NCBI GenBank assembly: GCA_027625095.1
Contig: JAQBXN010000007.1
Location: 62,001 to 126,000, forward strand
Direction: 5' to 3'
DNA: 64,000 nucleotides
Source: Planctomycetota bacterium
GTDB lineage: Bacteria; Planctomycetota; PUPC01; JACPCR01
This document shows positions 1-64,000 of this stretch, in pieces. Below the pieces are notes generated by a model. It ran no database searches and was not told the DNA's origin. It worked only from the letters and a program-made list of their open reading frames with translations. The position numbers and the translations under genes are program-made. How positions within the stretch are numbered: the first letter of the stretch is position 1; the number at the start of each line of letters is the position of its first letter.

Positions 1-265
1 GTGCAACCACGCGGGAGATTCGCTGCTCACGTTGAAGGTTCTCAGGATTCATCATCCGGAATAAAACGACATCACCAGAACTGATGTCATCCATCTTCTG
101 CACCGCCCGCTTAAAGTAAGCCCGAGTATCCTGATCAATGAGCGGCATCATTGTCTTGTCGCCGCGTGCAGTTCTTGCCGGCTTGATCCAGTAGAACGCG
201 TAGATCAGTAGCAGGATTAGAATGAGCCCGATGACAATCCGTGCTGTCTCAAAAAACTGTCTCAT
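1..265 (-). CDS. Signal peptidase I-like (S26 family) membrane protein, C-terminus beyond window
   Basis: This is the N-terminal 88 codons of a gene running off the left edge. The ATG is at 265. Residues 9-25 form one hydrophobic anchor, followed by the short block K-T-M-M-P at about residues 37-41 and then S-G-D-V-V-L-F and R-V-V-A, which match the order of the family's catalytic box, 'GD' box and R-V segment. S26 enzymes cut signal peptides on the outer face of the inner membrane. The oddity is that the catalytic serine of the usual S-M-x-P box appears as threonine (T38), and about 25 residues separate this box from the GD motif. The next gene upstream (270-452) ends 4 nt before this start, so the two are probably co-transcribed. 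It may be an inactive or specialised paralogue. The family call is inferred from motifs and the gene is incomplete. Confidence 0.5.
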   Translation of the reverse strand, partial: MRQFFETARIVIGLILILLLIYAFYWIKPARTARGDKTMMPLIDQDTRAYFKRAVQKMDDISSGDVVLFRMMNPENLQREQRISRVVA

Positions 266-269
266 GTAA

Positions 270-452
270 TCAGCCGTAGACGAGATAGATGTAGAGAAGG
301 GTGGCCCCGGTGAGGCTGTAAATCATTCCTGAAACCATCAGCATTTGCGGGGAGACCTCATGCATCATGTCTTTTATCTGGTTGGGAAACAAAAGAAAAG
401 ACATTCCTTCAAGAATGATAATCATCAACGCACAACATGTGATCCAGGTCAT
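270..452 (-). CDS. DUF2065 family small membrane protein
   Basis: This is a 60-residue protein with two hydrophobic helices (about residues 5-22 and 37-57) joined by a short polar loop containing F-P-N-Q-I-K-D-M. The length, the 'I-x-x-E-G' in helix 1 and the 'F-P' turn match DUF2065 (YjeT-like) inner-membrane proteins, whose function is not established. It starts at an ATG and ends 4 nt before the start of the signal-peptidase-like gene, so the two probably form an operon. It lies 12 nt downstream of the dehydrogenase at 465-1535, so all three minus-strand genes could share a transcript. Confidence 0.65.
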   Translation of the reverse strand: MTWITCCALMIIILEGMSFLLFPNQIKDMMHEVSPQMLMVSGMIYSLTGATLLYIYLVYG

Positions 453-464
453 GCGCGCAATCCT

Positions 465-1535
465 TTACGCCTGCGGCAGAGAAAGCATCTTCAAGCCCTT
501 GACGTTCACCGTGTTTTCGATGCTTTCTTTCAGGTCATCCAGGGGGAATCGAGAAGTAATGAATTTATCAGCGTCGATTTTCTTGTCAGCAATCAATTCC
601 AGACAGGTTTGATACTGCTCGACAGTCGAGGCGAACGCACCGAAGAGCGAGATTTCATTGTAGTGAAGGTGATTGCAATCGAACTGAATAACAGGATCGG
701 GCTTCACACCAGCGAAAAAGCTCACCCTCGACCCTTTGGCAGCCATAGCCAAGGCGCTCGTATTAGCTGACACGTCACTGGTGCAGCAGATCACGATGTC
801 TGCGCCAAAGCCGTCAGTCACTTCCTTTACTTTTTCCACCGGATCCCCATCAAGCACGCTCAGGTAGAGATCCGCATTGAAACGCTCAGCCAGGGCAAGC
901 CGATCTTTGGAACGACCCACGACGATTATCTGGCCGGCGCCATAGGCCTTTGCAAGCTCCACCATCATGCAACCAATTGTGCCTGAACCGAAGACGACCA
1001 CCGAATCTCCCTTTTGAACCTTCAGAAACTGCATCCCGTTCAGGCAGCATGAAAGAGGTTCGACAAGGGACGCCTGCTCCATCGTAACGCTGTCTGGCAG
1101 ATTGATGATATTGCCATAGCTCACAGCGATGCCAGGGACTTTCATGAACTGTGCGAATCCCCCGGGGAAGTGATATCCAAGCGCCTTGAAATCGTTGCAG
1201 CGATTGACCTGTCGGCGTCGGCAATACGCACGTGGGCCATCCCCTTCTTTACAGAATTTGCAATCGAGTGACGCGACCGGTGTAGCCACGGTCACCCGGT
1301 CTCCAACATGGTGTCCTGAGACGTCTCGGCCTACTTCAACGATTTCGCCGGCAATCTCATGACCAATAATCTGCGGTGGAATGACGTTAGCCTGTCCATA
1401 GTTGTAGATACGGATGTCCGTGCCACACACTGCACAGACGTCTACCCTCACGATCACTTCATCCGGACCGCATTCTGGATCTGGGACAGTCTCCATATCG
1501 AGTTGCTTCGGGCCCTTAAAAACGGCTGCTTTCAT
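465..1535 (-). CDS. Zinc-dependent medium-chain alcohol/polyol dehydrogenase
   Basis: This is a 356-residue medium-chain dehydrogenase/reductase that would oxidise an alcohol or polyol with NAD(P)+. C-A-V-C-G-T-D near residue 37 and G-H-E-I near residue 60 supply catalytic-zinc ligands. A cysteine-rich lobe follows (C-K-F-C, then C-R-R-R and R-C), although its spacing is longer than in standard structural-zinc lobes. The Rossmann motif V-F-G-S-G-T-I-G-C lies at about residues 178-186. The open frame extends to 1604, but the ATG at 1535 (M-K-A-A-V-F) matches the family's usual N-terminus. Sorbitol, threonine and inositol-type dehydrogenases share this architecture; the substrate cannot be told from sequence alone. 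It is probably the first gene of a minus-strand unit with the two small membrane-protein genes downstream. Confidence 0.85.
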   Translation of the reverse strand: MKAAVFKGPKQLDMETVPDPECGPDEVIVRVDVCAVCGTDIRIYNYGQANVIPPQIIGHEIAGEIVEVGRDVSGHHVGDRVTVATPVASLDCKFCKEGDGPRAYCRRRQVNRCNDFKALGYHFPGGFAQFMKVPGIAVSYGNIINLPDSVTMEQASLVEPLSCCLNGMQFLKVQKGDSVVVFGSGTIGCMMVELAKAYGAGQIIVVGRSKDRLALAERFNADLYLSVLDGDPVEKVKEVTDGFGADIVICCTSDVSANTSALAMAAKGSRVSFFAGVKPDPVIQFDCNHLHYNEISLFGAFASTVEQYQTCLELIADKKIDADKFITSRFPLDDLKESIENTVNVKGLKMLSLPQA

Positions 1536-1881
1536 GATGACTCTTTCGGTTTCAGTGGTGAACTGGGGCTTTGCCTCTCCAGTCGGGCAGGGCCTTCCTC
1601 CCACCCAAAGCGTTGTTTCGCATTAATCGAAGACGGGATTATAGAAGGGGGTTATAAAGCGTCAAACCTTCGCTCCTCCTCTTAATCTTACTCGTAAGCT
1701 TCAGTCCTTTTCTACTCTGGATCTCAGTTCATTCGCCCTCGGCCACAATGACGATACTCAGGTGTCAAAGCTGCTAAAGCGGAAGACGCCTCTTTATGAG
1801 GAGCAAAGATTGCGAGGATTGTTTAAGAGAAAGCACTTTGCGGACGCCCGGAACTGGCAGAGAAACCAAGTTGGAGGCCCC
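1536..1881. other. Intergenic region, nothing recognised
   Basis: This is 346 nt between two minus-strand genes. The frames here are short and do not look like coding sequence. I see no clear hairpin followed by a T-run. It should hold the promoter of the zinc dehydrogenase (minus strand), but no convincing -35/-10 pair stood out. Confidence 0.5.
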
Positions 1882-2790
1882 TCACTCAATGTCTTGATAT
1901 TTCGCTTGAAAGACCCGCCTGCATTCCACCAGCTCGTCTTCGCTCATGCCGTTGTATGGCGGCAGAAGCCGGGTCGGAAACTCTGGGTCACGCAGATTTA
2001 CAAACGTCTTGTCGTAAGCCCCATCGATGTGCCCTCCGCAATGGGCGAACAGATCGTGAACCACATCCATGAGGAGTTTCTGAATTCGGCAGAGCGTGGC
2101 TTCGTCCCGGTCGATGCCAGCCTGAAAGTATTCCCACGCGGTTTTTGGAAAGAGTCCGGCCTCGCTGCAGAGCAGTGAACACTCCCCCATCATGGCGCCA
2201 AACGCGTAGTTGCACTCAAGAAAGAAATGCTGGAGGTCGGCGGCATGTCGCATCAAATCCCGAGTTCGGGCGTAATCAGATGAGCTGTTTTTTGTGGCTA
2301 CCAGATTCGGCACTTCATCAGCAACACGGCGGTAATCGCTTCCCGTGAGGATACGTTGAGCGCGTGGCAGGTTGTAATGCAGGAACTGGCAATCGGGGAA
2401 CTTGTCGCATACGCCGTGGAAAAAGCTCATCAGTTCATCATCGGTCAGCGCCCCCCAGGCGGGCAGAGAGATTTGAAAAAGACGGATCCCCGCCTTGTGA
2501 CAGTAGCTGATCCGCTCGATGATCTGGGACATGGAAAGCGAGATAACACCCACCTGCGGATGAAGCCCCTTACGTCGCGTATTCGCTGCAAAGCAGTCCA
2601 CTACCTGCCGAAACTGGGCATCAGCGAGTGCATACCCTTCGCCAGCAGTGCCCATGATATAGATGTATTGAAAACCGTTTTCGATTGTGCCATCAATGTG
2701 ACGTTCGAAGACCGGAACGTCCAATTCGTAATCGACCGACCAGGGGATTACGCAGGCAGCGAGATTAGCTCTTGGGAAGCGAGTGGACAT
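1882..2790 (-). CDS. Dihydrodipicolinate synthase/N-acetylneuraminate lyase family aldolase
   Basis: This is a 302-residue (beta/alpha)8 Schiff-base aldolase of the DapA/NanA family. G-T-A-G-E-G-Y near residue 47 corresponds to the family G-T-T-G-E motif, H-Y-N-L-P near residue 143 holds the conserved tyrosine, and V-A-T-K-N-S-S near residue 170 contains the lysine expected to form the Schiff base with pyruvate or another 2-oxo acid. The frame extends to 2886, but the ATG at 2790 (M-S-T-R-F-P) is 10-20 residues ahead of strand 1 as usual. A few core motifs are diverged from DapA (A for T in GTTGE, N for D after the lysine), so it is more likely a sugar-acid aldolase or dehydratase than the lysine-pathway enzyme. 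Its neighbours give no specific substrate. Confidence 0.8.
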   Translation of the reverse strand: MSTRFPRANLAACVIPWSVDYELDVPVFERHIDGTIENGFQYIYIMGTAGEGYALADAQFRQVVDCFAANTRRKGLHPQVGVISLSMSQIIERISYCHKAGIRLFQISLPAWGALTDDELMSFFHGVCDKFPDCQFLHYNLPRAQRILTGSDYRRVADEVPNLVATKNSSSDYARTRDLMRHAADLQHFFLECNYAFGAMMGECSLLCSEAGLFPKTAWEYFQAGIDRDEATLCRIQKLLMDVVHDLFAHCGGHIDGAYDKTFVNLRDPEFPTRLLPPYNGMSEDELVECRRVFQAKYQDIE

Positions 2791-3034
2791 AACTTGGGTC
2801 TCCGATGGTCTAAAATGAATGAAATGGATTAGGGCACTTTCTATGGCAATGATTCGGAAGCTAATCCAGATAGTCCCGATGAACAATAGAATTGACTCTG
2901 AATCCTCGCCTCATATCTTGAGCTACAAAGGACAAAGTCTTGAACAGCAATACAACATACGAATTGCCCAACCGTGCAGACGCACTCTCGTGCACCTTGC
3001 GAATATTCGCCTCCAAAGTTTAATCCGGCCACTC

Positions 3035-3355
3035 ATGAAAATCTCAAATCAAATCATCGGTTTCTTCTGCCTTACAGCCGCCCTCATGGGATCGGCTCAG
3101 CCAGCATTATCTCAATGTGCCATGTGCAAAGAAGCAATTGACTCGGACGCAGACACAAACTCCACGGGGACAGCAGACCAGGCCGCGTTAACGGGCTATA
3201 CCCGCGGCATCTTCCTCAGCATCTTCTTCCTGTTGGGGATGCTCTTCACGACCGGGGGCGGAGTGGTGTTTCTCATCATGAAGGAAGGACGGCAAACTGG
3301 GGATATGATGGAATTCATGAAGCCCCCAGGTGAGCAGGAAATGGCGAAGAAGTAA
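3035..3355 (+). CDS. Small secreted/membrane protein with CxxC motif
   Basis: This is a 106-residue protein with a signal peptide-like N-terminus (residues 1-26, ending A-L-S-Q) directly followed by C-A-M-C-K. A polar, acidic stretch comes next, and then one strongly hydrophobic helix at about residues 59-83. Small proteins with a C-A-M-C motif after the signal peptide and a trailing transmembrane helix occur widely in Bacteroidetes and PVC bacteria; I do not know an assigned function. The two cysteines could bind a metal or be redox-active. The ATG at 3035 was preferred over the longer open frame starting at 2819 because it begins the signal peptide. It ends 114 nt before the glutamine amidotransferase gene. 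Confidence 0.6.
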   Translation: MKISNQIIGFFCLTAALMGSAQPALSQCAMCKEAIDSDADTNSTGTADQAALTGYTRGIFLSIFFLLGMLFTTGGGVVFLIMKEGRQTGDMMEFMKPPGEQEMAKK

Positions 3356-3394
3356 GTGGTCTCTGGCTCTACTCATCAGGCGGAATACAACTTA

Positions 3395-3422
3395 TTGACT
3401 CCCCAACCCCGGCCGATAATAT
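3395..3422 (+). promoter_or_regulatory. Possible sigma70-type promoter ahead of the mgs/mgd operon
   Basis: TTGACT at 3395-3400 is followed after 16 nt by TAATAT at 3417-3422, 48 nt before the ATG at 3470. The -35 is close to consensus and the -10 matches at four of six positions. A small inverted repeat (CCGCAA/TTGCGG) sits just downstream at about 3423-3438. This is a reading by eye only. Confidence 0.3.
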
Positions 3423-3469
3423 CCGCAACGCTTTGCGGGTGTAGTCGCCACGGCCTTTCAATCTGAAAC

Positions 3470-4366
3470 ATGTGCGGAATAGTCGGTTACTGGCAGAAAT
3501 CAGAAACAACCAAGGACGGCCTCGGTAAGACAGTCATGGCGATGCTCCGAGCCCTTGCCTGTCGTGGGCCGGACTCCGCTGGCGTAGCACTCTACGATGC
3601 AAAACCCGCCAACGAGTTGGTGCTTCGTATCACTGTCGGGCCCAATGGCGCGGCCGATACAATTAGAAAGCGAGCCACAGAATGGGGGCAGGTGAATTCC
3701 TCATCTACGCAATCGGAATACATGCGGCTCTCGCTTAATTTTGATGGCGATCCCTCTGACCTTGAAGCCGGGGTCGAAAGCTGCGGGGATGGAATCGAAG
3801 TTGTCAGCATGGGACGCAGCCTCGAGATCGTGAAGCAGGTTGGTTCACCAGAAAATCTCGATAAGGATTACGGGGTATCCGAATTCAAAGGAACCCACGG
3901 CATCGGACACACACGAATGTCGACCGAGTCGGCCATCGATCTCAGCCATTCACAGCCCTTCTGGGCTCATGGCAGCCCGGATCTGGCGATTGTCCATAAC
4001 GGCCACATCACCAATTACCACAAGATGCGCCGCATCTACGAACAGCGGGGTGTGCGTTTCTACACCGAGAACGATTCCGAGGTGATAGGTATTTACCTCG
4101 GCGAATGTCTAAAGGCTGGACTTACATTGGAACAGTCGCTCCTTAAATCCGTCGATGATCTTGATGGATCATTCAGCTACCTGGCCGCAACACCCACAGC
4201 CATGGGCTTTGCCCGGGATCGGTTCGCGCTGAAGCCATTGCTGTTTACCGAGACAGAAGAATTCGTGGCCGTCGCCACAGAAGAGATTGCTCTTCGTACT
4301 GCTTTCGATGGTGAATTCAGTGTGGGCGAGGCCCGTGCGAAGGAAGTGAGAGTATGGGAACGATAG
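3470..4366 (+). CDS. mgsA: N-methylglutamate synthase subunit A / GlxB-like class II glutamine amidotransferase
   Basis: This is a 298-residue Ntn-type glutaminase domain. Removal of Met1 exposes Cys2 in M-C-G-I-V-G-Y, the nucleophile of class II amidotransferases. R-G-P-D-S-A-G near residue 35, G-H-T-R-M-S-T near residue 146 and H-N-G-H-I near residue 176 are the other family motifs. As a stand-alone glutaminase-like protein next to GXGXG and FMN-domain genes it matches MgsA of N-methylglutamate synthase (also called GlxB), which corresponds to one domain of a split glutamate synthase large subunit. In that enzyme glutamate and methylamine give N-methylglutamate. The next gene starts 13 nt before this one ends, a sign of translational coupling. 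GlxB of unknown role is the alternative; the sox-type genes downstream favour MgsA. Confidence 0.85.
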   Translation: MCGIVGYWQKSETTKDGLGKTVMAMLRALACRGPDSAGVALYDAKPANELVLRITVGPNGAADTIRKRATEWGQVNSSSTQSEYMRLSLNFDGDPSDLEAGVESCGDGIEVVSMGRSLEIVKQVGSPENLDKDYGVSEFKGTHGIGHTRMSTESAIDLSHSQPFWAHGSPDLAIVHNGHITNYHKMRRIYEQRGVRFYTENDSEVIGIYLGECLKAGLTLEQSLLKSVDDLDGSFSYLAATPTAMGFARDRFALKPLLFTETEEFVAVATEEIALRTAFDGEFSVGEARAKEVRVWER

Positions 4367-5052
4367 ATTGCCGGGACAAGACGACGCGCGAAATCAATCG
4401 TGCAATCAAGGCACTGATCAAGGAAGGTGCTCACGAGATCACCCTCCAGAAGCCCATGGGTAAACATAACCTCGCGGTCGCCCTGCTGGAGCCGGTATCC
4501 GTAAAATTCGAAGGGAGCGTGGGTTATTACTGTGCCGGCCTGATGGACGGCGCCGATGTTGACATCAAAGGCAGCGCTGGCTGGGGCGTGGGCGAATCCA
4601 TGATGAATGGAAATCTTGTCGTCCGGGGCAACGCTGGCAACGGCGCGGGCGCTGCCATGCGCGGTGGAACGGTGGTCGTGCACGGAAATGCCGCGGCACG
4701 GGCAGGAGTCTCCATGAAAGGGGGAGTTCTCCTCATCACCGGAGACTGCGGATACATGACAGGTTTTATGGCCCAGAAGGGGAACATCATTGTCTGCGGG
4801 AACGCCGGCGAAGGCTTCGCCGATTCCATGTATGCAACCGTCTGCTTCGTCGGCGGTGAACCAGGGGAACTCGGCACGGACGCAGTGGTTGAGGACTTGA
4901 ACGACGAAGATCTGGCGTTCCTGAAAAACGCTCTTGAAACTAAGGTGAACGGTGACGCGCCCGATGCACTCGCATTCAAAAAAATCGTGGCCGGACGTAA
5001 ACTCTGGAATTTTGACAAACAGGACTGGGCTACCTGGCGCAATGCGCTTTAG
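4354..5052 (+). CDS. mgsB: N-methylglutamate synthase subunit B / GlxC-like GXGXG protein
   Basis: This is a 232-residue right-handed beta-helix protein of the glutamate synthase C-terminal (GXGXG) type. Repeated G-x-x-G-x-x-M-x-G-G units between residues 65 and 160 (for example G-E-S-M-M-N-G, A-A-M-R-G-G, V-S-M-K-G-G) form the stacked turns. In glutamate synthase this domain holds subunit geometry and the ammonia tunnel; in MgsB it is a separate chain. The gene overlaps mgsA by 13 nt. The 123-nt spacer to mgsC contains an imperfect hairpin (AGGGTG/CACCCT around 5100-5126) without a convincing terminator. The same fold recurs in fhcC at 54769-55605, so the window has two GXGXG paralogues, both in C1 metabolism. 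Confidence 0.85.
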   Translation: MGTIDCRDKTTREINRAIKALIKEGAHEITLQKPMGKHNLAVALLEPVSVKFEGSVGYYCAGLMDGADVDIKGSAGWGVGESMMNGNLVVRGNAGNGAGAAMRGGTVVVHGNAAARAGVSMKGGVLLITGDCGYMTGFMAQKGNIIVCGNAGEGFADSMYATVCFVGGEPGELGTDAVVEDLNDEDLAFLKNALETKVNGDAPDALAFKKIVAGRKLWNFDKQDWATWRNAL

Positions 5053-5175
5053 TCTGGGACTGCAATACAGAAAAGAAATGAGTTAGTAACTATCAATGAA
5101 GGGTGAGGAAACGGTTCGCACCCTCAAGAATCATTAAGGCTTTTTCAGAGAAATTTTAGAAACGAAGGCCGGTAA

Positions 5176-6507
5176 ATGCCCGATTCAAAAAATTACATCC
5201 AGCACAGCGGAACGTTCACCCCGGGGGTCATTGAAGACATCCAGGCCAAAGCGCAGCTCGGCCGTTACCGCATCCGCGGCTTCGGCACACTTCGCCAGCG
5301 CACCTGGCCGACCTTCGACGATCTGACCTTTATCCCGTGTACGCTCACCCGAATCCCGCTCGAAGGTTATCGCGAGCGTTGCTCCACAAAAACTATCCTT
5401 GGCAGCCGTTTCGCCGAAAAGCCCATCGAACTTGATATCCCGATAATGATCGCCGGGATGAGCTGGGGAGCGCTTTCCTACAACGCCAAGGTGGCTCTGG
5501 CAAAGGGAGCGGCCTCTGTCGGCTCATCGAACACCACCGGTGACGGCGGAATGCTGCAGGCCGAACGAGACAACAGCTCGACCCTCATATATGAAGTTCT
5601 CCCCTCTCGTTATGGATTGAATGTTCATCACTTGCAGGTAGCGGACGGTATCGAGCTCACGATCGGACAGGGCGCTAAACCTGGCACCGGAGGCTTGCTG
5701 CTCGAAACAAAAACCTTGGAAAGCATCGCCAAACAGCGCGATCTACCCATGGGCGTTGACCAGCGGAGCCCCTGCCGGCATCCGGACTTTCTGGGGCCGG
5801 ATGACATGGTCATAAAGATTGAGGAGCTGCGTGAAGCTACGGATTGGCAGGTGCCCATCTTTGTCAAGATGGGCGCTACTCGCGTGTTTGATGACGTCCG
5901 TCTGGCAGCCAAAGCCGGAGCAGATGTCGTCGTTGTCGACGGCATGGAAGGAGGCACCGGCGCCTCTGCCGAAATATGCCAGGAGCACACCGGCATCCCG
6001 ACCCTGTCCGCAGTGTGTGAGGCCCGCGCCGCACTTGAGGACATCGGCATGTACGGCAAAGTCCAAATCATCATGGCCGGGGGCATCCGGCATGGGGTCG
6101 ATGCGGCCAAAGCCATCGCACTCGGTGCGGACGCCATCTACATCGGCACTGCCAGCCTGATCGCTCTCAACTGCAACAAGGCCATTCACGTCGAGGATTA
6201 TCAAAAACTGGGTACTGAACCGGGCGCCTGCCATCACTGCCACACCGGCAAGTGCCCCGTCGGGATCACCACCCAGGACCCGGAGTTAATGAAAAGGCTG
6301 GACATCGAGGAGGGTGCGGAACGCGTCGGCAATTTTCTGAAGGCCATGACATCCGAAATCCAAATCCTCGCCCGCGCATGTGGAAAAGCCGATATCCACG
6401 ATCTCGAACCGGAAGACATGCGAGCCCTGACGCTCGAAGCTTCGATGATCAGCAACCTCCCGTTAGTCGGTACCAATAAAGTTTTTGGTGGCGGGCCCGG
6501 TTGGTGA
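5176..6507 (+). CDS. mgsC: N-methylglutamate synthase subunit C / GlxD-like FMN glutamate synthase domain
   Basis: This is a 443-residue protein of the glutamate synthase central (FMN-binding, TIM barrel) family. I-A-G-M-S-W-G-A-L near residue 94, K-P-G-T-G-G near residue 165, V-V-D-G-M-E-G-G-T-G-A near residue 255 and I-M-A-G-G-I-R near residue 299 are the FMN and substrate loops. C-H-H-C-H-T-G-K-C-P near residue 354 supplies three cysteines for the [3Fe-4S] cluster. In MgsABC this subunit carries out the glutamate/methylamine chemistry. The product ends in the glycine-rich G-G-G-P-G-W, and the stop at 6505 is followed within 15 nt by a tandem heptamer repeat. The gene normally found next in this pathway, mgdA/soxB, is absent. 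Confidence 0.87.
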   Translation: MPDSKNYIQHSGTFTPGVIEDIQAKAQLGRYRIRGFGTLRQRTWPTFDDLTFIPCTLTRIPLEGYRERCSTKTILGSRFAEKPIELDIPIMIAGMSWGALSYNAKVALAKGAASVGSSNTTGDGGMLQAERDNSSTLIYEVLPSRYGLNVHHLQVADGIELTIGQGAKPGTGGLLLETKTLESIAKQRDLPMGVDQRSPCRHPDFLGPDDMVIKIEELREATDWQVPIFVKMGATRVFDDVRLAAKAGADVVVVDGMEGGTGASAEICQEHTGIPTLSAVCEARAALEDIGMYGKVQIIMAGGIRHGVDAAKAIALGADAIYIGTASLIALNCNKAIHVEDYQKLGTEPGACHHCHTGKCPVGITTQDPELMKRLDIEEGAERVGNFLKAMTSEIQILARACGKADIHDLEPEDMRALTLEASMISNLPLVGTNKVFGGGPGW

Positions 6508-6522
6508 AGCTTCGACGAGTTC

Positions 6523-6557
6523 ATCAACCATTAACCATCAACCATCAGCCATCCCCT
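6523..6557. repeat. Heptamer repeat (ATCAACC type) between mgsC and mgdB
   Basis: Five heptamers lie in register: ATCAACC (6523), ATTAACC (6530), ATCAACC (6537), ATCAGCC (6544) and ATCCCCT (6551). The array ends 2 nt before the ATG of the next gene. The same CAACCAT core recurs at 17596-17644. It fills the position where mgdA/soxB would be expected in a canonical mgs-mgd operon. Confidence 0.8.
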
Positions 6558-6559
6558 TC

Positions 6560-6874
6560 ATGTCATTCCTCATTCCTTGTCCCAACTGTGGCAAACGAAG
6601 TGTTTACGAGTTTCGATTCGGAAGCGAATACAAGAAACGTCCCTCACCCAATCAGCCGCAGGAGGCATGGACAGAATACTCTTACATGAAACGGAACGAG
6701 GCCGGCCTCCAGAAGGAATGGTGGTTTCATCGTGCCGGCTGCCGCCAGTGGTTTCTCGCCGTGCGGGATACGGTGACCAACGAAGTCCACGAGACGCTTT
6801 TCCCCAGAGACGAATCTCCCAGATCCAACACCCCATCACCCCAACCCTCCCCTTCACGTGACGCACCAGCCTGA
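6560..6874 (+). CDS. mgdB: N-methylglutamate dehydrogenase subunit B / sarcosine oxidase delta subunit (SoxD-like)
   Basis: This is a 104-residue protein of the heterotetrameric sarcosine oxidase delta family. The hallmark is a small zinc-binding domain: C-P-N-C-G near residue 8, W-W-F-H-R near residue 60, and C-R-Q-W-F near residue 67. The chain ends in a proline-rich tail. In the N-methylglutamate pathway this subunit is MgdB, part of MgdABCD, which demethylates N-methylglutamate to glutamate plus formaldehyde or methylene-folate. The frame is open from 6485, but the ATG at 6560 starts the domain and directly follows the heptamer repeat. There is no obvious Shine-Dalgarno; the repeat occupies that space. 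Only 10 nt separate it from mgdC. Confidence 0.85.
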   Translation: MSFLIPCPNCGKRSVYEFRFGSEYKKRPSPNQPQEAWTEYSYMKRNEAGLQKEWWFHRAGCRQWFLAVRDTVTNEVHETLFPRDESPRSNTPSPQPSPSRDAPA

Positions 6875-6884
6875 GCCACAGCGG

Positions 6885-9599
6885 ATGAAGACCTTTTATT
6901 TCGACGGGAAGCCATACACCGCAGAAGCAAACGATACGATAGCGTCCGCGCTCTACCGGTCCGGCGTTCGCGTATTCAGCCGCAGCTTTAAATACCACCG
7001 CCCGCGCGGGCTGCTCTGCGCGGCAGGTAAATGCCCGAACTGCCTGGTTGACGTTGATGGCACACCAAACGTCCGGGCTTGCACCCAGCAGGTTTGCAGC
7101 GGCGATGTCGTCACTCATCAGAATGCAAGCCCGTCCCTCAAACATGACATCCTCTCGGTGGCCGGGCTGGTCGATTGGCTGATGCCCATCGGGTTCTACT
7201 ACAAGACCTTCACGCATCCTGCGGCCTGGAAACTGGTAGAGCCCTGGATACGCCGCGCTGCCGGCCTTGGCGTGGTGAAGCATCCCGTCCTCAAGAATTA
7301 CGACGATGTTGTTGAAGCCACGAAAGGATACCGGTACGAGCATGTAAACCTGCACGCAGAGAAGGCCATCGTTGGCGGCGGACCGGCCGGGATGCTCGAA
7401 GCCTTGAATGCAGCCGGGGAGGGTCTTGATGTGGTCCTGGTGGACGATCAGCCGGAGTTGGGCGGCAATCTCCGTTATCGAAAAAAGGTTCAAAATCCGC
7501 AGGGCAACCCGCTCGATGCTCAAAAACTTAGAGAGCAGATCGCCGCCACTCCGAACATTAGAGTGCTGAACAACACTTCATGCTTTGGCCTCTACGAAGG
7601 AAACCTTCTCGGAATGCTTCATAAGACTCGCAGGGGGGGCGATCATGTCGAACAACTCATCAAGTTACGTGCTGGCCAAATCACCGTGGCTACCGGCTGC
7701 TTCGAAGTTCCACTCGTATTCAAGAACAACGATCTGCCCGGGATTATGCTCAGCACCGCGGTGCAGCGTCTTCTGAATCAGCACCGAATAAAAGTCGCGG
7801 AAAGCGCGGTCGTTGTATCAGCAGAGGAAGAAGGCGGTGAAGTGGCGGCGGACATGAAGCATGCCGGTGTCAGCATCGCTGCGGTCGTACATCCTTCCGA
7901 GGTGGTTGCCGCAAACGGCCGAGGGCAGGTCCGTGCAATTCAAACGTCGGACAAAACTATTCCATGCGAATTGATCGTCATTTGCGGGCTCATGTTGCCC
8001 GAGGCTGGATTACTTTCGCAGGGCGGCGCGGTAGTTGTGTGGGATGCAGATCTTGACAGCTATGCACCGCAGAGCCTTCCTTCTGGTTTGAGCGTGGTCG
8101 GCGATGCGACAGGTAAGGCGTTCACGATCCCGCGGGTAACACACTCTTCGGATTTGCTTCCCAAAGAAGGGCTGGACTCCGGCCGGCCGAAATCCTTTGT
8201 CTGCTATTGCGAAGACGTCACTTCCAAAGATCTCTGCAACGGTATTGAAGAAGGATTCGATCACATCCAGACTCTGAAACGCTACTCGACCGCCACCATG
8301 GGGCCCTGCCAGGGCAAGATGTGTCATCTGGCTACGGCTGCGGTCCGCTCCAAGGTAAAAGGGGAGACGCTTGCCGAGACCGGGCGAACAACATCAAGGC
8401 CGCCCAATCCCTCCGTCAGTCTGGGGGCTCTTGCCGGACGAAAGCTGCACACGCTCAAACGAACTCCTCTCCATCGGAAGCATGAAGAGCATGACGCCGT
8501 GTGGGTGGAACTCGGCCATTGGAAGCGAGCGCGTTATTACAAGGCCGGACCCGATGAAAAGTCTGAGAAGGAATATGTACAAGAGGAATACCGCAATGTC
8601 AGAGATAAGGTCGGCCTGATTGATGTCAGTACGCTTGGCAAACTCGAGGTCAAAGGCGCGGACGCGGGTAGCCTCCTGGACAAAATTTACACCAATAAGC
8701 TCTCAACTCTGCGCGAGGGCCGGATGCGCTACTCGGTCATCTGCGACGACACAGCCACCATCCTTGACGACGGCACGGTCTCGCGCCTGGCCGAAGATCA
8801 TTTTTTCATCACCACCACCACGGGCAACATCGATTTCGTGCAACAGTGGATGGAATGGTGGAAGGCCGGCACTGATTGGTCGGTTCACATCACCAATGTG
8901 ACTGGCGGATTCGGCGCGATAAACGTCGCTGGCCCTCACGCACGGGACGTCCTCTCGCAGCTCACGGACTGCGACTTGAATACGGAAGCGTTCCCCTACA
9001 TGGCATGCAGAGAGGCAGTGGTTGCCGAAATTCCGTGCCGACTTCTGCGAATCGGTTTCACCGGTGAAACAGGATGGGAGATTCACTTCCCTGCCGAATG
9101 CGGTGAACACCTTTGGGATGCCGTCATGCAGTCGGGAGAAGCGTTTGGCATTCGCCCGTTTGGGGTGGAGGCGCAGCGCACACTCCGGCTCGAAAAAATG
9201 CACGTGATCGTTTCCGCGGATACCGACGCCACCAGCAACCCTTACGGCGCAGAACTCGAATTTGCGGTCAAGCTGGACAAGGAAGATTTCATCGGCAAGC
9301 CTGCCTTAATGCGTCTGAACAATTCAGCACTCCACGAAAAACTGATCGGCTTTGAAATGCAGACCTCGACCGTCCCTGGTGAGGGTGCGATGCTCGTGCA
9401 TGAAGGCCGCCCGGCGGGCCGGGTCACCAGTTCCAGACATTCAGCCGTAAAGGGCAAACCGATAGGCCTGGCCTGGATCGCCGCAGAGTTAGCGCAACAA
9501 GGGCGGGCTATCGATATTCAGTCGGACGGTCACACGTTGAAAGCAGTTCTGACAACAGAAGTATTTTATGATCCCGAAGGAAGCAGAGTAAGAACGTAA
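6885..9599 (+). CDS. mgdC: N-methylglutamate dehydrogenase subunit C / sarcosine oxidase alpha subunit (SoxA-like)
   Basis: This is a 904-residue multidomain flavoprotein subunit. An N-terminal ferredoxin-like domain (1-90) has C45, C50, C53 and C66, the C-x4-C-x2-C-x12-C pattern of a [2Fe-2S] cluster. A Rossmann/FAD-NAD domain with G-G-G-P-A-G near residue 166 follows, then a BFD-like cysteine segment (C-Y-C-E-D at 440-444 and G-P-C-Q-G-K-M-C near residue 475). The C-terminal half (from about residue 540) is a GcvT/aminomethyltransferase fold, the folate site that captures formaldehyde in sarcosine oxidase. The GTG at 6858 would overlap mgdB; the ATG at 6885 was preferred because it begins at the domain. 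It pairs with MgdD 60 nt downstream. The flavin subunit that oxidises the substrate (MgdA/SoxB) is not encoded here. Confidence 0.87.
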   Translation: MKTFYFDGKPYTAEANDTIASALYRSGVRVFSRSFKYHRPRGLLCAAGKCPNCLVDVDGTPNVRACTQQVCSGDVVTHQNASPSLKHDILSVAGLVDWLMPIGFYYKTFTHPAAWKLVEPWIRRAAGLGVVKHPVLKNYDDVVEATKGYRYEHVNLHAEKAIVGGGPAGMLEALNAAGEGLDVVLVDDQPELGGNLRYRKKVQNPQGNPLDAQKLREQIAATPNIRVLNNTSCFGLYEGNLLGMLHKTRRGGDHVEQLIKLRAGQITVATGCFEVPLVFKNNDLPGIMLSTAVQRLLNQHRIKVAESAVVVSAEEEGGEVAADMKHAGVSIAAVVHPSEVVAANGRGQVRAIQTSDKTIPCELIVICGLMLPEAGLLSQGGAVVVWDADLDSYAPQSLPSGLSVVGDATGKAFTIPRVTHSSDLLPKEGLDSGRPKSFVCYCEDVTSKDLCNGIEEGFDHIQTLKRYSTATMGPCQGKMCHLATAAVRSKVKGETLAETGRTTSRPPNPSVSLGALAGRKLHTLKRTPLHRKHEEHDAVWVELGHWKRARYYKAGPDEKSEKEYVQEEYRNVRDKVGLIDVSTLGKLEVKGADAGSLLDKIYTNKLSTLREGRMRYSVICDDTATILDDGTVSRLAEDHFFITTTTGNIDFVQQWMEWWKAGTDWSVHITNVTGGFGAINVAGPHARDVLSQLTDCDLNTEAFPYMACREAVVAEIPCRLLRIGFTGETGWEIHFPAECGEHLWDAVMQSGEAFGIRPFGVEAQRTLRLEKMHVIVSADTDATSNPYGAELEFAVKLDKEDFIGKPALMRLNNSALHEKLIGFEMQTSTVPGEGAMLVHEGRPAGRVTSSRHSAVKGKPIGLAWIAAELAQQGRAIDIQSDGHTLKAVLTTEVFYDPEGSRVRT

Positions 9600-9658
9600 A
9601 GTCAGCTCACCACTGGCTCGACCGTTCCCTTTTATCTTGCTCCAGACCCAATCTCGTC

Positions 9659-10288
9659 ATGACTTCATCTGTGAAAAAAATCTCATCCACTCATTACGCC
9701 CAAGCAACGAAGGGCGCCGAATTCGGCATTTTTGATGGCTGGCGGATTGCTCAGCGATTTCAGGCTGCAGGTGTGGAAGTAGATGCTATGAGCAAGGGCG
9801 TCGGCCTGGCCGATGTAAGCTACATTCAGAAGTTCGACCTGAAAGCAGACACATGTGACGCCCGAATCCCTGATGGACTCCAGGCGTATACCCGGCGCCT
9901 CGCCCGCAGACATTGGTTGGCCGCTTCCCGCTGGGATGAATCAGGCCGGCTCTCCATTCCGGATTCTGCGGGGAATATTTCGATCACTGATGTGAGCTCG
10001 GTTTATACCGCGTTGCTGCTCATCGGTCAGCAAAGCAGGGCGGTGTTACAGAAACTCTCCTCGTTGAATGTCTCTGATACCGCCATGCGGAATCAAACTA
10101 CGGCTCAGGCTTCACTGGCCCAAATCCACTGCATAGTGACTCGGGAGGACATTGGAAATAAGACAGCATTCCAACTCTTGATTGGGCGGGAATATGGCGA
10201 ATACGCATGGAATACGTTGATGGACGCGGGTGCAGAATTTGGCATCGTGCCCGTTGGGATTGAAGCTCTGAAGAAGTTGAAAGATTGA
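9659..10288 (+). CDS. mgdD: N-methylglutamate dehydrogenase subunit D / sarcosine oxidase gamma subunit (SoxG-like)
   Basis: This is a 209-residue protein of the sarcosine oxidase gamma family, a truncated aminomethyltransferase-like fold that packs against the alpha subunit. The supporting blocks are I-T-D-V-S-S-V-Y-T-A-L-L near residue 108, the L-S-S-L-N-V-S segment near residue 130, Q-A-S-L-A-Q-I-H near residue 149, and the closing D-A-G-A-E-F-G-I-V-P-V-G. It is the last gene of the mgs/mgd operon. The next plus-strand gene (a glycosidase) starts about 70 nt later without a visible terminator, so read-through is possible. A lone SoxG without its partners would be meaningless, which supports the operon reading. 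Confidence 0.8.
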   Translation: MTSSVKKISSTHYAQATKGAEFGIFDGWRIAQRFQAAGVEVDAMSKGVGLADVSYIQKFDLKADTCDARIPDGLQAYTRRLARRHWLAASRWDESGRLSIPDSAGNISITDVSSVYTALLLIGQQSRAVLQKLSSLNVSDTAMRNQTTAQASLAQIHCIVTREDIGNKTAFQLLIGREYGEYAWNTLMDAGAEFGIVPVGIEALKKLKD

Positions 10289-10356
10289 TTTGATCGGGGT
10301 CGGAGTATCGGCTTTACATTCCTGAAATACTTTTGAATTGTCACAGGGATTTAGCC

Positions 10357-12165
10357 TTGATCGCCAATCGTAAAATCTCATTGATATCCTTCATACCTTT
10401 CACTTTTTTCGCCTGCTGCATTCCGGGCACTCTCTTCGCCGAGCCAAGCATCGTTCGACTGATTCAGGAGGAGGGCAAACACCAACTCGTCCGAAACGGA
10501 CAACCTTATTTCGTCAAGGGTGCCGGCGGCTCAAAGTATCTCGATGTTCTTGTCAAGGCCGGTGGCAATTCAATCCGTACGTGGGGTGCGAAAGAAGACC
10601 TCACTCCCCTGCTGGATAATGCCCACTCGCACGGTCTGACTGTCACCATCGGCATCTGGCTGGGGCACGAACGGCATGGTTTCAATTATCAGGATAGTAA
10701 AGCAGTCACCCAGCAGATTGAGGAAGCAGAAGCTGCGTTCAAAAAATACAAGGATCACCCCGCTCTCCTCATGTGGGGTATCGGTAACGAGATGGAAGGC
10801 GAGGGCAACAACCCCGCCGTCTGGTACGCGGTGAATCACATTGCGCGGCTGGCGAAAGAAATCGATCACAATCACCCGACCATTAGCGTCATCGCCGAAC
10901 TCGGCGGGAAGAAAGTGGAAAACATTCATCGCTTTTGCCCGGATGTCGACATCGTCGGAATCAACACCTACGGTGGCATCGGAAGCGTGGGCAAGCGCTA
11001 CCTCAAGCTTGGTGGACGCAAACCTTACATCGTCACCGAGTTCGGCCCGCCGGGGCAATGGGAAACGGGCACAGCCGATTGGGGCGCGCCTCACGAGATG
11101 ACCAGCACCCGCAAGGCCCTGTGGTATTACGATGGTTATCAAGACGGCATCCTGGCTCATCCGGACATCTGCCTTGGCTCTTACGTTTTTGTGTGGGGCA
11201 ACAAGCAAGAAGGGACAGCCACCTGGCACGGTTTGTTCCTCCAGGACGGCACCCGCCTCGGTGGCGTCGACGCCATGACCAAGGCATGGGGAGGCGCACC
11301 TTTAAGAAACCGATGTCCGGAAATTCAGGAACTAAAGCTCAGCAGAGACTCCGGTCTCAAGCCAGGCGATACCATCACCGCGCAGCTCAAGGCCACCGAC
11401 CCGGACAAAGATGCACTGACTGTAAAGTGGGTGCTACGACATGATTCCGGCTTGTACGGCGGAGGTGGTGATACACAGCCCGAGCAGACCGACTTTCCAG
11501 ATGCCATCATTGAATCGTCAATTTCCGCTGCCCAGGTAAAGCTGCCGGAAGGGGGCGGAAGCTACCGGTTATTCGCATACGTGTACGATGGCAAAGGCAG
11601 CGCTGCGGTCGCCAACCAGCCACTCAAGGCAGAGGGTGACTTCCTGCCGCCGAAGGCCACCTTTCCCCTTGAGGTCTATTCCGAAGGCTCGCAGTCCGGC
11701 CCCTACGTTCCTTCCGGCCACATGGGCAACACCGGCGGCATTCGCATGGATTCCAACTGCACTCAGAATCCGCATTCGGGCAAGACATGCATCGAAGTCA
11801 GCTACAGCGCCGAAGACAAATGGGCAGGCGTCGTCTGGCAATCCCCAGCCGAAGACTGGGGCAAACTCCCCGGCGGCCTGAATCTCACGGGTGCCACCCA
11901 CCTCGAATTCTGGGCCCGCGGTGAACAGGGAGGAGAGTCAGTCACTTTCGAATTCGGAATCCTCGGCAACGACGCCAAATTCCCCGATTCCGGAACTGGG
12001 AAACTGGAAAAGGTAGAGCTGAAGAAAGACTGGACTCAATATCGACTCAACCTGAAAGGCCTCGACCTCTCCTGCATCAAAACCGGTTTCGCCTGGGTGC
12101 TGGCAGGCCAGGACCGGGCCCTGAAATTCTTTATGGATGATGTGAGGTATGTGAAGGAGAAGTAG
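10357..12165 (+). CDS. Secreted glycoside hydrolase (GH2/GH5-like TIM barrel) with C-terminal carbohydrate-binding region
   Basis: This is a 602-residue exported glycosidase-like protein. The signal peptide (about residues 1-28, ending L-F-A-E) is followed by a clan-A TIM barrel: V-R-N-G-Q-P-Y-F-V-K-G-A near residue 40, N-S-I-R-T-W-G, the acid/base candidate in G-I-G-N-E-M-E near residue 140, and the nucleophile candidate in V-T-E-F-G-P near residue 225. Residues 310-410 look like an immunoglobulin-type module (L-K-P-G-D-T-I-T-A) and 430-600 like a jelly-roll sugar-binding module. No ATG opens the frame; TTG at 10357 is the best fit to a signal peptide and TTG at 10333 is the alternative. It probably degrades a beta-linked polysaccharide outside the cytoplasm. 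Confidence 0.75.
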   Translation: MIANRKISLISFIPFTFFACCIPGTLFAEPSIVRLIQEEGKHQLVRNGQPYFVKGAGGSKYLDVLVKAGGNSIRTWGAKEDLTPLLDNAHSHGLTVTIGIWLGHERHGFNYQDSKAVTQQIEEAEAAFKKYKDHPALLMWGIGNEMEGEGNNPAVWYAVNHIARLAKEIDHNHPTISVIAELGGKKVENIHRFCPDVDIVGINTYGGIGSVGKRYLKLGGRKPYIVTEFGPPGQWETGTADWGAPHEMTSTRKALWYYDGYQDGILAHPDICLGSYVFVWGNKQEGTATWHGLFLQDGTRLGGVDAMTKAWGGAPLRNRCPEIQELKLSRDSGLKPGDTITAQLKATDPDKDALTVKWVLRHDSGLYGGGGDTQPEQTDFPDAIIESSISAAQVKLPEGGGSYRLFAYVYDGKGSAAVANQPLKAEGDFLPPKATFPLEVYSEGSQSGPYVPSGHMGNTGGIRMDSNCTQNPHSGKTCIEVSYSAEDKWAGVVWQSPAEDWGKLPGGLNLTGATHLEFWARGEQGGESVTFEFGILGNDAKFPDSGTGKLEKVELKKDWTQYRLNLKGLDLSCIKTGFAWVLAGQDRALKFFMDDVRYVKEK

Positions 12166-12345
12166 TCGAAGTGCTATTGCCTCTAATAGTCCGACGATTT
12201 TGCAAAAGCCTCAAAGTTCTCCCTCGTAATCTTTGATCCTCTCGGAGTTACAGAGCGCAGGATAATTTCGCACGGATGAAGAGGACCAGGGAAGAAATAA
12301 GCCACTTCACTGTCCGGTCTTTTGGGTAAGGCTCAATAGCGGGAG

Positions 12346-12565
12346 TTATGAGTAATGAGTAACAAGTAAGCGCGTGCTTAAGGGGCCGATGTTGTTTGAG
12401 TATCGGTTTGTTGGGGAGGGTGAATGGCGAAGCGTGAAATCGGAGTCAGCCGGAATAATTCAGTGTTCATTCGGCTGACACTCTCCTGTGCGGCCCTGTA
12501 TCCCCAATCCTGAATCCGCCATCAACAGAAACCGGCCCTCAAAGATCGCGCTTACTCATTACTCA
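12346..12565. repeat. Heptamer-ended element with terminal inverted repeats
   Basis: The left end (12346-12373) reads TTATGAG, TAATGAG, TAACAAG, TAAGCGC in 7-nt register. The right end (12547-12565) is CGCG followed by two TTACTCA-type heptamers, the reverse complement of the left end with about 19 of 21 positions matching. Inside lies an imperfect hairpin, GTCAGCCG (12445-12452) with CGGCTGAC (12472-12479), and a block AAACCGGCCCTC near 12529 that recurs in the copy at 53482-53629. The stop codon of the GH9 gene (12563-12565 on the minus strand) is the last three bases of a repeat heptamer. The 180 nt between the upstream stop (12165) and the element holds nothing I recognise. Confidence 0.75.
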
Positions 12566-15500
12566 TTCCTTTCCAAGACTCTCCAACGCCTGATGAATGG
12601 TCGCGGCGGCGATGGCGAAATGTGCGGTCTGGGGAAGGTAGTACTCCGTCGGGCCCGGATGAATGGGATAGTGGGGCTGGAGGTAGTACCGCACGTAGCC
12701 CCTGGGGTGGCCGTAAAGGGGCGGGTCGTAGTTGTCGCCTGGTTGCCATTTCACGTTGCCATCACCGGTGTCACGGAATGCCATCGTCGGCACCATGCCG
12801 TCGAAGGTGAAGAGTTTCCGCTCGCTCTTCATCCAATTCTGCAAGAACTCGGGAGATAGAAAGTAAAAAGTCCCGCCAGCTACCACACGCTCGCCAACTC
12901 CGTGGATCATGGAGAGGTCGGACATGTTTTTTCCCAGACACCACTGAAGTTGTCGCTCAGCCAATCTGATGATGGATTCGTCTTTCAGCAGCATCCCAAT
13001 CTCCGCAAGCGAATGCGCCAGCATCGGCCAGTAACCAATCGGCCGCTCTGCAGATGGCATTCGTGCCGGGGTCATCCCTTCCTCAGCAGAAAGCGAACGG
13101 GCCTGCCCCCAGGGATCGATAGCAGATACCTGCCGCACATGAGCCACGAAAGCTTTGAGGCTGGCCACTACCGGATCTCGTTCCGGGTGATGTGGGTATT
13201 CCTTCAGCAAATGACAGAGCGTCCAGACAAAATCCTGCAGGATGTTTCCATCGTGATGTGAGGCCCGGTAGAGTTCATCTGTGGTGCGATACAGCCGCTG
13301 GTTGAGTCCGGTGGCCAGTAGTCTTGCATGGTGATTCATACGTTCGAGGTATTTCGCTTCGCCGGTGAGTCGCGCCAGGTAGATTTCCGCGTAGAGGCCT
13401 TTGGCCGCCATCAGAAACTTTTCTGTGGTCAGCTCACCTGAGGTGCGCTGCCAGAAGCGATTGAATTCGTAATTACGCACGGCTGAGTTAAACAGACGAT
13501 CGCTCAGGACGGGTTCCAAGTCTTTTAGCAGAAGGCTTCCGCGGGCAGCCACACCTGCGGCCTGCGGCAAAGGTCCGACGCCAACCACGTAACGGTCGTT
13601 GCTGTAGAAAGGGATGTTGTCAAGGCCGCGCACCTGCGGCTTTGTGCCGAGATGATAGTTGCCGTCGGGGGCCTGATATTTGGGGAATGCGCGGTGAGCC
13701 CAGAGCAGTTCGTCAAGGCAATCGTTCGAAGTGCGGTCATTAAACGTGGGTCGGATTGTCTCGAGCAATCTGGAGGTGGCGAACAAGACGGAAGGCCAGT
13801 ATTCGACGTGTTTGATGTCGTCGCCGGCGTCGTAATAGCCGCCGAGCATATCTACCCGATCCGGTAAAAATAGACGCTCGTACATGCAGAATCGTTCTTC
13901 ATCGAGACTGGCAAGCATATTCGCGTCCTCGAGTGCCTCGGGCTCGTGAGCGCCGGGGATGGCGCAGTTCATGCGTTTGAAGTGGAGGCCATGCAAGGCG
14001 ATCTTTGAAAGCTTTCGATAGGCATCCCTCGATATGTTGAATGGGCCGGAAGACACCTGTCTGCCACTCTGAGTTGCGACGCACTGGTACCACCCCTCCC
14101 CTTCCTGAGACGTAAAATCAAAGGTGTAATAATACCGCTGGGTCGGCGGGTCATAGCTGTGGTAGCTCGCCTCACCGGCCTTCACGCTCTTGCCCGATGC
14201 GGTCACGAGAGAACACTGAACGGGTGCTTCCTGCAGGCTCTTGATCACAATCTGTTTGTCGCTCTTCGGATGGTAGCCGAGGAAGCTCGCCGTGATCTCA
14301 AGCGATTCTGCTCCATAACCACCGAACTCCGCATCATCGACCCAGACTGTTCCGCTCCGGTTCTCTTCGACTCGGATGGCCAGTGCCGCGAAGACAGCAC
14401 CGAACGGGGGCGTCGTCTTTATGGAGAGTCGCTTCCAATCGGACGTTCCAGTTATTGCGTCCTCACCTTTCGTACTGCCCATGAGCTGCAAACGTGGTGT
14501 ATGCAGTGCACTGGTTTGATCGTGATATTTCATGTCTGAATTCATGTCCGCCGAAAACCAGAGAATCTCGGGGAATACCTTTCCGCCGGCGCCTGCACAC
14601 TTCGCCCAGAAGCTGAATTCCTGCAGCTTGCCGTAATCGATCGAAGGCCAGTTGCAGGTGATACCAAAATCCTTATCCGTCTTTTCAATCTTCATCGAGC
14701 CGGCATGTCTGTAGCCGTCGCTTGCATCGTGCGTGAATTCGCCATCACCGGGGAGAATGTTGTAGAAGCTGAGCGTGTTCGGAAACTCCACCCGATCCGA
14801 AAAAATCTTTGAAAGCGACGGGGCAACCGTAGCGATGACCTGTTTGGGATACGGTTGCGAATTTTTCATTCGAAATTCACGCAATGAATACCACCAGGCC
14901 GGGCGGCCGCGATCGTCTTTGAGACTGAAATGTGGATTGGCTACCAGGTTGTGACCATCGAAGGTATCCGCAGGCGTCCACTCCTTCGGCTCTTCACGCG
15001 GCCTCAGCTCAGGTCTTGGATGGTATGCCTTGTAAGACTTTTTGTTTGCGAGCATGGTGCTCCAGCCGCAGTTTTCCTGATATACGACTTTACCGTTCTG
15101 GTCCTCTATGCGAATGGAGTTCAGGAACGCCTTGAAATTTTTGCCAACGAGTTTGATGTCCACATAGTGATCAAGCGCTTCGAAGTCGCCGTTGGGCACG
15201 AGGTTCCTGCCTGCCGTCAATGCTTCTTCCACATTCTGGCCTTCTGCCAACTCCACAGCCCGAAGGTCATCAATAAATACCGTCGCATCTTCACGCGTAC
15301 CCAAAAAGAAAAAGATGCTCTTTATGGGCTTCGGGGGCGTCCAGACATATTCAAGCGTCTGCCAGCCTTCTTTCGTTGGATTGATACCGAGCTGGCTGTT
15401 GAACGCCTGCCACTCCACCTTGCCGTCCATGTAAGTCACATGTTTGAGCGTGATCCCGAATGTGTATAAGCGTTTCGCATCCGGGACAGCCTTCTCCATC

Positions 15501-17317
15501 CTGGCCACATACCTGATTACGATGGATGTCTTCTCTTTTTGGTTGAGGAGCACCTCATCTGAAAGCAGTCCACTGTCGCTTCCACCGGACATTCGCAGGC
15601 TGAATTTGCCGGAATGCGCGTTTTCAGAGAGTCCTATCTCCGGGGCTGCATCTTTTCCCCATTTGCGGGCGGTCCATGCAGGCACGTACCCCTCTGGCCT
15701 CATGGCCTGCGTATTGACCGGATAAATTCGCTCCAAATCGGTACACCATCCCACCTCCTTCACGACATCCAGCTCCTTTTCTGCGGGTTTGCCGTTGAGC
15801 GAGACATCCATCCGGCGAAGTCCGGGCTTATTTACATCCACGTCATAAAAGCCAAGCATGATCTTGTACTTTTCACCGGGAGGCAGATCAGAGATCCGGT
15901 AGTGGATCATCTTGCCGTTCACTTCACCCAGACTTTGCGGCGCGCTCAGGGCTTCGGGCCGGCAAACAAATCGCTGGGTGTCGCTCGCCTTGAACGTAAG
16001 CAACGGTTCGTGAATACCCTTCACAAGCCGCAGGAACTGAATCGGAATGCACAGGTATTTCATCAGGTAGTGCTCCGTCTTCACGAGCGCCATGTTGAGT
16101 TCAACGTCGATCCGGTGCGGCCCCATCTTCAATTTAAGCGGCACATAATCGCGTCCTTCCGGACACGGCCGCCACTGGCAAAGGGCACGATAGACCTCTC
16201 GTGAAACCGGTTTTCCATCCACTTGAATCTCGAGGACGTTTGGCCCCCAGCCGAGGCCATACGTTCCCCAGCCGATCTGAAACGTGTATTCGCCGGCCTC
16301 CTTCAAATTGAAATAGATGCTCACCTGCTGAGGCATGCGTTGAGCGCCCTCCATGTAGGCGTGCGATTTGTAATGGTGCAGCAGGATGTTGGGGAGCAGG
16401 CCGGGCTCCTCAGCGCCGACGAGATGCTTCGCTGTGCGGAGTGGCTGATTGAGCTTATCGCCCCAGTGTTCTTTGGGATCGACAAATTCCGTAATCGCCC
16501 ATTCAGAGACTGCCGGCAGAGCTTCGGCCACCTTCGTCTCTGCCGGCTCAAGACTCCATTCCACGTCAACAGGCAAGCTGGGCGCGAGACGCTCGAGCTC
16601 AAAATCGGGGCGAACATAAGGCGTCGACGGTGTGCCCAACAGAAAGCCCTGCGCAGGGCCGGCATCGGTACCTTCGACCTGAATGTTTGAGAACGACGCT
16701 CGGGTATCAAGGGCATGAAGAACGACAATCTCATCCTTGCCGTTCAGCGCTTCCGCAGGCAGGCTGTCCGGAAGTTTGTATTGCTCGGACAGGTGGATCC
16801 TTCCTGATTTTTGGATCCGTTCCTGCCACTCTTCTTTCGGCGAGTGCCATCTGAGCAGTTCTTGTCCATCCCAGTTGATGGATAAACACTCGCCATTCAG
16901 TTTCAGCTCAAATAGGTAGTTCTTGCCTGCTTCAAATTTGTTCAGACGACTGGCCGTCCAGAGGTAATACGGCCAGTGACGGTATGGCGGCTTCCCCTTT
17001 CCCCACAGGCCCTGGTAGCGAGCGGTGACCTTGTCTGCGTCGAGGAAAATCCGCCAATTTCGGGTGTAGATGAAGACATACCCGTCACCTTCTTTCCGCA
17101 CATCGAAGCGGAGGCTTTGCAAGTGATACTGCTGACGGGCACGGAGGTACCATCCGCCCGGCGGGATCTCACCTGTAGTTTCCCAACGGTTGCCTTCCCC
17201 CTTCCACTGGCCAACATGCGGGATGAACTTGTCTTCACTGAAGAGAGGAGCATCTCTGCAAAAGAAGAAAAGGAACAAGCAGGCGAAGACGGCAAGACGG
17301 ACTCGGCAAGTATTCAT
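12563..17317 (-). CDS. Very large secreted protein with C-terminal GH9-type (six-hairpin) glycosidase domain
   Basis: This 1584-residue protein starts with a signal peptide (residues 1-28, hydrophobic run F-A-C-L-F-L-F-F-F-C). The N-terminal two-thirds are beta-rich modules: an LamG/concanavalin-like block (30-210), a region with P-A/PA14-like features (260-450), and jelly-roll segments near 560-700 and 800-1000. The C-terminal 460 residues contain G-G-Y-Y-D-A-G-D-D near residue 1160, the conserved catalytic-base motif of GH9, and then an alpha-helical barrel with repeated aromatic and R-x-x-G-Y motifs. GH9 enzymes cleave beta-glucans such as cellulose or glucosamine polymers. It is far longer than typical GH9 proteins (450-900). 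Its stop codon lies inside a heptamer repeat. It probably degrades polysaccharide at the cell surface. Confidence 0.7.
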   Translation of the reverse strand: MNTCRVRLAVFACLFLFFFCRDAPLFSEDKFIPHVGQWKGEGNRWETTGEIPPGGWYLRARQQYHLQSLRFDVRKEGDGYVFIYTRNWRIFLDADKVTARYQGLWGKGKPPYRHWPYYLWTASRLNKFEAGKNYLFELKLNGECLSINWDGQELLRWHSPKEEWQERIQKSGRIHLSEQYKLPDSLPAEALNGKDEIVVLHALDTRASFSNIQVEGTDAGPAQGFLLGTPSTPYVRPDFELERLAPSLPVDVEWSLEPAETKVAEALPAVSEWAITEFVDPKEHWGDKLNQPLRTAKHLVGAEEPGLLPNILLHHYKSHAYMEGAQRMPQQVSIYFNLKEAGEYTFQIGWGTYGLGWGPNVLEIQVDGKPVSREVYRALCQWRPCPEGRDYVPLKLKMGPHRIDVELNMALVKTEHYLMKYLCIPIQFLRLVKGIHEPLLTFKASDTQRFVCRPEALSAPQSLGEVNGKMIHYRISDLPPGEKYKIMLGFYDVDVNKPGLRRMDVSLNGKPAEKELDVVKEVGWCTDLERIYPVNTQAMRPEGYVPAWTARKWGKDAAPEIGLSENAHSGKFSLRMSGGSDSGLLSDEVLLNQKEKTSIVIRYVARMEKAVPDAKRLYTFGITLKHVTYMDGKVEWQAFNSQLGINPTKEGWQTLEYVWTPPKPIKSIFFFLGTREDATVFIDDLRAVELAEGQNVEEALTAGRNLVPNGDFEALDHYVDIKLVGKNFKAFLNSIRIEDQNGKVVYQENCGWSTMLANKKSYKAYHPRPELRPREEPKEWTPADTFDGHNLVANPHFSLKDDRGRPAWWYSLREFRMKNSQPYPKQVIATVAPSLSKIFSDRVEFPNTLSFYNILPGDGEFTHDASDGYRHAGSMKIEKTDKDFGITCNWPSIDYGKLQEFSFWAKCAGAGGKVFPEILWFSADMNSDMKYHDQTSALHTPRLQLMGSTKGEDAITGTSDWKRLSIKTTPPFGAVFAALAIRVEENRSGTVWVDDAEFGGYGAESLEITASFLGYHPKSDKQIVIKSLQEAPVQCSLVTASGKSVKAGEASYHSYDPPTQRYYYTFDFTSQEGEGWYQCVATQSGRQVSSGPFNISRDAYRKLSKIALHGLHFKRMNCAIPGAHEPEALEDANMLASLDEERFCMYERLFLPDRVDMLGGYYDAGDDIKHVEYWPSVLFATSRLLETIRPTFNDRTSNDCLDELLWAHRAFPKYQAPDGNYHLGTKPQVRGLDNIPFYSNDRYVVGVGPLPQAAGVAARGSLLLKDLEPVLSDRLFNSAVRNYEFNRFWQRTSGELTTEKFLMAAKGLYAEIYLARLTGEAKYLERMNHHARLLATGLNQRLYRTTDELYRASHHDGNILQDFVWTLCHLLKEYPHHPERDPVVASLKAFVAHVRQVSAIDPWGQARSLSAEEGMTPARMPSAERPIGYWPMLAHSLAEIGMLLKDESIIRLAERQLQWCLGKNMSDLSMIHGVGERVVAGGTFYFLSPEFLQNWMKSERKLFTFDGMVPTMAFRDTGDGNVKWQPGDNYDPPLYGHPRGYVRYYLQPHYPIHPGPTEYYLPQTAHFAIAAATIHQALESLGKE

Positions 17318-17640
17318 CTGCGTGACTCAGCACCAAGGGATATGAACTCGCGTTACAGGTAACTGTTCAGAGGGGCAGGCTCTTACTTTTAATCTTCACT
17401 TTTTCGGTTTTCTCAACTGCTCCGGGCCATTCTTTGTGGGAATCTCCATTCCACACCGCAGCCTTCACATCCCACAAGAAAGTGCAGAAGGGGGAGATCA
17501 AAAAGCAAGATTAAGAGAATAAAAATAAGAAAGATTCGGCCCTCGACAGTTAGCTTTATAGCAGAGTCCGACCTGCACATCGCTTGCGAATCTGCCGAAG
17601 ACGAAGAGCCGACAACCGACCATCAACCATCGGCCAATAA
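17318..17640. other. Intergenic region; ends in a heptamer repeat (17596-17644)
   Basis: Bases 17318-17595 show no convincing gene, hairpin-plus-T terminator or promoter. From 17596 a run of heptamers in register begins: CGAAGAC, GAAGAGC, CGACAAC (17610), CGACCAT (17617), CAACCAT (17624), CGGCCAA (17631) and TAACTAC (17638-17644). The last one carries the minus-strand TAG stop of rsgA (17641-17643). The CAACCAT core matches the array at 6523-6557. Confidence 0.65.
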
Positions 17641-18753
17641 CTACTCCACGATGCTCCTGAAACTGCGATACCGCCTTTCCAAGACGGTGCCATTTTCCAC
17701 CGCGTCCTTCACGGCACATTTCGGTTCGGTATCGTGCTCGCAATTCTGGAATCTACATTTGGGGGCAAGCGCCGCGATTTCCGGAAAGGCGGCTTCCACC
17801 TGGCCCAGAATGAGGTCGTATGGGTCGAACGTCCGGACACCGGGTGTATCGACTACGTATGTATCTTTTTCCAAAGACAGAAGACTTGCACTGTGCGTCA
17901 CGTGACGGCCTTTATTGGTCGCCGCGCTGATCTCTCCGGTCTCAAGTTCGAACTCGGGCTTCAGCACATTCAGAATTGAGGATTTGCCTACCCCCGACTG
18001 ACCGGCAAATACGGAGGTCTTTCCTCTCAACCATTCGCGCAGCTCATCCATGCCTTCGCCGGTCGCGGCGCTGAGCCGGATTCCCTGGTAGCCAAGCGAT
18101 GCGTATTCCTCCAGGCAGCGCGGAATCTCCTCGTCCTCATCCTGATCCGATTTGTTGATTGCTACCAGGGGTGTCAATCCCTGGTGATGTGCCACGACAA
18201 GATATCGGTCTATGAGCCCAGGCCAGAGTGGAGGCCCGTGGACAGAGCTCACGATGACCATCAAGTCGACATTCGCCGCAATGACGTGCGCCATGCGATT
18301 GTGGGTGTAGGAAATGCGAGCGAGTTCGTTGGTACGCGGCAACAGTTCGCGAATCAGGCCGGTACCGTCCTTCTGCTGCTCTACCATCACGCGATCACCA
18401 ACAGCGATGACTGAGCGTTGATCGACGGAGATCTCCTTGAACTTGCCACGCAATTGGCAAGTCATGACCTCGCCGCCGAGATCCACTTCGCAGAGCCGGC
18501 TTCGAATCAGTGTGATTCGACCGATTGGAAGTTGGGTATTCTCTGCAATCCCCTCAAGGGCCTGATTTCGTGATATTCCGTCCCGCTGCCGTTCATCCTG
18601 GCCTGGGGGAACGATACGTTCGCTGCCTTCAAATCCCTCTTCTTCTTCCCAATCCCCTTCAACGCCGGTGAGACTACGTTCCGGCCGTGCACGAGCGCGG
18701 GCCTGGCGGTTCTTTCGAAATTGAGTCTTCTTCTTGCCTGGTTTTCGGGCCAT
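17641..18753 (-). CDS. rsgA: Small ribosomal subunit biogenesis GTPase RsgA
   Basis: This is a 370-residue circularly permuted GTPase that acts late in 30S maturation. After a lysine/arginine-rich N-terminal extension (1-60) comes an OB-fold (about 75-150). The permuted G domain has A-I-N-K-S-D (G4) near residue 199, S-A-A-T-G-E-G (G5) near residue 230, A-G-Q-S-G-V-G-K-S-S (Walker A, G1) near residue 252, and D-T-P-G-V-R (G3) near residue 300. A C-terminal zinc motif follows with C-R-F-Q-N-C-x-H and C-A-V-K. All diagnostic elements are present. The basic extension is longer than in Escherichia coli RsgA. The ATG at 18753 has a weak upstream AGG. The stop codon is contained in a heptamer repeat. 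Confidence 0.92.
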   Translation of the reverse strand: MARKPGKKKTQFRKNRQARARARPERSLTGVEGDWEEEEGFEGSERIVPPGQDERQRDGISRNQALEGIAENTQLPIGRITLIRSRLCEVDLGGEVMTCQLRGKFKEISVDQRSVIAVGDRVMVEQQKDGTGLIRELLPRTNELARISYTHNRMAHVIAANVDLMVIVSSVHGPPLWPGLIDRYLVVAHHQGLTPLVAINKSDQDEDEEIPRCLEEYASLGYQGIRLSAATGEGMDELREWLRGKTSVFAGQSGVGKSSILNVLKPEFELETGEISAATNKGRHVTHSASLLSLEKDTYVVDTPGVRTFDPYDLILGQVEAAFPEIAALAPKCRFQNCEHDTEPKCAVKDAVENGTVLERRYRSFRSIVE

Positions 18754-18839
18754 ATTGCCTGCAAAGTCTAAGGTCTAACCCTGACCGCGTTGCGACATGA
18801 GTAGGTGGTCAATCGTTGTGCCGAAGATTTTGACCCGTT

Positions 18840-20849
18840 TCATGGAACTGTATTGACCACCATCTGGTCTTCAGCGAGAGAATAGCGGGTCATCGTGGAA
18901 AAGTCAGGCTTTCTCAGTTTCCGCATCAATTTCATGAGCGAACTTTCATTCAAGATGATGATTCCTCCCGCCTCTTCACCTTCAAGCTGTGGGAGCTTAC
19001 TCGTGGAGGCGATGGCCTTTACTATCTCGGCGCCAAATGGCTCTTGCACCACAAATTCAAATAGCGCGTTACCGGCCGGGAAAGCATACACACGGTTCGC
19101 CTGTAGCTGATCGGCAGCGCCCCACTTGTTGGGATAAATCTGCGCATGGGTGCCGTCCACGGTTCGAAATAGAAGCCGCAGGTAACAGTCCCTGGTGGAA
19201 CGCAAGTAGAACATCATTTTTTCATCTTTCTGATATACGGGGTTCGTGCCGCGGTCGCTCCAGATTTTGATACTGAAGTCTTCTTCCACGGCTGTCTTTG
19301 GATCGGAAAGTTCGACTACTGCCGCTTTATATTGGGCGAAGTTGTCGGGCTTGAGCTTCATCTCACCGAGCTTGCTGCGGTCAAAAAATGCAGAAACGGA
19401 AACAAACTGAGTGCCTTGCTGATCCTCAAGGTAGGTGCGGACTTCGACCTGTTGCGAATCCTCCCAATACTCGCCCCGGAGGATCGGATTCTGGCCACTT
19501 CGATCGGTGCGGACAACGATAGTGCCATCCGCAGCAAAGGCGTTTCTAAATTCTCTTTCCAGTCGCTGTCCAAATTCCCCGGAAGCGCGGCTGTCGCGAT
19601 AACTGAACGCCCCAATCAGTATGTTCGAACCCGATGGCCAGCCTTTCTGTGTCTTGACGCGTTTCACCTGCCGGCCCACCCACTGTGGAAACGAGAGTTC
19701 TTTGTCGCCGGGCCTTTCGAGCAGAAATACAGTCTTGAGCTCGGTGAGGGGCAACAGCCAGTTCGCCAGGGCTTTAGCATCGACTTCATGAATTTGAAGA
19801 ATGAGCGGCGCGATATCAACGGTGACCGAAATCATCTGGACAGCGGCTGGGCCGGTGTTCAACTTAAGGATCTCGCACGCCACTTCCCCGTTCTGATCCG
19901 TCACTGCCGAAGCAACCGTCTGTGGGCCGCCCAAGCCTCTCGTACGAACCGGCACCCCTGCCTGCAGTTGGCCGTCGCCGCTCATAAGCTGGAAACGAAC
20001 AGGCAGTCCGGATATAGGAACTTCACCTGCCGCATCTCTAAGCACCAACTTCGCTACCAGAGGCTGAGATGGCCTGTCTCCCTCGCTTACCTTCTGACTT
20101 TGCCCCTTCACTGCGACGATTTGAAAGCGACTGAGCAGATCTACCCATTCGGCCCCGGAAGTCAGAGCGACCACATCGCCCCCTGCGAGATGGTTTGTGG
20201 ATGGCTCGAGTTCGGTGCGGAGCACTTCGTAGCTGGCCGCATGGCCGGATGCCTGGAGGGCCTGCCATCTTGCACGGGCGTGATGCAGCAGCGCTCTGCG
20301 AACATCCTTTTGTTCGATTGCGGCTCTGGCGAGCTTCTTCTCCTGCGATATCGATTGATAGATCAGCCGAAGCCGGGCGCCAATTTTCTTTGCAGCGTCC
20401 TCAGGTTTGAGGTAGGCGAGCGCGTAATAGTTGCTGGTTTTCTTAAGCTTTTCGGGGTAATGGCGGATCTCCACTCCATCGAGAGTCAGGTTCACCGATG
20501 TCTTGACCTCTGAACGAATATCTGCAAGCGATTCAGACTTTCCATTGTGAAAACGCTCGGCCACCAGGTCGACGCTGTTCTCTTCGACGGTCACGACAAT
20601 CCGCTTGGCCAGTTCGGCCCGGGCTATGTTTTCAGCCATCTTGTAATCCTTTTCCGGATTCCCCGTCGATCTCACCCATCCGATGCCTTGCAGATAGCCT
20701 TTCGCATCCAGTAACGGGTCTTTCCCCTGCTTCACCCAATTCGGATCCCCGAAGGCAAAACAATCCCGGTGGCCAACTGAAAAGAACAAGTAAATCAACA
20801 ATAGTCCGAACGGTGCGACAGGCCTGCCGTTAAATTTGAATAGGTTCAT
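18840..20849 (-). CDS. Exported LPP20/FlgT-like protein with C-terminal DUF4384-like domain
   Basis: This is a 669-residue exported protein. A signal peptide (1-33) precedes P-N-W-V-K-Q-G at residue 38. The following module (G-I-G-W-V-R..., A-E-N-I-A-R-A-E-L-A-K-R-I, L-D-G-V-E-I) matches the LPP20/FlgT N-terminal fold, in which P-x-W, G-x-G and L-x-G-V are conserved. The middle (about 230-340) is a bacterial Ig-like segment. The end (about 540-640) resembles DUF4384, with V-Y-Q-K-D-E-K-M, D-C-Y-L-R-L-L-F and I-Y-P-N. DUF4384 proteins are usually surface or envelope-stress associated, and no reaction is known. The ATG at 20849 was chosen over 20885 because it directly precedes the signal peptide. 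It is transcribed away from three plus-strand genes, two of which encode related LPP20 lipoproteins. Confidence 0.6.
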   Translation of the reverse strand: MNLFKFNGRPVAPFGLLLIYLFFSVGHRDCFAFGDPNWVKQGKDPLLDAKGYLQGIGWVRSTGNPEKDYKMAENIARAELAKRIVVTVEENSVDLVAERFHNGKSESLADIRSEVKTSVNLTLDGVEIRHYPEKLKKTSNYYALAYLKPEDAAKKIGARLRLIYQSISQEKKLARAAIEQKDVRRALLHHARARWQALQASGHAASYEVLRTELEPSTNHLAGGDVVALTSGAEWVDLLSRFQIVAVKGQSQKVSEGDRPSQPLVAKLVLRDAAGEVPISGLPVRFQLMSGDGQLQAGVPVRTRGLGGPQTVASAVTDQNGEVACEILKLNTGPAAVQMISVTVDIAPLILQIHEVDAKALANWLLPLTELKTVFLLERPGDKELSFPQWVGRQVKRVKTQKGWPSGSNILIGAFSYRDSRASGEFGQRLEREFRNAFAADGTIVVRTDRSGQNPILRGEYWEDSQQVEVRTYLEDQQGTQFVSVSAFFDRSKLGEMKLKPDNFAQYKAAVVELSDPKTAVEEDFSIKIWSDRGTNPVYQKDEKMMFYLRSTRDCYLRLLFRTVDGTHAQIYPNKWGAADQLQANRVYAFPAGNALFEFVVQEPFGAEIVKAIASTSKLPQLEGEEAGGIIILNESSLMKLMRKLRKPDFSTMTRYSLAEDQMVVNTVP

Positions 20850-21027
20850 ATAAGGCTCGTCTTTTCCGCATGAATCGTCGTGCATAACTCAGATCTGTTG
20901 ATGTTCGCAAGTATAGGCCGGGATATTAACAGTAGCAAAGACAGCCCTGCATGGCAGGATTGACGCTGTCCGATTTTGTGGTCTATTATGAGCTATCAAC
21001 AGATTGTGCACTTTGCCGAAACAATTT

Positions 21028-21594
21028 ATGCAACTTCTTCGAAATATCTGCGTCATCGCCCTCTTCGCCGCGCCTTTTTCCCATGCCGGAAAGTGGGTGA
21101 CCATGTACACGGATGACACGTACACACAAAAAATCAAGCGGCAAAAGCTTGACTGCAAAATTCACCGAAACAAGAAGAACACGCTGACTCTTGGATTCAA
21201 GATCAGTATCCCCTTTGTAAAGATTGGGCCTGAAATCGAGATCGGCAGCTCAATGACCATGCGCTGGAATCAGATGAGCCAGGAATGTATTCGGCGCTTC
21301 GAGGAGATGTGTGACGAGCACAACAAAGGCAACCTCACCGTGTCGGAATTTAACTCTCGCCGAAAAGATCTTGATGAATATTACGAACGTATCCTTCGAC
21401 TCAAGATCGAGATCGGTGATCTTGTGGAGAAACATGCGAACCTGGCATTTGAAGAACTTGATAAAGAGGAAGCAAAACGAAACCAGGACGAAATCGGCGA
21501 GAAGGCTATGAGACTTCATACAGAAGTTTCCTCGATCGCCAAAGAGTTCGAAGATATGCCCAACCTGAAAAAAGTCGATAAGGAAAAGAAGTGA
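21028..21594 (+). CDS. Exported coiled-coil protein of unknown function
   Basis: This is a 188-residue protein with a short signal peptide (1-20, ending F-S-H-A). A basic beta segment (K-I-K-R-Q-K to I-P-F-V-K-I-G) follows, and then a long, highly charged helical region from about residue 80 to the end that is rich in E, K and R with heptad-like leucine/isoleucine spacing (R-R-F-E-E-M, Y-Y-E-R-I-L-R-L-K-I-E-I-G). I recognise no family. The open frame starts at 21004 with TTG, but the ATG at 21028 begins the signal peptide. It lies between the divergent DUF4384-type gene and two LPP20-like lipoprotein genes, so a shared envelope function is an inference from position only. Confidence 0.55.
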   Translation: MQLLRNICVIALFAAPFSHAGKWVTMYTDDTYTQKIKRQKLDCKIHRNKKNTLTLGFKISIPFVKIGPEIEIGSSMTMRWNQMSQECIRRFEEMCDEHNKGNLTVSEFNSRRKDLDEYYERILRLKIEIGDLVEKHANLAFEELDKEEAKRNQDEIGEKAMRLHTEVSSIAKEFEDMPNLKKVDKEKK

Positions 21595-21714
21595 TTTGTG
21601 TCGCTGAATCGGCCAACGCGATGATGCCGAAACGTCTTGCGACCTGACGCAGGTCTCGCTATCAGTAATGTTTGAACTTGAATGTCTTAATTACCCCGAA
21701 TAAGGAGAACCGAA

Positions 21715-22296
21715 ATGCGCAATGGATTACGTGCCCTTGCAATGCTCTGCACTCTGGCCAGTGTAAGTTTGGTCGGATGCGGAAAGACCACCCCGGAGAA
21801 AGACACCGGCGTAAATGTACCGGTACCCAACAGCTTGCCTGACTGGGTCGAAAAGGGGAGCGTTGCCTTTGAAGGCGATCGCGGCAAAGCCATCTACGGT
21901 GTGGGTGCGGTTTCAGGCGTCCGCAATTATGCGCTCCTCCGAAGAGCCGCCGACAACCAGGGAAGAGTTGAGGTTGCCAAGATTCTATCAACCAACGTGA
22001 GCAGCCTGGCCAAAAGCTATGCCCGCTCGGTCGGCAATATGGACAGCAGCCAGGAAGAACAGCTTATCCAGGACGTGAGTAAGTCATACACATCGGCTCG
22101 CCTGTCGGGGGTTGAGATTGTGGATCATCACTATGACATCCCGACAAAGACGATGTTTTCGCTGGCACTTCTTGACCTCGATACCTTCAAGAAGTTGACC
22201 GAAGCCGCAAGAGAACTGCCGAAGGCCGTGCGTGACCACATCCTGAAGAATGCGGACACCGCATTTGAAGAATTAGATGCCCAGAAAAAAGAATAA
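21715..22296 (+). CDS. LPP20-like lipoprotein
   Basis: This is a 193-residue lipoprotein. The signal peptide ends in a lipobox, L-V-G-C at residues 19-22, so Cys22 would be lipidated. P-D-W-V (near residue 41), Y-G-V-G-A-V-S-G-V, R-R-A-A-D-N-Q-G-R-V-E-V-A-K-I, and L-S-G-V-E-I-V-D-H-H-Y-D follow in the order seen in the LPP20 family (named after a Helicobacter pylori outer-membrane lipoprotein). These are envelope proteins of unknown biochemical role. GAGAA about 6 nt before the ATG is a reasonable Shine-Dalgarno. A strong terminator lies 24 nt after the stop. Two related proteins are encoded nearby at 18840-20849 and 22512-22976. Confidence 0.75.
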   Translation: MRNGLRALAMLCTLASVSLVGCGKTTPEKDTGVNVPVPNSLPDWVEKGSVAFEGDRGKAIYGVGAVSGVRNYALLRRAADNQGRVEVAKILSTNVSSLAKSYARSVGNMDSSQEEQLIQDVSKSYTSARLSGVEIVDHHYDIPTKTMFSLALLDLDTFKKLTEAARELPKAVRDHILKNADTAFEELDAQKKE

Positions 22297-22320
22297 AGAA
22301 TCACAGATCAGACAAACAGA

Positions 22321-22350
22321 AAGGACAGGGCTTGCCCTGTCCTTTTTTAT
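22321..22350 (+). terminator. Rho-independent terminator
   Basis: AAGGACAGGGC (22321-22331) and its exact reverse complement (22334-22344) form a GC-rich hairpin with a CTTG loop, followed by six Ts beginning at 22343. It lies just downstream of the LPP20-like lipoprotein gene and ends the plus-strand transcript there. Confidence 0.88.
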
Positions 22351-22511
22351 TTTCATCGTAGGCCGGAGTTGCACTCCGATTTGAACATGGAATAAAACTC
22401 CGTGCCTCGATGAGGCTGTCAGCGTTGTTCCTGTCTGAGAAAGATTTTGAACAGCCCAATGCTGTGGATAGGCTGTAGTCAGAACAAAACTGTTTCTGAA
22501 GGTTTCAAGCG

Positions 22512-22976
22512 ATGTATCGAAACTCATTTCTTCCATTCGCTGCCCTTTGCTGTTTGCTGATGACCGGCTGCTTCTGGGGCAAGAAGGACGCTCCAATCAT
22601 GAAAGGCCCGAAGCCACCGGCCTGGGTCCTGAACCCCGAGAGGACAGGTTTTTATTCAGCAGTGGGCGTGTGCGGACAGACTTTGTTCCGCAAAGACGCA
22701 AGGGATAACGCTGCGGAAGATGCCCGGGCGAATTTGGCGCTTGCGTTAGAATCTGAAGTCAAGGTGATCATCGTTCAAGTGACGGACAACAAGGGCACCA
22801 ATTCGGATCAGACCCACGTGGTTGAGGCCAGCAAGTTGTCGGCGGACATTGTGATGGAGCAGTCCGAGATTCAGGGCTACTGGGTCGACAAGTACGGCGA
22901 GGTGGACAAACCGATGACAACTTATGCTCTGGCAAGGATGCCGAAGTCGGCATTAAGGCGAGCGTTGGGAAAGTGA
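22512..22976 (+). CDS. Short LPP20-like lipoprotein
   Basis: This is a 154-residue lipoprotein with lipobox L-M-T-G-C at residues 16-20, giving lipidated Cys20. P-P-A-W-V near residue 34, F-Y-S-A-V-G-V, and the helix A-A-E-D-A-R-A-N-L-A-L-A-L match the LPP20 core. The I-Q-G-Y-W and T-Y-A-L-A-R-M strands close the domain. It is shorter than the copy at 21715-22296 but clearly of the same type. It sits after a terminator, so it probably has its own promoter in 22351-22511. The convergent acyl-CoA ligase gene ends 1 nt away. Confidence 0.7.
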   Translation: MYRNSFLPFAALCCLLMTGCFWGKKDAPIMKGPKPPAWVLNPERTGFYSAVGVCGQTLFRKDARDNAAEDARANLALALESEVKVIIVQVTDNKGTNSDQTHVVEASKLSADIVMEQSEIQGYWVDKYGEVDKPMTTYALARMPKSALRRALGK

Positions 22977-22977
22977 G

Positions 22978-24513
22978 CTACTGAAGCTCCCTCTTTAACA
23001 CCTTGCCTGAAGCGTTTCGCGGCAATTGATTCATGAATTCGATCTGCTGGGGCACTTTGTAGCTGGCCAGCTTCTCCACACAAAGTTTTTTGATTTCCGG
23101 CGGGCTTAGGTCCACTCCTTCGTGAGGCACGATTACCGCCTTGACCAGCTCCCCGAGATAGCTCCGCACTCCGGTTGCCGGTATACCGACCACCGCGCAT
23201 TCACGAACCTTTTCGTGTGTCAGAATGCAGTTCTCCACTTCGAGGGCGTAGACGTTTTCCCCGCCCACGATAATCATGTCCTTGCTGCGGCCTTTGAGAA
23301 AAACGAATCCCCCCTCATCCACGAGGGCAAGGTCGCCGGTGTTGAACCATTCGCCCTTCATGGATTCGGCCAGGCGCTCCGGTTGCTTCCAGTAGCCACA
23401 GATGACGTTGGACTTGTGAAAGTGAAGTTCGCCGATCTCACCGGGAGGGCACTCGTTTCCTTCTTCGTCAAAAATCCTTTGGCTCACATGGGGTAGGAGT
23501 TTGCCAATGGATTCTGGATGCCTGTCCGCATCGCCGTCCGGCAGGACGTGCGTCATGGAAATCGTTTCCGTCAGGCCAAAGAAATTGTGCAGCGTTACAC
23601 CGGGAAATCGGTCACGAAGTTTCTGAATGGTGACTGGCGGCATTGGCGAACCGGCGTAGGCCAGCAGGCGAAGACAGCCCACATCGAACTCTTCGAGATC
23701 TTTCTTCATGGCCAGCCAATGAAACATTGTCGGCACTCCGAAGAATGTTGTAATCCGATTTACGTGGATGAGTTCAACGAGTGCCGAAATCTCATTCTTC
23801 GGCGCGAGCACAATAGTTGAGCCTAACAGGGCGCTGGTGGGTACAAGACTGTAGAGGGCTGTCGCATGGAACATCGGTACGACCAGCATGTGCACGTCTT
23901 CGTGCCGCAGGCTGTGCGCGTAGATGGCGAGCATGTTGTTAAACAGCAGGTCGCCGTGCCGCATCATCGCCCCCTTCGGAGTGCCCGTCGTGCCTGAAGT
24001 ATGCATCACGATAGCGAGGTCTTCTTCCGCAATTGCGGGGTGCCAGTCGAAGCCGCCCTCGCCTTCGGACAGAGATTCGTAGGAGGCAATCCCCTCATCG
24101 TCTACGCCAATCCCGACCACCTTCTCGACGCCTTTACATCTGGAAAGAATCTCACTCACGGCGCCCCAGTTCTCGTGGTGAACGACTACAAATCGCGCAT
24201 CCGAGTTACCGATTACATGGGCGAGTTCCTCTTCTCCAAGCCGGACATTCACCGGCACCACCACTCCGCCATTCTTAATCACCGCCCAGTAGGTCACGTA
24301 GTATTCGAAACAGTTTGGGCCGGCGATAGCCACCTTGTCACCGGGTTCCATTCCGAAGTCTTCACGAAGATGGCGACGCAGGTTGTCGCTCAGCCGGTCG
24401 CATTCTTCATACCTGTAGCCCTGGCCTTCATAGATAACGGCTGTTTTCCGCGGGAATTTTTCCAGGTTGTGGTACCAGGCGTCGCGAATGCTGCTCAGTT
24501 TGACTCCGCTCAT
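22978..24513 (-). CDS. AMP-forming acyl-CoA synthetase/ligase
   Basis: This is a 511-residue ANL-superfamily enzyme that activates a carboxylic acid to acyl-AMP and transfers it to CoA. The P-loop motif T-S-G-T-T-G-T-P-K-G lies near residue 172, the F-F-G-L-T-E-T motif near residue 312, and W-F-N-T-G-D near residue 387. G-R-S-K-D-M-I-I-V-G-G-E-N-V near residue 409 is the hinge. The C-terminal catalytic lysine is in N-A-S-G-K-V-L-K-R at the end of the chain. Overall similarity is to medium- or long-chain fatty acid-CoA ligases (FadD/CaiC-like); the substrate is uncertain. GGAG 7 nt upstream supports the ATG at 24513. It is the last gene of a minus-strand run with 90 nt to its upstream neighbour. 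Confidence 0.88.
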   Translation of the reverse strand: MSGVKLSSIRDAWYHNLEKFPRKTAVIYEGQGYRYEECDRLSDNLRRHLREDFGMEPGDKVAIAGPNCFEYYVTYWAVIKNGGVVVPVNVRLGEEELAHVIGNSDARFVVVHHENWGAVSEILSRCKGVEKVVGIGVDDEGIASYESLSEGEGGFDWHPAIAEEDLAIVMHTSGTTGTPKGAMMRHGDLLFNNMLAIYAHSLRHEDVHMLVVPMFHATALYSLVPTSALLGSTIVLAPKNEISALVELIHVNRITTFFGVPTMFHWLAMKKDLEEFDVGCLRLLAYAGSPMPPVTIQKLRDRFPGVTLHNFFGLTETISMTHVLPDGDADRHPESIGKLLPHVSQRIFDEEGNECPPGEIGELHFHKSNVICGYWKQPERLAESMKGEWFNTGDLALVDEGGFVFLKGRSKDMIIVGGENVYALEVENCILTHEKVRECAVVGIPATGVRSYLGELVKAVIVPHEGVDLSPPEIKKLCVEKLASYKVPQQIEFMNQLPRNASGKVLKRELQ

Positions 24514-24603
24514 AGCTTGCTCCGTTGTTTAGATCGTCGGTTTCGCCCGGCCGCATTCTAGCAATGACGGACTCTGGCAAGAAACGGGCTGGTATTATCG
24601 CGG

Positions 24604-25428
24604 CTATCTTCCCTGAATATAGTCCAACACCTCTTGCCTGGTCTTCTGGTCATTGACAAATGACATCAAGAGTTCCACTCGCTGTCGCATGAAAAGGTCG
24701 GGGGTATAGGAATATTTAGTGCTGAGGAGACCTTTGACTGAGATCAATACCTCACCTTCGACCAGTTCTTCCAGGGCTTGCTGAATATCTTTCTTATCAT
24801 CACTGAGGTTTTTGGCGAATTCCTTGAGCGTGTAACTGTCCGCCTGGCGGTGGATGATGTGGCTGACGATTCCGAGATGAGTCATGCCCCGGACGGATGT
24901 TTCGACAAGATTCTTCACATCGTCCATGCGAGCGCCGGTTGCTGCCTGCCTCTGGGTGGTCATGGCACCACCCTCATCAATGCGGCGTACGGCCTGCACC
25001 AGCCGTGACGCCGGCTTACCGCCCTCCCCTTCCAGGCGTTTCAAACCGCGGTTAATGCCGTCGACCTGTTCTTCGCTCAACAGGCCCTTCTGCAACATGA
25101 TTTCGCCGATATCCCTTTTGGGTGCGGATTGGCGTTGCAGCTTCAGACAATCCGTGACCTGGTCTTTGGTCGCGTATCCATTCTGGATTGCGATCAGCCC
25201 GAACCGGATGGATGCGTTCTCCTGCTTCAACACGTGCTGAACCTGGATAACGTGCTGCACGTCGACAGACTTGAGGGCCTTCATCTCGACCAGGATTTCG
25301 CCGATAAGCTGCCGATCCGGCCCGTCCTGCATCTCTTGAGTCATCAACGCTCGCGTGAGCTGTGGCTTGGTTATCAACTCAGAGCGAACGGCAATCGTGC
25401 CGAACAATCGAGCATCCTCGTTATCCAT
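24604..25428 (-). CDS. MshEN-like (GspE N-terminal type) repeat protein
   Basis: This is a 274-residue cytoplasmic protein built from repeats of the MshEN/GspE-II N-terminal type. F-G-T-I-A-V-R-S-E-L-I-T-K-P-Q-L near residue 9, I-G-E-I-L-V-E-M-K-A-L-K near residue 41, F-G-L-I-A-I-Q-N-G-Y-A-T near residue 75 and I-G-E-I-M-L-Q-K-G-L-L-S near residue 106 are four versions of one unit. The C-terminal half (about 170-274) is helical, with no family I know. Such stand-alone MshEN proteins are common in Planctomycetes and Lentisphaerae; some family members bind cyclic di-GMP. GGAG 8 nt before the ATG supports the start. It lies 63 nt from the MnmE-like gene. Confidence 0.6.
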   Translation of the reverse strand: MDNEDARLFGTIAVRSELITKPQLTRALMTQEMQDGPDRQLIGEILVEMKALKSVDVQHVIQVQHVLKQENASIRFGLIAIQNGYATKDQVTDCLKLQRQSAPKRDIGEIMLQKGLLSEEQVDGINRGLKRLEGEGGKPASRLVQAVRRIDEGGAMTTQRQAATGARMDDVKNLVETSVRGMTHLGIVSHIIHRQADSYTLKEFAKNLSDDKKDIQQALEELVEGEVLISVKGLLSTKYSYTPDLFMRQRVELLMSFVNDQKTRQEVLDYIQGR

Positions 25429-25491
25429 ACCAGCGCTCCTTTAGCTTGTGAAGAGAAAAGCTTGAGAAGTATATGGAAATCTTTGCGCGGT

Positions 25492-26664
25492 TTACAGGGT
25501 TCCGGGATTCTCCACCTGCCTGTCGAGCAAAACCGCTCCAAGCAATGAAACAAGCTCGTGATTTTCAGACTTCACAGCTTCGAGAATCTGAGTGAATATG
25601 TCCGCCTGTCGCGAGGTAAAGATGGCCGGGTCGCATGCTGCGTAATCTCGATTTGGTGCTACGGCACCAAGCAGGGCGGCTGTCAGTTTGTCCATATCTT
25701 TACCCGTCTTGGCGGAAACATGAACCGAAGAAATTTTCCCCGCCGTCCAATAAGAATCTGAAAACAGGTCTGACTTATTGCAAACCAGAATCGCAGGTTT
25801 CGATGAGTGTATTGCTTCAAGAGCCGAGGCGGCCCGTTCGTCTACCTCCTGCGTGCCGTCCACCACAAACAGCACCAACGAAGCTTCCTCGAGCTGCCGT
25901 CCGGACACTTCTATGGCGGCTGACTCAATCGGATGCTCGGTTTCTCTGAGCCCTGCGGTATCAATAAGGCGGACCGGAATTCCGGCAACGAGAATCTCCT
26001 CTTCAATCGCATCCCGGGTCGTTCCGGGCACATCCGCAATGATGACGCGATTTCTACCAACCATGGCGTTGAACAGGCTGCTCTTTCCCGCGTTCGGCGG
26101 GCCGGCAAGAACGACTCGCGGAGGATTACACAGGACTTCGCCCAAGCGCGGCGAAATGAGCAGTCTTTCGACCTCCTCCGCCCTGCCCTCTCCCGCAAGA
26201 ATTTTCATTACTAACTTTGACAGAGCACCTGCTCTCTGAGAGAGCAACAACGACAAAGCCAGTGGACTGCGTGCTTCCGGAATTGCCGCCTCAGCCTCGC
26301 GTTGAATCCCGTCAAGATTTCCCACCTGTGAAAAGGAAAACTCCGAATAGCCCAACTCCACAAAATCTCTGGAGACAAGAAAGTTCGTAATCCGGCGAAT
26401 GCTTTGATACCCGCCGTGACATTGAATTTCCGTTTCGGAGCCTTCTGTAAATCCCGTCACCATGACTTCATCAAGGGTCTCCCCTCCCTGTTCCAGAAAG
26501 CCAAAAACGAGTCGGCCCTGCGGAATGGAACTGAGGCGTCGACCGGCTACAGTCCGGAACGCCATGACAAGAATGTTTTCCGCCGACGGCCCCTTCAATC
26601 GAATGATGCCGACGCCGCCTTCACCCCGTGGTGTGAGAATGGAAAAGAGGTTCTTACCCATCAT
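25492..26664 (-). CDS. MnmE/TrmE-like GTPase, divergent and lacking the C-terminal cysteine motif
   Basis: This is a 390-residue GTPase related to MnmE, which with MnmG modifies uridine 34 of some tRNAs. The N-terminal folate-binding-like domain (1-120; T-P-R-G-E-G-G-V-G-I-I-R-L, C-H-G-G) and the helical linker are present but diverged. The G domain is clear: G-P-P-N-A-G-K-S-S (G1) near residue 185, G-T-T-R-D (G2), D-T-A-G-L-R (G3), C-N-K-S-D (G4) and S-A-K-T-G (G5). Canonical MnmE is about 450 residues and ends in F-C-I-G-K; here the chain stops after R-Q-V-E-N-P-G-T-L, so the catalytic cysteine is missing. It is downstream of zwf (17 nt). It could be a repurposed paralogue. Confidence 0.8.
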   Translation of the reverse strand: MMGKNLFSILTPRGEGGVGIIRLKGPSAENILVMAFRTVAGRRLSSIPQGRLVFGFLEQGGETLDEVMVTGFTEGSETEIQCHGGYQSIRRITNFLVSRDFVELGYSEFSFSQVGNLDGIQREAEAAIPEARSPLALSLLLSQRAGALSKLVMKILAGEGRAEEVERLLISPRLGEVLCNPPRVVLAGPPNAGKSSLFNAMVGRNRVIIADVPGTTRDAIEEEILVAGIPVRLIDTAGLRETEHPIESAAIEVSGRQLEEASLVLFVVDGTQEVDERAASALEAIHSSKPAILVCNKSDLFSDSYWTAGKISSVHVSAKTGKDMDKLTAALLGAVAPNRDYAACDPAIFTSRQADIFTQILEAVKSENHELVSLLGAVLLDRQVENPGTL

Positions 26665-26681
26665 TGGTCACGCATGGCTCC

Positions 26682-28235
26682 CTACAGCCGCCGCCAACGC
26701 CGACCATCACGAAAAAGTAATTCATCAGCGGTTGCTGGGCCCCATGAGCCGGCCATGTAATTTGGGAAATCATTTATCGGCTGCTTTGACCAGCCATCCA
26801 GAATCGGCGTGATAAAAGACCAGGCCGCCTCAACTTCATCCCGACGCATGAAGAGAGTGGCATCGCCCAGCATCACATCGAGCAGCAGGCGTTCGTATGC
26901 TTCAGGGGTGCCAGCGGGGTATACGGAGGAGTAACCGAAATCAAGGGATACGGGTCGAACGGCTACATGTGGGCCGGGAACCTTGGAGCCAATCTCCAGG
27001 GCGATGCCTTCGTTGGGCTGAATGCGGATGGAAAGCACATTCGGAGCGACCGGCTTCGAAGGGTTGGCATTAAACAAAATTGGCGGCACGCCTCGGAAGA
27101 AGATAGAGATTTCTGCACATTGCTTCGGCAGGCGCTTTCCTGTCCGCAAGTAAAAGGGGACACCAGACCAGCGCCAATTGTCAATATAGCATTTGAGCGC
27201 CACGAACGTTTCGGTCTGGGATTCCTCCGCCACCTTTTCAGCAGCCCGGTAACCGATGACTGCCGAGCCCTTCACGAGCCCTTCGCCGTACTGTCCTCTG
27301 ACCGCATATTGATTGGTTTGTTCGCTGGATATGGGGCGAAGAGCTTCAAGTATCTGGCGTTTTTCATCGCGGATAGCATCGGCGCCCAGATTGTGTGGCG
27401 GTTCCATCGCTGTGAGACAGAGGAGCTGGAGCAAGTGGTTCTGAACCATGTCTCGCAACGCCCCGATATCCTCATAGTAACCACCGCGGCGATCCAGTCC
27501 GCCGGTTTCAGAGACGGTGATTTGAACATGGTCGATGTGATTGTGATTCCAGAGCGGCTCGAAGATGCCGTTAGCGAAACGCATGACCAGGATGTTCTGA
27601 ACGGTCTCCTTGCCAAGATAGTGATCGATGCGGTAGGTCTGCGATTCATCAAAGCTCGCCGCGAGGGAGCGATTCAGCTTTGTGGCGGAATCGAGGTCGC
27701 GACCAATTGGTTTTTCCACGACCAGTCTCGACCAGTGTTCACCGGCGTCGTGGTCTTCCGCCAGCCCGGTTTGCTTGAGGCAGGCACCGATGTCGCCGTA
27801 GGCGCTGGGCGGGGTCGCCAGGTAATAGAGCCAGTTCTTGCCGCTGCGGAAATTGTTGTGCCGTTCACTCTGAAGCTTCTGAAGACTATGAAACGAATCG
27901 GGCTCATCGTAATGGCCCCGATGGTAGTAAAGTCTGGAGGCGAACTCGTTCCATTTGCCCTGATCAATGGGTCGCCTGGAAAATTCATTGATGGCCTGGC
28001 GGGCAAGTTCCTGGAAGACCTCGTTCGTCATTTCACTACGCGCAAAACCGATAATGATGAAATGCTTTGGGAGGATTCCATCCACGAACAGATTGTAAAA
28101 CGCTGGCAATAGTTTTCGCTTAGTCAGGTCTCCGCTGGCACCGAATATGACGACACCGCAGTCATGGGGTGAGCGTATATCCAGAGCATGCAGGTTTGTT
28201 TTTGTACGAGTGGTCTCTGGCATCGATTCAGTCAC
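26682..28235 (-). CDS. zwf: Glucose-6-phosphate 1-dehydrogenase
   Basis: This is a 517-residue cytoplasmic NADP-dependent dehydrogenase that opens the oxidative pentose phosphate pathway. The Rossmann motif G-A-S-G-D-L-T-K-R-K lies near residue 33, E-K-P-I-G-R-D-L near residue 176, and the signature R-I-D-H-Y-L-G-K-E near residue 206 contains the catalytic His-Asp and substrate-binding lysine. G-K-R-L-P-K near residue 368 is also conserved. The length is normal. The start (28235) overlaps the 3' end of the upstream HEAT gene by 8 nt; a second in-frame ATG lies 12 nt further in. The downstream MnmE-like gene starts 17 nt after the stop, so translational coupling is likely on both sides. Confidence 0.93.
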   Translation of the reverse strand: MTESMPETTRTKTNLHALDIRSPHDCGVVIFGASGDLTKRKLLPAFYNLFVDGILPKHFIIIGFARSEMTNEVFQELARQAINEFSRRPIDQGKWNEFASRLYYHRGHYDEPDSFHSLQKLQSERHNNFRSGKNWLYYLATPPSAYGDIGACLKQTGLAEDHDAGEHWSRLVVEKPIGRDLDSATKLNRSLAASFDESQTYRIDHYLGKETVQNILVMRFANGIFEPLWNHNHIDHVQITVSETGGLDRRGGYYEDIGALRDMVQNHLLQLLCLTAMEPPHNLGADAIRDEKRQILEALRPISSEQTNQYAVRGQYGEGLVKGSAVIGYRAAEKVAEESQTETFVALKCYIDNWRWSGVPFYLRTGKRLPKQCAEISIFFRGVPPILFNANPSKPVAPNVLSIRIQPNEGIALEIGSKVPGPHVAVRPVSLDFGYSSVYPAGTPEAYERLLLDVMLGDATLFMRRDEVEAAWSFITPILDGWSKQPINDFPNYMAGSWGPATADELLFRDGRRWRRL

Positions 28236-29481
28236 TGAACAGCTTGATCGTTTCCGCCTGCTTTTTCGCCTCCGGCCAGGGCAAGAGCCTGAGGATGGAT
28301 CGGACCCACAATCCCATGGCCTGATCCCAGTTTGGGTTGTCTTCCAATTTCTTCTTGAATTCGTCCATCATGTAATCAACGGACTTCACGCCGACGGCAT
28401 GCAACTCCCTCGCCATCTGCATGTAGCCTTCTTTCGAGTTGAAGAGAGCTCTTCCCGGGGGCGTTTCATAGACCGATGGGCTGGTAAAACGATCGAACAG
28501 TTTGGCGAACAGCTCGCGCCATTCCTCTTCGGTTCGCTTCAAGGTTGAAGGCTCGAAGTCTTCAGATTTGCCATTTTTCATCCAGGTATCCCATGTCCTG
28601 TATTCTTCATCGTAGAGGGGCCCCCAATCCATCTCAGAGATCTTGCCGAGTGCGTAACCTGCGGCGTGTCTCACAAAATAAAACCGTCCCATGAACGGCC
28701 TGGGGTTCGGGCCTGGCTCTCTGGGAAGATCCTTTTCCGGTGTGGTGAACGCGTCGTCTTTGAGAGCTTCGATCAGAGCCCGGATTGCTTTGTCGTTCTT
28801 AAAATTGGAAAGAGCGAGGGCCGCAAATCGCTTCTCACGCTGCAATTCTTTCTCTTTGGAGTGAAGTATCTCGATGATGTAATCCATGCCACGGGGGTCG
28901 CCTATCCTTCCCAGGGCCTCAGCTATCCGACCTCGAAGATAAGAGTCTTTGGGGACGTGTTTTATGATATGTGGAACGGCATCCGCACCGGCGAATACCA
29001 ACTCTTGGGTAAATTGTCGAGTGGTCTCAAAAAGGAAATAGGGTGGCTCTTCGATGAATTGGATGAGCTTTTCCACACGCTCTTCCATAGGTAGCTCCAA
29101 TAGCGGAACGACAAGTCTCTGAATTCGCAGTCGAAGTACCAATGGCCACGCTGCGTAGCGATTCGGGTAGAGCTTGTCTTCGTACTCTCCATCTTTCTTA
29201 ACAGTAAAATAAGTGTCGCGATATTGGATTATTGAGGCCTGCAAATGAAGTTTGTCGAGGTCTTCCATCGAATACTTCGGCAGCGGAGGCCCAATCCCCA
29301 CATAGGCCAGCAGTTGGTATAGATCCGTCTTCTTCAAGGTATTCAATTTCTCGAGCAGTTCGTCCGCTTTCATGGGCTGGAACTCCAACGCCCCCTCCTG
29401 TGGGAGAGGTTCCTGCTCGGCTTGCAGCCCGCTCAAGGCCGTACAGGCTGCTATCAGTAAGTTCAGAAACAGTGCTTTCAC
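28228..29481 (-). CDS. Exported HEAT-repeat protein
   Basis: This is a 417-residue protein with a signal peptide (A-L-F-L-N-L-L-I-A-A-C-T-A-L) and a large alpha-helical domain. Between residues 165 and 240 the helices read like HEAT/PBS-lyase repeats (V-P-H-I-I-K-H-V-P, L-R-G-R-I-A-E-A-L-G-R-I-G-D-P-R-G, A-L-S-N-F-K-N-D-K-A-I-R-A-L-I-E-A-L). Such proteins usually act as binding scaffolds. The open frame goes up to 29679, but GTG at 29481 directly precedes the signal sequence and is my preferred start; no ATG gives a sensible leader. It overlaps zwf by 8 nt. A role in sugar metabolism cannot be deduced. Confidence 0.6.
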   Translation of the reverse strand: MKALFLNLLIAACTALSGLQAEQEPLPQEGALEFQPMKADELLEKLNTLKKTDLYQLLAYVGIGPPLPKYSMEDLDKLHLQASIIQYRDTYFTVKKDGEYEDKLYPNRYAAWPLVLRLRIQRLVVPLLELPMEERVEKLIQFIEEPPYFLFETTRQFTQELVFAGADAVPHIIKHVPKDSYLRGRIAEALGRIGDPRGMDYIIEILHSKEKELQREKRFAALALSNFKNDKAIRALIEALKDDAFTTPEKDLPREPGPNPRPFMGRFYFVRHAAGYALGKISEMDWGPLYDEEYRTWDTWMKNGKSEDFEPSTLKRTEEEWRELFAKLFDRFTSPSVYETPPGRALFNSKEGYMQMARELHAVGVKSVDYMMDEFKKKLEDNPNWDQAMGLWVRSILRLLPWPEAKKQAETIKLFSD

Positions 29482-29683
29482 GTCAATGGCGGTTCTTGAA
29501 ATCAAGGGATCACATTCGGGGCGAAACTTTACGAGATTTTGAGGACCTCGCCGTCGCTTCCCAGAATCTCCACTCAGATTGCCGGATTGCTTTGTCGCTT
29601 GCATCTCACACTCACGAATGGGATGGTCCGGGGCATAGTTGTCACCCCTCCCATTTAAATTCCACGAATACGAGGTCATTCAG

Positions 29684-30658
29684 ATGAAGGTCACAGTTCT
29701 CGCACAGCCGCTGAAGTCGGGCACCTGGCGGGCAATCGAAATGCTTAAAGAGGCAAAACTTAAATACGAATTTACTGAAAGCGATCAAGCCTCTGAAGAT
29801 CAGGTCATCGCGGCCGTAAAAGATGCCGATGCCACCATTGCAGGATCAGAACCCTACTCGCCGAAGGTGATTGAAGCGTGCGGCAATCTCAAAGTGATTG
29901 CCCGCAGCGGCGTGGGCTACGACGCAGTGGATGTGAATGCATGCAGTGAAGCGGGGGTACTGGTGACCATCACGCCCGGGGTAAATCAGGATTCCGTCGC
30001 CGATCTTACCTTTTCATTCCTGATGGCATTCCTGCGGAATATTGTTCAAGACACCGCAGACCTCAGAGCCGGCAAGTGGGGTCGGCCGATCTACAAGAGC
30101 GCGAGGGAATCTGTCCTCGGAGTCGTCGGACTGGGTCGCATAGGGCAGTCGGTCGTCAAACGTGCCATCCCGTTCGGTTTCAAAATACTGGTGGCAGAGA
30201 CTTATCCGGACGCTGATTTCGTTGCGGAACACGGCCTGGAAATCGTCGAGTTCGAAGAACTGCTGAAACGTTCAGACTACGTCTCACTCCACGTGCCACT
30301 GCTGCCCGAGACACGGAACCTGATTAACTCGAAAACCATCGGCCTTATGAAGAACGGCGCCTGCCTGATCAATACCGCTCGTGGCGGTCTGACGGAAGAG
30401 GCAGCACTCGTCGAAGGTCTCAGGTCTGGAAAACTTCGTGGCGCAGGTCTTGATGTGTTCCCGGTCGAGCCGCCCACCGGTTCGCCGCTGTTCGAGTTGC
30501 CAAATGTGCTCTGCACCCCTCACCTGGCGGGCCTGGACCATGAATCCTGCGAAGGTATGGCCAGCATGGCCGCGTCGAGCATTATCCAAATCCTGAATGG
30601 CCGGCTACCTGAGACCGGCGTCATAAATCCTGAGATTTGGGAACGGCGGAGAGTCTGA
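29684..30658 (+). CDS. D-isomer-specific 2-hydroxyacid dehydrogenase (phosphoglycerate dehydrogenase-like)
   Basis: This is a 324-residue NAD-dependent dehydrogenase. G-V-V-G-L-G-R-I-G-Q-S near residue 143 is the dinucleotide motif. N-T-A-R-G-G near residue 228 holds the catalytic arginine, and P-H-L-A-G near residue 286 holds the catalytic histidine. A conserved glutamate precedes it in D-V-F-P-V-E-P-P. The chain has two domains and the usual length, without the ACT domain of longer SerA enzymes. Possible substrates include 3-phosphoglycerate or a sugar-derived 2-hydroxy acid. GAGGT 8 nt before the ATG is a strong Shine-Dalgarno. It is the first plus-strand gene after a divergent promoter region shared with the HEAT gene. 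Confidence 0.88.
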   Translation: MKVTVLAQPLKSGTWRAIEMLKEAKLKYEFTESDQASEDQVIAAVKDADATIAGSEPYSPKVIEACGNLKVIARSGVGYDAVDVNACSEAGVLVTITPGVNQDSVADLTFSFLMAFLRNIVQDTADLRAGKWGRPIYKSARESVLGVVGLGRIGQSVVKRAIPFGFKILVAETYPDADFVAEHGLEIVEFEELLKRSDYVSLHVPLLPETRNLINSKTIGLMKNGACLINTARGGLTEEAALVEGLRSGKLRGAGLDVFPVEPPTGSPLFELPNVLCTPHLAGLDHESCEGMASMAASSIIQILNGRLPETGVINPEIWERRRV

Positions 30659-30760
30659 AATCCAGACCGTTCACCTTGTCCCGGATCAAATCCCGACACT
30701 CTTTCGCCGCGCAAATCTCACGACCAGCAGGAGCTTCCGATTTCTGAATTCATTCGTCTC

Positions 30761-31426
30761 TTGAGTATCCGGCTCATCGTCGCAGTGCTGGACTTTATCG
30801 AACAGATAAAGGTTGTCGCCAAATACTATCTGCCATACCGATTCCATCGCTACGACCTGCTGCTTCTGCGGCATTACCTGCTTCAAAGCCCGTTTTCGAT
30901 CAGCAAGGAATTTCTGATAAAGCAGGGCGCCGACGACCCTTACCAATTTGGTGAGACACCGCTTACTGAGCTCGAGAAGATCGCCCGGCTCGCTGAAGTG
31001 GGGAAAGGGGACGTGGTTTACGATCTCGGATGCGGCACAGGCCGGACTTCATTCTTCCTTAATGCAGTCTTTGGATGCAGAGTGGAGGGCGTTGAAATCA
31101 TTCCTTATTTCGTCGAGCGCGCAGAAGACATCAAGCGGAGGGTTGGGAACGATGACGTCAACTTTACGTGCAGCGATATGCTCGAGACAGACTTTTATAA
31201 GGCGACCGTGGTGTACTTTTATGGCACCTGCGCGGAGGACGATTTTGTGAAGGCACTTATTGAACGCCTGAAACTCAATCTGCAACCAGGTGCCAGAGTC
31301 ATCACCATCAGCTACCCCTTGAAAGAATTTGGGGAGAGTTCCTTCGTGTTGAAAGAAGAAGTTCCCATCAGGTTCAACTGGGGCGCGAGCACTGCATATC
31401 TGCAAGTCTATCAGCCGGATTGTTAG
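30761..31426 (+). CDS. Class I SAM-dependent methyltransferase
   Basis: This is a protein of about 221 residues. V-V-Y-D-L-G-C-G-T-G-R near residue 85 is the SAM-binding motif I, and the acidic end of strand 2 (V-E-G-V-E-I) and V-N-F-T-C-S-D-M (motif II) follow in order. V-V-Y-F-Y-G-T-C-A near residue 152 is the motif IV strand. The N-terminal 60 residues are hydrophobic and basic (L-I-V-A-V-L-D-F-I, Y-Y-L-P-Y-R-F-H-R-Y) and might associate with the membrane. No ATG opens the frame; TTG at 30761 is a guess and the frame stays open upstream. The substrate is unknown. The following membrane-protein gene starts 57 nt downstream. Confidence 0.75.
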   Translation: MSIRLIVAVLDFIEQIKVVAKYYLPYRFHRYDLLLLRHYLLQSPFSISKEFLIKQGADDPYQFGETPLTELEKIARLAEVGKGDVVYDLGCGTGRTSFFLNAVFGCRVEGVEIIPYFVERAEDIKRRVGNDDVNFTCSDMLETDFYKATVVYFYGTCAEDDFVKALIERLKLNLQPGARVITISYPLKEFGESSFVLKEEVPIRFNWGASTAYLQVYQPDC

Positions 31427-31482
31427 TCTCGGACAACCCACAACGGCAAGACCTGACACTGGCACGCTGGTATCCTGTAACC

Positions 31483-33096
31483 ATGAATCTGCATCGGGCC
31501 TGGTTGCCACACTTAATCCTGTCAATGGCTTTATTTTTCATCAGCGTCCTGTGGGTGCTCAACGCCTGGCCGCTCTCACCCGCGGGCCAGTGGGAGGAGA
31601 TCTACGCGTCGTCGCCCGCGTGGTTTTCCGTGCTGTACATCATCGGGCCCGCAGGGGCAGTCATTGCATTGGCCGCTGCAAATACAAAGCTCGACAGGAC
31701 AACAGCAGGATATCAATGTTTCCGAAAAGCGATGCCGGTCGCCCTGGTTGCAATCTGTTTCTGGTGTCAGAAAAGTGCGGTGCAATTGAGAATGGCTGGA
31801 GTTGAATCCAACTCCTTTTACTTCGCCGCGCCCATCGGCCCGGGGGCCTTTGTCGGGCAGGCGCTGAGTATTGGTGAGCCTCCGGTCGAGACCGGTCTGA
31901 AGTATCTTCAGACCTTCGACACAAACATCGGCGGCAGGCATTGGGGGGAATTTGGTGGCACTCGAGTCATTTCGAATCCACCTGGCGCGACCATGCTGTT
32001 CTACACCTGCCGAAAGCTTTTGGAGGCCTTACCCGTTTTACAGACCTTTTATTCGGGAGAGCCCCTGAAGCCAGCCGCGAGTGCGCTTGAAAAACGAGGT
32101 TATCTTGCACAAGCCCTCACGCAGTTCGGAGCGGATGTCTGCCTGCTTTTGATCGCTCTCAGTATGCCGCCACTTTTCTGGCTCGCGAATGAGCTCTTAC
32201 CTGAAGAGAAGGCAGTCCCCACAGTTCTGGGCGCCATGTTTATTCCGAGTCTCCTGGTCTTTAACTTCACAAAAGATGCGTACCAGGTATCTCTGGCTCT
32301 GTGGTTTTGGTTTTCGTTGCTGAAGGCGATGAAAAGACATTCAGATTTCTGGTCACTGCTGACCGGTGTTTTGTTTTTCATAGGCGTCCAGTTCTCACTT
32401 TCATTTCTCGTAGTGGATGCGACGGGTGGCGTCATATGTCTGCTCTACCTCTGGCATCGAAATGAAAAGCCTTTAATCAAAAAACAGGAATGGCAAGTAG
32501 TTGCCGTGGCAATCATTTCATGCCTTTCTTGCGTGGCGTTGGCGTGGCTCGTACTTGGATACAAGACATGGGCAGGGTTGTGGTCTGCCTATCTGGGGCA
32601 TCAACAGTATCACCGAGAATTTGGCGCTCCTTACGGCACGTGGGTATGGCTCAACCTTATTCATCTGCTTCTTTTTATCGGCGGGCCGGTGGCGGCGTCG
32701 ATTATTTGTGGCGGCTGGAGTCAGATACGCAGAAGGAGGCCAGACCGATCAGGGCCAGACCAATTGAGGGCAGACCAATCTTCTGGATCTGCTGCCGAAA
32801 TCGGCCTTACTCATTACTCATTACTCATTACGGATCCATGTTTTGTCGGATTGGTGGGCACCATTCTGGTACTAAATTTCACCGGAATGAATCTGTCGGA
32901 AGTTCCGAGGCTGTGGTTGTTTTTCATGCCGGTTCTCTATCTCACCTCTGAAAGGGCCGCGGGCATCAAGAGGCCGGCCGGAGTTCAGATAGCTCTGCTG
33001 ATGATGCAGATCGTGCAAGCTGCGGTTTTCACGATCTGTTTCGACCCCCTTGGCGGCTCTCATCGGGCAATCAATGGATTACTGGAAGGATTGTGA
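31483..33096 (+). CDS. Polytopic membrane protein with an in-frame repeat-derived insertion
   Basis: This is a 537-residue integral membrane protein with about 10 hydrophobic helices. Extracytoplasmic loops such as G-G-R-H-W-G-E-F-G-G and the overall layout recall GT-C glycosyltransferases or mannosyltransferases, but no catalytic motif is certain. The window's heptamer repeat sits inside it at 32737-32834 and is translated as a hydrophilic stretch (R-R-R-P-D-R-S-G..., then L-T-H-Y-S-L-L-I-T), flanked on both sides by apparently normal helix sequence. The ATG at 31483 starts the first membrane helix. Its TGA overlaps the ATG of the next gene (TGATG), so the two membrane proteins are probably co-translated and may act together. 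Confidence 0.65.
   Translation: MNLHRAWLPHLILSMALFFISVLWVLNAWPLSPAGQWEEIYASSPAWFSVLYIIGPAGAVIALAAANTKLDRTTAGYQCFRKAMPVALVAICFWCQKSAVQLRMAGVESNSFYFAAPIGPGAFVGQALSIGEPPVETGLKYLQTFDTNIGGRHWGEFGGTRVISNPPGATMLFYTCRKLLEALPVLQTFYSGEPLKPAASALEKRGYLAQALTQFGADVCLLLIALSMPPLFWLANELLPEEKAVPTVLGAMFIPSLLVFNFTKDAYQVSLALWFWFSLLKAMKRHSDFWSLLTGVLFFIGVQFSLSFLVVDATGGVICLLYLWHRNEKPLIKKQEWQVVAVAIISCLSCVALAWLVLGYKTWAGLWSAYLGHQQYHREFGAPYGTWVWLNLIHLLLFIGGPVAASIICGGWSQIRRRRPDRSGPDQLRADQSSGSAAEIGLTHYSLLITDPCFVGLVGTILVLNFTGMNLSEVPRLWLFFMPVLYLTSERAAGIKRPAGVQIALLMMQIVQAAVFTICFDPLGGSHRAINGLLEGL
32737..32834. repeat. Repeat element inserted in frame in a membrane-protein gene
   Basis: A 15-nt unit beginning CAGACC is repeated at 32740, 32755 and 32770 (CAGACCGATC, CAGACCAATT, CAGACCAATC), and the array ends in three TTACTCA heptamers (32807, 32814, 32821) followed by TTACGGA (32828). 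The TTACTCA heptamers are the same as those at 12552, 51740, 53616 and 54735, all of which are intergenic. Here the frame stays open through the whole stretch. Confidence 0.75.
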
Positions 33097-35171
33097 TGAG
33101 ACAGATCGATAAAGAACTTCTTATGAAAGCCTGTCTGTGTATGGCCCTCGGCGCTCTGGGACTTGGGGCCTTCGTGCGGGACCTGTGCCTGGTTCCCGAA
33201 TTACAAATTCGCATGTTCCACGGTTTTCATGAATCTGTAGCCGCAACATTGCCGGAAGCTGGTTACGGGCTCTGCACACTGATTGCTCTGATCACAATGC
33301 CCTGCGTAGCTTCTGTGTTTGCCTGTTCAGCCAGAGGCAGACATTCGGGGCCGTTCGTGCTTCGGTTCAGCCGGTTCGGCATGTTGCACAGCGTTTTTTT
33401 AATTCTCGTTCTTGAAATTCCTCTAACGCTGATATGGGGCCTGCTTGATGGCCTCCTCGGATTCCCCGTTCCACGAGCCCCCCTGGGCTTCCTCAGCCAG
33501 TATCTGTTCATCTTTGCCTTCTCCATCTGGCTTTGCCTCCATTTCTCGCTGTGGCGCTCTTTAAGCAAGCGCGGCGAAGAGAAATCGGAGCAAACCGATG
33601 AAGCCAGGAACGAAGCGACGCCTCCCAAGGATCCCTGGCTGCTTTACGTCTACATTTCCTGCGGCATTTATATCCTGATATTCGGTCTCATGGGCGTGCT
33701 GCAATGCCAAGCGTTATCGGTATCGCATATCGACAGTGTGATTTTCGAACGGCTCTATTGGAATACTCTCCACGGCCGTTTCGCGATGATCGATACCGGC
33801 ACAAACTTCACCGCGGAGCATGTATCCCTCACTATGTATCTTCTGCTGCCGCTGTATGCACTTTGGCCATGCCTCGAGCTGGTTTCGGTCTTCCAGACGG
33901 CCATGATCGGCATCGGTGGCATACCGGCATACCTGATCGCTCGAGAGGTACTCAAGAGGCGTCCTGTCGCTTTCTGCTTTACGGTGGCCTACCTGCTGAA
34001 TCCGGCGCTTCATTATTCTAATTCGGAAATCCGGGATACGATCTTTGACCCGAATACCTTTTCTGCAGCGTTGATTCTGTGGTCGTTTTATGGCGCTCTG
34101 CGGAAGAAATGGTGGCTATATTTGGGCATGGGCGCTCTGGCCATGTGGACTCGAGAGGACGTCTGTGTGTCGGTGTTCATGATAGGGCTCTATGTCGCCT
34201 TTATTCAGCGAGATTGGAAGGCCGGTCTGGGAAGCGCCTCGATGGGGATCGGCTGGTTGGCCTTATGTCTAGTCGTGGTCATCCCATCTGTCCGGGCCAG
34301 GCATGGGCAGCACGTTCACCCGCATGTGTTCATGTATTTTGCTCACATGGGGGACGAGATGGGGATGGAAGAAGGCAAAGATTTTGGGTTCGGCCATATG
34401 GTCAAGTACGCACTGACCGAGCCGAAGGGGATGTTGCTGCGACTCACCTCGCATCGAGATATCCAATTTTTTACCGATCTGGCTCTGCCGTTTGGATTTC
34501 TGGCACTGCTCGCTCCCGAAGCGCTCTTGATGGCTGTACCCGCGTTCGCACTGAGTATGCTGGCTGACGAACGATGGGAGCCGAATGTCTCGATCATGTT
34601 CTGGTATCACATCGTGCACATCCCTCTTGTCTTCATCGCCTCCATCATGGGCGCCTCAAGAGCGCCTTCTCTTCTGCGGTGGCTGCAAATCAAGTGGCCC
34701 AGACTTGCGATGCTGAACGTAAAGCCGGCTGAGCTGACCCGGGCTCTCGGCATCCTTGTGGTCTGCTGCTCGTTTGTGATGAGCGTCATGATTTCGAAAT
34801 GGCCGCTGACCATATCGTTCTGGGACTCCGCTGATTTTTACCGCCACTATTCCAAATACCTGTCACCAGAGGAGACCCTGTGGGTTCCTGAAATTCAGGC
34901 CCTCATCCCGAAATCAGAGTCAGTTGTAGCCACACGCTACCTGACCCAAAAGTTCTCACATCATTCGGATGTCTTTCGATTTCCGGCAGGGATCGCTGAG
35001 GTCAACTGGGTGGTCGTAAATCGCAATGACCGGTCGTTCCACGGATACACTTTCCATGGCATCGATTTCAGTGGCGACATGAATGCGATCAAGAATCTTC
35101 AGGAGAGCGACGACTTCGAAGTAGCGTACGAAAAAGGGCCGCTGATCGTCTTCCACCGGCGCGCCCATTAG
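33096..35171 (+). CDS. DUF2079-type polytopic membrane protein
   Basis: This is a 691-residue membrane protein with about 12 hydrophobic helices and a C-terminal soluble segment (about 590-691). D-T-G-T-N-F-T-A-E-H near residue 232, W-T-R-E-D-V near residue 349 and Y-F-A-H-M-G-D near residue 410 resemble the acidic, substrate-facing loops of DUF2079 proteins, which are thought to be related to GT-C glycosyltransferases. No catalytic activity is established. The ATG at 33096 overlaps the upstream TGA by one base, and GGAAGGA 7 nt earlier is a good Shine-Dalgarno. It is paired with the other membrane protein, so both may process a lipid-linked sugar. Confidence 0.75.
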   Translation: MRQIDKELLMKACLCMALGALGLGAFVRDLCLVPELQIRMFHGFHESVAATLPEAGYGLCTLIALITMPCVASVFACSARGRHSGPFVLRFSRFGMLHSVFLILVLEIPLTLIWGLLDGLLGFPVPRAPLGFLSQYLFIFAFSIWLCLHFSLWRSLSKRGEEKSEQTDEARNEATPPKDPWLLYVYISCGIYILIFGLMGVLQCQALSVSHIDSVIFERLYWNTLHGRFAMIDTGTNFTAEHVSLTMYLLLPLYALWPCLELVSVFQTAMIGIGGIPAYLIAREVLKRRPVAFCFTVAYLLNPALHYSNSEIRDTIFDPNTFSAALILWSFYGALRKKWWLYLGMGALAMWTREDVCVSVFMIGLYVAFIQRDWKAGLGSASMGIGWLALCLVVVIPSVRARHGQHVHPHVFMYFAHMGDEMGMEEGKDFGFGHMVKYALTEPKGMLLRLTSHRDIQFFTDLALPFGFLALLAPEALLMAVPAFALSMLADERWEPNVSIMFWYHIVHIPLVFIASIMGASRAPSLLRWLQIKWPRLAMLNVKPAELTRALGILVVCCSFVMSVMISKWPLTISFWDSADFYRHYSKYLSPEETLWVPEIQALIPKSESVVATRYLTQKFSHHSDVFRFPAGIAEVNWVVVNRNDRSFHGYTFHGIDFSGDMNAIKNLQESDDFEVAYEKGPLIVFHRRAH

Positions 35172-35240
35172 ACAGCTCCAGGCCGGCAGACACACGCTGC
35201 AAAGCAAGAACGGTCGGCAACAGCAGCTTTCAGCTACGCC

Positions 35241-36215
35241 CTATCCCACCTGAAAGGCTCTCGCATTGGCCACGCTCTTCTCAAACTGGGAGAGCTCATA
35301 TTCGGCCCGCTCCTTCGCACCCTTCCCCAACTCATGAGGCGTCCGCCACTCTTCATCCGCAGGTCTTGCATGCTCTTCTACCAACGCCAAGGCAGGCGGC
35401 AGTTTCTCCCGCTGACCAGAGGGAAAATACTGCCAGAAACTTTCCTCCCGCAGCCTGATGTGCCTGCCCACAGTCGCGCCATTTTCAATGTTCAGGGTGG
35501 CTTCCGGCGATTCCTTCAAAACGACCGAAAGCACTTCATCGAAAGGCACAGCGCCATCGCCGAACGCGCAGCGAACCAATCGATAGCCCTGATCCGTGAG
35601 GTAAACATAGTAGTCCTTGAGATGCACATTCTTTACGAACGGCGCCACTGCCTCGGCGTAACTCACCGGATGCTCGCCAACTGCAAGAGCATTTCCAACA
35701 TCAAGATTCACTCCCACAAAAGGGCTCTCTACTTCTTCACAAATACGAACAAGGTCTGCCGAGGTGAGATCCTGGTGATTCTCAATTCCAATGGCGACTC
35801 CAGCCTCCTCCGCCACCGGCATCAATTCCCTTAGTCTGGCGATCACAGTATCGAGATGTGCCTCCCAGTCCGGTCCAGGAGGCTTGCTGCGATCCCCTTC
35901 AAGAATGCCGCTGATAACCGAACGCATGGAATGTGCCCCGAGATCACCCGCGTGAAACAACGCCGGCTCGATCTCGTCCCCCATGAGAGGTGAGCTGTCG
36001 ATAGCCACTTCGAGCCCTCTCTCCGTCAACAGCGAGCGACACTCATCGAGTTTTTCCTCGTAGCGTTCTCCCAGGTTTCCCAGCGGAAACTCCACCCCGT
36101 CCAGGCCGTTTTTAGTCGCCATTTCGATCAGATGAAATGCATTCAAAGGGTCAGGAGTAATTCCAGCCTCCCGGCAGGCGCCTGTGAAACTGAAAGTGCA
36201 GATGCCGATTTTCAT
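35241..36215 (-). CDS. Sugar phosphate isomerase/epimerase-like TIM barrel
   Basis: This is a 324-residue protein of the xylose isomerase-like TIM-barrel (AP endonuclease 2) superfamily. G-L-D-G-V-E-F near residue 37, I-G-I-E-N-H-Q near residue 151, G-V-N-L-D-V-G-N near residue 177 and V-K-N-V-H-L-K-D-Y near residue 203 are the strand-end motifs that carry metal-binding E, D and H residues. Members include isomerases and epimerases of sugars and inositols. The C-terminal 60 residues are charged and helical and extend beyond the barrel. It is divergent from a second family member at 36308; the 92-nt spacer should contain both promoters. Confidence 0.82.
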   Translation of the reverse strand: MKIGICTFSFTGACREAGITPDPLNAFHLIEMATKNGLDGVEFPLGNLGERYEEKLDECRSLLTERGLEVAIDSSPLMGDEIEPALFHAGDLGAHSMRSVISGILEGDRSKPPGPDWEAHLDTVIARLRELMPVAEEAGVAIGIENHQDLTSADLVRICEEVESPFVGVNLDVGNALAVGEHPVSYAEAVAPFVKNVHLKDYYVYLTDQGYRLVRCAFGDGAVPFDEVLSVVLKESPEATLNIENGATVGRHIRLREESFWQYFPSGQREKLPPALALVEEHARPADEEWRTPHELGKGAKERAEYELSQFEKSVANARAFQVG

Positions 36216-36307
36216 TGAAGTTGGAGCCGATCCAGGAAGGTTTGATTCCGCTATCCGAGCGCTTATTATCAGCGGCGCTGTATTCAGGTCAACAATCAGG
36301 AGCTCTA

Positions 36308-37078
36308 ATGAAACTGGGATTGGTTACTTACAACATCGCCATGGATTGGTCTTGCGACGAAATTATCAAGAAGTGTTCGGCCACAGGCTTTGAAGGCGTC
36401 GAATTCCGGACCACCCACGCGCACGGCGTCGAGGTCTCGCTCAGCCGGAGCGAGCGCTCAGAAATCCGCAAGAAGTTTGAAGACTCGCCGGTAACGATAG
36501 CCGGACTTGGCAGCGCGTTCGAATATCACTCGACCGATGAAGCCGTGGTACGCAAGAATATCGAAGGCACCAACGAATATGTCCTCCTCGCACGCGACCT
36601 CGGAGTTGCTGGAGTTAAAGTAAGACCCAACGGAGTAAACGTGGATAAAGGCGTGCCTCTTGAAAAGACGCTGAAGCAAATCGGCCTTGCGGCCAGAGAA
36701 TGTGCTGAGTTCGCCGCCAATGAAGGAGTTGAAATCCGGATGGAGGTGCACGGCCGGGTCACCTGTGAAATCCCGAACATGAAAACGATTCTCGACGCAG
36801 GGGATCATCCCAATTTCAAAGCCTGCTGGAACGGCAACAACGGCGAAACCATCGACGGCTCTATCAAGCCGAACTTCGAACTGTTGAAAGACAAAATCGG
36901 TCTCGTCCACATGCGCGACCTTGGTCATCCCGACTACCCTTATCTGGAATTCATCGGCTGCCTGAAAAGTATTGGCTACGACGGATTCTGCCTCGCCGAA
37001 ATCGCCGGAAGCGAACAGCCTGAACGCATCATGCATTACTACAAGGCCGTCTGGGACGCCTACCAGCAGTTGGCATAG
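36308..37078 (+). CDS. Sugar phosphate isomerase/epimerase-like TIM barrel
   Basis: This is a 256-residue TIM-barrel protein. G-F-E-G-V-E-F-R near residue 28, I-R-M-E-V-H-G near residue 144, K-A-C-W-N-G-N-N near residue 171 and L-V-H-M-R-D-L near residue 200 correspond to the strand ends with metal ligands, and L-A-E-I-A-G near residue 234 closes the barrel. It lacks the C-terminal extension of its divergent neighbour and the two are only distantly alike. The frame is open from 36215, but the ATG at 36308 with AGGAG 6 nt upstream is convincing. The VOC and YgfZ-like genes follow at 65-nt and 30-nt gaps and may share the transcript. Confidence 0.85.
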   Translation: MKLGLVTYNIAMDWSCDEIIKKCSATGFEGVEFRTTHAHGVEVSLSRSERSEIRKKFEDSPVTIAGLGSAFEYHSTDEAVVRKNIEGTNEYVLLARDLGVAGVKVRPNGVNVDKGVPLEKTLKQIGLAARECAEFAANEGVEIRMEVHGRVTCEIPNMKTILDAGDHPNFKACWNGNNGETIDGSIKPNFELLKDKIGLVHMRDLGHPDYPYLEFIGCLKSIGYDGFCLAEIAGSEQPERIMHYYKAVWDAYQQLA

Positions 37079-37143
37079 CATCCGCCTTAAGAGGTGGTTC
37101 ACTCCATCATTCCTACTCTTCACCTCTTCCAATTCTTCCTCCC

Positions 37144-37899
37144 ATGCCTGAACCCAAATCAATTACCGCCGGTGGTCTGACATTCAAGATCGAATATCGC
37201 CTCTTCGGCGCCGACCGCGGCCCGGCTATTCGCGTGTTTGCTGACGTTGACGGAGAAGCTGTTCAGGCATTGAGATTCGACTGCTTCCTCGACGATCCCC
37301 ATTACCACTACGCCCCGACGGGCGCGAACGAGATGCATCATCTCGATAAGGAAGAAGTGCCTTGTCCGGTAGGATGGAGCCTGGAACAGATCAATACCAG
37401 GGTGAAAGAAATGGTCGAGCACGCAGGTTTTGCGGATGCCGCGGCCGCGGTTGACCAGGAGGCCGTCTCTGCCGCGATGGATGATATCAAAGCCGCTCTC
37501 AAAGAGGTCTCACCTGCACGCGTCGGCCTGCAGGGCATCCATCATAATTCGGTCATTACCACCAGGCCCGACGCAGCTCGTGCGTTCTATTCCGGCATCC
37601 TGGGACTGACTGAAGTGAAATACCCCTCCACATTTCCAAATCCTGTGATCTGGTTTGAATGCGGCGATCAGCAGATCCATCTGATGATAAAAGACGAACC
37701 CGACACAACCTCGCCGCGCCATGTGGCCCTGCAAGTCGAAGACGCCGTCAAGGCACGCCTGGAGCTCCAGGCCAAGGGCGTGAAAATTGACGAAACAATC
37801 CCAATTCCAGGTGCGGATCGTTTCTACTTGAGTGACCCCGATGGCAACATGATCGAACTCATCGAATGGAAAATCCCCTGGGGTAAAGGCCCGATGTAA
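37144..37899 (+). CDS. Fusion of an uncharacterised N-terminal domain and a VOC (glyoxalase/dioxygenase-like) domain
   Basis: This 251-residue protein has two parts. Residues 1-100 form a small alpha/beta domain (F-A-D-V-D-G-E-A-V, F-D-C-F-L-D-D-P-H-Y-H-Y-A-P) that I cannot assign. Residues 125-245 are a vicinal-oxygen-chelate domain: G-I-H-H-N-S-V near residue 128, A-F-Y-S-G-I-L-G-L near residue 146, H-V-A-L-Q-V-E near residue 195 and D-P-D-G-N-M-I-E-L near residue 233. H and E residues at strand ends are probable metal ligands. Only one beta-alpha-beta3 pair is visible, so the active site probably forms in a dimer. The linker (about 100-125) is alanine-rich and helical. The substrate is unknown. 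Confidence 0.75.
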   Translation: MPEPKSITAGGLTFKIEYRLFGADRGPAIRVFADVDGEAVQALRFDCFLDDPHYHYAPTGANEMHHLDKEEVPCPVGWSLEQINTRVKEMVEHAGFADAAAAVDQEAVSAAMDDIKAALKEVSPARVGLQGIHHNSVITTRPDAARAFYSGILGLTEVKYPSTFPNPVIWFECGDQQIHLMIKDEPDTTSPRHVALQVEDAVKARLELQAKGVKIDETIPIPGADRFYLSDPDGNMIELIEWKIPWGKGPM

Positions 37900-37929
37900 T
37901 CGCGCTCCGTCCATTCCGGGCCTACAAAA

Positions 37930-39018
37930 ATGTCCGACTCAACCAATCTTCTACTTCACGTAAGACACCAGGCGGCAGGAGCCGAATTCAAAGAATTCAG
38001 GGGCGCGAACGTTCCCAGGTCTTACGGCAACACCTCCTCCGAATACGCAGCGATCCGAAATGGCGCCGGCATCGTTGACCGGTCCTACCTCTCAAAGCTC
38101 CAGTTCGCAGGGACTGACGCTAACGATTACCTCCAGCGGATGACCTCGAACGAGGTCGTCGGCACTGAGCCGGGCGCTGGCAATCATGGCGCTCTCTTAA
38201 CCGATCGCGGCAAATTGGTCGCAGACTTTCGGCTTTTCAAAAGTGAAGATTACCTGCGAATTCATTTCGACCGTCTTCAACGGCAGCCGCTCCTCGGGCC
38301 TCTCGAGAAATTCATCATCATGGATGATGTCACCATTACAGACATGAGCGAGACGCACTGCATCTTTGGCGTCTATGGCCCCAGGTCAGGCGAACTCCTG
38401 AGATCGGTATTCAGCCTCGACATGAACGCGATGGAGGACTTCAGCCACTTTGAGGTCTTCTTCTCCGGTGAAGATTTGCTCGTGGCCTCTCAACACATCA
38501 CCGGTGGGGAAGGCTACGAAATCTGGGCGCCGAACGAATTGGCGGAAGAGCTGTGGGACACCCTCGTGGGCACGGGCCCCAGCCACGACGCCCGGCCGGC
38601 AGGCCACGACTCATTCGAGCTTGCACGACTCGAAGCCGGCGTGCCCCTGTTCGGCATCGACATGGACGAAACCACCATACCGAACGAAGCTGGACTCGCG
38701 CACGCGGCAAGTGTCACCAAGGGCTGCTATATCGGGCAGGAAATCATTTCCCGAATCCATCACCTGGGCCACGTCAATCGCCAGCTTTCCGGACTGAAGT
38801 TTTCGAGCACACTCCCCGCTCTTGGGGCAAGAGTCAAAGTAGAGGAACGAGACGTCGGCACCGTTACAAGCGCCGCAAAATCACCCGCGGTCGGAAGCGG
38901 GATCGGCCTTGCCATCCTGCGGGCTAAATTCGCCGCACTGGGACAGCAGGTGAATGTTGAATGGGACGATCAACACACCACCGCTGAAATAGTGGCTCTG
39001 CCATTCCTGAAAAATTAA
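37930..39018 (+). CDS. YgfZ/GcvT-family folate-binding protein
   Basis: This is a 362-residue protein of the aminomethyltransferase fold. K-G-C-Y-I-G-Q-E near residue 265 is the YgfZ signature (K-G-C-Y-x-G-Q-E), whose cysteine matters in folate-dependent iron-sulfur protein maintenance in Escherichia coli. G-A-L-L-T-D-R-G-K near residue 89 is the GcvT-like strand that faces folate. The chain has three domains and is longer than E. coli YgfZ (326). The segments after residue 200 (D-S-F-E-L-A-R-L-E-A-G-V-P) look closer to glycine cleavage T-protein than usual, so a folate-dependent demethylase is an alternative. It follows the VOC gene by 30 nt. Confidence 0.8.
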   Translation: MSDSTNLLLHVRHQAAGAEFKEFRGANVPRSYGNTSSEYAAIRNGAGIVDRSYLSKLQFAGTDANDYLQRMTSNEVVGTEPGAGNHGALLTDRGKLVADFRLFKSEDYLRIHFDRLQRQPLLGPLEKFIIMDDVTITDMSETHCIFGVYGPRSGELLRSVFSLDMNAMEDFSHFEVFFSGEDLLVASQHITGGEGYEIWAPNELAEELWDTLVGTGPSHDARPAGHDSFELARLEAGVPLFGIDMDETTIPNEAGLAHAASVTKGCYIGQEIISRIHHLGHVNRQLSGLKFSSTLPALGARVKVEERDVGTVTSAAKSPAVGSGIGLAILRAKFAALGQQVNVEWDDQHTTAEIVALPFLKN

Positions 39019-39144
39019 CTGATGACACGATTCGTCCGGCGCCAAAAATCCTGTCGGGTCCAGCTGACAAACCACGCCTGCAGATTGCCAGAACCGCTAC
39101 AAATGTCCCACACATCCACCACCATCCAATTCCTGAGCCGATTT

Positions 39145-40080
39145 ATGAAACACCTACTGCTGATCCCCTTTGTCATCCTCGCGAGTTCTCCTCGTCCCGG
39201 CTACTCCTGGGGTGAAGAAGGCCACATGATGATCAACAGGGCGGCAGCAACGAAGCTGCCCGGGGACATGCCCGAGTTCTTCAGGAATGCTGTGGATACT
39301 CTTGGCTTTCTGGCGGTGCAACCGGATCGCTGGAAGTCATTCGATGGCACGCTCTACACTATCGAACGGGCCAATCACTACCTCGACCTGGAAGTGCTTA
39401 ACAGGGACTTTTCCAAAATCGAACTACCACCCGACCGAATTGAATTCATCAGCAAGCTGGGAGAGGCCGGCAAGAAAGTACATGAGGCCGGGCTGCTCCC
39501 ATATCAGACCCTTGAATACTATCAACGGCTTCGCGGTGCCTTCATGGAATACCGCTGGGCACTCGACGATCCGGAAGGTAAGGACTCCCGCGCACCTCGA
39601 ACGTTCGGCTCACTGAACAGTATCGAGAGCGTATGCGTCCATTACGCCGGCATCCTCGGGCATTACGCGGGGGATTCCAGCCAGCCCCTTCACTCCACAA
39701 TCCTCTACGATGGTCGCGATAAGAATGGCGAGCCCCAAAAGACCGGTGTCCATATTCGATTCGAAGTCTTCTATGTTAATAAACACATCCCGGACGGGAA
39801 TGTTTTTGACGGCCTGATTGGCAAGCCGGAGCTCCTGGGAAATATCCTCGAGGCATCGAAGGATATCCTGATAGCGTCAAACAAAGATGTGGATCAACTC
39901 CTTACGTTCGATGAAAAAGGACGACTCGAAGGCGCCGACAAGGAGGTCATCGACTTCACCAAACGGCACATGGCACGCGGCAGCCAGTATCTGCTCAATC
40001 TCTGGTACACCGCCTGGGTCAGAAGCGGGGAAGACCTGGACGCTTATCGAATTCGATTTAAACCGAAAGCGAAGAAATAA
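39145..40080 (+). CDS. S1/P1-type nuclease or zinc-dependent phospholipase C-like secreted protein
   Basis: This is a 311-residue exported protein. The signal peptide (1-22) ends in Y-S, and W-G-E-E-G-H begins the mature chain; Trp and His at this position are zinc ligands in S1/P1 nucleases. H-Y-L-D-L, H-Y-A-G-I-L-G-H-Y-A-G-D and the S-Q-P-L-H motif (together H-x-x-x-D and H ligands) give the trinuclear zinc site of this all-alpha family. The C-terminus is rich in lysine. The frame opens at 39022, but the ATG at 39145 starts the signal peptide. Its 3' end overlaps the convergent FAD oxidoreductase gene by 23 nt (40058-40080). Confidence 0.75.
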   Translation: MKHLLLIPFVILASSPRPGYSWGEEGHMMINRAAATKLPGDMPEFFRNAVDTLGFLAVQPDRWKSFDGTLYTIERANHYLDLEVLNRDFSKIELPPDRIEFISKLGEAGKKVHEAGLLPYQTLEYYQRLRGAFMEYRWALDDPEGKDSRAPRTFGSLNSIESVCVHYAGILGHYAGDSSQPLHSTILYDGRDKNGEPQKTGVHIRFEVFYVNKHIPDGNVFDGLIGKPELLGNILEASKDILIASNKDVDQLLTFDEKGRLEGADKEVIDFTKRHMARGSQYLLNLWYTAWVRSGEDLDAYRIRFKPKAKK

Positions 40081-41392
40081 GTGGCAACACTTCCTGGAAC
40101 CCCACCTGGTGGGGCAATCGATTCGAGAGCGCTGCGAGCGCGGCAGTCACCCCTGCAGCCTGCCCCATCGCCACTGCATTGCCCGTCACGCGATAGCTGG
40201 AATGCGCGAGGAAATCCCCACTGATGCAGCGGCCGGCCATTAGAAGGCCATCCACCCCGCTGGCAATGAGAGCCCTCAGAGGTATGTCGTACGGTTGGGT
40301 TTTCTTCTTGACTGGTTTGCCTTCGATGCCGGTGCCATGCGACTTATTCGTTGAATGGACATCGATGCCGAAAGTAACCTCACAGATGGCATCTTCATGA
40401 CGGCGTCCCTCGAGCATGTCAACGAGGGTCACGGTGTAACGACCGTGAATACGCCGGCCTTCTCGGACGCCAATCTGTGCTCCTGTAGCCACGATGCGGA
40501 TGTCGGACCACGGCTCACCCAGCGAACGCAGCCCGCTGATCAGCCGGTGCAGCTCGGAGCGTGCGCGGATGGTTGCATCCGTAATTTGCTGCGCGTCGAC
40601 CCCGCTGAATCCGTATTCATGATTTATCATCCAGGCAAAGAGATTCTTATGAATCTTGAATATGGTCGGCTTACCGTAGCTGGATTCCAGGCCCGCTCTG
40701 CGAAACTCAGCCATAAGAGCCTCCTTGGGAACATGCCAGGGCCGATCCGTACGATCGTGATATTCACTGGTCGCCTCCGCATCGATACCCGCAATCAGGC
40801 ACATCAGCGAGAATGGTTGCGTTTCTCCTGCCCGCTGTCGCCCCTCTGAACCCGCCCCCTCCGCCGGTCGGCCAATATCAAATCCGCATCCAACCTGCGC
40901 GGCAAGATCACCATCCCCGGTGCAATCGATAAAACATTTGGCTTGCCATGCCTCGCGCCCGGATTTGCTTTCGGTGATGGCAAAAGCGATCCGATTTTCC
41001 TCACTCCGCGCCGCAGCGACGACCCTCGTATGCAGTCGAATCTCCACTCCTTCTTCAAAGCACATCTCTTCAAGAGCAAGCTTCATCACCTCTACGTCAT
41101 AGCCCACTCCACCACTATTTTTCGGGTACGCCTGAGAGCGCCCACCCATGCCTTCAATTCGCTGGATAATCTCACCCATCAGGCCAGGCTTGTTCTTTGA
41201 ATCAAGAATCCAGCTCAGCATTCCAGTCGTCCAAACCCCACCTAACTGGCCATGAGTTTCGATGAGCCTTGTTTTTGCCCCTGTTCTTGCCGAAGCTATG
41301 GACGCCGCAACACCAGCCGGCCCACCGCCACAGACAATGACGTCTGTCTCTTCGATGATCGGAGTTTCGCGAGATTTTTCTTGATATGGCAT
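40058..41392 (-). CDS. FAD-dependent oxidoreductase (PF12831-like)
   Basis: This is a 444-residue flavoprotein. V-I-V-C-G-G-G-P-A-G-V-A-A near residue 19 binds the FAD ADP moiety, and E-T-H-G-Q-L-G-G-V near residue 46 and I-D-C-T-G-D-G-D near residue 160 are the other conserved loops. G-L-L-M-A-G-R-C-I-S near residue 390 and G-Q-A-A-G near residue 420 are typical of the 'FAD-dependent oxidoreductase' family abundant in Planctomycetes and Hydrogenedentota and often found beside sugar catabolism genes. It could act on a secondary alcohol of a sugar. It is not the SoxB/MgdA type and so does not replace the missing subunit of the mgd operon. The start at 41392 has weak Shine-Dalgarno support. Confidence 0.8.
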   Translation of the reverse strand: MPYQEKSRETPIIEETDVIVCGGGPAGVAASIASARTGAKTRLIETHGQLGGVWTTGMLSWILDSKNKPGLMGEIIQRIEGMGGRSQAYPKNSGGVGYDVEVMKLALEEMCFEEGVEIRLHTRVVAAARSEENRIAFAITESKSGREAWQAKCFIDCTGDGDLAAQVGCGFDIGRPAEGAGSEGRQRAGETQPFSLMCLIAGIDAEATSEYHDRTDRPWHVPKEALMAEFRRAGLESSYGKPTIFKIHKNLFAWMINHEYGFSGVDAQQITDATIRARSELHRLISGLRSLGEPWSDIRIVATGAQIGVREGRRIHGRYTVTLVDMLEGRRHEDAICEVTFGIDVHSTNKSHGTGIEGKPVKKKTQPYDIPLRALIASGVDGLLMAGRCISGDFLAHSSYRVTGNAVAMGQAAGVTAALAALSNRLPHQVGFQEVLPLISSLSV

Positions 41393-41473
41393 CAGCGTGT
41401 GTCGGATTCGTGTTTATCGGTTATATTCAGTTCAAGTTGTTGCATCTGCCATTTTATTGAAATGAGAGCATTC

Positions 41474-41731
41474 ATGAACACAGCATTGGCAGACTTCGTG
41501 GACCACCTGACTGATGGTTTTACACCGGAATTGGCCCGCCACTTCTCTGAACTGCCTGAAGCAGATCCAAAATTTCAGGCACTTATTGACGAACTGGCAT
41601 CCAAGGCAAATGAGGGCGCGCTCAGCAAGGAAGAAGCGGCCACCTATGAGCGATATTCCGACTATATGGATTTTGTCGCACTGATGCGGCTTAAAGCCCG
41701 ATCCAAGGCAAACTTAAATACTGATGGATGA
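41474..41731 (+). CDS. Small helical protein paired with HNH gene
   Basis: This is an 85-residue acidic, helical protein. F-T-P-E-L-A-R-H-F-S-E-L and F-Q-A-L-I-D-E-L-A-S-K-A-N-E-G-A-L-S resemble the short proteins that commonly precede HNH-nuclease genes in cyanobacteria and Planctomycetes and are probably antitoxin- or regulator-like; I know no defined function. ATG at 41474 or at 41462 could be the start. Its 3' end overlaps the HNH gene by 8 nt, so the pair is co-translated. Confidence 0.6.
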   Translation: MNTALADFVDHLTDGFTPELARHFSELPEADPKFQALIDELASKANEGALSKEEAATYERYSDYMDFVALMRLKARSKANLNTDG

Positions 41732-41984
41732 GAGAACCAAGGTATTGGTTCGAGCGAGGGCGGAAGGACGCTGCGAATATTGCCAAATTCTTCAGTCTTT
41801 GTATCCGGACTTCGTATTCCATGTTGAGCATGTCGTTGCACGACAGCATGGCGGGGTTGATCTGCCGTCAAATCTCGCACTGGCATGTCATCTGTGCAAT
41901 GGGGTGATTGCACTGCAACCCGGGGGTAATATGCGCTACTTCGTTTCCAGCGTTTTCAAATATGCCAAAAGCGAAGCAAACTGA
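41724..41984 (+). CDS. Small HNH endonuclease, apparently 3'-truncated
   Basis: This is an 86-residue protein with R-C-E-Y-C near residue 16, V-E-H-V-V-A near residue 34, H-G-G near residue 41, N-L-A-L-A-C near residue 48 and H-L-C-N near residue 55. These give the zinc-binding cysteine pairs and the histidine-asparagine order of HNH nucleases. In relatives the helix after C-x-x-C-N continues with R-H-K-G and a C-terminal segment; here the chain changes to V-I-A-L-Q-P-G-G-N and ends soon after, inside the 3' end of the convergent gene at 41936-46222 (overlap 49 nt). It therefore looks truncated and may be inactive. It could still be a minimal nuclease. Confidence 0.7.
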   Translation: MDERTKVLVRARAEGRCEYCQILQSLYPDFVFHVEHVVARQHGGVDLPSNLALACHLCNGVIALQPGGNMRYFVSSVFKYAKSEAN

Positions 41985-44900
41985 TCCGGCGTGAGCATCT
42001 GCACCAGCCCCTCAGGCATCATCGAGTTTTCGCGCTTGCCGCGACTCTTGATTTCTGACTGTTTGAGGGTCGTGGAGACTCCGGCGATGTTGCGAATCTC
42101 GATCTCGTCGCCACTTTCCCGCACGACAAAACCTTCCTCCTGGCCGTTCCCCTTTTTCATCTGAAACCAATGGGTTGCAAACGCGGGAGCGATCAGGGCA
42201 CTCGGCTTCAGGATGCTCTCAATGATCTCGTGCTGCTGGTATCGCCTGGTGATATCGATCAGGCTGGGGCCCTTGAGAGGCTCGTTTGGTGAGACGGTGT
42301 GGCAGGCAACGCAACCCTGCGCCATAAAAAGTTCCTGACCGAGAGCAGGCGTTCCCGTAGCCCTGGCGACTATTCCGGGAAGGTCCTCCGGTTTCAATTC
42401 GCCGATGGTTTTGCCTTCAAGATCGGAAGTTGGAGTTTCGAGCCGAATCTTTTCGGCCAGTTCTTTCACTGCCGGAATCGCGTGGCTGCGCAGTTCACCG
42501 ACAAGTCCCACGATAGCATCACGCTCCTTGCCTTTGACCAGTTGGCTGGAAGCGATGTTGTTCAGGATAGCGAAAGCGATTGAACGTTGTGATGCGTCAT
42601 TGCCGATGGCGGCATTTTTTACAAGGTTCAGATGCTGAGTGTGTGCCGGGTTGCGGAGGAATGCCTCACGGGCGTAGGCCATCTCACCTGTGGTTTCCTT
42701 AAGACTCGCGGCAATATCACAGGCTGCCGCAAAGCCTTGCCTGGGGTCCGTAGTCCGCATGAGGCCATCCAGGATTAGGACTCGAATTCTGGTGTCTGCC
42801 TTTGGGTCGAGAGCCAACTCTTTAAGTAGAGGAATACCCTGTCCAGGCACCGTTGACGACTCAAGGAAGATAGTCGCCGCCGCGGCTCTGAATGAAGCTT
42901 TTTCTTTTGCCAGGTTCAACAGAACGTTGAGGGATTCCTGTATTTCGATTCGATTGTGCGGCAACTCGACCAGAAGGAATGGAACGAGTTCAGGATCGGA
43001 AAGAGATTCCATCAACCGCTGAAGAATCGCATCGCTCTGTTCCCATTTGGTGGGTTTGAAGTAGGGGCCACGGCTGTCCGGGCGTGTTCCCCACCAGCCG
43101 CCGTCGTACTCGGCCTCTTTGAAATGAAGGCGAGCCAGAGCGCTCAGCAGGTCTTTCCTGATCTCTACGTCCGACGCCTTTTCCAGTCGTTGCATGAGAC
43201 CCGTGACCACTTCCGGTTTGTGGAGTGCGTAAAGCACTCTGAGACAGCCTTTCCGAACAGCGACATCACTTCCGTCGACTCCAGCAAATGAAGCCTCTAC
43301 AGCTTCCAGTTTAGACAGACTCTTCACAGCAGCGTGGGCAACGAGGACATCACTATCCGCAGTCAGCTTTGTCAGAGCAGATGCCGCTTCAGGTTTACCG
43401 AGACGGCCGAGTCCAATGACAGCCTGTAGACGCACTCGAGGATTTTTGTCCATAAGGGCATCAATGAACGGCTGCACCGGGACGTCGGTAATTTGTCCCA
43501 AACGGTCGGCAAGAGCCCGCAAGGCAAATTCGCGGACGGTGTCATCTCTGGCCAGTTCGATGAGCGTCAGATGCGATTTTTCGCCTTGAAGTTGTTTGAG
43601 CGTGAAGATCGCAGCAATACGTACACTGCTTTTCTGCTGAGCGTCCCTGGCCAGTTTTGTCACCCCCTCTGCAAAGACAGGCTTGTCCCCGCGGCGCAGC
43701 AATTCCAGTTGTGTGTGCAGACGCCATACCTGGCTGTCTGTGGCCATGAGACCGACAAGTTCTTCATCCGTAGCCGCCTTCAAATCCGGAAATTTAAGTG
43801 GTTTGAAATCCCTGGGTACGATGCGGGCCACAAATCCCGAATCAGGTTTGCCGTATTTGAAACCGGCGTCATGCCAACTCGAAACATAGATCGCGCCCGA
43901 GGCATCCACGTCAATATCTGTGGGACGAGAAATCTTGATGAAGTCTTTCTGCTCAGGCTTGAACCCGGCACCATTCGGAGTGAGCGGATGCTGATACACC
44001 ACGCTGCGACCCCAATCGCAGGTGAGCAGGCTGCGGCCAATTTCGCCGAGACCAGGCTCATCAAGAAAGATTGAGCCACAGGGCGAGCCGCCACCGTAGT
44101 CAGCGAGGCAATCGATGAATTCACCCTTGAATTTCTTGAACTGGCGCGGGTAGCCATACTCGGCTTGTCCGCCGATCACGTGACTGAGCCTGACGTTCCA
44201 GCCTCCGCCATCGTTGGTATTGTCAAGGGTAAAGAGATCGAGCTGAGGGCTGACCGCAACGTCATAGATATTTCGCAAGCCCTGGGCGTAGATTTCAAGT
44301 TCTGTCCCGTCGAGTCTGACTCTGGCGATTCCACCGCCTTGCAGGACAACCTTTTTGCCGCCCTTGTCCACTGCGTTGTTAAAACCAAAGTCGCCCACCG
44401 CGATATACATCCACCCATCAATACTCACACGAAAACCATTCGTCGTGTGGTCGCCGCCCCGGCCTGCCAGGCTCTGCTGGGTGGATATACCACTGACCAG
44501 CAAATCGTTCTTGTCTGCCTTGCCGTCGCCGTCCACATCCTCAAACACTCGAATGAAAGGCGGATGCAGCACCCAGAGCTTGCCGTTGTCGTAAAACAGC
44601 CCGCGACCGTTGAACACCATCCACTTGTTGCCCCCCGTAGTATCCTCGACCTTTTCGGCAAAGACATTGACCTTGTCGGCCTTGCCGTCACCATCGGTGT
44701 CCAGCATTCGAAGGATGTTTTGCTGGACGTTCAGGTCCTTACCAAGCGAACCATTCTGATCGACGGCCACGAACACCTCCCCTGCTGGCGCGCAGCAGAG
44801 GGCTGAGGGGTAACTGACCTGCGGCGGCACGGCGAACTGAGTGGAAACGAACTGCTCGGGTACCGTAACGCTTACCGGGCTGGACGAACCGCCACCTCCT

Positions 44901-46222
44901 TTGGTTTGATTAATCAACACCTTCTCTGTCGGCGGAATCACCCCGGTAAATGCCTCGAACTCCCAGAAACTGCACCAGCCTCCTGACGAACAGCTCAGGC
45001 CAGTAACGCGCAAGTAACGGGTATCTGGCGCATCAATGACATGGGTCGCGATACCGTTGTTTTTCTCCGGTTTGGATTCATCAATAAGCACTGTCCATTC
45101 CTTTTCATCCTTCGACCCCTCAACCTTGAATCCATACTTGCTGCCCGCCATCCGTTCCCAGTGAATTCGAATACCTTTCACATGTTCCGTCTTGTCGAGG
45201 TCGACCTGCCACGTCTGAGGGTAGGCAGCACCGGCAGCGCACCAGCGAGTGCCGAGATTACCGTCCACCGCATTCTTCGAGACGTTTCCCTTTCCTGTTT
45301 CGTTGGTGGATGCCATGCTCTTCTTGTTCGTGGCCAGATTGGGTACTACCGTGCCAACGTCCTTCTTTGGCTGCGCCTGAGGAGCAGGGGTGCTGTCGGA
45401 GGCTTTAGCTCGTGCACTGATGAGAACCTTTTCGTGATCATCCCTGGCCACAGTTTTGAAATTCGTCTCGTCAAGTTTTCCTAGCGCCCAGAGGAATCCC
45501 CGGGCGACTGTGTCCAGCCACTCCTGGGTTTCGACCGTCTCATTGTGGTGGCCGACAGTGGTGCCGAACACGCGGCACTTCTCGTACTCGTTCGTCCACA
45601 TGCAGACCTCGTAAAGATCCTTCTGGTTGCCATCCAGACGAAGCGCGTGCGCGATCGGCGTGGCTGTCTTCATGATTTCCGTAACGGCGTAGAGCTCGCC
45701 CTTGGGCGTCTTCCATGCCTTGCCCATCTTGGCGAGAATGGGATGGCCATCCTTGATGGGCTCGACCGTGTAAGGAAAGTGCGAACCGTGACGGTGAGAG
45801 CGAACCCCGAGGAATTGCACATAGGGCTCGACACGCCCAAACCCGTAACTGTGCATATTACAGTGCATGACAACTGCCGGGACGCCTTCACGATGCGGCT
45901 GCAGGATCTTGTCGATCCATTCCACGTCACGCATGCCTGCGTGACATTCGTTGTGAAAGATAATGTCAAATTTGTCGCTGAGGTTTCCCTGATCGTAAAT
46001 GGGAATCTTTGCGTCCTGGCTGTGCGCCAATGTCCATTCGACAGGGAAATTGCAGCGGGCGGCAAGACCTTCCGTGATGGTGAATTTCTGCATGTTGTAA
46101 TCATGGCAGCATCCACCCGTGACCATGAGGGCACGGAGCGGCTTGGGCGCTTGGGCGTCTTCGGCATGAAGTGAAACGAGGGCCAGACAAGCCATTAAAG
46201 TGGCCCGCGATATTGATTTCAT
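41936..46222 (-). CDS. Giant secreted ThuA/discoidin/dehydrogenase-propeller/HEAT/cytochrome c protein
   Basis: This 1428-residue protein carries a signal peptide (1-24). A ThuA-like glutamine-amidotransferase-fold domain (about 25-240; M-V-T-G-G-C-C-H-D-Y, F-H-N-E-C-H-A-G) comes first, then a discoidin/F5-8C-like domain (about 305-430). A six-bladed NHL/PQQ-type propeller (about 470-850; D-G-D-G-K-A-D-K, G-L-R-N-I-Y-D-V-A) follows, then HEAT repeats (about 880-1260) and a c-type haem-binding end with C1304-V-A-C1307-H1308. Proteins of this type ('membrane-bound dehydrogenase, PVC heme-binding') are a hallmark of Planctomycetes and Verrucomicrobia and are thought to oxidise sugars in the periplasm, passing electrons to the haem. 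The ATG at 46222, with GGAAG upstream, was chosen over 46333 for the signal peptide. Confidence 0.78.
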   Translation of the reverse strand: MKSISRATLMACLALVSLHAEDAQAPKPLRALMVTGGCCHDYNMQKFTITEGLAARCNFPVEWTLAHSQDAKIPIYDQGNLSDKFDIIFHNECHAGMRDVEWIDKILQPHREGVPAVVMHCNMHSYGFGRVEPYVQFLGVRSHRHGSHFPYTVEPIKDGHPILAKMGKAWKTPKGELYAVTEIMKTATPIAHALRLDGNQKDLYEVCMWTNEYEKCRVFGTTVGHHNETVETQEWLDTVARGFLWALGKLDETNFKTVARDDHEKVLISARAKASDSTPAPQAQPKKDVGTVVPNLATNKKSMASTNETGKGNVSKNAVDGNLGTRWCAAGAAYPQTWQVDLDKTEHVKGIRIHWERMAGSKYGFKVEGSKDEKEWTVLIDESKPEKNNGIATHVIDAPDTRYLRVTGLSCSSGGWCSFWEFEAFTGVIPPTEKVLINQTKGGGGSSSPVSVTVPEQFVSTQFAVPPQVSYPSALCCAPAGEVFVAVDQNGSLGKDLNVQQNILRMLDTDGDGKADKVNVFAEKVEDTTGGNKWMVFNGRGLFYDNGKLWVLHPPFIRVFEDVDGDGKADKNDLLVSGISTQQSLAGRGGDHTTNGFRVSIDGWMYIAVGDFGFNNAVDKGGKKVVLQGGGIARVRLDGTELEIYAQGLRNIYDVAVSPQLDLFTLDNTNDGGGWNVRLSHVIGGQAEYGYPRQFKKFKGEFIDCLADYGGGSPCGSIFLDEPGLGEIGRSLLTCDWGRSVVYQHPLTPNGAGFKPEQKDFIKISRPTDIDVDASGAIYVSSWHDAGFKYGKPDSGFVARIVPRDFKPLKFPDLKAATDEELVGLMATDSQVWRLHTQLELLRRGDKPVFAEGVTKLARDAQQKSSVRIAAIFTLKQLQGEKSHLTLIELARDDTVREFALRALADRLGQITDVPVQPFIDALMDKNPRVRLQAVIGLGRLGKPEAASALTKLTADSDVLVAHAAVKSLSKLEAVEASFAGVDGSDVAVRKGCLRVLYALHKPEVVTGLMQRLEKASDVEIRKDLLSALARLHFKEAEYDGGWWGTRPDSRGPYFKPTKWEQSDAILQRLMESLSDPELVPFLLVELPHNRIEIQESLNVLLNLAKEKASFRAAAATIFLESSTVPGQGIPLLKELALDPKADTRIRVLILDGLMRTTDPRQGFAAACDIAASLKETTGEMAYAREAFLRNPAHTQHLNLVKNAAIGNDASQRSIAFAILNNIASSQLVKGKERDAIVGLVGELRSHAIPAVKELAEKIRLETPTSDLEGKTIGELKPEDLPGIVARATGTPALGQELFMAQGCVACHTVSPNEPLKGPSLIDITRRYQQHEIIESILKPSALIAPAFATHWFQMKKGNGQEEGFVVRESGDEIEIRNIAGVSTTLKQSEIKSRGKRENSMMPEGLVQMLTPDQFASLLAYLKTLETK

Positions 46223-46731
46223 AAGTTTCTTCCTGGTTGTCGCTATGGCCATCCATTCAATTTGAAAGGAGGTAGTAAACCAATGTACCTGAAGTTCGCC
46301 GACGATATTCAGTATCATGAGACTCACGACCATGCAACGCGATCATCGGCTTGACGTCACCCGTATTGGGAGCCTCAAAATCATGCTGCTGATGAGATTG
46401 TATGGGGCCGGTGCTTTCGCATAACCGCAGATTCAGGATTCAGGACCAAAAGAAGTAGAGATCGACTGGCTTCAACAATTCGTAAGCGACATTGCCGGTG
46501 CGCGCCAACTCTCCCGTCTCATGATCCAACTGACAGGGCATCAACGCCTGCAATGCATGGACCCGGCCACACATAAGTCCCCAATGAGGCCAGCTCATCG
46601 GGGACCTTGATAATTGCTCAATTCAGGTAAGAGTGTCATGCCATTTCACCACTTCAATTCGGCGGCGAATCGGAGCGTAACAGCTATTCTGCCCTCCTTG
46701 ATTTTTTCTGTACCTGAAGGTTTTACGAAAA
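46223..46731. other. Divergent intergenic region with an inverted repeat
   Basis: This is 509 nt between two divergent genes with related domain sets. It holds an inverted repeat (46577-46582 GTCCCC with 46600-46605 GGGGAC, and 46584-46588 ATGAG with 46594-46598 CTCAT, loop GCCAG), and a doubled ATTCAGG heptamer near 46435. No T-run follows the hairpin on the plus strand, so it may be an operator-like or RNA structure. I see no gene here. Confidence 0.55.
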
Positions 46732-49700
46732 GTGAAAAAAGAAAATCCTAATCCATTGCGCCATTTGGATAACGGAAACTTGTTGCCGCTTTCGTTTTCC
46801 GGAACGCACCGGAAAACGAAGGCGCCGACAAGCCGGCGCACTCCAACGATCGCCGCCGTCCTTTTCTCCCTTCTCACCACATGCCTGCGCGCCGAACTCG
46901 ATCTCACTTCACTTACGAAGGCGATCCCCGAGACGCCTTCCGCCACACCGGAACGGCAACGCCGCCTTCTGGTCTACTACATCAAGGACGACGTCAAAAT
47001 CATCCAGCTCGCCAACGCGCTTTTTTCCCAGATGGGAAAAAAAACTGGAGCGTTCGAAGCAGTAGTCAGCAACGATAGTCGGATGTTTGAGACGGATCGG
47101 TTGAACGTCTTCGATGCGGTTCTCTTCAACAACACGGCCAACATTGAGCGATACATTTTGAAGAGGGAATATCGCGAGAATCTGTTGAAGTTCGTTGATG
47201 AAGGCGGCGGCGTCATAGGAATCCATCAGGCCCTCAACGGCGGATTCAACCTCAAGCACCAGGACACCGAGCTCAATTGGCCGGCATACTCACAGTTACT
47301 CGGCGCCAAATTCGACAATCACTCCTGGAGCCCAAACGGCACATGGCCTGTCGCTGTTGAGGATGCAGAGCATCCCATAAATGCGGCCTTTGCGGATTTA
47401 TATCATGAATCTAAAGGCATCCGATTCGTTGGTACTTTTCGTATTCAGGATGAACTTCGTCGCTTCCGTGATTTCTCCCGGAAGGAAAGTCGCGTGCTAC
47501 TCAAAGTCGACAATCGCCTGAACAACTCTAACGGACCTCAGGACAACCCCGTCGCCTGGATTCGACAGCAGGGCAAAGGGCGCGTTTTTTACTCCTACTT
47601 TGGCAGCAACGAGTCGACTTATTCTAATCCGCTTATCGTGAAGCATTGGCTGGACGGGATTCAGTTTGCACTCAGTGACCTCAAAGCAGACGCCACCCCA
47701 GTTCCAAATCCGCCTGCTCCACAGACGGTTTTCAACGATCCTCCTGCGCCTTACCACAAACCGGAGGAGACGCTGAAGATGCTGCAGCTTCCTGAGGGCT
47801 TCAAAGCCGAGGTAATGGTCGGCGAGGAGGATATTCACGAACCGGTCGTCGTGGCGTGGGACGCCAACGGCCGCATGTATGTTGCCGAGATGCGCACTTA
47901 CATGCAGGAGATCGATGGAAAGGATCAGATGCGACCCATCAGCCGGGTCTCTATGCACGAGGATTCGGACGGCGATGGGACGATGGATCGGCATACCGTC
48001 TTTGCGGACAACCTCGTCCTTCCCCGCATGGTATTGCCGCTCGACGATCGCATCGTGATTGGTGAGACAGATACGTCCACGCTCCATGCCTATCGTGATA
48101 CCGACGGCGACGGCCAGGCCGACGTAAAGGAGGTGTGGTATGAGGGCGGCAATCGCGGCGGCAATCTGGAACATCAGGCAAGCGGTCTCATCTGGTGTCT
48201 CGACAACTGGATTTATCTGAGCAAGGACAACGTGCGTTTTCGGTTCACCAGCGGCAAGGTCGTCAAGGAGGACTCCAGGATGACCGGTGCACAGTGGGGG
48301 CTGACGTCGGACGACATGGGGCGGGTTTTTTACTCGACCAACAGTAATCCTGGGATGGGATTTCAGTGGCCACCGTCGTATGGTGCGTCCCAGGGAGACA
48401 GGGCTGGAGACTTCAACACGATTTTCCCCATTACTCGTACCCCCGACATTCAACCGGGTCTGGGCGCCATGCGTGAAGACGGGCGGCTCAGAAGTTTCAC
48501 CGCCGCTTGTGGCCAGACCATTTTTCGTGGGGATCGATTGGGGCCGGATGTCCAGGGAGACTACTTCGTCTGCGAACCTGTCGGACGAATCGTTCGACGT
48601 GCTAAGGTAAAGAGCGACAAGGGCAAACTCATCCTTGAGCATCCTTATCATGAGGAGGAACGCGAATTTATCGCCTCATCAGACATGCTCTTCCGCCCGG
48701 TGAATTCAGCGACCGGGCCCGATGGCTGCCTCTATATCGTCGACATGTATCGCGGGATCATTCAGGAAGGCTCGTGGGTGCGGAACGGCTCATTTCTGCG
48801 GCCAGTGGTACAGCGAATGGAACTGGACAAGCGCATCCGTAATGGCCGCATCTACCGAATCACGCATGAGTCTTTACAGCCCGGCCCCAGGCCAGGAATG
48901 CTCGGCGAAAAGACCCCCGAACTCATACAGCATCTCTCTCACCCGAACGGCTGGTGGAGAGATACTGCCCAAAAACTGATTATTCTGCGCGGGGACAAAT
49001 CCGTCATTCCACTCCTCAAAGAAGTCGCACGCAACGGTGCCGATCCGCTGGGACGCATGCACGCCCTGTGGACTCTCGAAGGAATGGCTGTTCTCGATAA
49101 GGAACTCCTCATTGAAAAATACTCAGATAAAGATCCACGAGTCAGAGTCGCCTCCATACGCATCAGCGAACAGGTCCTTCCGGGCGACAAAACGCTCCTG
49201 AAGGAATTGGCCAAGCTCAAAACAGACCCCGATTTCGAAGTCCCCGGTCAGTTGCTATTGAGCCTCGCCTATTCGGACGAAGAGGAGGCAGAGAACCTGG
49301 CTCTCGAAATTGTTACGGCCAATCCTGACAACGAGGCAGTAAACCGTGCCCGGGACATGCGTCGTAGCGCAATGGAAGAGGCCAAACGCCGGCGTGAACT
49401 AGCCATACGTAATCAACTGCTCGCTGAACTGATGGAAAAAGGCGAATCCATCTACATGGGCCTCTGCATCACCTGCCACGGGCCTGACGGTTTAGGAATG
49501 CCTTATGATGACCGGCCGAAGGAAATCAAAGGCCCCCCGCTCAAGGGATCGGCAAGAGTTCTTGGACATAAAGACGTCGTTACCCGCATCGTGCTTAATG
49601 GCCTCACAGGCCCAGTTGACGACAAAACATACACCGAAGTCATGGTGCCCATGCAGGGCATCGATGACGAGATTCTCGCTGCGACCATGACGTTTGTACG

Positions 49701-50319
49701 CAACAGTTGGGGAAACCAGGCGACCATTATCGTTGAGAAGGATGTTGCCCGGGTAAAGAAGGAGGTGGGCCTGAGGGAACAGCCTTGGACCTTGGTAGAA
49801 CTCGAAGAATTTCATCCCCCCGAACTCAAGAACAAGCCGCTCTGGAAAGCGACAGCCAGTCACAACAGCAGTACCGCGCACCTGGCATTCGACCTCAAGC
49901 AAGAGACTCGTTACGACACCAGAGAGTCGATGAAGCCGGGCATGTGGTATCAGATCGAATTCCCAAGCAAGACCAAAGTATCGTCCATTATCTTGAACTC
50001 GGAACGGTCCAGGAACGACTACCCAAGAGGCTACGAAGTCCAGGTTTCGGATGACGGCAAGGAGTGGAGCGAAGTGCTCGCCAAGGGAAGCGGTCAGCAT
50101 CCCACTACAACCATCGAACTTCCCCGCATTCCCAGCACGTTTCTCCGCATAACTCAGACCGGCCAGGCAAGTCATTGGTTCTGGTCGATCCATGAACTCC
50201 AAGTCTTCGGCATCGCCAAGAAATTCGTTCCGGAGATGAAAATCCCCGGCGAGGAGAAGGAAAGAGCGGAAGATAAAGAGTTGGAGGAGTTGCTGGAGAA
50301 CGTTGAAAAGATTGAGTGA
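46732..50319 (+). CDS. Giant secreted ThuA/dehydrogenase-propeller/HEAT/cytochrome c/discoidin protein
   Basis: This 1195-residue protein has the same parts as its divergent neighbour in a different order. After a basic leader and signal helix (about 38-53) comes a ThuA-like domain (about 75-290; G-G-G-V-I-G-I-H-Q-A), then a PVC-type propeller (about 330-700; D-S-D-G-D-G-T-M-D, D-T-D-G-D-G-Q-A-D) and HEAT repeats (about 720-870). The haem motif is C912-I-T-C915-H916, and a discoidin-like domain ends the chain (about 1030-1160; Q-V-S-D-D-G-K-E-W, R-I-T-Q-T-G). A lysine/glutamate-rich tail follows. The start is GTG at 46732; residues 1-35 before the hydrophobic helix are unusually long for a leader, so a later start is possible. 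Confidence 0.76.
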   Translation: MKKENPNPLRHLDNGNLLPLSFSGTHRKTKAPTSRRTPTIAAVLFSLLTTCLRAELDLTSLTKAIPETPSATPERQRRLLVYYIKDDVKIIQLANALFSQMGKKTGAFEAVVSNDSRMFETDRLNVFDAVLFNNTANIERYILKREYRENLLKFVDEGGGVIGIHQALNGGFNLKHQDTELNWPAYSQLLGAKFDNHSWSPNGTWPVAVEDAEHPINAAFADLYHESKGIRFVGTFRIQDELRRFRDFSRKESRVLLKVDNRLNNSNGPQDNPVAWIRQQGKGRVFYSYFGSNESTYSNPLIVKHWLDGIQFALSDLKADATPVPNPPAPQTVFNDPPAPYHKPEETLKMLQLPEGFKAEVMVGEEDIHEPVVVAWDANGRMYVAEMRTYMQEIDGKDQMRPISRVSMHEDSDGDGTMDRHTVFADNLVLPRMVLPLDDRIVIGETDTSTLHAYRDTDGDGQADVKEVWYEGGNRGGNLEHQASGLIWCLDNWIYLSKDNVRFRFTSGKVVKEDSRMTGAQWGLTSDDMGRVFYSTNSNPGMGFQWPPSYGASQGDRAGDFNTIFPITRTPDIQPGLGAMREDGRLRSFTAACGQTIFRGDRLGPDVQGDYFVCEPVGRIVRRAKVKSDKGKLILEHPYHEEEREFIASSDMLFRPVNSATGPDGCLYIVDMYRGIIQEGSWVRNGSFLRPVVQRMELDKRIRNGRIYRITHESLQPGPRPGMLGEKTPELIQHLSHPNGWWRDTAQKLIILRGDKSVIPLLKEVARNGADPLGRMHALWTLEGMAVLDKELLIEKYSDKDPRVRVASIRISEQVLPGDKTLLKELAKLKTDPDFEVPGQLLLSLAYSDEEEAENLALEIVTANPDNEAVNRARDMRRSAMEEAKRRRELAIRNQLLAELMEKGESIYMGLCITCHGPDGLGMPYDDRPKEIKGPPLKGSARVLGHKDVVTRIVLNGLTGPVDDKTYTEVMVPMQGIDDEILAATMTFVRNSWGNQATIIVEKDVARVKKEVGLREQPWTLVELEEFHPPELKNKPLWKATASHNSSTAHLAFDLKQETRYDTRESMKPGMWYQIEFPSKTKVSSIILNSERSRNDYPRGYEVQVSDDGKEWSEVLAKGSGQHPTTTIELPRIPSTFLRITQTGQASHWFWSIHELQVFGIAKKFVPEMKIPGEEKERAEDKELEELLENVEKIE

Positions 50320-50691
50320 TGGAATGGAGTGGTGGAACACAGCGGAGTCTTGGAATGGTGGAAGTCTGGAAGAGTGCTGAGGTGGATGGCGCCGTTCCGT
50401 TTGGTACGGCTATGCACGAACTCAGCCAGCGCGAGCACAATCAGCATGCGGAGGATGACTTGGACTTCCTGGAGTTTTTGCTCGTGAAAGTCTGCATGTC
50501 GTTCGTGTGCTGATTGGAACAGTAGTCCGGCCTTTCACGACAGCCGGGGCGGCTTTCCCAGAATTTGCGGTTGTGGTCATGTACCCTGGAACTTAGCTTA
50601 ATGCTGCCCTCTTCATCGACGCTTCACAAGATCTCCGCACCACGCGAGAGAAGTAACAACTTCAAACTCTGATTCGAACGATCTGCGAACA
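50320..50691. other. Intergenic region with GGAATGG-rich low-complexity sequence
   Basis: This is 372 nt between two plus-strand genes. The first 80 nt after the stop are built from repeated TGGAATGG and GTGGAA motifs, recalling the heptamer arrays elsewhere but without a strict 7-nt period. From about 50400 to 50510 the minus strand has an open stretch (H-E-R-H-A-D-F-H-E-Q-K) that might be an eroded gene fragment; I cannot assign it. No terminator is evident. Confidence 0.4.
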
Positions 50692-51684
50692 ATGACAGAG
50701 CCAGCCATCTCCTGGTCCTTCCCCTACCCCGATCCGTCTGTTGCTCCGGGACTCAATGGCGAGTTGGACGCCCGGCACGCGGGCGCCTGCAGCATCATCG
50801 AGTCAGCCAGCAGATATCACCTCTTTTATTGGGGCATCGGGTCGGACGGTGTGTATCGGATCTGCCGGGCGATGTCATCGGTAGATTCACCCAATGATTG
50901 GCAGCCCGGAGGCAGCATCCTGCAATCCCAACCTGATATTGATTACAACTCCGTCGGCCCAAGCTTTCCGGAGGTCGTCGTGGTGAACGACGATGAGTGG
51001 CTACTCTATTTCGGTGCCTGGGGTGGAAAACGTGACGATGGCAAATTGCCGAACCGAACCGGAGCCGCGGCCTCACACGACGGTGGCAAGACCTGGGAAT
51101 ATGTAAAAGACGAACCAGTCATTTCACTTGACCAGAATTACGATTGCAGCGGCACCGGGAGCGTAAGCGTGCTATATGAGGATGGCCTGTTCAGAATGTA
51201 TTACACCGCTATCGGGGAATACTTTGAGAAACCCGTTGGGGTACAAACGGGGCACGGGGACTTCATCCCCCGTATCGGGATCGGTTACGCTGAATCTGAA
51301 AATGGAATCGAGTGGCACAAACCTTATGACGAGTTGATGGTCGCGCCGCGTGGATTCGGCACTGAGCCCTACGAATACATTTCATCAAAACCATGTGTCA
51401 TCCGCGAAGAGTCAGGCTATCGAATGTGGCTTTCGACATTCGGGACAGCCTACCGCATTCGAAGCCTCGTAAGCACTGATGGGCTCCACTGGAACTGGAA
51501 CCCAAGCGGGATCGATGGCGAGTTCGGCATAGGCGCAAAAGGGGCATTTGATGACCACCAGCGTTCCTATGCCTGCGTGATCAGGCATCAGGAAGAATAT
51601 AGATGCTGGTACACGGGGAACGGATTTGGCAGATCCGGGATGGGCTATGCAGTCGGGAGGGGGAAGAAGGACCTTAGACCTTAG
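50692..51684 (+). CDS. Five-bladed beta-propeller glycosidase-like protein
   Basis: This is a 330-residue protein without a signal peptide. Repeated units with S-x-D-G-x-x-W (A-A-S-H-D-G-G-K-T-W, Y-A-E-S-E-N-G-I-E-W, V-S-T-D-G-L-H-W) and F-R-M-Y-Y-T / Y-R-M-W-L-S strands are typical of GH43, GH32, GH68 and GH130-like five-bladed propellers. D31 or E27 near the first strand and the E-P-Y-E-Y motif near residue 225 are candidates for catalytic acids. The family and substrate are open. The C-terminal K-K-D-L-R-P and the TAG stop are coded by the CCTTAGA-type heptamer repeat. It is cytoplasmic if the start is right, which points to oligosaccharide processing. Confidence 0.65.
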   Translation: MTEPAISWSFPYPDPSVAPGLNGELDARHAGACSIIESASRYHLFYWGIGSDGVYRICRAMSSVDSPNDWQPGGSILQSQPDIDYNSVGPSFPEVVVVNDDEWLLYFGAWGGKRDDGKLPNRTGAAASHDGGKTWEYVKDEPVISLDQNYDCSGTGSVSVLYEDGLFRMYYTAIGEYFEKPVGVQTGHGDFIPRIGIGYAESENGIEWHKPYDELMVAPRGFGTEPYEYISSKPCVIREESGYRMWLSTFGTAYRIRSLVSTDGLHWNWNPSGIDGEFGIGAKGAFDDHQRSYACVIRHQEEYRCWYTGNGFGRSGMGYAVGRGKKDLRP

Positions 51685-51760
51685 ACCGAAGAAATCGGGC
51701 AAAGACTGTTCTTCTGTCTCCTATCTAAGGTATAAGGTCTTACTCATTACTCATTACGTC
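51670..51760. repeat. Heptamer mosaic with inverted arms upstream of fhcA
   Basis: GACCTTA occurs twice (51670, 51677), followed by GACCGAA (51684). From 51705 a second register runs ACTGTTC, TTCTGTC, TCCTATC, then TAAGGTA and TAAGGTC (51726, 51733), two TTACTCA units (51740, 51747) and TTACGTC (51754). GACCTTA is the reverse complement of TAAGGTC, so the two arms can form a hairpin. The upstream gene's stop codon (51682-51684) lies in the left arm. Confidence 0.75.
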
Positions 51761-51845
51761 CGATAGCGCATCCCAAACCGATTCGCAATAATGCCGCCCC
51801 TCATTTGCAGGACATCCTGGTCATTCCATACAGGCAAACCATTTC

Positions 51846-53498
51846 ATGTCCCTGACTAAGATTTCGGGCGGTACAATTTACGATCCACTGAATCAGGTAG
51901 ACGGCATCGTGGGTGATATCTGGGTGCGCGATGGCAAGGTAATTTCCGCACCGAGTGAAGGCACAAAAGCAGACAAAGTAATTGATGCCAATGGCCTGGT
52001 CGTCATGCCTGGCGGCGTCGATATGCACTGCCACATCGCCGGCCCCAAGGTGAATGTAGCCCGCAAGCTCCGTCCGGAAGACAAGCGTCTTGCAGACAAG
52101 GTGATGCGCACACCGAACACCCGCTCAGGCACGATGGGGAGTGTCCCGAGTACTTTCGCCACGGGCTACAAATACGCCGGGCTTGGTTACACCACCGCAT
52201 TCGATGCAGCCATCCCGCCGCTTGGGGCGCGGCACGCACACGAAGAGTTTCATGATACGCCGGTCATCGACAAAGGTTTTTTTGTCCTGATGGGCAATAA
52301 CCACTTTGTGATGCAGCAAATCAAAGAGAACGAACCCGAAAAGCTCAAGGGCTACGTCGCTTGGCTGCTGGCCGCAGCCAAAGGCTACGCCGTCAAAGCA
52401 GTCAATCCTGGGGGGGTTGAGGAATGGAAGAGTGGCGGCCCGAAGATCACCAACATTGACGACACGGTCGATTACTTCGAAGTCACTCCTCGCAAGATTC
52501 TCTGTGCGCTGGCGGATGCGGCGACCCAGCTCAAGCTTCCGCATTCTCTGCACGTCCACTGCAACAATCTTGGCCTTCCTGGCAACTGGACTACGACGCT
52601 CGACACGATGCAGGCACTCGAGGGCCGCAAAGCACATCTCACTCACATCCAGTTCCACAGTTACGCGGGCGGAGATGCGGACGAAGAAACCTTCGGTTCA
52701 CGCGTTCCCAAACTCGTCGAATATGTAAACGCTCACCCAAATCTAACGCTGGACGTCGGGCAGGTGGTGTTCGGTCAGACGACTTCGATGACGGGCGACG
52801 GCCCCCTCGGGTACTACCTCCACCAGGTGACCGGTCGTAAATGGTTCAGCTCGGATACTGAACAGGAGTCTGGCTGCGGAATCGTACCCATCGAATACAA
52901 GAACAAGAGCTTCATTCACGCGATGCAGTGGGCCATTGGGCTCGAATGGTTTCTCCTCGCCGACGATCCCTGGCAGGTGGTCATGAGCACCGACCATCCC
53001 AATGGTGGCTCGTTCATGGCTTATCCCCAGATCATTCACCTGCTCATGGACAGCGGTTACCGTAAGGACATGTGCAAGACTATTCACAAAAAAGTCCTTG
53101 AGCGCTCAATGCTCGGAAAGATCAACCGGGAGTACTCGCTATACGAAATTGCCATCATTACCCGAGCCGGCCCGGCAAAAATTCTGGGTCTCAAAGATAA
53201 AGGGCATCTCGGCCCCGGCGCCGATGCAGACATCACGATTTACACCCCGCAGAAGGACATCACCGAGATGTTTTCCATTCCGCGTGTTGTTATCAAGAGC
53301 GGAGAAGTGCTCGTTGAAGAGGGACACATCCGACAGGATTTCACCGGTAAGACATTTTACGTTTCCCCGAGCTACGATGAAGGACTGATCACAGACATCA
53401 GAGAATGGTTCGAGAGGACGTATACGATTCAGTTCGAGAATTACCCGGTGGACGAACATTACATGCCTAAGAGGGAATGCGTAATGAGCAATGAGTAA
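51846..53498 (+). CDS. fhcA: Formyltransferase/hydrolase complex subunit A (formylmethanofuran dehydrogenase subunit A-like)
   Basis: This is a 550-residue zinc amidohydrolase-fold protein matching FhcA/FwdA. G-V-D-M-H-C-H-I-A-G with H61 and H63 forms the first metal-binding motif, and N-V-A-R-K-L-R-P-E-D-K follows as in this family. H-V-H-C-N-N-L near residue 239 and S-T-D-H-P-N-G-G near residue 381 hold further metal ligands (H and D). In methylotrophs FhcABCD hydrolyses formyl-methanofuran to formate after transfer from formyl-H4MPT, finishing formaldehyde oxidation. It is first of three fhc genes here (A, D, C). Its last residues (V-M-S-N-E) and stop lie in a TAATGAG repeat. The FhcB subunit is not encoded adjacently. 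Confidence 0.88.
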   Translation: MSLTKISGGTIYDPLNQVDGIVGDIWVRDGKVISAPSEGTKADKVIDANGLVVMPGGVDMHCHIAGPKVNVARKLRPEDKRLADKVMRTPNTRSGTMGSVPSTFATGYKYAGLGYTTAFDAAIPPLGARHAHEEFHDTPVIDKGFFVLMGNNHFVMQQIKENEPEKLKGYVAWLLAAAKGYAVKAVNPGGVEEWKSGGPKITNIDDTVDYFEVTPRKILCALADAATQLKLPHSLHVHCNNLGLPGNWTTTLDTMQALEGRKAHLTHIQFHSYAGGDADEETFGSRVPKLVEYVNAHPNLTLDVGQVVFGQTTSMTGDGPLGYYLHQVTGRKWFSSDTEQESGCGIVPIEYKNKSFIHAMQWAIGLEWFLLADDPWQVVMSTDHPNGGSFMAYPQIIHLLMDSGYRKDMCKTIHKKVLERSMLGKINREYSLYEIAIITRAGPAKILGLKDKGHLGPGADADITIYTPQKDITEMFSIPRVVIKSGEVLVEEGHIRQDFTGKTFYVSPSYDEGLITDIREWFERTYTIQFENYPVDEHYMPKRECVMSNE

Positions 53499-53629
53499 GA
53501 AAGACGGAAGACGGAAGACGGAAGACGGAAGAGTCGAGCGCCAACCAGGAACTAAGAACATCAATCGCCAACCGGTATCCAGATAAAACCGGCCCTCCAA
53601 GCCAGCGCTTACGTATTACTCATTACTCA
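53482..53629. repeat. Heptamer mosaic between fhcA and fhcD (inverted relative to the copy at 54517)
   Basis: From 53482 the units are TAATGAG, CAATGAG, TAAGAAA, four tandem GACGGAA (53503-53530), then GAGTCGA, GCGCCAA, CCAGGAA, CTAAGAA, CATCAAT and CGCCAAC in unbroken 7-nt phase. The right end (53609-53629) is TTACGTA then two TTACTCA. The block from about 53532 to 53611 is the reverse complement, with few differences, of 54539-54618. It starts inside the end of fhcA and finishes 10 nt before the fhcD ATG. Confidence 0.85.
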
Positions 53630-53639
53630 TAAGATTCCC

Positions 53640-54533
53640 ATGACCATCAACGGCGTCGAAATCCAGGATACCTACGCGGAAGCCTTCGGCATGACCGGGG
53701 CCCGGTGTATCGTTACCGCTGCGAACGAGCGATGGGCAAAGATCGCCGGCGAGACGGCCAGCGGCTATGCGACTTCCGTTATCTCATGCGACGCGGAAGT
53801 CGGGATCGAGTCCGTGCTGTCTGCAGAGGAGACGCCGGACAATCGACCCGGCGTGAGCCTGTTGTTTTTTGCCTTCAATACCAAGTCCCTGGAGAAGGCC
53901 GTTGCTAACCGCATCGGGCAGTGCATCATGACCTGCCCGACCACCGCGTGCTACGACGGACTGCCCGGCTCAGAAAACACCATCGCCGTGGGTGGAGCCC
54001 TGCGTTATTTCGGTGACGGATTCCAATTCAGCAAACTAATTGCGGGGCGTCGCTACTGGCGCCTGCCGGTAATGGATGGTGAATTCACGTGCGAGGAAAG
54101 AGTCGGCACGGCTAAAGGCGTCGCCGGAGGAAACTTCCTGATTCTCGGTGAGACTCAGGCAGCAGCTCTAACCGCGGCGGAAAAGGCCGTCGAAGCAATG
54201 AACAACGTCAGTGGCATAATCATGCCATTCCCGGGCGGCATCGTCCGTAGCGGCAGTAAGGTTGGCAGCAAATACAAGAAGCTCGTCGCCAGCACGAATG
54301 ACGCCTATTGCCCTACCCTCCGTGGCCTGGTGCCAACCGAATTGCCTGAGGGGGTGAATGCTGTCTACGAAATCGTCATCGACGGCCTGACCCTTGGAGC
54401 TGTTGAAGAAGCCACGCGTGTCGGCATCCGTGCCGCCTGCACTGAAGGCGTAGTCAGGATTTCGGCAGGCAACTACGGCGGCAAGCTCGGGAAATATTTG
54501 ATAAAGCTAAGGCACGTAATGAGTAAAGAGTAA
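53640..54533 (+). CDS. fhcD: Formylmethanofuran-tetrahydromethanopterin formyltransferase
   Basis: This is a 297-residue protein matching Ftr/FhcD. I-N-G-V-E-I-Q-D-T-Y-A-E-A-F-G-M at residues 3-18 is the diagnostic N-terminus, P-T-T-A-C-Y-D-G-L near residue 100 and M-P-F-P-G-G-I-V-R-S-G near residue 199 are conserved, and N-D-A-Y-C-P-T-L-R near residue 221 is near the active site. It transfers the formyl group between the methanopterin carrier and a methanofuran analogue in the cytoplasm. The length is normal. The gene is flanked by two inverted copies of the heptamer element, and its terminal residues V-M-S-K-E and stop lie in the downstream copy. Coding runs in the same direction as fhcA and fhcC. 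Confidence 0.93.
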   Translation: MTINGVEIQDTYAEAFGMTGARCIVTAANERWAKIAGETASGYATSVISCDAEVGIESVLSAEETPDNRPGVSLLFFAFNTKSLEKAVANRIGQCIMTCPTTACYDGLPGSENTIAVGGALRYFGDGFQFSKLIAGRRYWRLPVMDGEFTCEERVGTAKGVAGGNFLILGETQAAALTAAEKAVEAMNNVSGIIMPFPGGIVRSGSKVGSKYKKLVASTNDAYCPTLRGLVPTELPEGVNAVYEIVIDGLTLGAVEEATRVGIRAACTEGVVRISAGNYGGKLGKYLIKLRHVMSKE

Positions 54534-54748
54534 AGAATAAGCGCTGGCTGGGAGGGGCGGTTTTATCTGGATACCGGTTGGCGATTGATGTTCTTAGTTC
54601 TTGGTTCTTGGTTGGCTCTTCTGTCTTCCGTCTTCCGTCTTCCGTCTTCCGTCTTCCGTCTTCCGTCTTCCGTCTTCCGTCTTCCGTCTTCCGTCTGCGG
54701 TCTTCTGTCTGTGGTCTACGGTCTACGGTCTTTCTTACTCATTACTCA
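54517..54748. repeat. Long heptamer mosaic between fhcD and fhcC
   Basis: The left end has TAATGAG (54517), TAAAGAG, TAAAGAA and TAAGCGC (54538). From 54588 the register is continuous for 161 nt: ATGTTCT, TAGTTCT, TGGTTCT, TGGTTGG, CTCTTCT, ten perfect GTCTTCC units (54623-54692), then GTCTGCG, GTCTTCT, GTCTGTG, two GTCTACG, GTCTTTC and finally two TTACTCA (54735-54748). The block 54539-54618 is the inverse of part of the copy at 53482-53629, where the GACGGAA (reverse of TTCCGTC) array has four units instead of ten. fhcC starts 20 nt later. Confidence 0.9.
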
Positions 54749-54768
54749 TCAAGTTCACCCTCACGACC

Positions 54769-55605
54769 ATGTCATTAACCCTCAAAACCAAACCCATCGA
54801 GCAAATCCCAATCGAGGCCGATTGCATCACGCCTGACAAGTTGCGTGGACTCTCGGTTTCGGAAATCGAAAAGTTACAGGTGCTTCAGGGAAACCAGAAT
54901 CTGCCGTTTGCAGAGTTCTTCGATGTTTCGGGTGACCCTTCCGACGGTGACATCGTCATCGAAGGCAATTGCGTCAAGGTGAAACTCATCGGCACCGGAA
55001 TGTCCGAAGGCAGCATCACCGTCCATGGCAACGTTGGCATGCATACCGGCGCAGAAATGAGTGGTGGCCGATTGGAGGTCTTCGGGAATGCCACGGATTG
55101 GGTCGGTGCAGAAATGAAGGGCGGGCATATACACATCCACGGCGATGCGGGACACCTTGTGGGCGGCACTTATCGCGGCGGTAATCGGGGAATGACCGGC
55201 GGCGTCATTCTTATCGATGGCAATGCGAAGAACGAAGTTGGATGCGTCATGCGAAGGGGTCTTATCGTTATCGGTGGAGATGCCGGTGATTTCGCAGGAG
55301 CCGACATGCTGGCCGGCAGCATTCTTGTTTTCGGCCTGCCAGGTATCCGGTCAGGCGCGGGTATGAAACGCGGCACCATCGCGGTTTTCGGCGAAGAGCC
55401 GGAGGATCCAAAACGCACCTTGGAGTTGCTGCCCACCTTTTTCTATGACTGCGATTACGAGCCGCCATTCCTGACTCTCTATCTGAACCAACTCGCAGGG
55501 TGGGGATTCAAGTTCCCTGACCACGTCCGCTCCGGCAACTTCCGACGCTACAGCGGGGACCTTGTGGAAATGGGCAAAGGGGAGATTTTGGTCTGGCAGG
55601 CATGA
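54769..55605 (+). CDS. fhcC: Formyltransferase/hydrolase complex subunit C (formylmethanofuran dehydrogenase subunit C-like)
   Basis: This is a 278-residue beta-helix protein of the GXGXG fold, like the glutamate synthase C-terminal domain. Repeated G-A-E-M-x-G-G-x-x and G-x-x-x-G-M-x-x-G units (G-A-E-M-S-G-G, G-A-E-M-K-G-G, G-M-T-G-G, G-A-D-M-L-A-G, G-A-G-M-K-R-G) form the turns, typical of FhcC/FwdC, a structural subunit of the formyltransferase/hydrolase complex. The frame continues upstream through the heptamer repeat to 54601, but that part is repeat translation; the ATG at 54769 starts the protein. The stop lies 24 nt before the convergent ilvD gene ends. Confidence 0.88.
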   Translation: MSLTLKTKPIEQIPIEADCITPDKLRGLSVSEIEKLQVLQGNQNLPFAEFFDVSGDPSDGDIVIEGNCVKVKLIGTGMSEGSITVHGNVGMHTGAEMSGGRLEVFGNATDWVGAEMKGGHIHIHGDAGHLVGGTYRGGNRGMTGGVILIDGNAKNEVGCVMRRGLIVIGGDAGDFAGADMLAGSILVFGLPGIRSGAGMKRGTIAVFGEEPEDPKRTLELLPTFFYDCDYEPPFLTLYLNQLAGWGFKFPDHVRSGNFRRYSGDLVEMGKGEILVWQA

Positions 55606-55629
55606 GTTCTCCTTCCTCTGAGAACCCAC

Positions 55630-57309
55630 TCACTCGTCCGTAACGCAGCCCTCAGACGCGGACTTCACAGTCTTGATGTACTTGTAAAGCGTGCCACGGG
55701 TAGCCTTGAATGGTGGCGCAGTCCAGCCGGAACGGCGTTTGTCCATCTCTTCGTCGCTGACGTCTACATCGAGGCGATTGCTGTTCGCGTCGATAGTCAC
55801 CCTGTCGCCCGTTTGGAGCAACGCGATAGGCCCACCTGTCTGGGCCTCGGGTGTGATGTGGCCAACGATGAAACCGTGCGAGCCCCCTGAGAAGCGGCCG
55901 TCCGTAAGCAGTGCGACGTCTTTGCCCAGGCCTGCACCCACAATGGCGGAGGTTGGCGTCAACATTTCCGGCATGCCGGGGCCACCCTGCGGGCCTTCGT
56001 AACGAATCACGATCACGTCCCCCTTGACGATTTCTTCTCGCTCTAATGCGGCGAGCATGTCCTCTTCAGAATCGTAGACCTTGGCCGGGCCTGTGAAAAC
56101 GAGGCCCTCCTTACCGGTGATCTTGGCGACTGCTCCCTCAGGCGCCAGATTGCCTCTGAGAATCTGGATATGACCGGTGGCCTTTATGGGATTGGAGATC
56201 GGATGAATCACGTCTTGCCCTTCGTCTAGATCCGGAAGATTGGCAACATTCTCGGCAAGGGTCTGCCCAGTGACCGTGAGGCAATCACCGGTCATGAGAC
56301 CTTCGGCCAGCAGCATCTTGATGAGGCCAGGTGTCCCTCCGACGTTGTGCATGTCCTCCTGAACGTATGTTCCACTAGGCTTGAGATCGGCCAGGAATGG
56401 CACCCGATCGCTGACTGTTTGAAAGTCATCAATAGTGAGCGGCACGTCGACCGAACGGGCCATGGCGATCAGGTGGAGAACGGCGTTCGTTGAACCTCCA
56501 AGAGCCATCACGACGACCATCGCATTTTCAAAAGCTTCCCGGGTCATGATATCACGTGGCTTGATGTCCTTTTCCAGCAGATTGCGGATGGCCTCTCCAG
56601 ACTTGAGGCATTCCTCCAATTTGGCCGGATCCTCGGCCGGGATTGACGAGCTGTAGGGAAGCGACATACCAAGGGCCTCGATGGCGCTGGCCATGGTGTT
56701 GGCAGTGTACATACCGCCGCAGGCGCCAGCGCCCGGGCAGCTCTTCTTTACTATTTCTACTCGCGTTTCCTCATCGATGGCACCTGCGAGGAACTGGCCA
56801 TAGCTCTGAAACGCAGAAACGATATCGAGTTTTTCATTCTTACTGCTGCAGCCGGGCTTGATGGTGCCGCCATAGACCATAAGAGAAGGCCGGTTCAGCC
56901 GGCCCATGGCAATGACACATCCGGGCATGTTCTTATCGCAGCCGGGCAATGAGATGTTCGCGTCATACCACTGCCCACCCATGACCGTTTCGATGGAATC
57001 GGCAATAAGGTCACGAGATTGCAGGGAATAGCTCATCCCGTCCGTGCCCATGGAAATTCCGTCGCTCACGCCAATCGTGTTGAATCGCATCCCGACGAGC
57101 CCTGCAGCCGTGACGCCTTCCTTGACCTTTTCGGCAAGGTGGAGCAGGTGCATGTTACAGGTGTTGCCTTCATACCAGACACTGGAAATGCCAACCTGCG
57201 GTTTCATCATGTCCTCTTCGGTCATGCCTGTGCCATAAAGCATGGCCTGCGAAGCGCCTTGGGACTTTACCTGGGTGACTCTCGAGCTGAATTTGTTGAG
57301 TGCTGGCAT
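55630..57309 (-). CDS. ilvD: Dihydroxy-acid dehydratase
   Basis: This is a 559-residue IlvD/Edd-family enzyme of branched-chain amino acid synthesis, which dehydrates 2,3-dihydroxy-isovalerate or 3-methylvalerate. C-D-K-N-M-P-G-C near residue 123 and [10 protein letters not shown] near residue 193 supply iron-sulfur cysteines, and G-R-F-S-G-G-S-H-G near residue 472 is a typical family loop. The order and length match IlvD rather than Edd. The heptamer array at 57317-57337 begins 7 nt upstream of the ATG, in the place of a Shine-Dalgarno. It is convergent with fhcC, with 24 nt between the ends. Confidence 0.93.
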
Positions 57310-57316
57310 GGGTGCG

Positions 57317-57378
57317 TAATGAGTAACAAGTAATGAGTTAAAATCTGAATCTTCATGATCTGTGATCGGCGATTCAGC
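57317..57378. repeat. Heptamer mosaic directly upstream of ilvD
   Basis: TAATGAG (57317), TAACAAG (57324) and TAATGAG (57331) are followed in register by TTAAAAT, CTGAATC, TTCATGA, TCTGTGA, TCGGCGA and TTCAGCG (57373). The first three match the left end at 12353-12366 (TAATGAG, TAACAAG). It lies in the leader of ilvD, so on the minus strand it would be transcribed as CTCATTA units. Confidence 0.65.
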
Positions 57379-57470
57379 GTGAATTTAAAATAAAGATTCG
57401 CGGCGGAGGTTACACAGCAGGATGGAAAGTGTGAAACAGGAGCCCCTGGAAAGCAATATCGAGAAGCCAC

Positions 57471-57674
57471 TCATTCCGGCGGGCTGTAATCCAAACCACT
57501 CTTTTCAGCCCATCCGGCCCGTGGATTCCTTCGGCCTCCCTGAAGGAATTTATCGCTGTCCAGGAGTTCTCGCACCATCAGAAACCGTAGCCATTCATTC
57601 AGACCGTCGAGAATCTCAGATGACTGAATTCGATAGTCCATTGGCACCAACCAGCCGTAGCCGTATCCGATCAT
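57471..57674 (-). CDS. Small hypothetical protein
   Basis: This is a 67-residue open frame with an ATG at 57674 preceded by GAGGAAAG at about 6 nt, one of the best Shine-Dalgarno sequences in the window. The product is amphipathic (L-D-G-L-N-E-W-L-R-F-L-M-V-R-E-L-L-D) with a basic C-terminus, and matches no family I know. An opposite-strand frame of similar size exists, but it lacks a good ribosome site. It lies at the edge of the mobile-element island and could be a remnant. Confidence 0.4.
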   Translation of the reverse strand: MIGYGYGWLVPMDYRIQSSEILDGLNEWLRFLMVRELLDSDKFLQGGRRNPRAGWAEKSGLDYSPPE

Positions 57675-57938
57675 GACGACTTTCCTCGTGCGGTCGTGAA
57701 GTTTGCAGCGCCTGCACGAAGTGTACGGTTTTAAATGAGCCGCCTGCCGTTGCGATCAAAGTCATTTCTCTGCTTCTGAGTTAGCTCGACAATCGGCAAT
57801 CCGTCCACATTTCTGTCTTCCTTCATAGCCAAAGCTGAGCTTGCCGAGCTCTTCGTACAAGGCCAGTACCTCTCTCTCGCCGTTGCTCATGCGAACTTTC
57901 TTCATAAAGAGTTTCCAGAGCAGCGTGCTGATCTGACC

Positions 57939-60182
57939 GTGCTCTATGACTTCCTCGGTGAAAAGGCGATAGAGGCCGAAGAATACGAGGTGGCAATAGG
58001 GACGTACCAAAAAATTCTGGAAATCGACTTCCCTTGCGAGACCTGGCTGTCGGCGCCTAGATACTTGGCTTCGGCATACGAGAAGAACGGTCAGCCAAAG
58101 GAAGCAATGAAATGGTACGAAAAGTTCCTGGCCGACTACTCCAGCCGCATGAACCGCTATTTGGAAGAAGGCGAGTTCAAGCGCATCCCGGAAGCATTGC
58201 TCGACTGGCTTGGCGTGCGCTCTCTGGAGTCGCTTGCCGAGGGCTGCCGTATCGATTGGATGGAGCGAAAGCTGTTTGTCAAAACACTCAGCGAGGAAGT
58301 GGGGCGTCTGCTCATCGAACTGGCTCAACCGCGCACTTCGGCTTCGATCCGACAAACGATTCGGCAACTCTTCCTCCGCAAAGTGAAAGTCGATGAGAAG
58401 GGCGGCGTGGTCATGCAGGGGGGATTCTGGGGCTGCTTCTTGCGCCAGGCGGACAAACCTCTCTCTGGCAAGCTGGGGAAGGAGTTGTGCGACCGGATCG
58501 ATTTTGCCCTGGGGCAGTTCGACCTTGCGGAAGCGGTGCCCAGACGCTACTTGCCTCTGCCGGGATTGGACGAGGAACAAAAGCAGATTCTGGAGGCGGC
58601 CGTGGTGGATAAACCGCCAGAACGACTCACGGCGCTGGCGGAAGCTTTTGAGAGCGGGCTCTTCGATTTCATTCCGGACCTGTTTGCCACGACTTACAGT
58701 CTGCATGGCCGCCGGCCCTATCATCCGATGCTCTGTTTCAAAGTTTGCCTGGCCATGATGGTGATGGGGCAGACGAATCCGGAGGAGTTCTATCGCCGGA
58801 TCAACGACTCGCTTCACCTCCGTCTCTTCCTCGATGTGTTCCGGGCCGACCAGTTGCCCACGCCGCGGCGCATCAAAGCATTCCTCGAAGAAAAACTTGC
58901 CCCGGCCATCGAGTTCATTGTTCTTTGGTTCAATCTGAACCTGCTCGAAGAAGGGAGCATCGAGATGGCAGACGAGTTCGGGACCGACGGGATGGAAATG
59001 CACGCCCACGCCCGCATGAAGTCCGATGCGGCCAGCGTCCATCTCGCACCGGTCATTGCCGGGATGCTGGTGATGCTTCAACCTTACCTGCGCGGGCAGG
59101 GCCGAGAATCGCTCACCGAAAATGAGCAGCAGGAACTGATCGATACGCTGCGCCAGATCAAGTGGTCAGAGTTGGGCAACACCTCCAAGAGCAAATCGTC
59201 CATCCTGGGAGCGGTCCGTAACGCATTGGATGGCCATTTCGTGACCCCAGCCGGCCCACGCTCACCGCCGGTCCCGGCCGAGCCCGAGCGGGCTCCCGCG
59301 GCCACCTTCAGCAAGTTGGTCCAGCAAGTCGCCGGGCAATTCGAGGAAGAGCTCAAAGCGTTCGGCAAGCATTTCGGTTGGGGCACCCTCTACGACACTC
59401 AGAGCGGAGCTCGCACGAAATATGGCAAGACCGTCCACGGCTACGGCCTGCAGTTCCTCAGCGATCTGAAATACGGATTGGTGTGGTCGTTCGCAGTGTT
59501 TCCGGCCGGCCAGAGTTTCCAGCCCCATGTCGCTGGTTACGTCATCGACTTTCAGGAGGTCTACGGCCTCGGCCCCATCAAACTGACCAGCGACAAAGAA
59601 TTCACCAACGGCGATGCGCTCCACCAATGGCACGAGTGTGAGCTGCCCATCCTCCAGTATGGCCCGCGGGCCAACATCCCGGCCGAGAATCTCGGCATTT
59701 TCACTGAAAAGGACTTCCAGATTTATGAGGACCACGCCATCTGTCCGGCAGGAAAGATTCTGAAATGTAAGCCAGGCGTTGCCGAACGAGGCACCAACAA
59801 GCAGCACCGTTACCAGGCGAAGAAGACCGATTGCGATGTCTGCCGCCTGCGTCCCCAGTGCACCAAAGGCAAAGGCCAGAAGATCCTCTGCGTCCACATC
59901 TACCGCGACGACCTCAACAAACAGGCTGAACGCATGAAGGCCGACTCCGAAAAGACACGCGACCTGATGGGCCGGCATCGAGCCCTCGTTGAAGGGGCCG
60001 TCAACAATCTGAAGAATCACCAGGGCGCCCGCACCGCCAACTGGAAGGGCCACGCCATGGCCAAACTCCAACTCGGCCTGGCCATCCTGTTAGGCAATGC
60101 ACCAAAATGGCACAAGGTGAAGACCGGCCAGCTTCAGCCCGTCCAACTCAAGCCCCGCAAGCCAGCCCTCCTGGCCTCCTGA
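57939..60182 (+). CDS. IS1182-like DDE transposase with TPR-like N-terminal region
   Basis: This is a 747-residue protein. Residues 1-90 contain helix pairs of TPR type (A-I-E-A-E-E-Y-E-V-A-I-G-T-Y-Q-K-I-L, A-P-R-Y-L-A-S-A-Y-E-K-N-G). A middle part (about 240-330) carries R-R-P-Y-H-P-M-L-C-F-K-V, a transposase N-terminal domain (DUF772-like). The C-terminal third has T-S-D-K-E-F-T-N-G-D, C-P-A-G and C-D-V-C-R-L-R-P-Q-C zinc-type cysteines and H-R-A-L-V-E-G-A-V-N-N-L-K, the final acidic step of a DDE transposase (E). No clear terminal inverted repeats were seen. GTG at 57939 is the first usual start, but the same frame stays open upstream to about 57777 with TPR-like content, so the 5' end may be incomplete. 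Confidence 0.65.
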   Translation: MLYDFLGEKAIEAEEYEVAIGTYQKILEIDFPCETWLSAPRYLASAYEKNGQPKEAMKWYEKFLADYSSRMNRYLEEGEFKRIPEALLDWLGVRSLESLAEGCRIDWMERKLFVKTLSEEVGRLLIELAQPRTSASIRQTIRQLFLRKVKVDEKGGVVMQGGFWGCFLRQADKPLSGKLGKELCDRIDFALGQFDLAEAVPRRYLPLPGLDEEQKQILEAAVVDKPPERLTALAEAFESGLFDFIPDLFATTYSLHGRRPYHPMLCFKVCLAMMVMGQTNPEEFYRRINDSLHLRLFLDVFRADQLPTPRRIKAFLEEKLAPAIEFIVLWFNLNLLEEGSIEMADEFGTDGMEMHAHARMKSDAASVHLAPVIAGMLVMLQPYLRGQGRESLTENEQQELIDTLRQIKWSELGNTSKSKSSILGAVRNALDGHFVTPAGPRSPPVPAEPERAPAATFSKLVQQVAGQFEEELKAFGKHFGWGTLYDTQSGARTKYGKTVHGYGLQFLSDLKYGLVWSFAVFPAGQSFQPHVAGYVIDFQEVYGLGPIKLTSDKEFTNGDALHQWHECELPILQYGPRANIPAENLGIFTEKDFQIYEDHAICPAGKILKCKPGVAERGTNKQHRYQAKKTDCDVCRLRPQCTKGKGQKILCVHIYRDDLNKQAERMKADSEKTRDLMGRHRALVEGAVNNLKNHQGARTANWKGHAMAKLQLGLAILLGNAPKWHKVKTGQLQPVQLKPRKPALLAS

Positions 60183-60233
60183 AATTGGAACTCCTATCTT
60201 TCATTTCGCCGAGCTTCCTTTAATTGTCATTTT

Positions 60234-60292
60234 GGTCAGGCTGTTAGACTCATCTCTTTTGATACGGGAGAGATGAGTCTAACAGCCTGACC
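60234..60292. repeat. Perfect 24-bp hairpin beside a REP-associated transposase
   Basis: 60234-60257 and 60269-60292 are exact reverse complements (24 bp each) with an 11-nt loop. The stem starts GGTCAGGCTGTTAGAC. No T-run follows, so it is not a standard terminator. It ends 1 nt before the TTG of the RAYT-type pseudogene, where REP-like palindromes recognised by such transposases are expected. Confidence 0.85.
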
Positions 60293-60293
60293 C

Positions 60294-61067
60294 TTGCGCG
60301 TAAATCTGAAGAATACCTTCTATCATGTCCTGAATTGCGGCGTCGAACGGCGGGTCATCTTTGATGATTCGCAGGACTTTGAAAAGTTCATCGAACTGCC
60401 TGGGAAATGCTCGGAACGCTTGCAGTTGGATGTCTGGTCCTTCTTGCTGTTAAGCAAGAAGGACCACCTGCTGGTCAAGACTCGACAGGAGAATCTTTCC
60501 AGGGCGATCCAATGGCTGAATATCAGTTACGCCGGCTACTACAACTGGTAGCACCGACGCTCCGGTCATCTCATTCAGGGAACCTACAAGAGTTTCGTCG
60601 TTAAGGATGGACATTACCTCAAGCAACTGGTCCTACCTCCATCGGAATCCGCTCCGTGCTCGAATCGTCGACCGGTTGGTCGATTACCCTTGGAGCAGCT
60701 ATCCGTGCTTGGGCTATGGAAGGAAGTGCCAGCCCTGCTACAGAGAACCAAATTGCTTCGCTATTTCGACAATGACCAGGCCGACTTCCGAAAGCAGGCA
60801 CAGACCTGCATCGAAGAGGAGGAGAACCTGTTCGAAAGCATTTAGCAATGCCTTTACCTGGGCGCGAAAAGAGCCTTTGAAAGTCTGAAGACCAAGGTCG
60901 GAACTGCCGTATCCAATGAGCAACTCCAATCTCGGTCGATAAAGCGTGAGCCAGATTCAAAAAAAATCATCGAGGCAGCCAGGAAGAAACTCAAAATCGC
61001 TCCCAGGAAATTGGAGGAACTTCACTTGCCACTCAGAGCCATGACCGCCTTCTCCGGGGTAAATTGA
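60294..61067 (+). pseudogene. Decayed REP-associated tyrosine transposase (RAYT, IS200/Y1-like)
   Basis: The first 85 codons read Y-H-V-L-N-C-G-V-E-R-R (near residue 10) and R-A-I-Q-W-L-N-I-S-Y-A-G-Y-Y-N, the N-terminal half of a TnpA_REP protein. A TAG stop at 60549 interrupts it. The same frame continues with H-R-R-S-G-H-L-I-Q-G-T-Y-K-S-F-V-V, another frame then gives Y-L-H-R-N-P-L-R-A-R-I-V-D-R and Y-P-W-S-S-Y (about 60632-60700), and after further shifts and a second TAG near 60842 the end (A-F-E-S-L-K-T-K-V-G, to about 61067) still resembles the C-terminal region. At least one frameshift plus two stops make it nonfunctional. The catalytic H-x-H motif is replaced by S-K-K-D-H-L. Confidence 0.75.
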
Positions 61068-61151
61068 TTTAGTGAGTATTCAGGTGTCCCACCGGCACTT
61101 GAAGCGACGAGCCAAGATTCTTGTTGACGATGAACGGCTGTTGCGTCTTCA

Positions 61152-62225
61152 GTGTCTAAAATGGCATGGATTGGTTCGCTCTTTTCTCGCAGACGATTCA
61201 GAATGGCTCCCATTCTGGCAAAACATGACTCCGGTAACCAATTGAGTATTCATTCCTTTTACAGATATAGCCTGAGACATCTTTACCCGGCAGTGTTGGT
61301 CTGCTCGATGTGGATGCAACGCAGCGCAGGAGAAGAGTTCAGAATCGATTTTTTCCCTTCTGTTCACTACACCAAAGATGCGGCACACGTACATCTCAAG
61401 TTAAACAAGAAACCGGCCTTGCCTGTATTGCTTGAAGAAGCTGGCGAAAAGCCGACTACGAAAGAGCTCAAGGTAGATAACCGGGGAGCGATCGCATTCA
61501 AACTTGACTCGAACTCATTGGCGAATACCTCCGTGGTAAGAGTGTTGTTCAAGGGCGGCCCGATGTTTCAATTTCGCCTGCTTCGCGCAAACGAAGGCTT
61601 ACCTGAACTCGATGCGAAAGGAGGACACTTTTACGATGCCGAAGGGATCCCCTGTCTGCTTCTCGCAGAGTTTCAGTCAAAGCCTCCTGACCGCCGTTGG
61701 CAGCCGATACGTTGGGCCGCGGGATTCTTCATAACTGGCACCGCGCCGAGAAAGAATCATGTGATTTCGGAGTTCCACGGACAAGATCCTGACAGACCGG
61801 AATCCATGTCGCCTTTGGAGGACGCTATCGTTCGGGTATCCAAATGCACCGAATTCAAATCCAGTGAGAGTGTGACACTCCATCTGGGCTCGCGAGATAT
61901 TCCTCTCCAGACTTCCCCGCAGTTTCTGCGACTCAACCTCGAGGTGATTCTCCAGCATCTGAACTCCAGGGGGGCAAAAGACATCCGGCTTGCCCTTCCC
62001 ATTGGATCGCCGATGTATACGGAGCGACTGAAGGCTTTCAAGAACGTCATCCACAAACTGGGGCACGATTATGGCGCCCGGCGTGTTTTTGATGTGATGT
62101 GGTATATGGACTCGGAACTCTGGTTGATGCCAGGCACGGACAATATTTTCAGAAAAGCGCCTTCCATGAAACTGCAGGAACAGATAGAAAGTGTCCTGCA
62201 GGCGGAAGGAATGAGGACCATGTAA
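61152..62225 (+). CDS. Exported protein of unknown function
   Basis: This is an open frame of up to 357 residues. A hydrophobic stretch (Y-P-A-V-L-V-C-S-M-W) ending in R-S-A-G-E-E near residue 60 looks like a signal peptide if translation begins at TTG 61242; GTG 61152 and ATGs at 61161 and 61203 are alternatives. The rest is beta-rich at first (I-D-F-F-P-S-V-H-Y, V-L-F-K-G-G-P-M-F-Q-F) and more helical at the end (L-N-L-E-V-I-L-Q-H-L-N-S-R-G-A-K-D-I-R-L). I recognise no family. It starts 85 nt after the RAYT remnant and is followed by the P-loop kinase-like gene 66 nt later. Confidence 0.5.
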   Translation: MSKMAWIGSLFSRRRFRMAPILAKHDSGNQLSIHSFYRYSLRHLYPAVLVCSMWMQRSAGEEFRIDFFPSVHYTKDAAHVHLKLNKKPALPVLLEEAGEKPTTKELKVDNRGAIAFKLDSNSLANTSVVRVLFKGGPMFQFRLLRANEGLPELDAKGGHFYDAEGIPCLLLAEFQSKPPDRRWQPIRWAAGFFITGTAPRKNHVISEFHGQDPDRPESMSPLEDAIVRVSKCTEFKSSESVTLHLGSRDIPLQTSPQFLRLNLEVILQHLNSRGAKDIRLALPIGSPMYTERLKAFKNVIHKLGHDYGARRVFDVMWYMDSELWLMPGTDNIFRKAPSMKLQEQIESVLQAEGMRTM

Positions 62226-62291
62226 TCAGGATTTCATCCGAATATTTATTTGTACAACTCAACACACTTTGCCATCACACAGGAGACTCGT

Positions 62292-62915
62292 ATGCGTCTT
62301 ATAGTCGTTGGATGCGAATACGCTGGAAAGACAACCCTTGTCAACAATTTGCAAACTTGGGGAAAGGACACAAATTTTCATTTTCACATGGATGATCATT
62401 TCACCATTCCTGACAGCAGACACCTCAATGAAGATGAACAGGAACGGATGTGGAATCTGGGGCCGGTCGTTAAAGAACGCTTTCAGCGATTCCAGATCTA
62501 TTACCACATCCACATTCTCCAAAATTATGAAAACGTCCTGATCACCGGCTGTCACATCGAAGAGGCAGTATTCGGTCCGCGCTACTACAAGAGCAGAGGA
62601 ATGCTGCAAGATTACGGCCGAAAATTCGAGGCCGATATTCCGAAAGATACCACCATCGTACATCTGACCGCCCGGCCGGAAGTCATCATCGAGCGAATGA
62701 AGGCTGCACCCAGAAAATATCAACTGATGCAGGAGAATGAGATCGAGGAAGTTTGCGCTCTGTTCGACAAGGAGGTGGGGCGCTCATGGCTGCGAAAAAA
62801 TGTGAAGATTGATACCTCCGACTTGAACGAAGGAGAAGTGGTAGATGCCTGCCTCAAAGCTCTGAAGCCGCACATGACCGAGCGGGACTTGCTGTTGATG
62901 TCGCAGATTGGTTAG
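62292..62915 (+). CDS. Small P-loop NTPase, thymidylate/deoxynucleoside kinase-like
   Basis: This is a 207-residue P-loop protein. G-C-E-Y-A-G-K-T-T at residues 7-15 is the Walker A motif, L-I-T-G-C-H-I-E near residue 80 is a Walker B-like strand, and a lid region with R-M-K-A-A-P-R-K-Y near residue 134 supplies basic residues that would contact phosphates. T-I-V-H-L-T-A-R-P-E-V near residue 122 is the typical post-Walker-B strand of nucleoside/nucleotide monophosphate kinases. Substrate specificity is unclear. The ATG at 62292 has AGGAGA 6 nt upstream, and the longer frame from 62250 is less likely. Confidence 0.7.
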   Translation: MRLIVVGCEYAGKTTLVNNLQTWGKDTNFHFHMDDHFTIPDSRHLNEDEQERMWNLGPVVKERFQRFQIYYHIHILQNYENVLITGCHIEEAVFGPRYYKSRGMLQDYGRKFEADIPKDTTIVHLTARPEVIIERMKAAPRKYQLMQENEIEEVCALFDKEVGRSWLRKNVKIDTSDLNEGEVVDACLKALKPHMTERDLLLMSQIG

Positions 62916-62961
62916 AAGGAGGAAGAGGAAGCTGGGGCATCGATTCTCATCGTAGCGCTCC

Positions 62962-63014
62962 CCTCCAGGGCGAGAGCGAGCCGAAGGCTCGCAGAAAACA
63001 CTCCGGCCTGGAGG
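62962..63014. terminator. Possible bidirectional hairpin between convergent genes
   Basis: CCTCCAGG (62962-62969) pairs with CCTGGAGG (63007-63014), and inside it GCGAGCC (62976-62982) and GGCTCGC (62986-62992) form a second stem with a GAA loop. It lies between the convergent genes ending at 62915 and 63031. No long T-run follows on either strand, so termination is inferred from position. Confidence 0.35.
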
Positions 63015-63030
63015 CCAGAGCCACGGGGAC

Positions 63031-64000
63031 CTACTCCTCCGCAAAATCAAACAGCGCGTACTTCGAGCAATTCATATAGGCGAGTTTGCTGCCGAAGAGC
63101 GTCTGGTACGCACGGCCCTTCGGGCGCTGCTGAGAGACCTGGAATTCGATAAGGAATTGTTTGGCGTCTGCGGGGATCTTCAGGAGCTTCAGCGGGATGA
63201 TGGCACTAATCTCGTATCCGGTCTCCGTCGGTTTCGATTCGGTTTGAATTTCTTCGGTCGAGATCGGAGTCGTCTTGTCAGGAACGTAAGCGCCGGCATT
63301 CTTCTTGCCGTCCGCAGGAACGAGAAAAATCTGTCCGATTTCGAATTTATCCGGCATCGCGCCGAATATCTCGATGTCTGAACCTTTCCAGACCGTGTCG
63401 TGATGTACCACCTGCGGCTCTACAACGGATGCATGCACAACCATCTGGTCACCAGCAATTGCGAAGCGAACGCTTGCCATGACCTTTCCACCATCTTTTA
63501 CTTCATGAAGGGTTGTCTCGGCGAGAGCCGCGGGGATAGCTGTCAGATCTGCCGGCTTTTCGATACGGGAAGCATGGATTCCCTTCCGCATTCCTCCGTC
63601 TACTGACCCGAGCCGTGGTGCTTCTCCGATGAAGGGAACTATGACATAGCGGATCTTTATCTGGCCGGCGGGGATCTTGTCCCCACCGAGATAGACCAGG
63701 ACAGTGTCGTTTTGGCCACGCTTGATTTTGCGAACCTCATCAAAAGAAATGACGGCACCGTAGTCCTGGATCTCGAATCTCACTCCGGAACATTCGACCG
63801 GATCTTTGCCCACGCTGGTATCTTCAAGCACCGCGAGGTCGCTCCCATCTGCGCCAAGCATGGTGACCTTTGTGCGATTTGCCTTAGGACGCGGTTTGCC
63901 CTTTGGCGCGGGCACGTCAACAAATGGAATCATCTCCCATGCCTCACTTATTTTGCCTCGATGCCCGGGGCGGCCGCCCCAGAGCCCAAATACGTTATCG
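63031..64000 (-). CDS. CBM9-like (DOMON-type) carbohydrate-binding protein, N-terminus beyond window
   Basis: The last 323 codons of a gene that enters from the right edge: the frame is open through 64000 and in-frame codons upstream of the first ATG (63933) read G-L-W-G-G-R-P-G without a stop. The C-terminal 190 residues have the beta-sandwich pattern of CBM9-like domains (V-M-A-S-V-R-F-A-I-A-G-D-Q-M-V-V, W-K-G-S-D-I-E-I-F, A-I-I-P-L-K-L-L-K-I-P), usually found at the end of secreted polysaccharide-active or esterase proteins in Planctomycetes. Before it is another beta-rich module (about 20-100 after the ATG). A catalytic domain, if any, lies outside the window. Confidence 0.65.
   Translation of the reverse strand, partial: DNVFGLWGGRPGHRGKISEAWEMIPFVDVPAPKGKPRPKANRTKVTMLGADGSDLAVLEDTSVGKDPVECSGVRFEIQDYGAVISFDEVRKIKRGQNDTVLVYLGGDKIPAGQIKIRYVIVPFIGEAPRLGSVDGGMRKGIHASRIEKPADLTAIPAALAETTLHEVKDGGKVMASVRFAIAGDQMVVHASVVEPQVVHHDTVWKGSDIEIFGAMPDKFEIGQIFLVPADGKKNAGAYVPDKTTPISTEEIQTESKPTETGYEISAIIPLKLLKIPADAKQFLIEFQVSQQRPKGRAYQTLFGSKLAYMNCSKYALFDFAEE

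Follow-up and report, generated by a model that had tools for sequence, protein, structure and literature searches.

The window that we analyzed is a 64,000-nucleotide stretch of DNA, positions 62001-126000 of contig C74, from an 8.95-Mb planctomycete genome in 262 contigs. It includes a formyl-transfer operon whose three genes have Pfam support: fhcA, of the amidohydrolase family (51846-53498), ftr, with FTR (53640-54533), and fhcC, with GXGXG (54769-55605); the fhc names are the presumed ones for such an operon. The best relatives of the Ftr protein are planctomycetes. This operon carries the most striking of the tandem heptamer arrays in the window, which are as follows:

6520-6556, plus strand: array of CATCAAC/CATTAAC heptads, a lag-7 segment about 14 nt past the stop codon of the 5176-6507 gene, which has a glutamate synthase domain (Pfam)
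12343-12419, plus strand: left arm of an inverted-end element, with TAATGAG heptads, a GTAAGCGCG stem and the core GGGGCCGATG-TTGTTTGAG-TATCGG (model R1 match at 12360-12419, 53 bits)
12503-12569, minus strand: right arm of the same element, an inverted core copy that ends in CTTACTCATTACTCATT (model R1 match at 12503-12561)
17607-17634, minus strand: weak heptad run TGGCCGA TGGTTGA TGGTCGG TTGTCGG (lag-7 score 11), separated by a few nt from the stop of RsgA, a minus-strand gene (17641-18753; Pfam)
32806-32831, plus strand: array of 3.6 TTACTCA units that ends just before an ATG (weak R1 match at 32776-32823)
51671-51760, plus strand: AGACCTT heptads on the left and TCTNNNN/CATTACT heptads on the right (lag-7 segments), between an upstream ORF with weak GH43 similarity and fhcA (Pfam of neighbours)
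53479-53538, plus strand: left arm, GTAATGAGCAATGAGTAA including the fhcA stop codon (protein tail VMSNE), followed by 4.6 AAGACGG units
53559-53630, minus strand: right arm, core hairpin GGAGGGCCGGTTTTATCTGGATACCGG and CTCATTA heptads, about 10 nt upstream of the ftr ATG at 53640 (the best R1 match, 53559-53618, 62.5 bits)
54515-54590, plus strand: left arm, GTAATGAGTAAAGAGTAA including the ftr stop codon (protein tail VMSKE), with the core hairpin (R1 match at 54531-54590)
54590-54749, plus strand: mosaic array of about 23 heptads in one register, GTTCTTG, CTTCCGT and CTACGGT, then ACTCATT (lag-7 score 99; TRF), stopping 19 nt short of the fhcC ATG (54769)
57315-57339, minus strand: CTCATTAC heptads just upstream of an ilvD-type gene (55630-57309, minus strand; Pfam)

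A first-pass annotation had reported tandem heptamers at eight or more places in the window, and they are present at the places named; TRF calls CATCAAC at 6522-6553, TTACTCA at 32807-32831, AAGACGG at 53501-53532 and TCTTCCG at 54617-54710. The unbroken mosaic of about 23 heptads reported at 54588-54748 was recovered as the single lag-7 segment at 54590-54749. Two loci that had been treated as separate cases, 53482-53629 and 54517-54748, proved to be one element in opposite orientations, flanking ftr as inverted copies with 88% identity over 130 bp (blastn). At 32737-32834 the TTACTCA array accounts for 32806-32831, and part of 32737-32780 is a 15-nt repeat instead. This repeat, GGCCAGACCRATYRG, lies at 32738-32780 and adjoins the TTACTCA heptads; the repeats together (32738-32831) fall inside an ORF without a Pfam match (31525-33096), which may be read-through, given that none of the three forward frames of a CTCATTA repeat contains a stop. 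The element at 12343-12569 is predicted to fold as a single hairpin of about -93 kcal/mol. For annotation it matters that proteins flanking the arrays of the operon take their stop codons and short tails (VMSNE, VMSKE) from the heptads. No Rfam family matched at gathering score in the window, and a known RNA family was rejected on that ground.

Spacer statistics were taken over 1.83 Mb (20% of the genome), and pattern and model searches were run over the whole of it. Within the 1.83 Mb, lag-7 runs are present in 88 of 1032 gene spacers, or about one gene gap in 12. For comparison with shuffled spacers we used a 1.03-Mb subset of 587 spacers and counted a lag-7 segment at a score of at least 10; 52 of the 587 contained such a segment, against 1.4 in shuffles, so that the spacer period on which the first-pass annotation depended is well above the shuffled level. 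The only other enriched non-triplet period in these 587 spacers was lag 8 (15 spacers versus 0.8 shuffled), and every lag not divisible by 3, 7 or 8 stayed near the shuffled level. Exact doublets were found in 132 spacers for heptamers, 81 for hexamers, 30 for octamers and 7 for nonamers. The heptamer doublets represent 57 distinct families in this one genome, the commonest of which, with rotations and strands merged, are AATGAGT, AATCCTG, AACCATC, AACCATT and AATACGT. The units recur elsewhere in the genome (ATTACTCATTACTCAT at 55 places) and lie mostly between genes, 27 of 33 arrays being intergenic.

Across the whole window the lag-7 autocorrelation is barely raised (0.2511), the signal being confined to spacers. 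General spacer composition is ruled out as its source: masked spacers (0.2575) have no lag-7 excess, and the shuffles gave only 1.4 segments. In the 35-nt flanks of 109 arrays, lag-7 matches amount to 0.315, whereas other lags give 0.253-0.278 (5443 comparisons); the 7-nt phase weakens by degrees across the flanks, and the mosaics are therefore genuine. An octad (period-8) version with the same inverted mosaic layout, of the TGGANNNN type, is also present, with 38 octads at C144:149307. Further octamer arrays of this type lie at C144:17235, C10:43238, C222:117497 and C189:89379.

We asked how far the arrays are organized as inverted arms. An inverted 9-mer is common to the left and right halves of its own spacer in 34 of the 88 array spacers, versus 11.7 (maximum 20) with mates permuted, and array-free spacers show some excess of inverted k-mers too. 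Mean fold z-scores are -1.87 for array spacers and -0.75 for other spacers. Several elements are single-armed, and in these no hairpin can form. The continuous 7-nt register that had been described holds within an arm and breaks down between inverted arms: the distances separating 27 TAATGAG/CTCATTA pairs fall in all modulo-7 classes, which rules out a register common to both arms. Heptad ends had been said to mark most loci and to be inverted in pairs; inverted TAATGAG/CTCATTA ends are found at three of the eight (12346, 53482 and 54517), with one end only at 32737, 51670 and 57317 and neither at 6523 and 17596. The proposed full unit, TAATGAG through variable heptads to TTACTCA, holds for a subset, where it forms the outer end of a palindromic core that is dispersed and contains a covarying hairpin.

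Behind its TAATGAG end, this core subfamily has GTAAG, a stretch N12 of about 12 nt, and then a small hairpin, GGAGGGCCGATG-loop-CATCGG (for example, at 12360-12419 and 53559-53618 in the window). In 22 arms the core helix is paired in 81% of cells, compared with 22-50% when slid, and it shows 12 double changes, a number reached in 0 of 500 shuffles. A covariance model identified at least 38 core arms in the whole genome, which is a lower bound because 150 of about 2400 candidates were scored, and no core in the eight other class members. Core arms that lie close together face inwards (8 loci). The arms average 59% identity per column, and most heptad and octad arrays are without the core.

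The dispersed core and the inward-facing arm pairs at 8 loci, together with the 88% identical inverted pair flanking ftr, would be explained by a MITE- or REPIN-like mobile element that is non-autonomous, uses the heptads as its terminal repeats and is moved in trans by a transposase such as RAYT, for which the genome has ten Y1_Tnp matches. We nonetheless judge this unlikely. Terminal inverted repeats are present (12343-12569, 53479-53630 and others), as is a conserved hairpin with compensatory changes of the REPIN/RAYT kind, but near-identical copies are absent: the arms have only the 59% identity noted above, interiors are mostly unrelated between elements, and most arrays have no core. By blastn a homogeneous MITE family is ruled out, since similarity extending past the heptads was confined to the 53482/54517 pair and to partial matches with two further elements. 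One of the ten RAYT matches (C189:63820) is within about 1.3 kb of an array. The published REP/REPIN and RAYT systems (PMC3116915, PMC3733652), as far as the available text of those reports goes, are likewise dispersed, extragenic and palindromic with inverted pairs, and their RAYT genes are represented in this genome, whereas the copies here are far more divergent, have heptad tails and lack clear RAYT linkage. The earlier suggestion of a small mobile element gains partial support from the dispersal (at least 38 arms), the inverted pair and the spacers that are longer than their orthologues (below), but the copies differ from one another more than those of a typical MITE or REPIN would. The ten Y1_Tnp (RAYT-type) matches lie on C238, C189, C11, C130, C233, C195, C29 and C153; two are adjacent at C233:54221-55018, in a single open frame.

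To place these arrays phylogenetically we took advantage of nine genomes of the class, including the source, one of which (G005) is in the same family. Unit sequences proved to be lineage-specific. ATTACTCATTACTCAT, with its 55 sites here, has a single occurrence in a sample of 293 further genomes of the phylum, and ATTACTC has 55 sites here and 0 in G005; reciprocally, GGTGTCAGGGTTCAGG has 55 sites in G005 and 1 here (control 0). For ATTACTC the reversed-pattern control was uninformative, since reading this word backwards gives a rotated form of it; the searches with GGTGTCAGGGTTCAGG and AACCATC used non-symmetric words, with a control of 0. G005 has the same array architecture built of other, GC-richer words. 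AACCATC arrays number 23 here and 6 in G005, and are absent from the rest of the class.

Three orthologous co-directional junctions are 235, 220 and 433 bp long here, and their counterparts in G005 measure 9, 71 and 162 bp; protein identity is low (23-28%) for the second of them (220 versus 71 bp). In G005 (L171) the ftr stop codon overlaps the fhcC start. These shorter junctions are a point in favour of a mobile element. Presence and absence can also be seen at one NC10 junction, fhcA-ftr, where a different heptad hairpin (GTTTCGG and variants) is found in L105 and L119, nothing in L107 and L108 and another palindrome in L101, with alignable flanks; between L105/L119 and L107/L108, loss fits the pattern as well as gain. 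Heptad-phased palindromes that differ in presence between species were seen in NC10 bacteria (Methylomirabilota) at both fhcA-ftr and ftr-fhcC junctions: at 10912-10974 of L101, at fhcA-ftr in L105 and at 9955-9984 of L119. In another planctomycete (L081, 10898-10990), the ftr stop codon is followed directly by a terminator-like hairpin that has AATGACC heptads on one side and their inverse on the other. A set of 80 loci from many lineages yielded 29 lag-7 segments, of which 18 are intergenic; at lags not divisible by 7 the intergenic count is 0-6.

The arrays are not placed evenly with respect to genes. With gene starts taken from a simple purpose-written caller, 28 co-directional arrays lie within 25 nt of the next start, against 18.5 expected, and there is no clustering at the previous stop (24 versus 23.7 expected). 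Start-proximal arrays are C-rich and G-poor on the sense strand in 48 of 53 cases, versus a background of 64% (p 2e-5). One family that recurs in many copies (TTACTC/TTACGT) contributes part of this polarity, which without that family is 25 of 29 (25:4, p 0.011). Near stops the polarity is balanced (25:20), so an intrinsic palindrome polarity, with the 5' arm always G-rich, is unsupported. A Shine-Dalgarno (SD) core is found in 3 of 53 array-led leaders versus 235 of 993 others, a loss that is partly built in because an array that fills the leader leaves no room for an SD sequence. Of 99 arrays in co-directional spacers, 15 contain the upstream stop codon, including those of fhcA and ftr. In the small sample from G005 we saw neither start-side clustering nor clear polarity. 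The polarity at starts, absent at stops, is our strongest hint of function, in the form of G-poor leaders that replace the SD sequence.

One way to read a position just before start codons is that the arrays bind an RNA- or single-stranded-DNA-binding protein with a footprint of about 7 nt, such as a cold-shock protein or S1, one heptad being one site. The window has GTCTNNN heptads, which are similar to GUCUUUA, a ligand of CspB (PMC7704496), and Csp, S1 or Csr proteins were proposed by MacGregor for the TAACTGA repeats (PMC4679880). We regard this as very unlikely for these arrays, given that the units of one genome have no common motif (TAATGAG, GATTCAG, GATGGTT, octads), that the same-family relative uses GC-richer words, and that the G-rich arms near stops would need another reader.

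A neutral origin has to be taken more seriously, because the SD loss comes partly from arrays filling leaders and because many arrays lie away from starts. Here slipped-strand mispairing and quasi-palindrome template switching in unconstrained DNA would yield functionless by-products that gene ends merely bound. The many unrelated units in one genome (57 heptamer families with exact doublets), the 25:20 balance near stops and the prevalence of period 7 in the intergenic DNA of other lineages (18 of 29 segments) would all fit, and the available text of Rehm 2015 (PMC4692102) describes heptameric repeats as over-represented in many bacteria. The start-side polarity (48 of 53) and clustering (28 versus 18.5), however, are unexpected without selection, and the covarying core hairpin with its dispersed arms, at least 38 of them, needs more than slippage. 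On this balance we consider a purely neutral origin possible but on the unlikely side.

We tentatively favour, at somewhat short of an even chance, an explanation in which the arrays are palindromic junction inserts whose arms, made of phased heptads or less often octads, grow by 7-nt slippage, and which are retained at starts as unstructured non-SD leaders and, where two-armed, couple translation. Replication slippage in 7-nt steps would lengthen one arm, and template switching within the hairpin would copy blocks to the other, so that each genome would drift to its own vocabulary. Slippage would thus explain tandem growth in fixed steps, and template switching the inverted copies and the dialects. 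The core subfamily, whose dispersal is observed, may additionally have spread as a non-autonomous repeat. Arrays that landed before a start codon would survive for the most part in the G-poor orientation, since they would then serve as an unstructured non-SD leader. The anatomy of two-armed elements suggests that the next gene's leader is held in the stem; where the upstream stop codon sits in the 5' arm, the terminating ribosome would open the hairpin and free that leader, which is classical translational coupling. This explanation offers no reason for the figure 7. Of the possibilities first suggested, both intercistronic mRNA structure and slippage during replication are compatible with the data, and we find the earlier observation partly confirmed and its interpretation partly supported.

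How do these arrays compare with known repeats? Heptameric repeats are over-represented in bacteria according to the available text of Rehm 2015 (PMC4692102), which cites a 2007 survey, and the arrays belong with the short tandem heptanucleotide repeats (STRR, or heptameric SSR) in their tandem over-representation, intergenic place and lineage-specific units. Closest in position are the TAACTGA direct repeats of marine Beggiatoaceae (MacGregor 2015, PMC4679880), which are tandem, mostly intergenic and found before start codons largely without an SD sequence, just as the heptamers here cluster upstream of starts that lack one. In that system related heptamers interrupt 36 of about 170 sets, one unit dominates, neighbours are rarely repeated and only one inverted case is known; the genome studied here has many different units, arms in inverted orientation, arrays of octads and a core in dispersed copies, and TAACTGA doublets number 0 in 1.83 Mb. 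Closest in structure is the P6b stem of the Nostoc trnL intron (Kaasalainen 2015, PMC4476775), in which degenerate heptads (TDNGATT, NNTGAGT) occupy both stem arms, as in a subset here, length changes by whole heptads and the unit class is replaced between lineages. P6b, however, is a single site in a tRNA-Leu group I intron, whereas the arrays here involve dozens of protein-gene junctions.

The first-pass comparison with cyanobacterial heptanucleotide repeats is apt in kind, as both are short, tandem, intergenic and lineage-specific. In the available text of PMC4692102, the cyanobacterial and Xanthomonas/Nostoc GGGNATC repeats are intergenic heptamers in which some positions are fixed and others variable, and they form heterogeneous arrays and sometimes inverted pairs; their units form G-quadruplexes, and that text describes neither a palindromic core nor start polarity. 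The 1.83 Mb contain no doublet of any unit that we tested from cyanobacteria, Xanthomonas or Beggiatoaceae, with GGGGATT, GGGGACT and GGGAATC each at 0. A search of the available literature for heptameric repeats in planctomycetes found nothing, which is a weak negative. Heptameric repeats are thus known, and their mosaic, palindromic, lineage-dialect form appears to be undescribed.

Bacterial heptameric repeats have been noted for decades, with the number 7 and the place beside genes left unexplained. A bolder idea, which we think rather unlikely, is that an unnamed and widespread process working in 7-nt (sometimes 8-nt) steps builds palindromic spacers in many phyla, each with its own word sets, which are then recruited as non-SD leaders and coupling hairpins. 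If true, such a process would explain the dominance of heptamers among bacterial repeats. This one genome provides dozens of independent arrays of shared architecture and different sequences, and is accompanied by a relative with another vocabulary and by junctions with and without the insert; origin (slippage, template switching, mobility) and role (leader, coupling hairpin) are therefore directly testable.

The genome also contains a second dispersed repeat, TATCGCAGCCGTAAGGCCGCAACC..GTGCTTCC..AACTGTAACC, bounded by GTAATAC, at C165:42705, C189:64872, C222:168758 and C61:58792, and in L009 and L026. G005 has a CGGGCGAAGCCCGCAACCC element around its heptads that is analogous to this GTAATAC-bounded repeat.

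Follow-up and report, generated by a model that had tools for sequence, protein, structure and literature searches.

The repeat-bearing gene and its homologues

The window, by which we mean the whole stretch of 64,000 nt that was analysed, comes from a single MAG of a Planctomycetota bacterium (8.95 Mb in 262 contigs, with 5.8% contamination). It carries a gene for a polytopic membrane protein, referred to here as the host gene, in which two short tandem repeats lie in frame within a loop between two membrane helices. The features of this locus are as follows.

31483..33096, + strand: host gene, polytopic membrane protein of 537 residues (open reading frame and translation, homologues)
32737..32834, + strand: segment with the repeats, corresponding to codons 419-451 and lying in the loop that joins two membrane helices (alignments, hydropathy)
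32738..32780, + strand: 15-nt tandem in three copies, coding for PDRSG-PDQLR-ADQSS, local
32807..32831, + strand: TTACTCA in 3.6 copies, the dispersed heptamer of the genome, translated as LTHYSLLIT
33093..35171, + strand: gene for a DUF2079 membrane protein, downstream of the host gene (Pfam; 47% identity to its counterpart in the relative L107)

The host protein belongs to an unnamed family, and neither Pfam nor NCBIfam gave a match above cut-off. A search of the PDB for sequence relatives found none, and the AlphaFold model has a mean pLDDT of 35. As a preliminary description of this DNA had stated, three CAGACC units at 15-nt spacing (starting at 32741, 32756 and 32771) and the TTACTCA heptamers are present at codons 419-451, and the reading frame from 31483 to 33096 stays open across them. 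Homology to relatives continues in the same frame on either side of the repeat.

Among the relatives found, the closest named one is a groundwater Planctomycetota MAG (L107), related at the family level, whose host-type protein shares 46% identity with the window protein and is identical in sequence to the protein of G001/L032. Profile searches of genome contigs gave no match when the single host protein was used, and a two-row alignment recovered only the family-level relative. The DUF2079 gene lies next to the host gene in L107 also, providing a synteny anchor; given the 46% identity of the host protein and the same neighbour at 47%, we regard the L107 protein as the syntenic orthologue.

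In the alignment with this orthologue, a clean gap separates the SQIRRR stretch from the helix that follows. In the window protein, anchor residues P402 and N470 are separated by 67 residues, compared with 44 in the orthologue, and 44 is likewise the median for 21 homologues, 12 of which have exactly or nearly this length. The extra residues are missing from the syntenic relative and from nearly all of the 21 homologues, corresponding to a net gain of 23 codons (69 nt) with the frame kept. The preliminary description had expected a gap of 30-33 residues and the addition of about 32 hydrophilic residues. The gap does fall at the site, but at 23 residues it is shorter, and although the CAGACC-encoded part is hydrophilic, the THYSLLIT encoded by the heptamer is not. 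Because the repeat-bearing DNA, at 98 nt, exceeds the net gain of 69 nt, some of the ancestral loop sequence has evidently been replaced or has diverged. In two homologues, both paralogues, this loop is also longer, at 72 and 55 residues, indicating that it tolerates changes in length.

Short repeats can lead to misjoins in a fragmented metagenome assembly such as this one, and an assembly or sequencing artefact would be one explanation for the segment. We consider this very unlikely: the unique flanks on both sides code for a single conserved protein without a change of frame, the neighbouring gene is the one also found there in the relative, and the segment, at about 98 nt, is shorter than the usual sequencing read.

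The 15-nt repeat is local to this gene. CAGACC pairs at 15-nt spacing occur twice in the window, compared with none in 100 shuffles, and no other occurrence was found in 830 kb of the genome; the unit had been taken for part of a dispersed repeat, whereas only the heptamer recurs. All nine period-15 arrays in 464 kb lie in coding sequence (two of these rows being the CAGACC array of the window itself), and since the unit amounts to five codons the tandem looks like the product of ordinary duplication, in codon-sized steps, within a coding loop. The 98-bp segment as a whole has no second copy in the 8.95-Mb genome, in which only its heptamer part finds matches elsewhere, and comparison of the non-heptamer part with intergenic gaps gave only word matches of chance length. 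Its predicted fold, which at -27.6 kcal/mol was computed with no shuffle control, consists of several short stems and not of a single long palindrome, and Rfam gave no match within the window.

Distribution and orientation of the heptamer

Further heptamer arrays in the window are the following.

12342..12369, - strand: intergenic heptamer array, reverse orientation
12552-12567, + strand: forward heptamer array near the array at 12342..12369
51740..51757, + strand: intergenic heptamer array
53609..53630, + strand: heptamer array of the start-proximal type, separated from the ftr ATG by about 10 nt
54516..54533, - strand: reverse heptamer array GTAATGAGTAAAGAGTAA, forming the last five ftr codons (VMSKE) and the stop codon
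54735..54748, + strand: heptamer array, with the next start codon about 20 nt downstream

The TTACTCA heptamer is lineage-specific, the exact 18-mer TTACTCATTACTCATTAC being found 67 times in the source genome and not once in 245 relatives from the phylum. Sites resembling TTACTCATTACTCA number 16 in the window, compared with 0.17 expected, and seven is the commonest tandem period among periods 4-15 in 464 kb.

The arrays are mostly intergenic, with TTACTCATTAC located just upstream of start codons and the complement GTAATGAGTAA just past stop codons. Among 59 arrays of at least two units, in genomic DNA that was partly picked for holding arrays and with genes and starts predicted by a home-made hexamer model, 23, read as TTACTCA, end at most 25 nt before a start on the same strand, compared with none in reverse. 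Within 25 nt past a stop codon the bias is the opposite one, with eight arrays as the complement (TGAGTAA) and one in the sense orientation. Where a same-strand start follows an intergenic array, it does so within 25 nt in 22 of 43 cases; uniform placement would give 7.3. A Shine-Dalgarno-like 4-mer is found in none of 21 array-led genes, compared with 22% of 366 others, and the leaders of array-led genes fold less stably than the rest (-2.7 against -8.7 kcal/mol, p about 2e-9).

All three frames of a TTACTCA tandem give one and the same set of seven codons (L L I T H Y S), so that it contains no stop codon and no ATG, GTG or TTG in any of them and can be read through, whereas TGAGTAA has stops in every frame. 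Each orientation should thus do no damage at the gene end where it occurs, and we infer that codon content accounts for much of the orientation of the arrays. A positive role of TTACTCA as an open leader is possible.

The array in the host gene has the orientation and ATG spacing of the start-proximal arrays (TTACTCATTAC-GGATCC-ATG at 32838), and it might be taken to mark an internal translation start, the gene being split or giving an internal product. This is the least credible of the explanations considered: the ATG at 32838 opens just 37 codons in another frame (the open reading frame ending at 32951), while the host frame runs on into conserved helices.

Many arrays appear to be the ends of composite intergenic segments, since left and right ends co-occur and some gaps share a core. 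Both ends are found in one gap in 13 cases, compared with 2.3 expected, and the gaps flanking ftr (53466-53640 and 54506-54775) share an inverted stretch of 130 bp (88% identical), with heptamer ends on either side of a non-repetitive core. Possibly the copy in the host gene represents one end of a segment of this kind, and a mobile palindromic element like those of Rickettsia would have been inserted in frame as a unit. We think this improbable, however. The in-gene segment has no other genomic copy, its non-heptamer part resembles intergenic gaps only at chance word length, the left-hand GTAATGAGTAA end is missing from the gene, and the gene is longer by a net 69 nt, not by 98.

A dispersed intergenic core of ~140-156 bp with 88-94% identity, bounded by GTAATGC/TTACTCA-type heptamers, is also seen at L137:9852-10250, C222:168738-168937 and L139:2685-2980. 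Other heptamer families (AAGACGG, GGTCTAC, GACCTTA and GATTCAG) and octamer families occupy intergenic gaps, with sites at 53501-53532, 54617-54710, 54713-54731, 51670-51687 and 46430-46445 in the window and at C144:149369-149621.

Arrays at the ends of coding sequences

In the preliminary description all other copies of the repeat were held to be intergenic, and the copy in the host gene to be the sole coding case. For the window the former is nearly correct, the end of ftr (54516-54533) being the exception. Across the genome neither statement holds: several other arrays are coding, either at N-termini or as C-terminal tails, and the clearer coding roles are probable signal peptides elsewhere.

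The array at L131:8726-8794 gives a predicted N-terminus of MKLSPITHYSLLITSLLITPLLA followed by EDFS, in frame with a MORN-type protein. Heptamer DNA encodes nearly all of this predicted signal peptide; in a paralogue from the same genome the signal peptide is an ordinary one, MKLAFLSGCVLCMSAAVAE. In an outer-membrane-efflux-type protein, the array at L084:1436-1550 encodes a stretch ending in HLLLITHYLLLIFLCGC and followed by TNPDKY; homologues from other families have a lipobox at the same place. A third array, at L085:1484-1565, gives the N-terminus MPESSFYSLLITYYAALFLLLSTSAAE, and the homologues have signal-peptide-like N-termini. With this support from homologues or a paralogue, the arrays in L131, L084 and L085 probably form signal peptides, one of them with a lipobox. 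The hexamer caller favoured later starts for L131 and L084, which would place the arrays in the leader; comparison with homologues, however, speaks for the longer forms. Start-proximal arrays may repeatedly have become signal peptides because, when facing the start, they have no stop in any frame and code for the fairly hydrophobic LLITHYS.

Similar predictions were noted at two further loci. An array-encoded signal peptide look-alike is predicted at C222:111384, and a prepilin-like protein at L079:1418-1950 (reverse strand), with a sequence that includes SFTILEMVIAIGILAIGIV, has a predicted leader encoded by heptamer arrays.

At the other end of genes, reverse arrays give C-terminal VMSxE-stop tails, as in ftr (54516-54533 of the window), L133:6430 and L030:1811. 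The alignment of ftr with its best solved homologue stops at the residue before the tail; another homologue aligns into it. One occurrence of TTACTCATTAC within an RluD-like gene (L006:2185) was set aside as a coincidence, because the encoded ITHYEV resembles a motif that we take to be conserved in the RluD-like family.

Since seven is not a multiple of three, a coding array might also act as a heptanucleotide contingency locus, in which the gain or loss of one 7-nt unit switches the membrane protein, and the exported proteins, on or off. One or two heptamer units more or fewer in the host gene are computed to give a truncated product; for a single unit the protein would comprise 461-491 residues, and truncation would come much earlier in the products of L131, L085 and L084. 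With 3.6 units only, however, slippage is probably slow, and most arrays lie outside coding sequence. We regard switching of this kind as unlikely, though as less so than insertion of a mobile element.

Proposed origin and comparison with known repeat systems

The explanation that we favour, and consider rather probable, is that TTACTCA is a lineage-specific heptamer of gene ends, that its gain within the loop of the host gene has been tolerated as a spacer, and that arrays elsewhere have turned into signal peptides and tails. The host gene would have gained the heptamer array, together with the adjoining codon-sized 15-nt tandem, in a loop of variable length between membrane helices, the array arising by slippage or by copying from the intergenic arrays. 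The gain would have been kept because a net 69 nt is divisible by three and stop codons are absent from the array. By default, the additional loop residues are most likely a passive spacer. Elsewhere, arrays at 5' ends would have been drawn into the reading frame, probably as the hydrophobic cores of signal peptides, and reverse arrays at the 3' ends of genes would provide C-terminal tails and stop codons.

A wider reading, which we put forward only tentatively, makes the heptamer a recurrent source of new protein, in the form of signal peptides, tails and an occasional loop. If it is true, the non-triplet unit would also make the array-bearing genes frame-switchable.

Several bacterial phyla are known to carry heptamer repeats between their genes. 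This genome offers a concrete and testable route from a non-coding repeat to a working protein segment, through probable signal peptides, tails and a loop. It also carries a warning for annotation, in that start codons beside such arrays need care.

Rickettsia palindromic elements are palindromic, measure roughly 100-150 bp and occur in many full-length copies. The window copy, in contrast, has no second full-length copy and its parts are two simple tandem repeats. One in-frame case of a Rickettsia palindromic element has been described (PMC5656822), and like these elements the window repeat is otherwise mostly non-coding, lies in frame in a protein gene and is missing from orthologues. The analogy drawn in the preliminary description is therefore apt for the outcome but not for the copy structure, the 98-bp unit being single, its CAGACC part local and the net gain 69 nt.

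The short tandemly repeated repetitive (STRR) heptamers of cyanobacteria form private sets of heptamer tandems across intergenic DNA. Judged by description they are like TTACTCA in this respect, although they belong to another phylum and have other sequences. STRR heptamers are mentioned for Calothrix (PMC4692102).

The TAACTGA direct repeats of marine Beggiatoaceae and some Cyanobacteria and Bacteroidetes (MacGregor 2015, PMC4679880) are also heptamers, whose tandems are mostly intergenic, facing a start codon a few nucleotides downstream and usually with no ribosome-binding site; a minority lie within open reading frames, mostly near the protein ends. TTACTCA behaves in the same way, in being tandem, mostly intergenic and start-facing, with no Shine-Dalgarno-like motif and with a minority in open reading frames. 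The two differ in their codon content. Start-facing TAACTGA has stops in all frames, and its coding copies are consequently in reverse, whereas TTACTCA is open when it faces the start, so that start-proximal arrays can turn into N-terminal coding sequence.

The topology of TTACTCA is also that of the GGGAATC and GGGGA(C/T)T heptamers of Xanthomonas and Nostoc, which lie antisense at most 50 bp upstream of an open reading frame or sense at most 50 bp past a stop codon, and which are under-represented in coding regions (Rehm 2015, PMC4692102). Those heptamers are G-rich and quadruplex-forming, whereas TTACTCA is not G-rich. The behaviour of heptamers at gene ends is thus already known from Beggiatoaceae, Xanthomonas and Nostoc; what is less expected in the present genome is the repeated recruitment of arrays as probable signal peptides.
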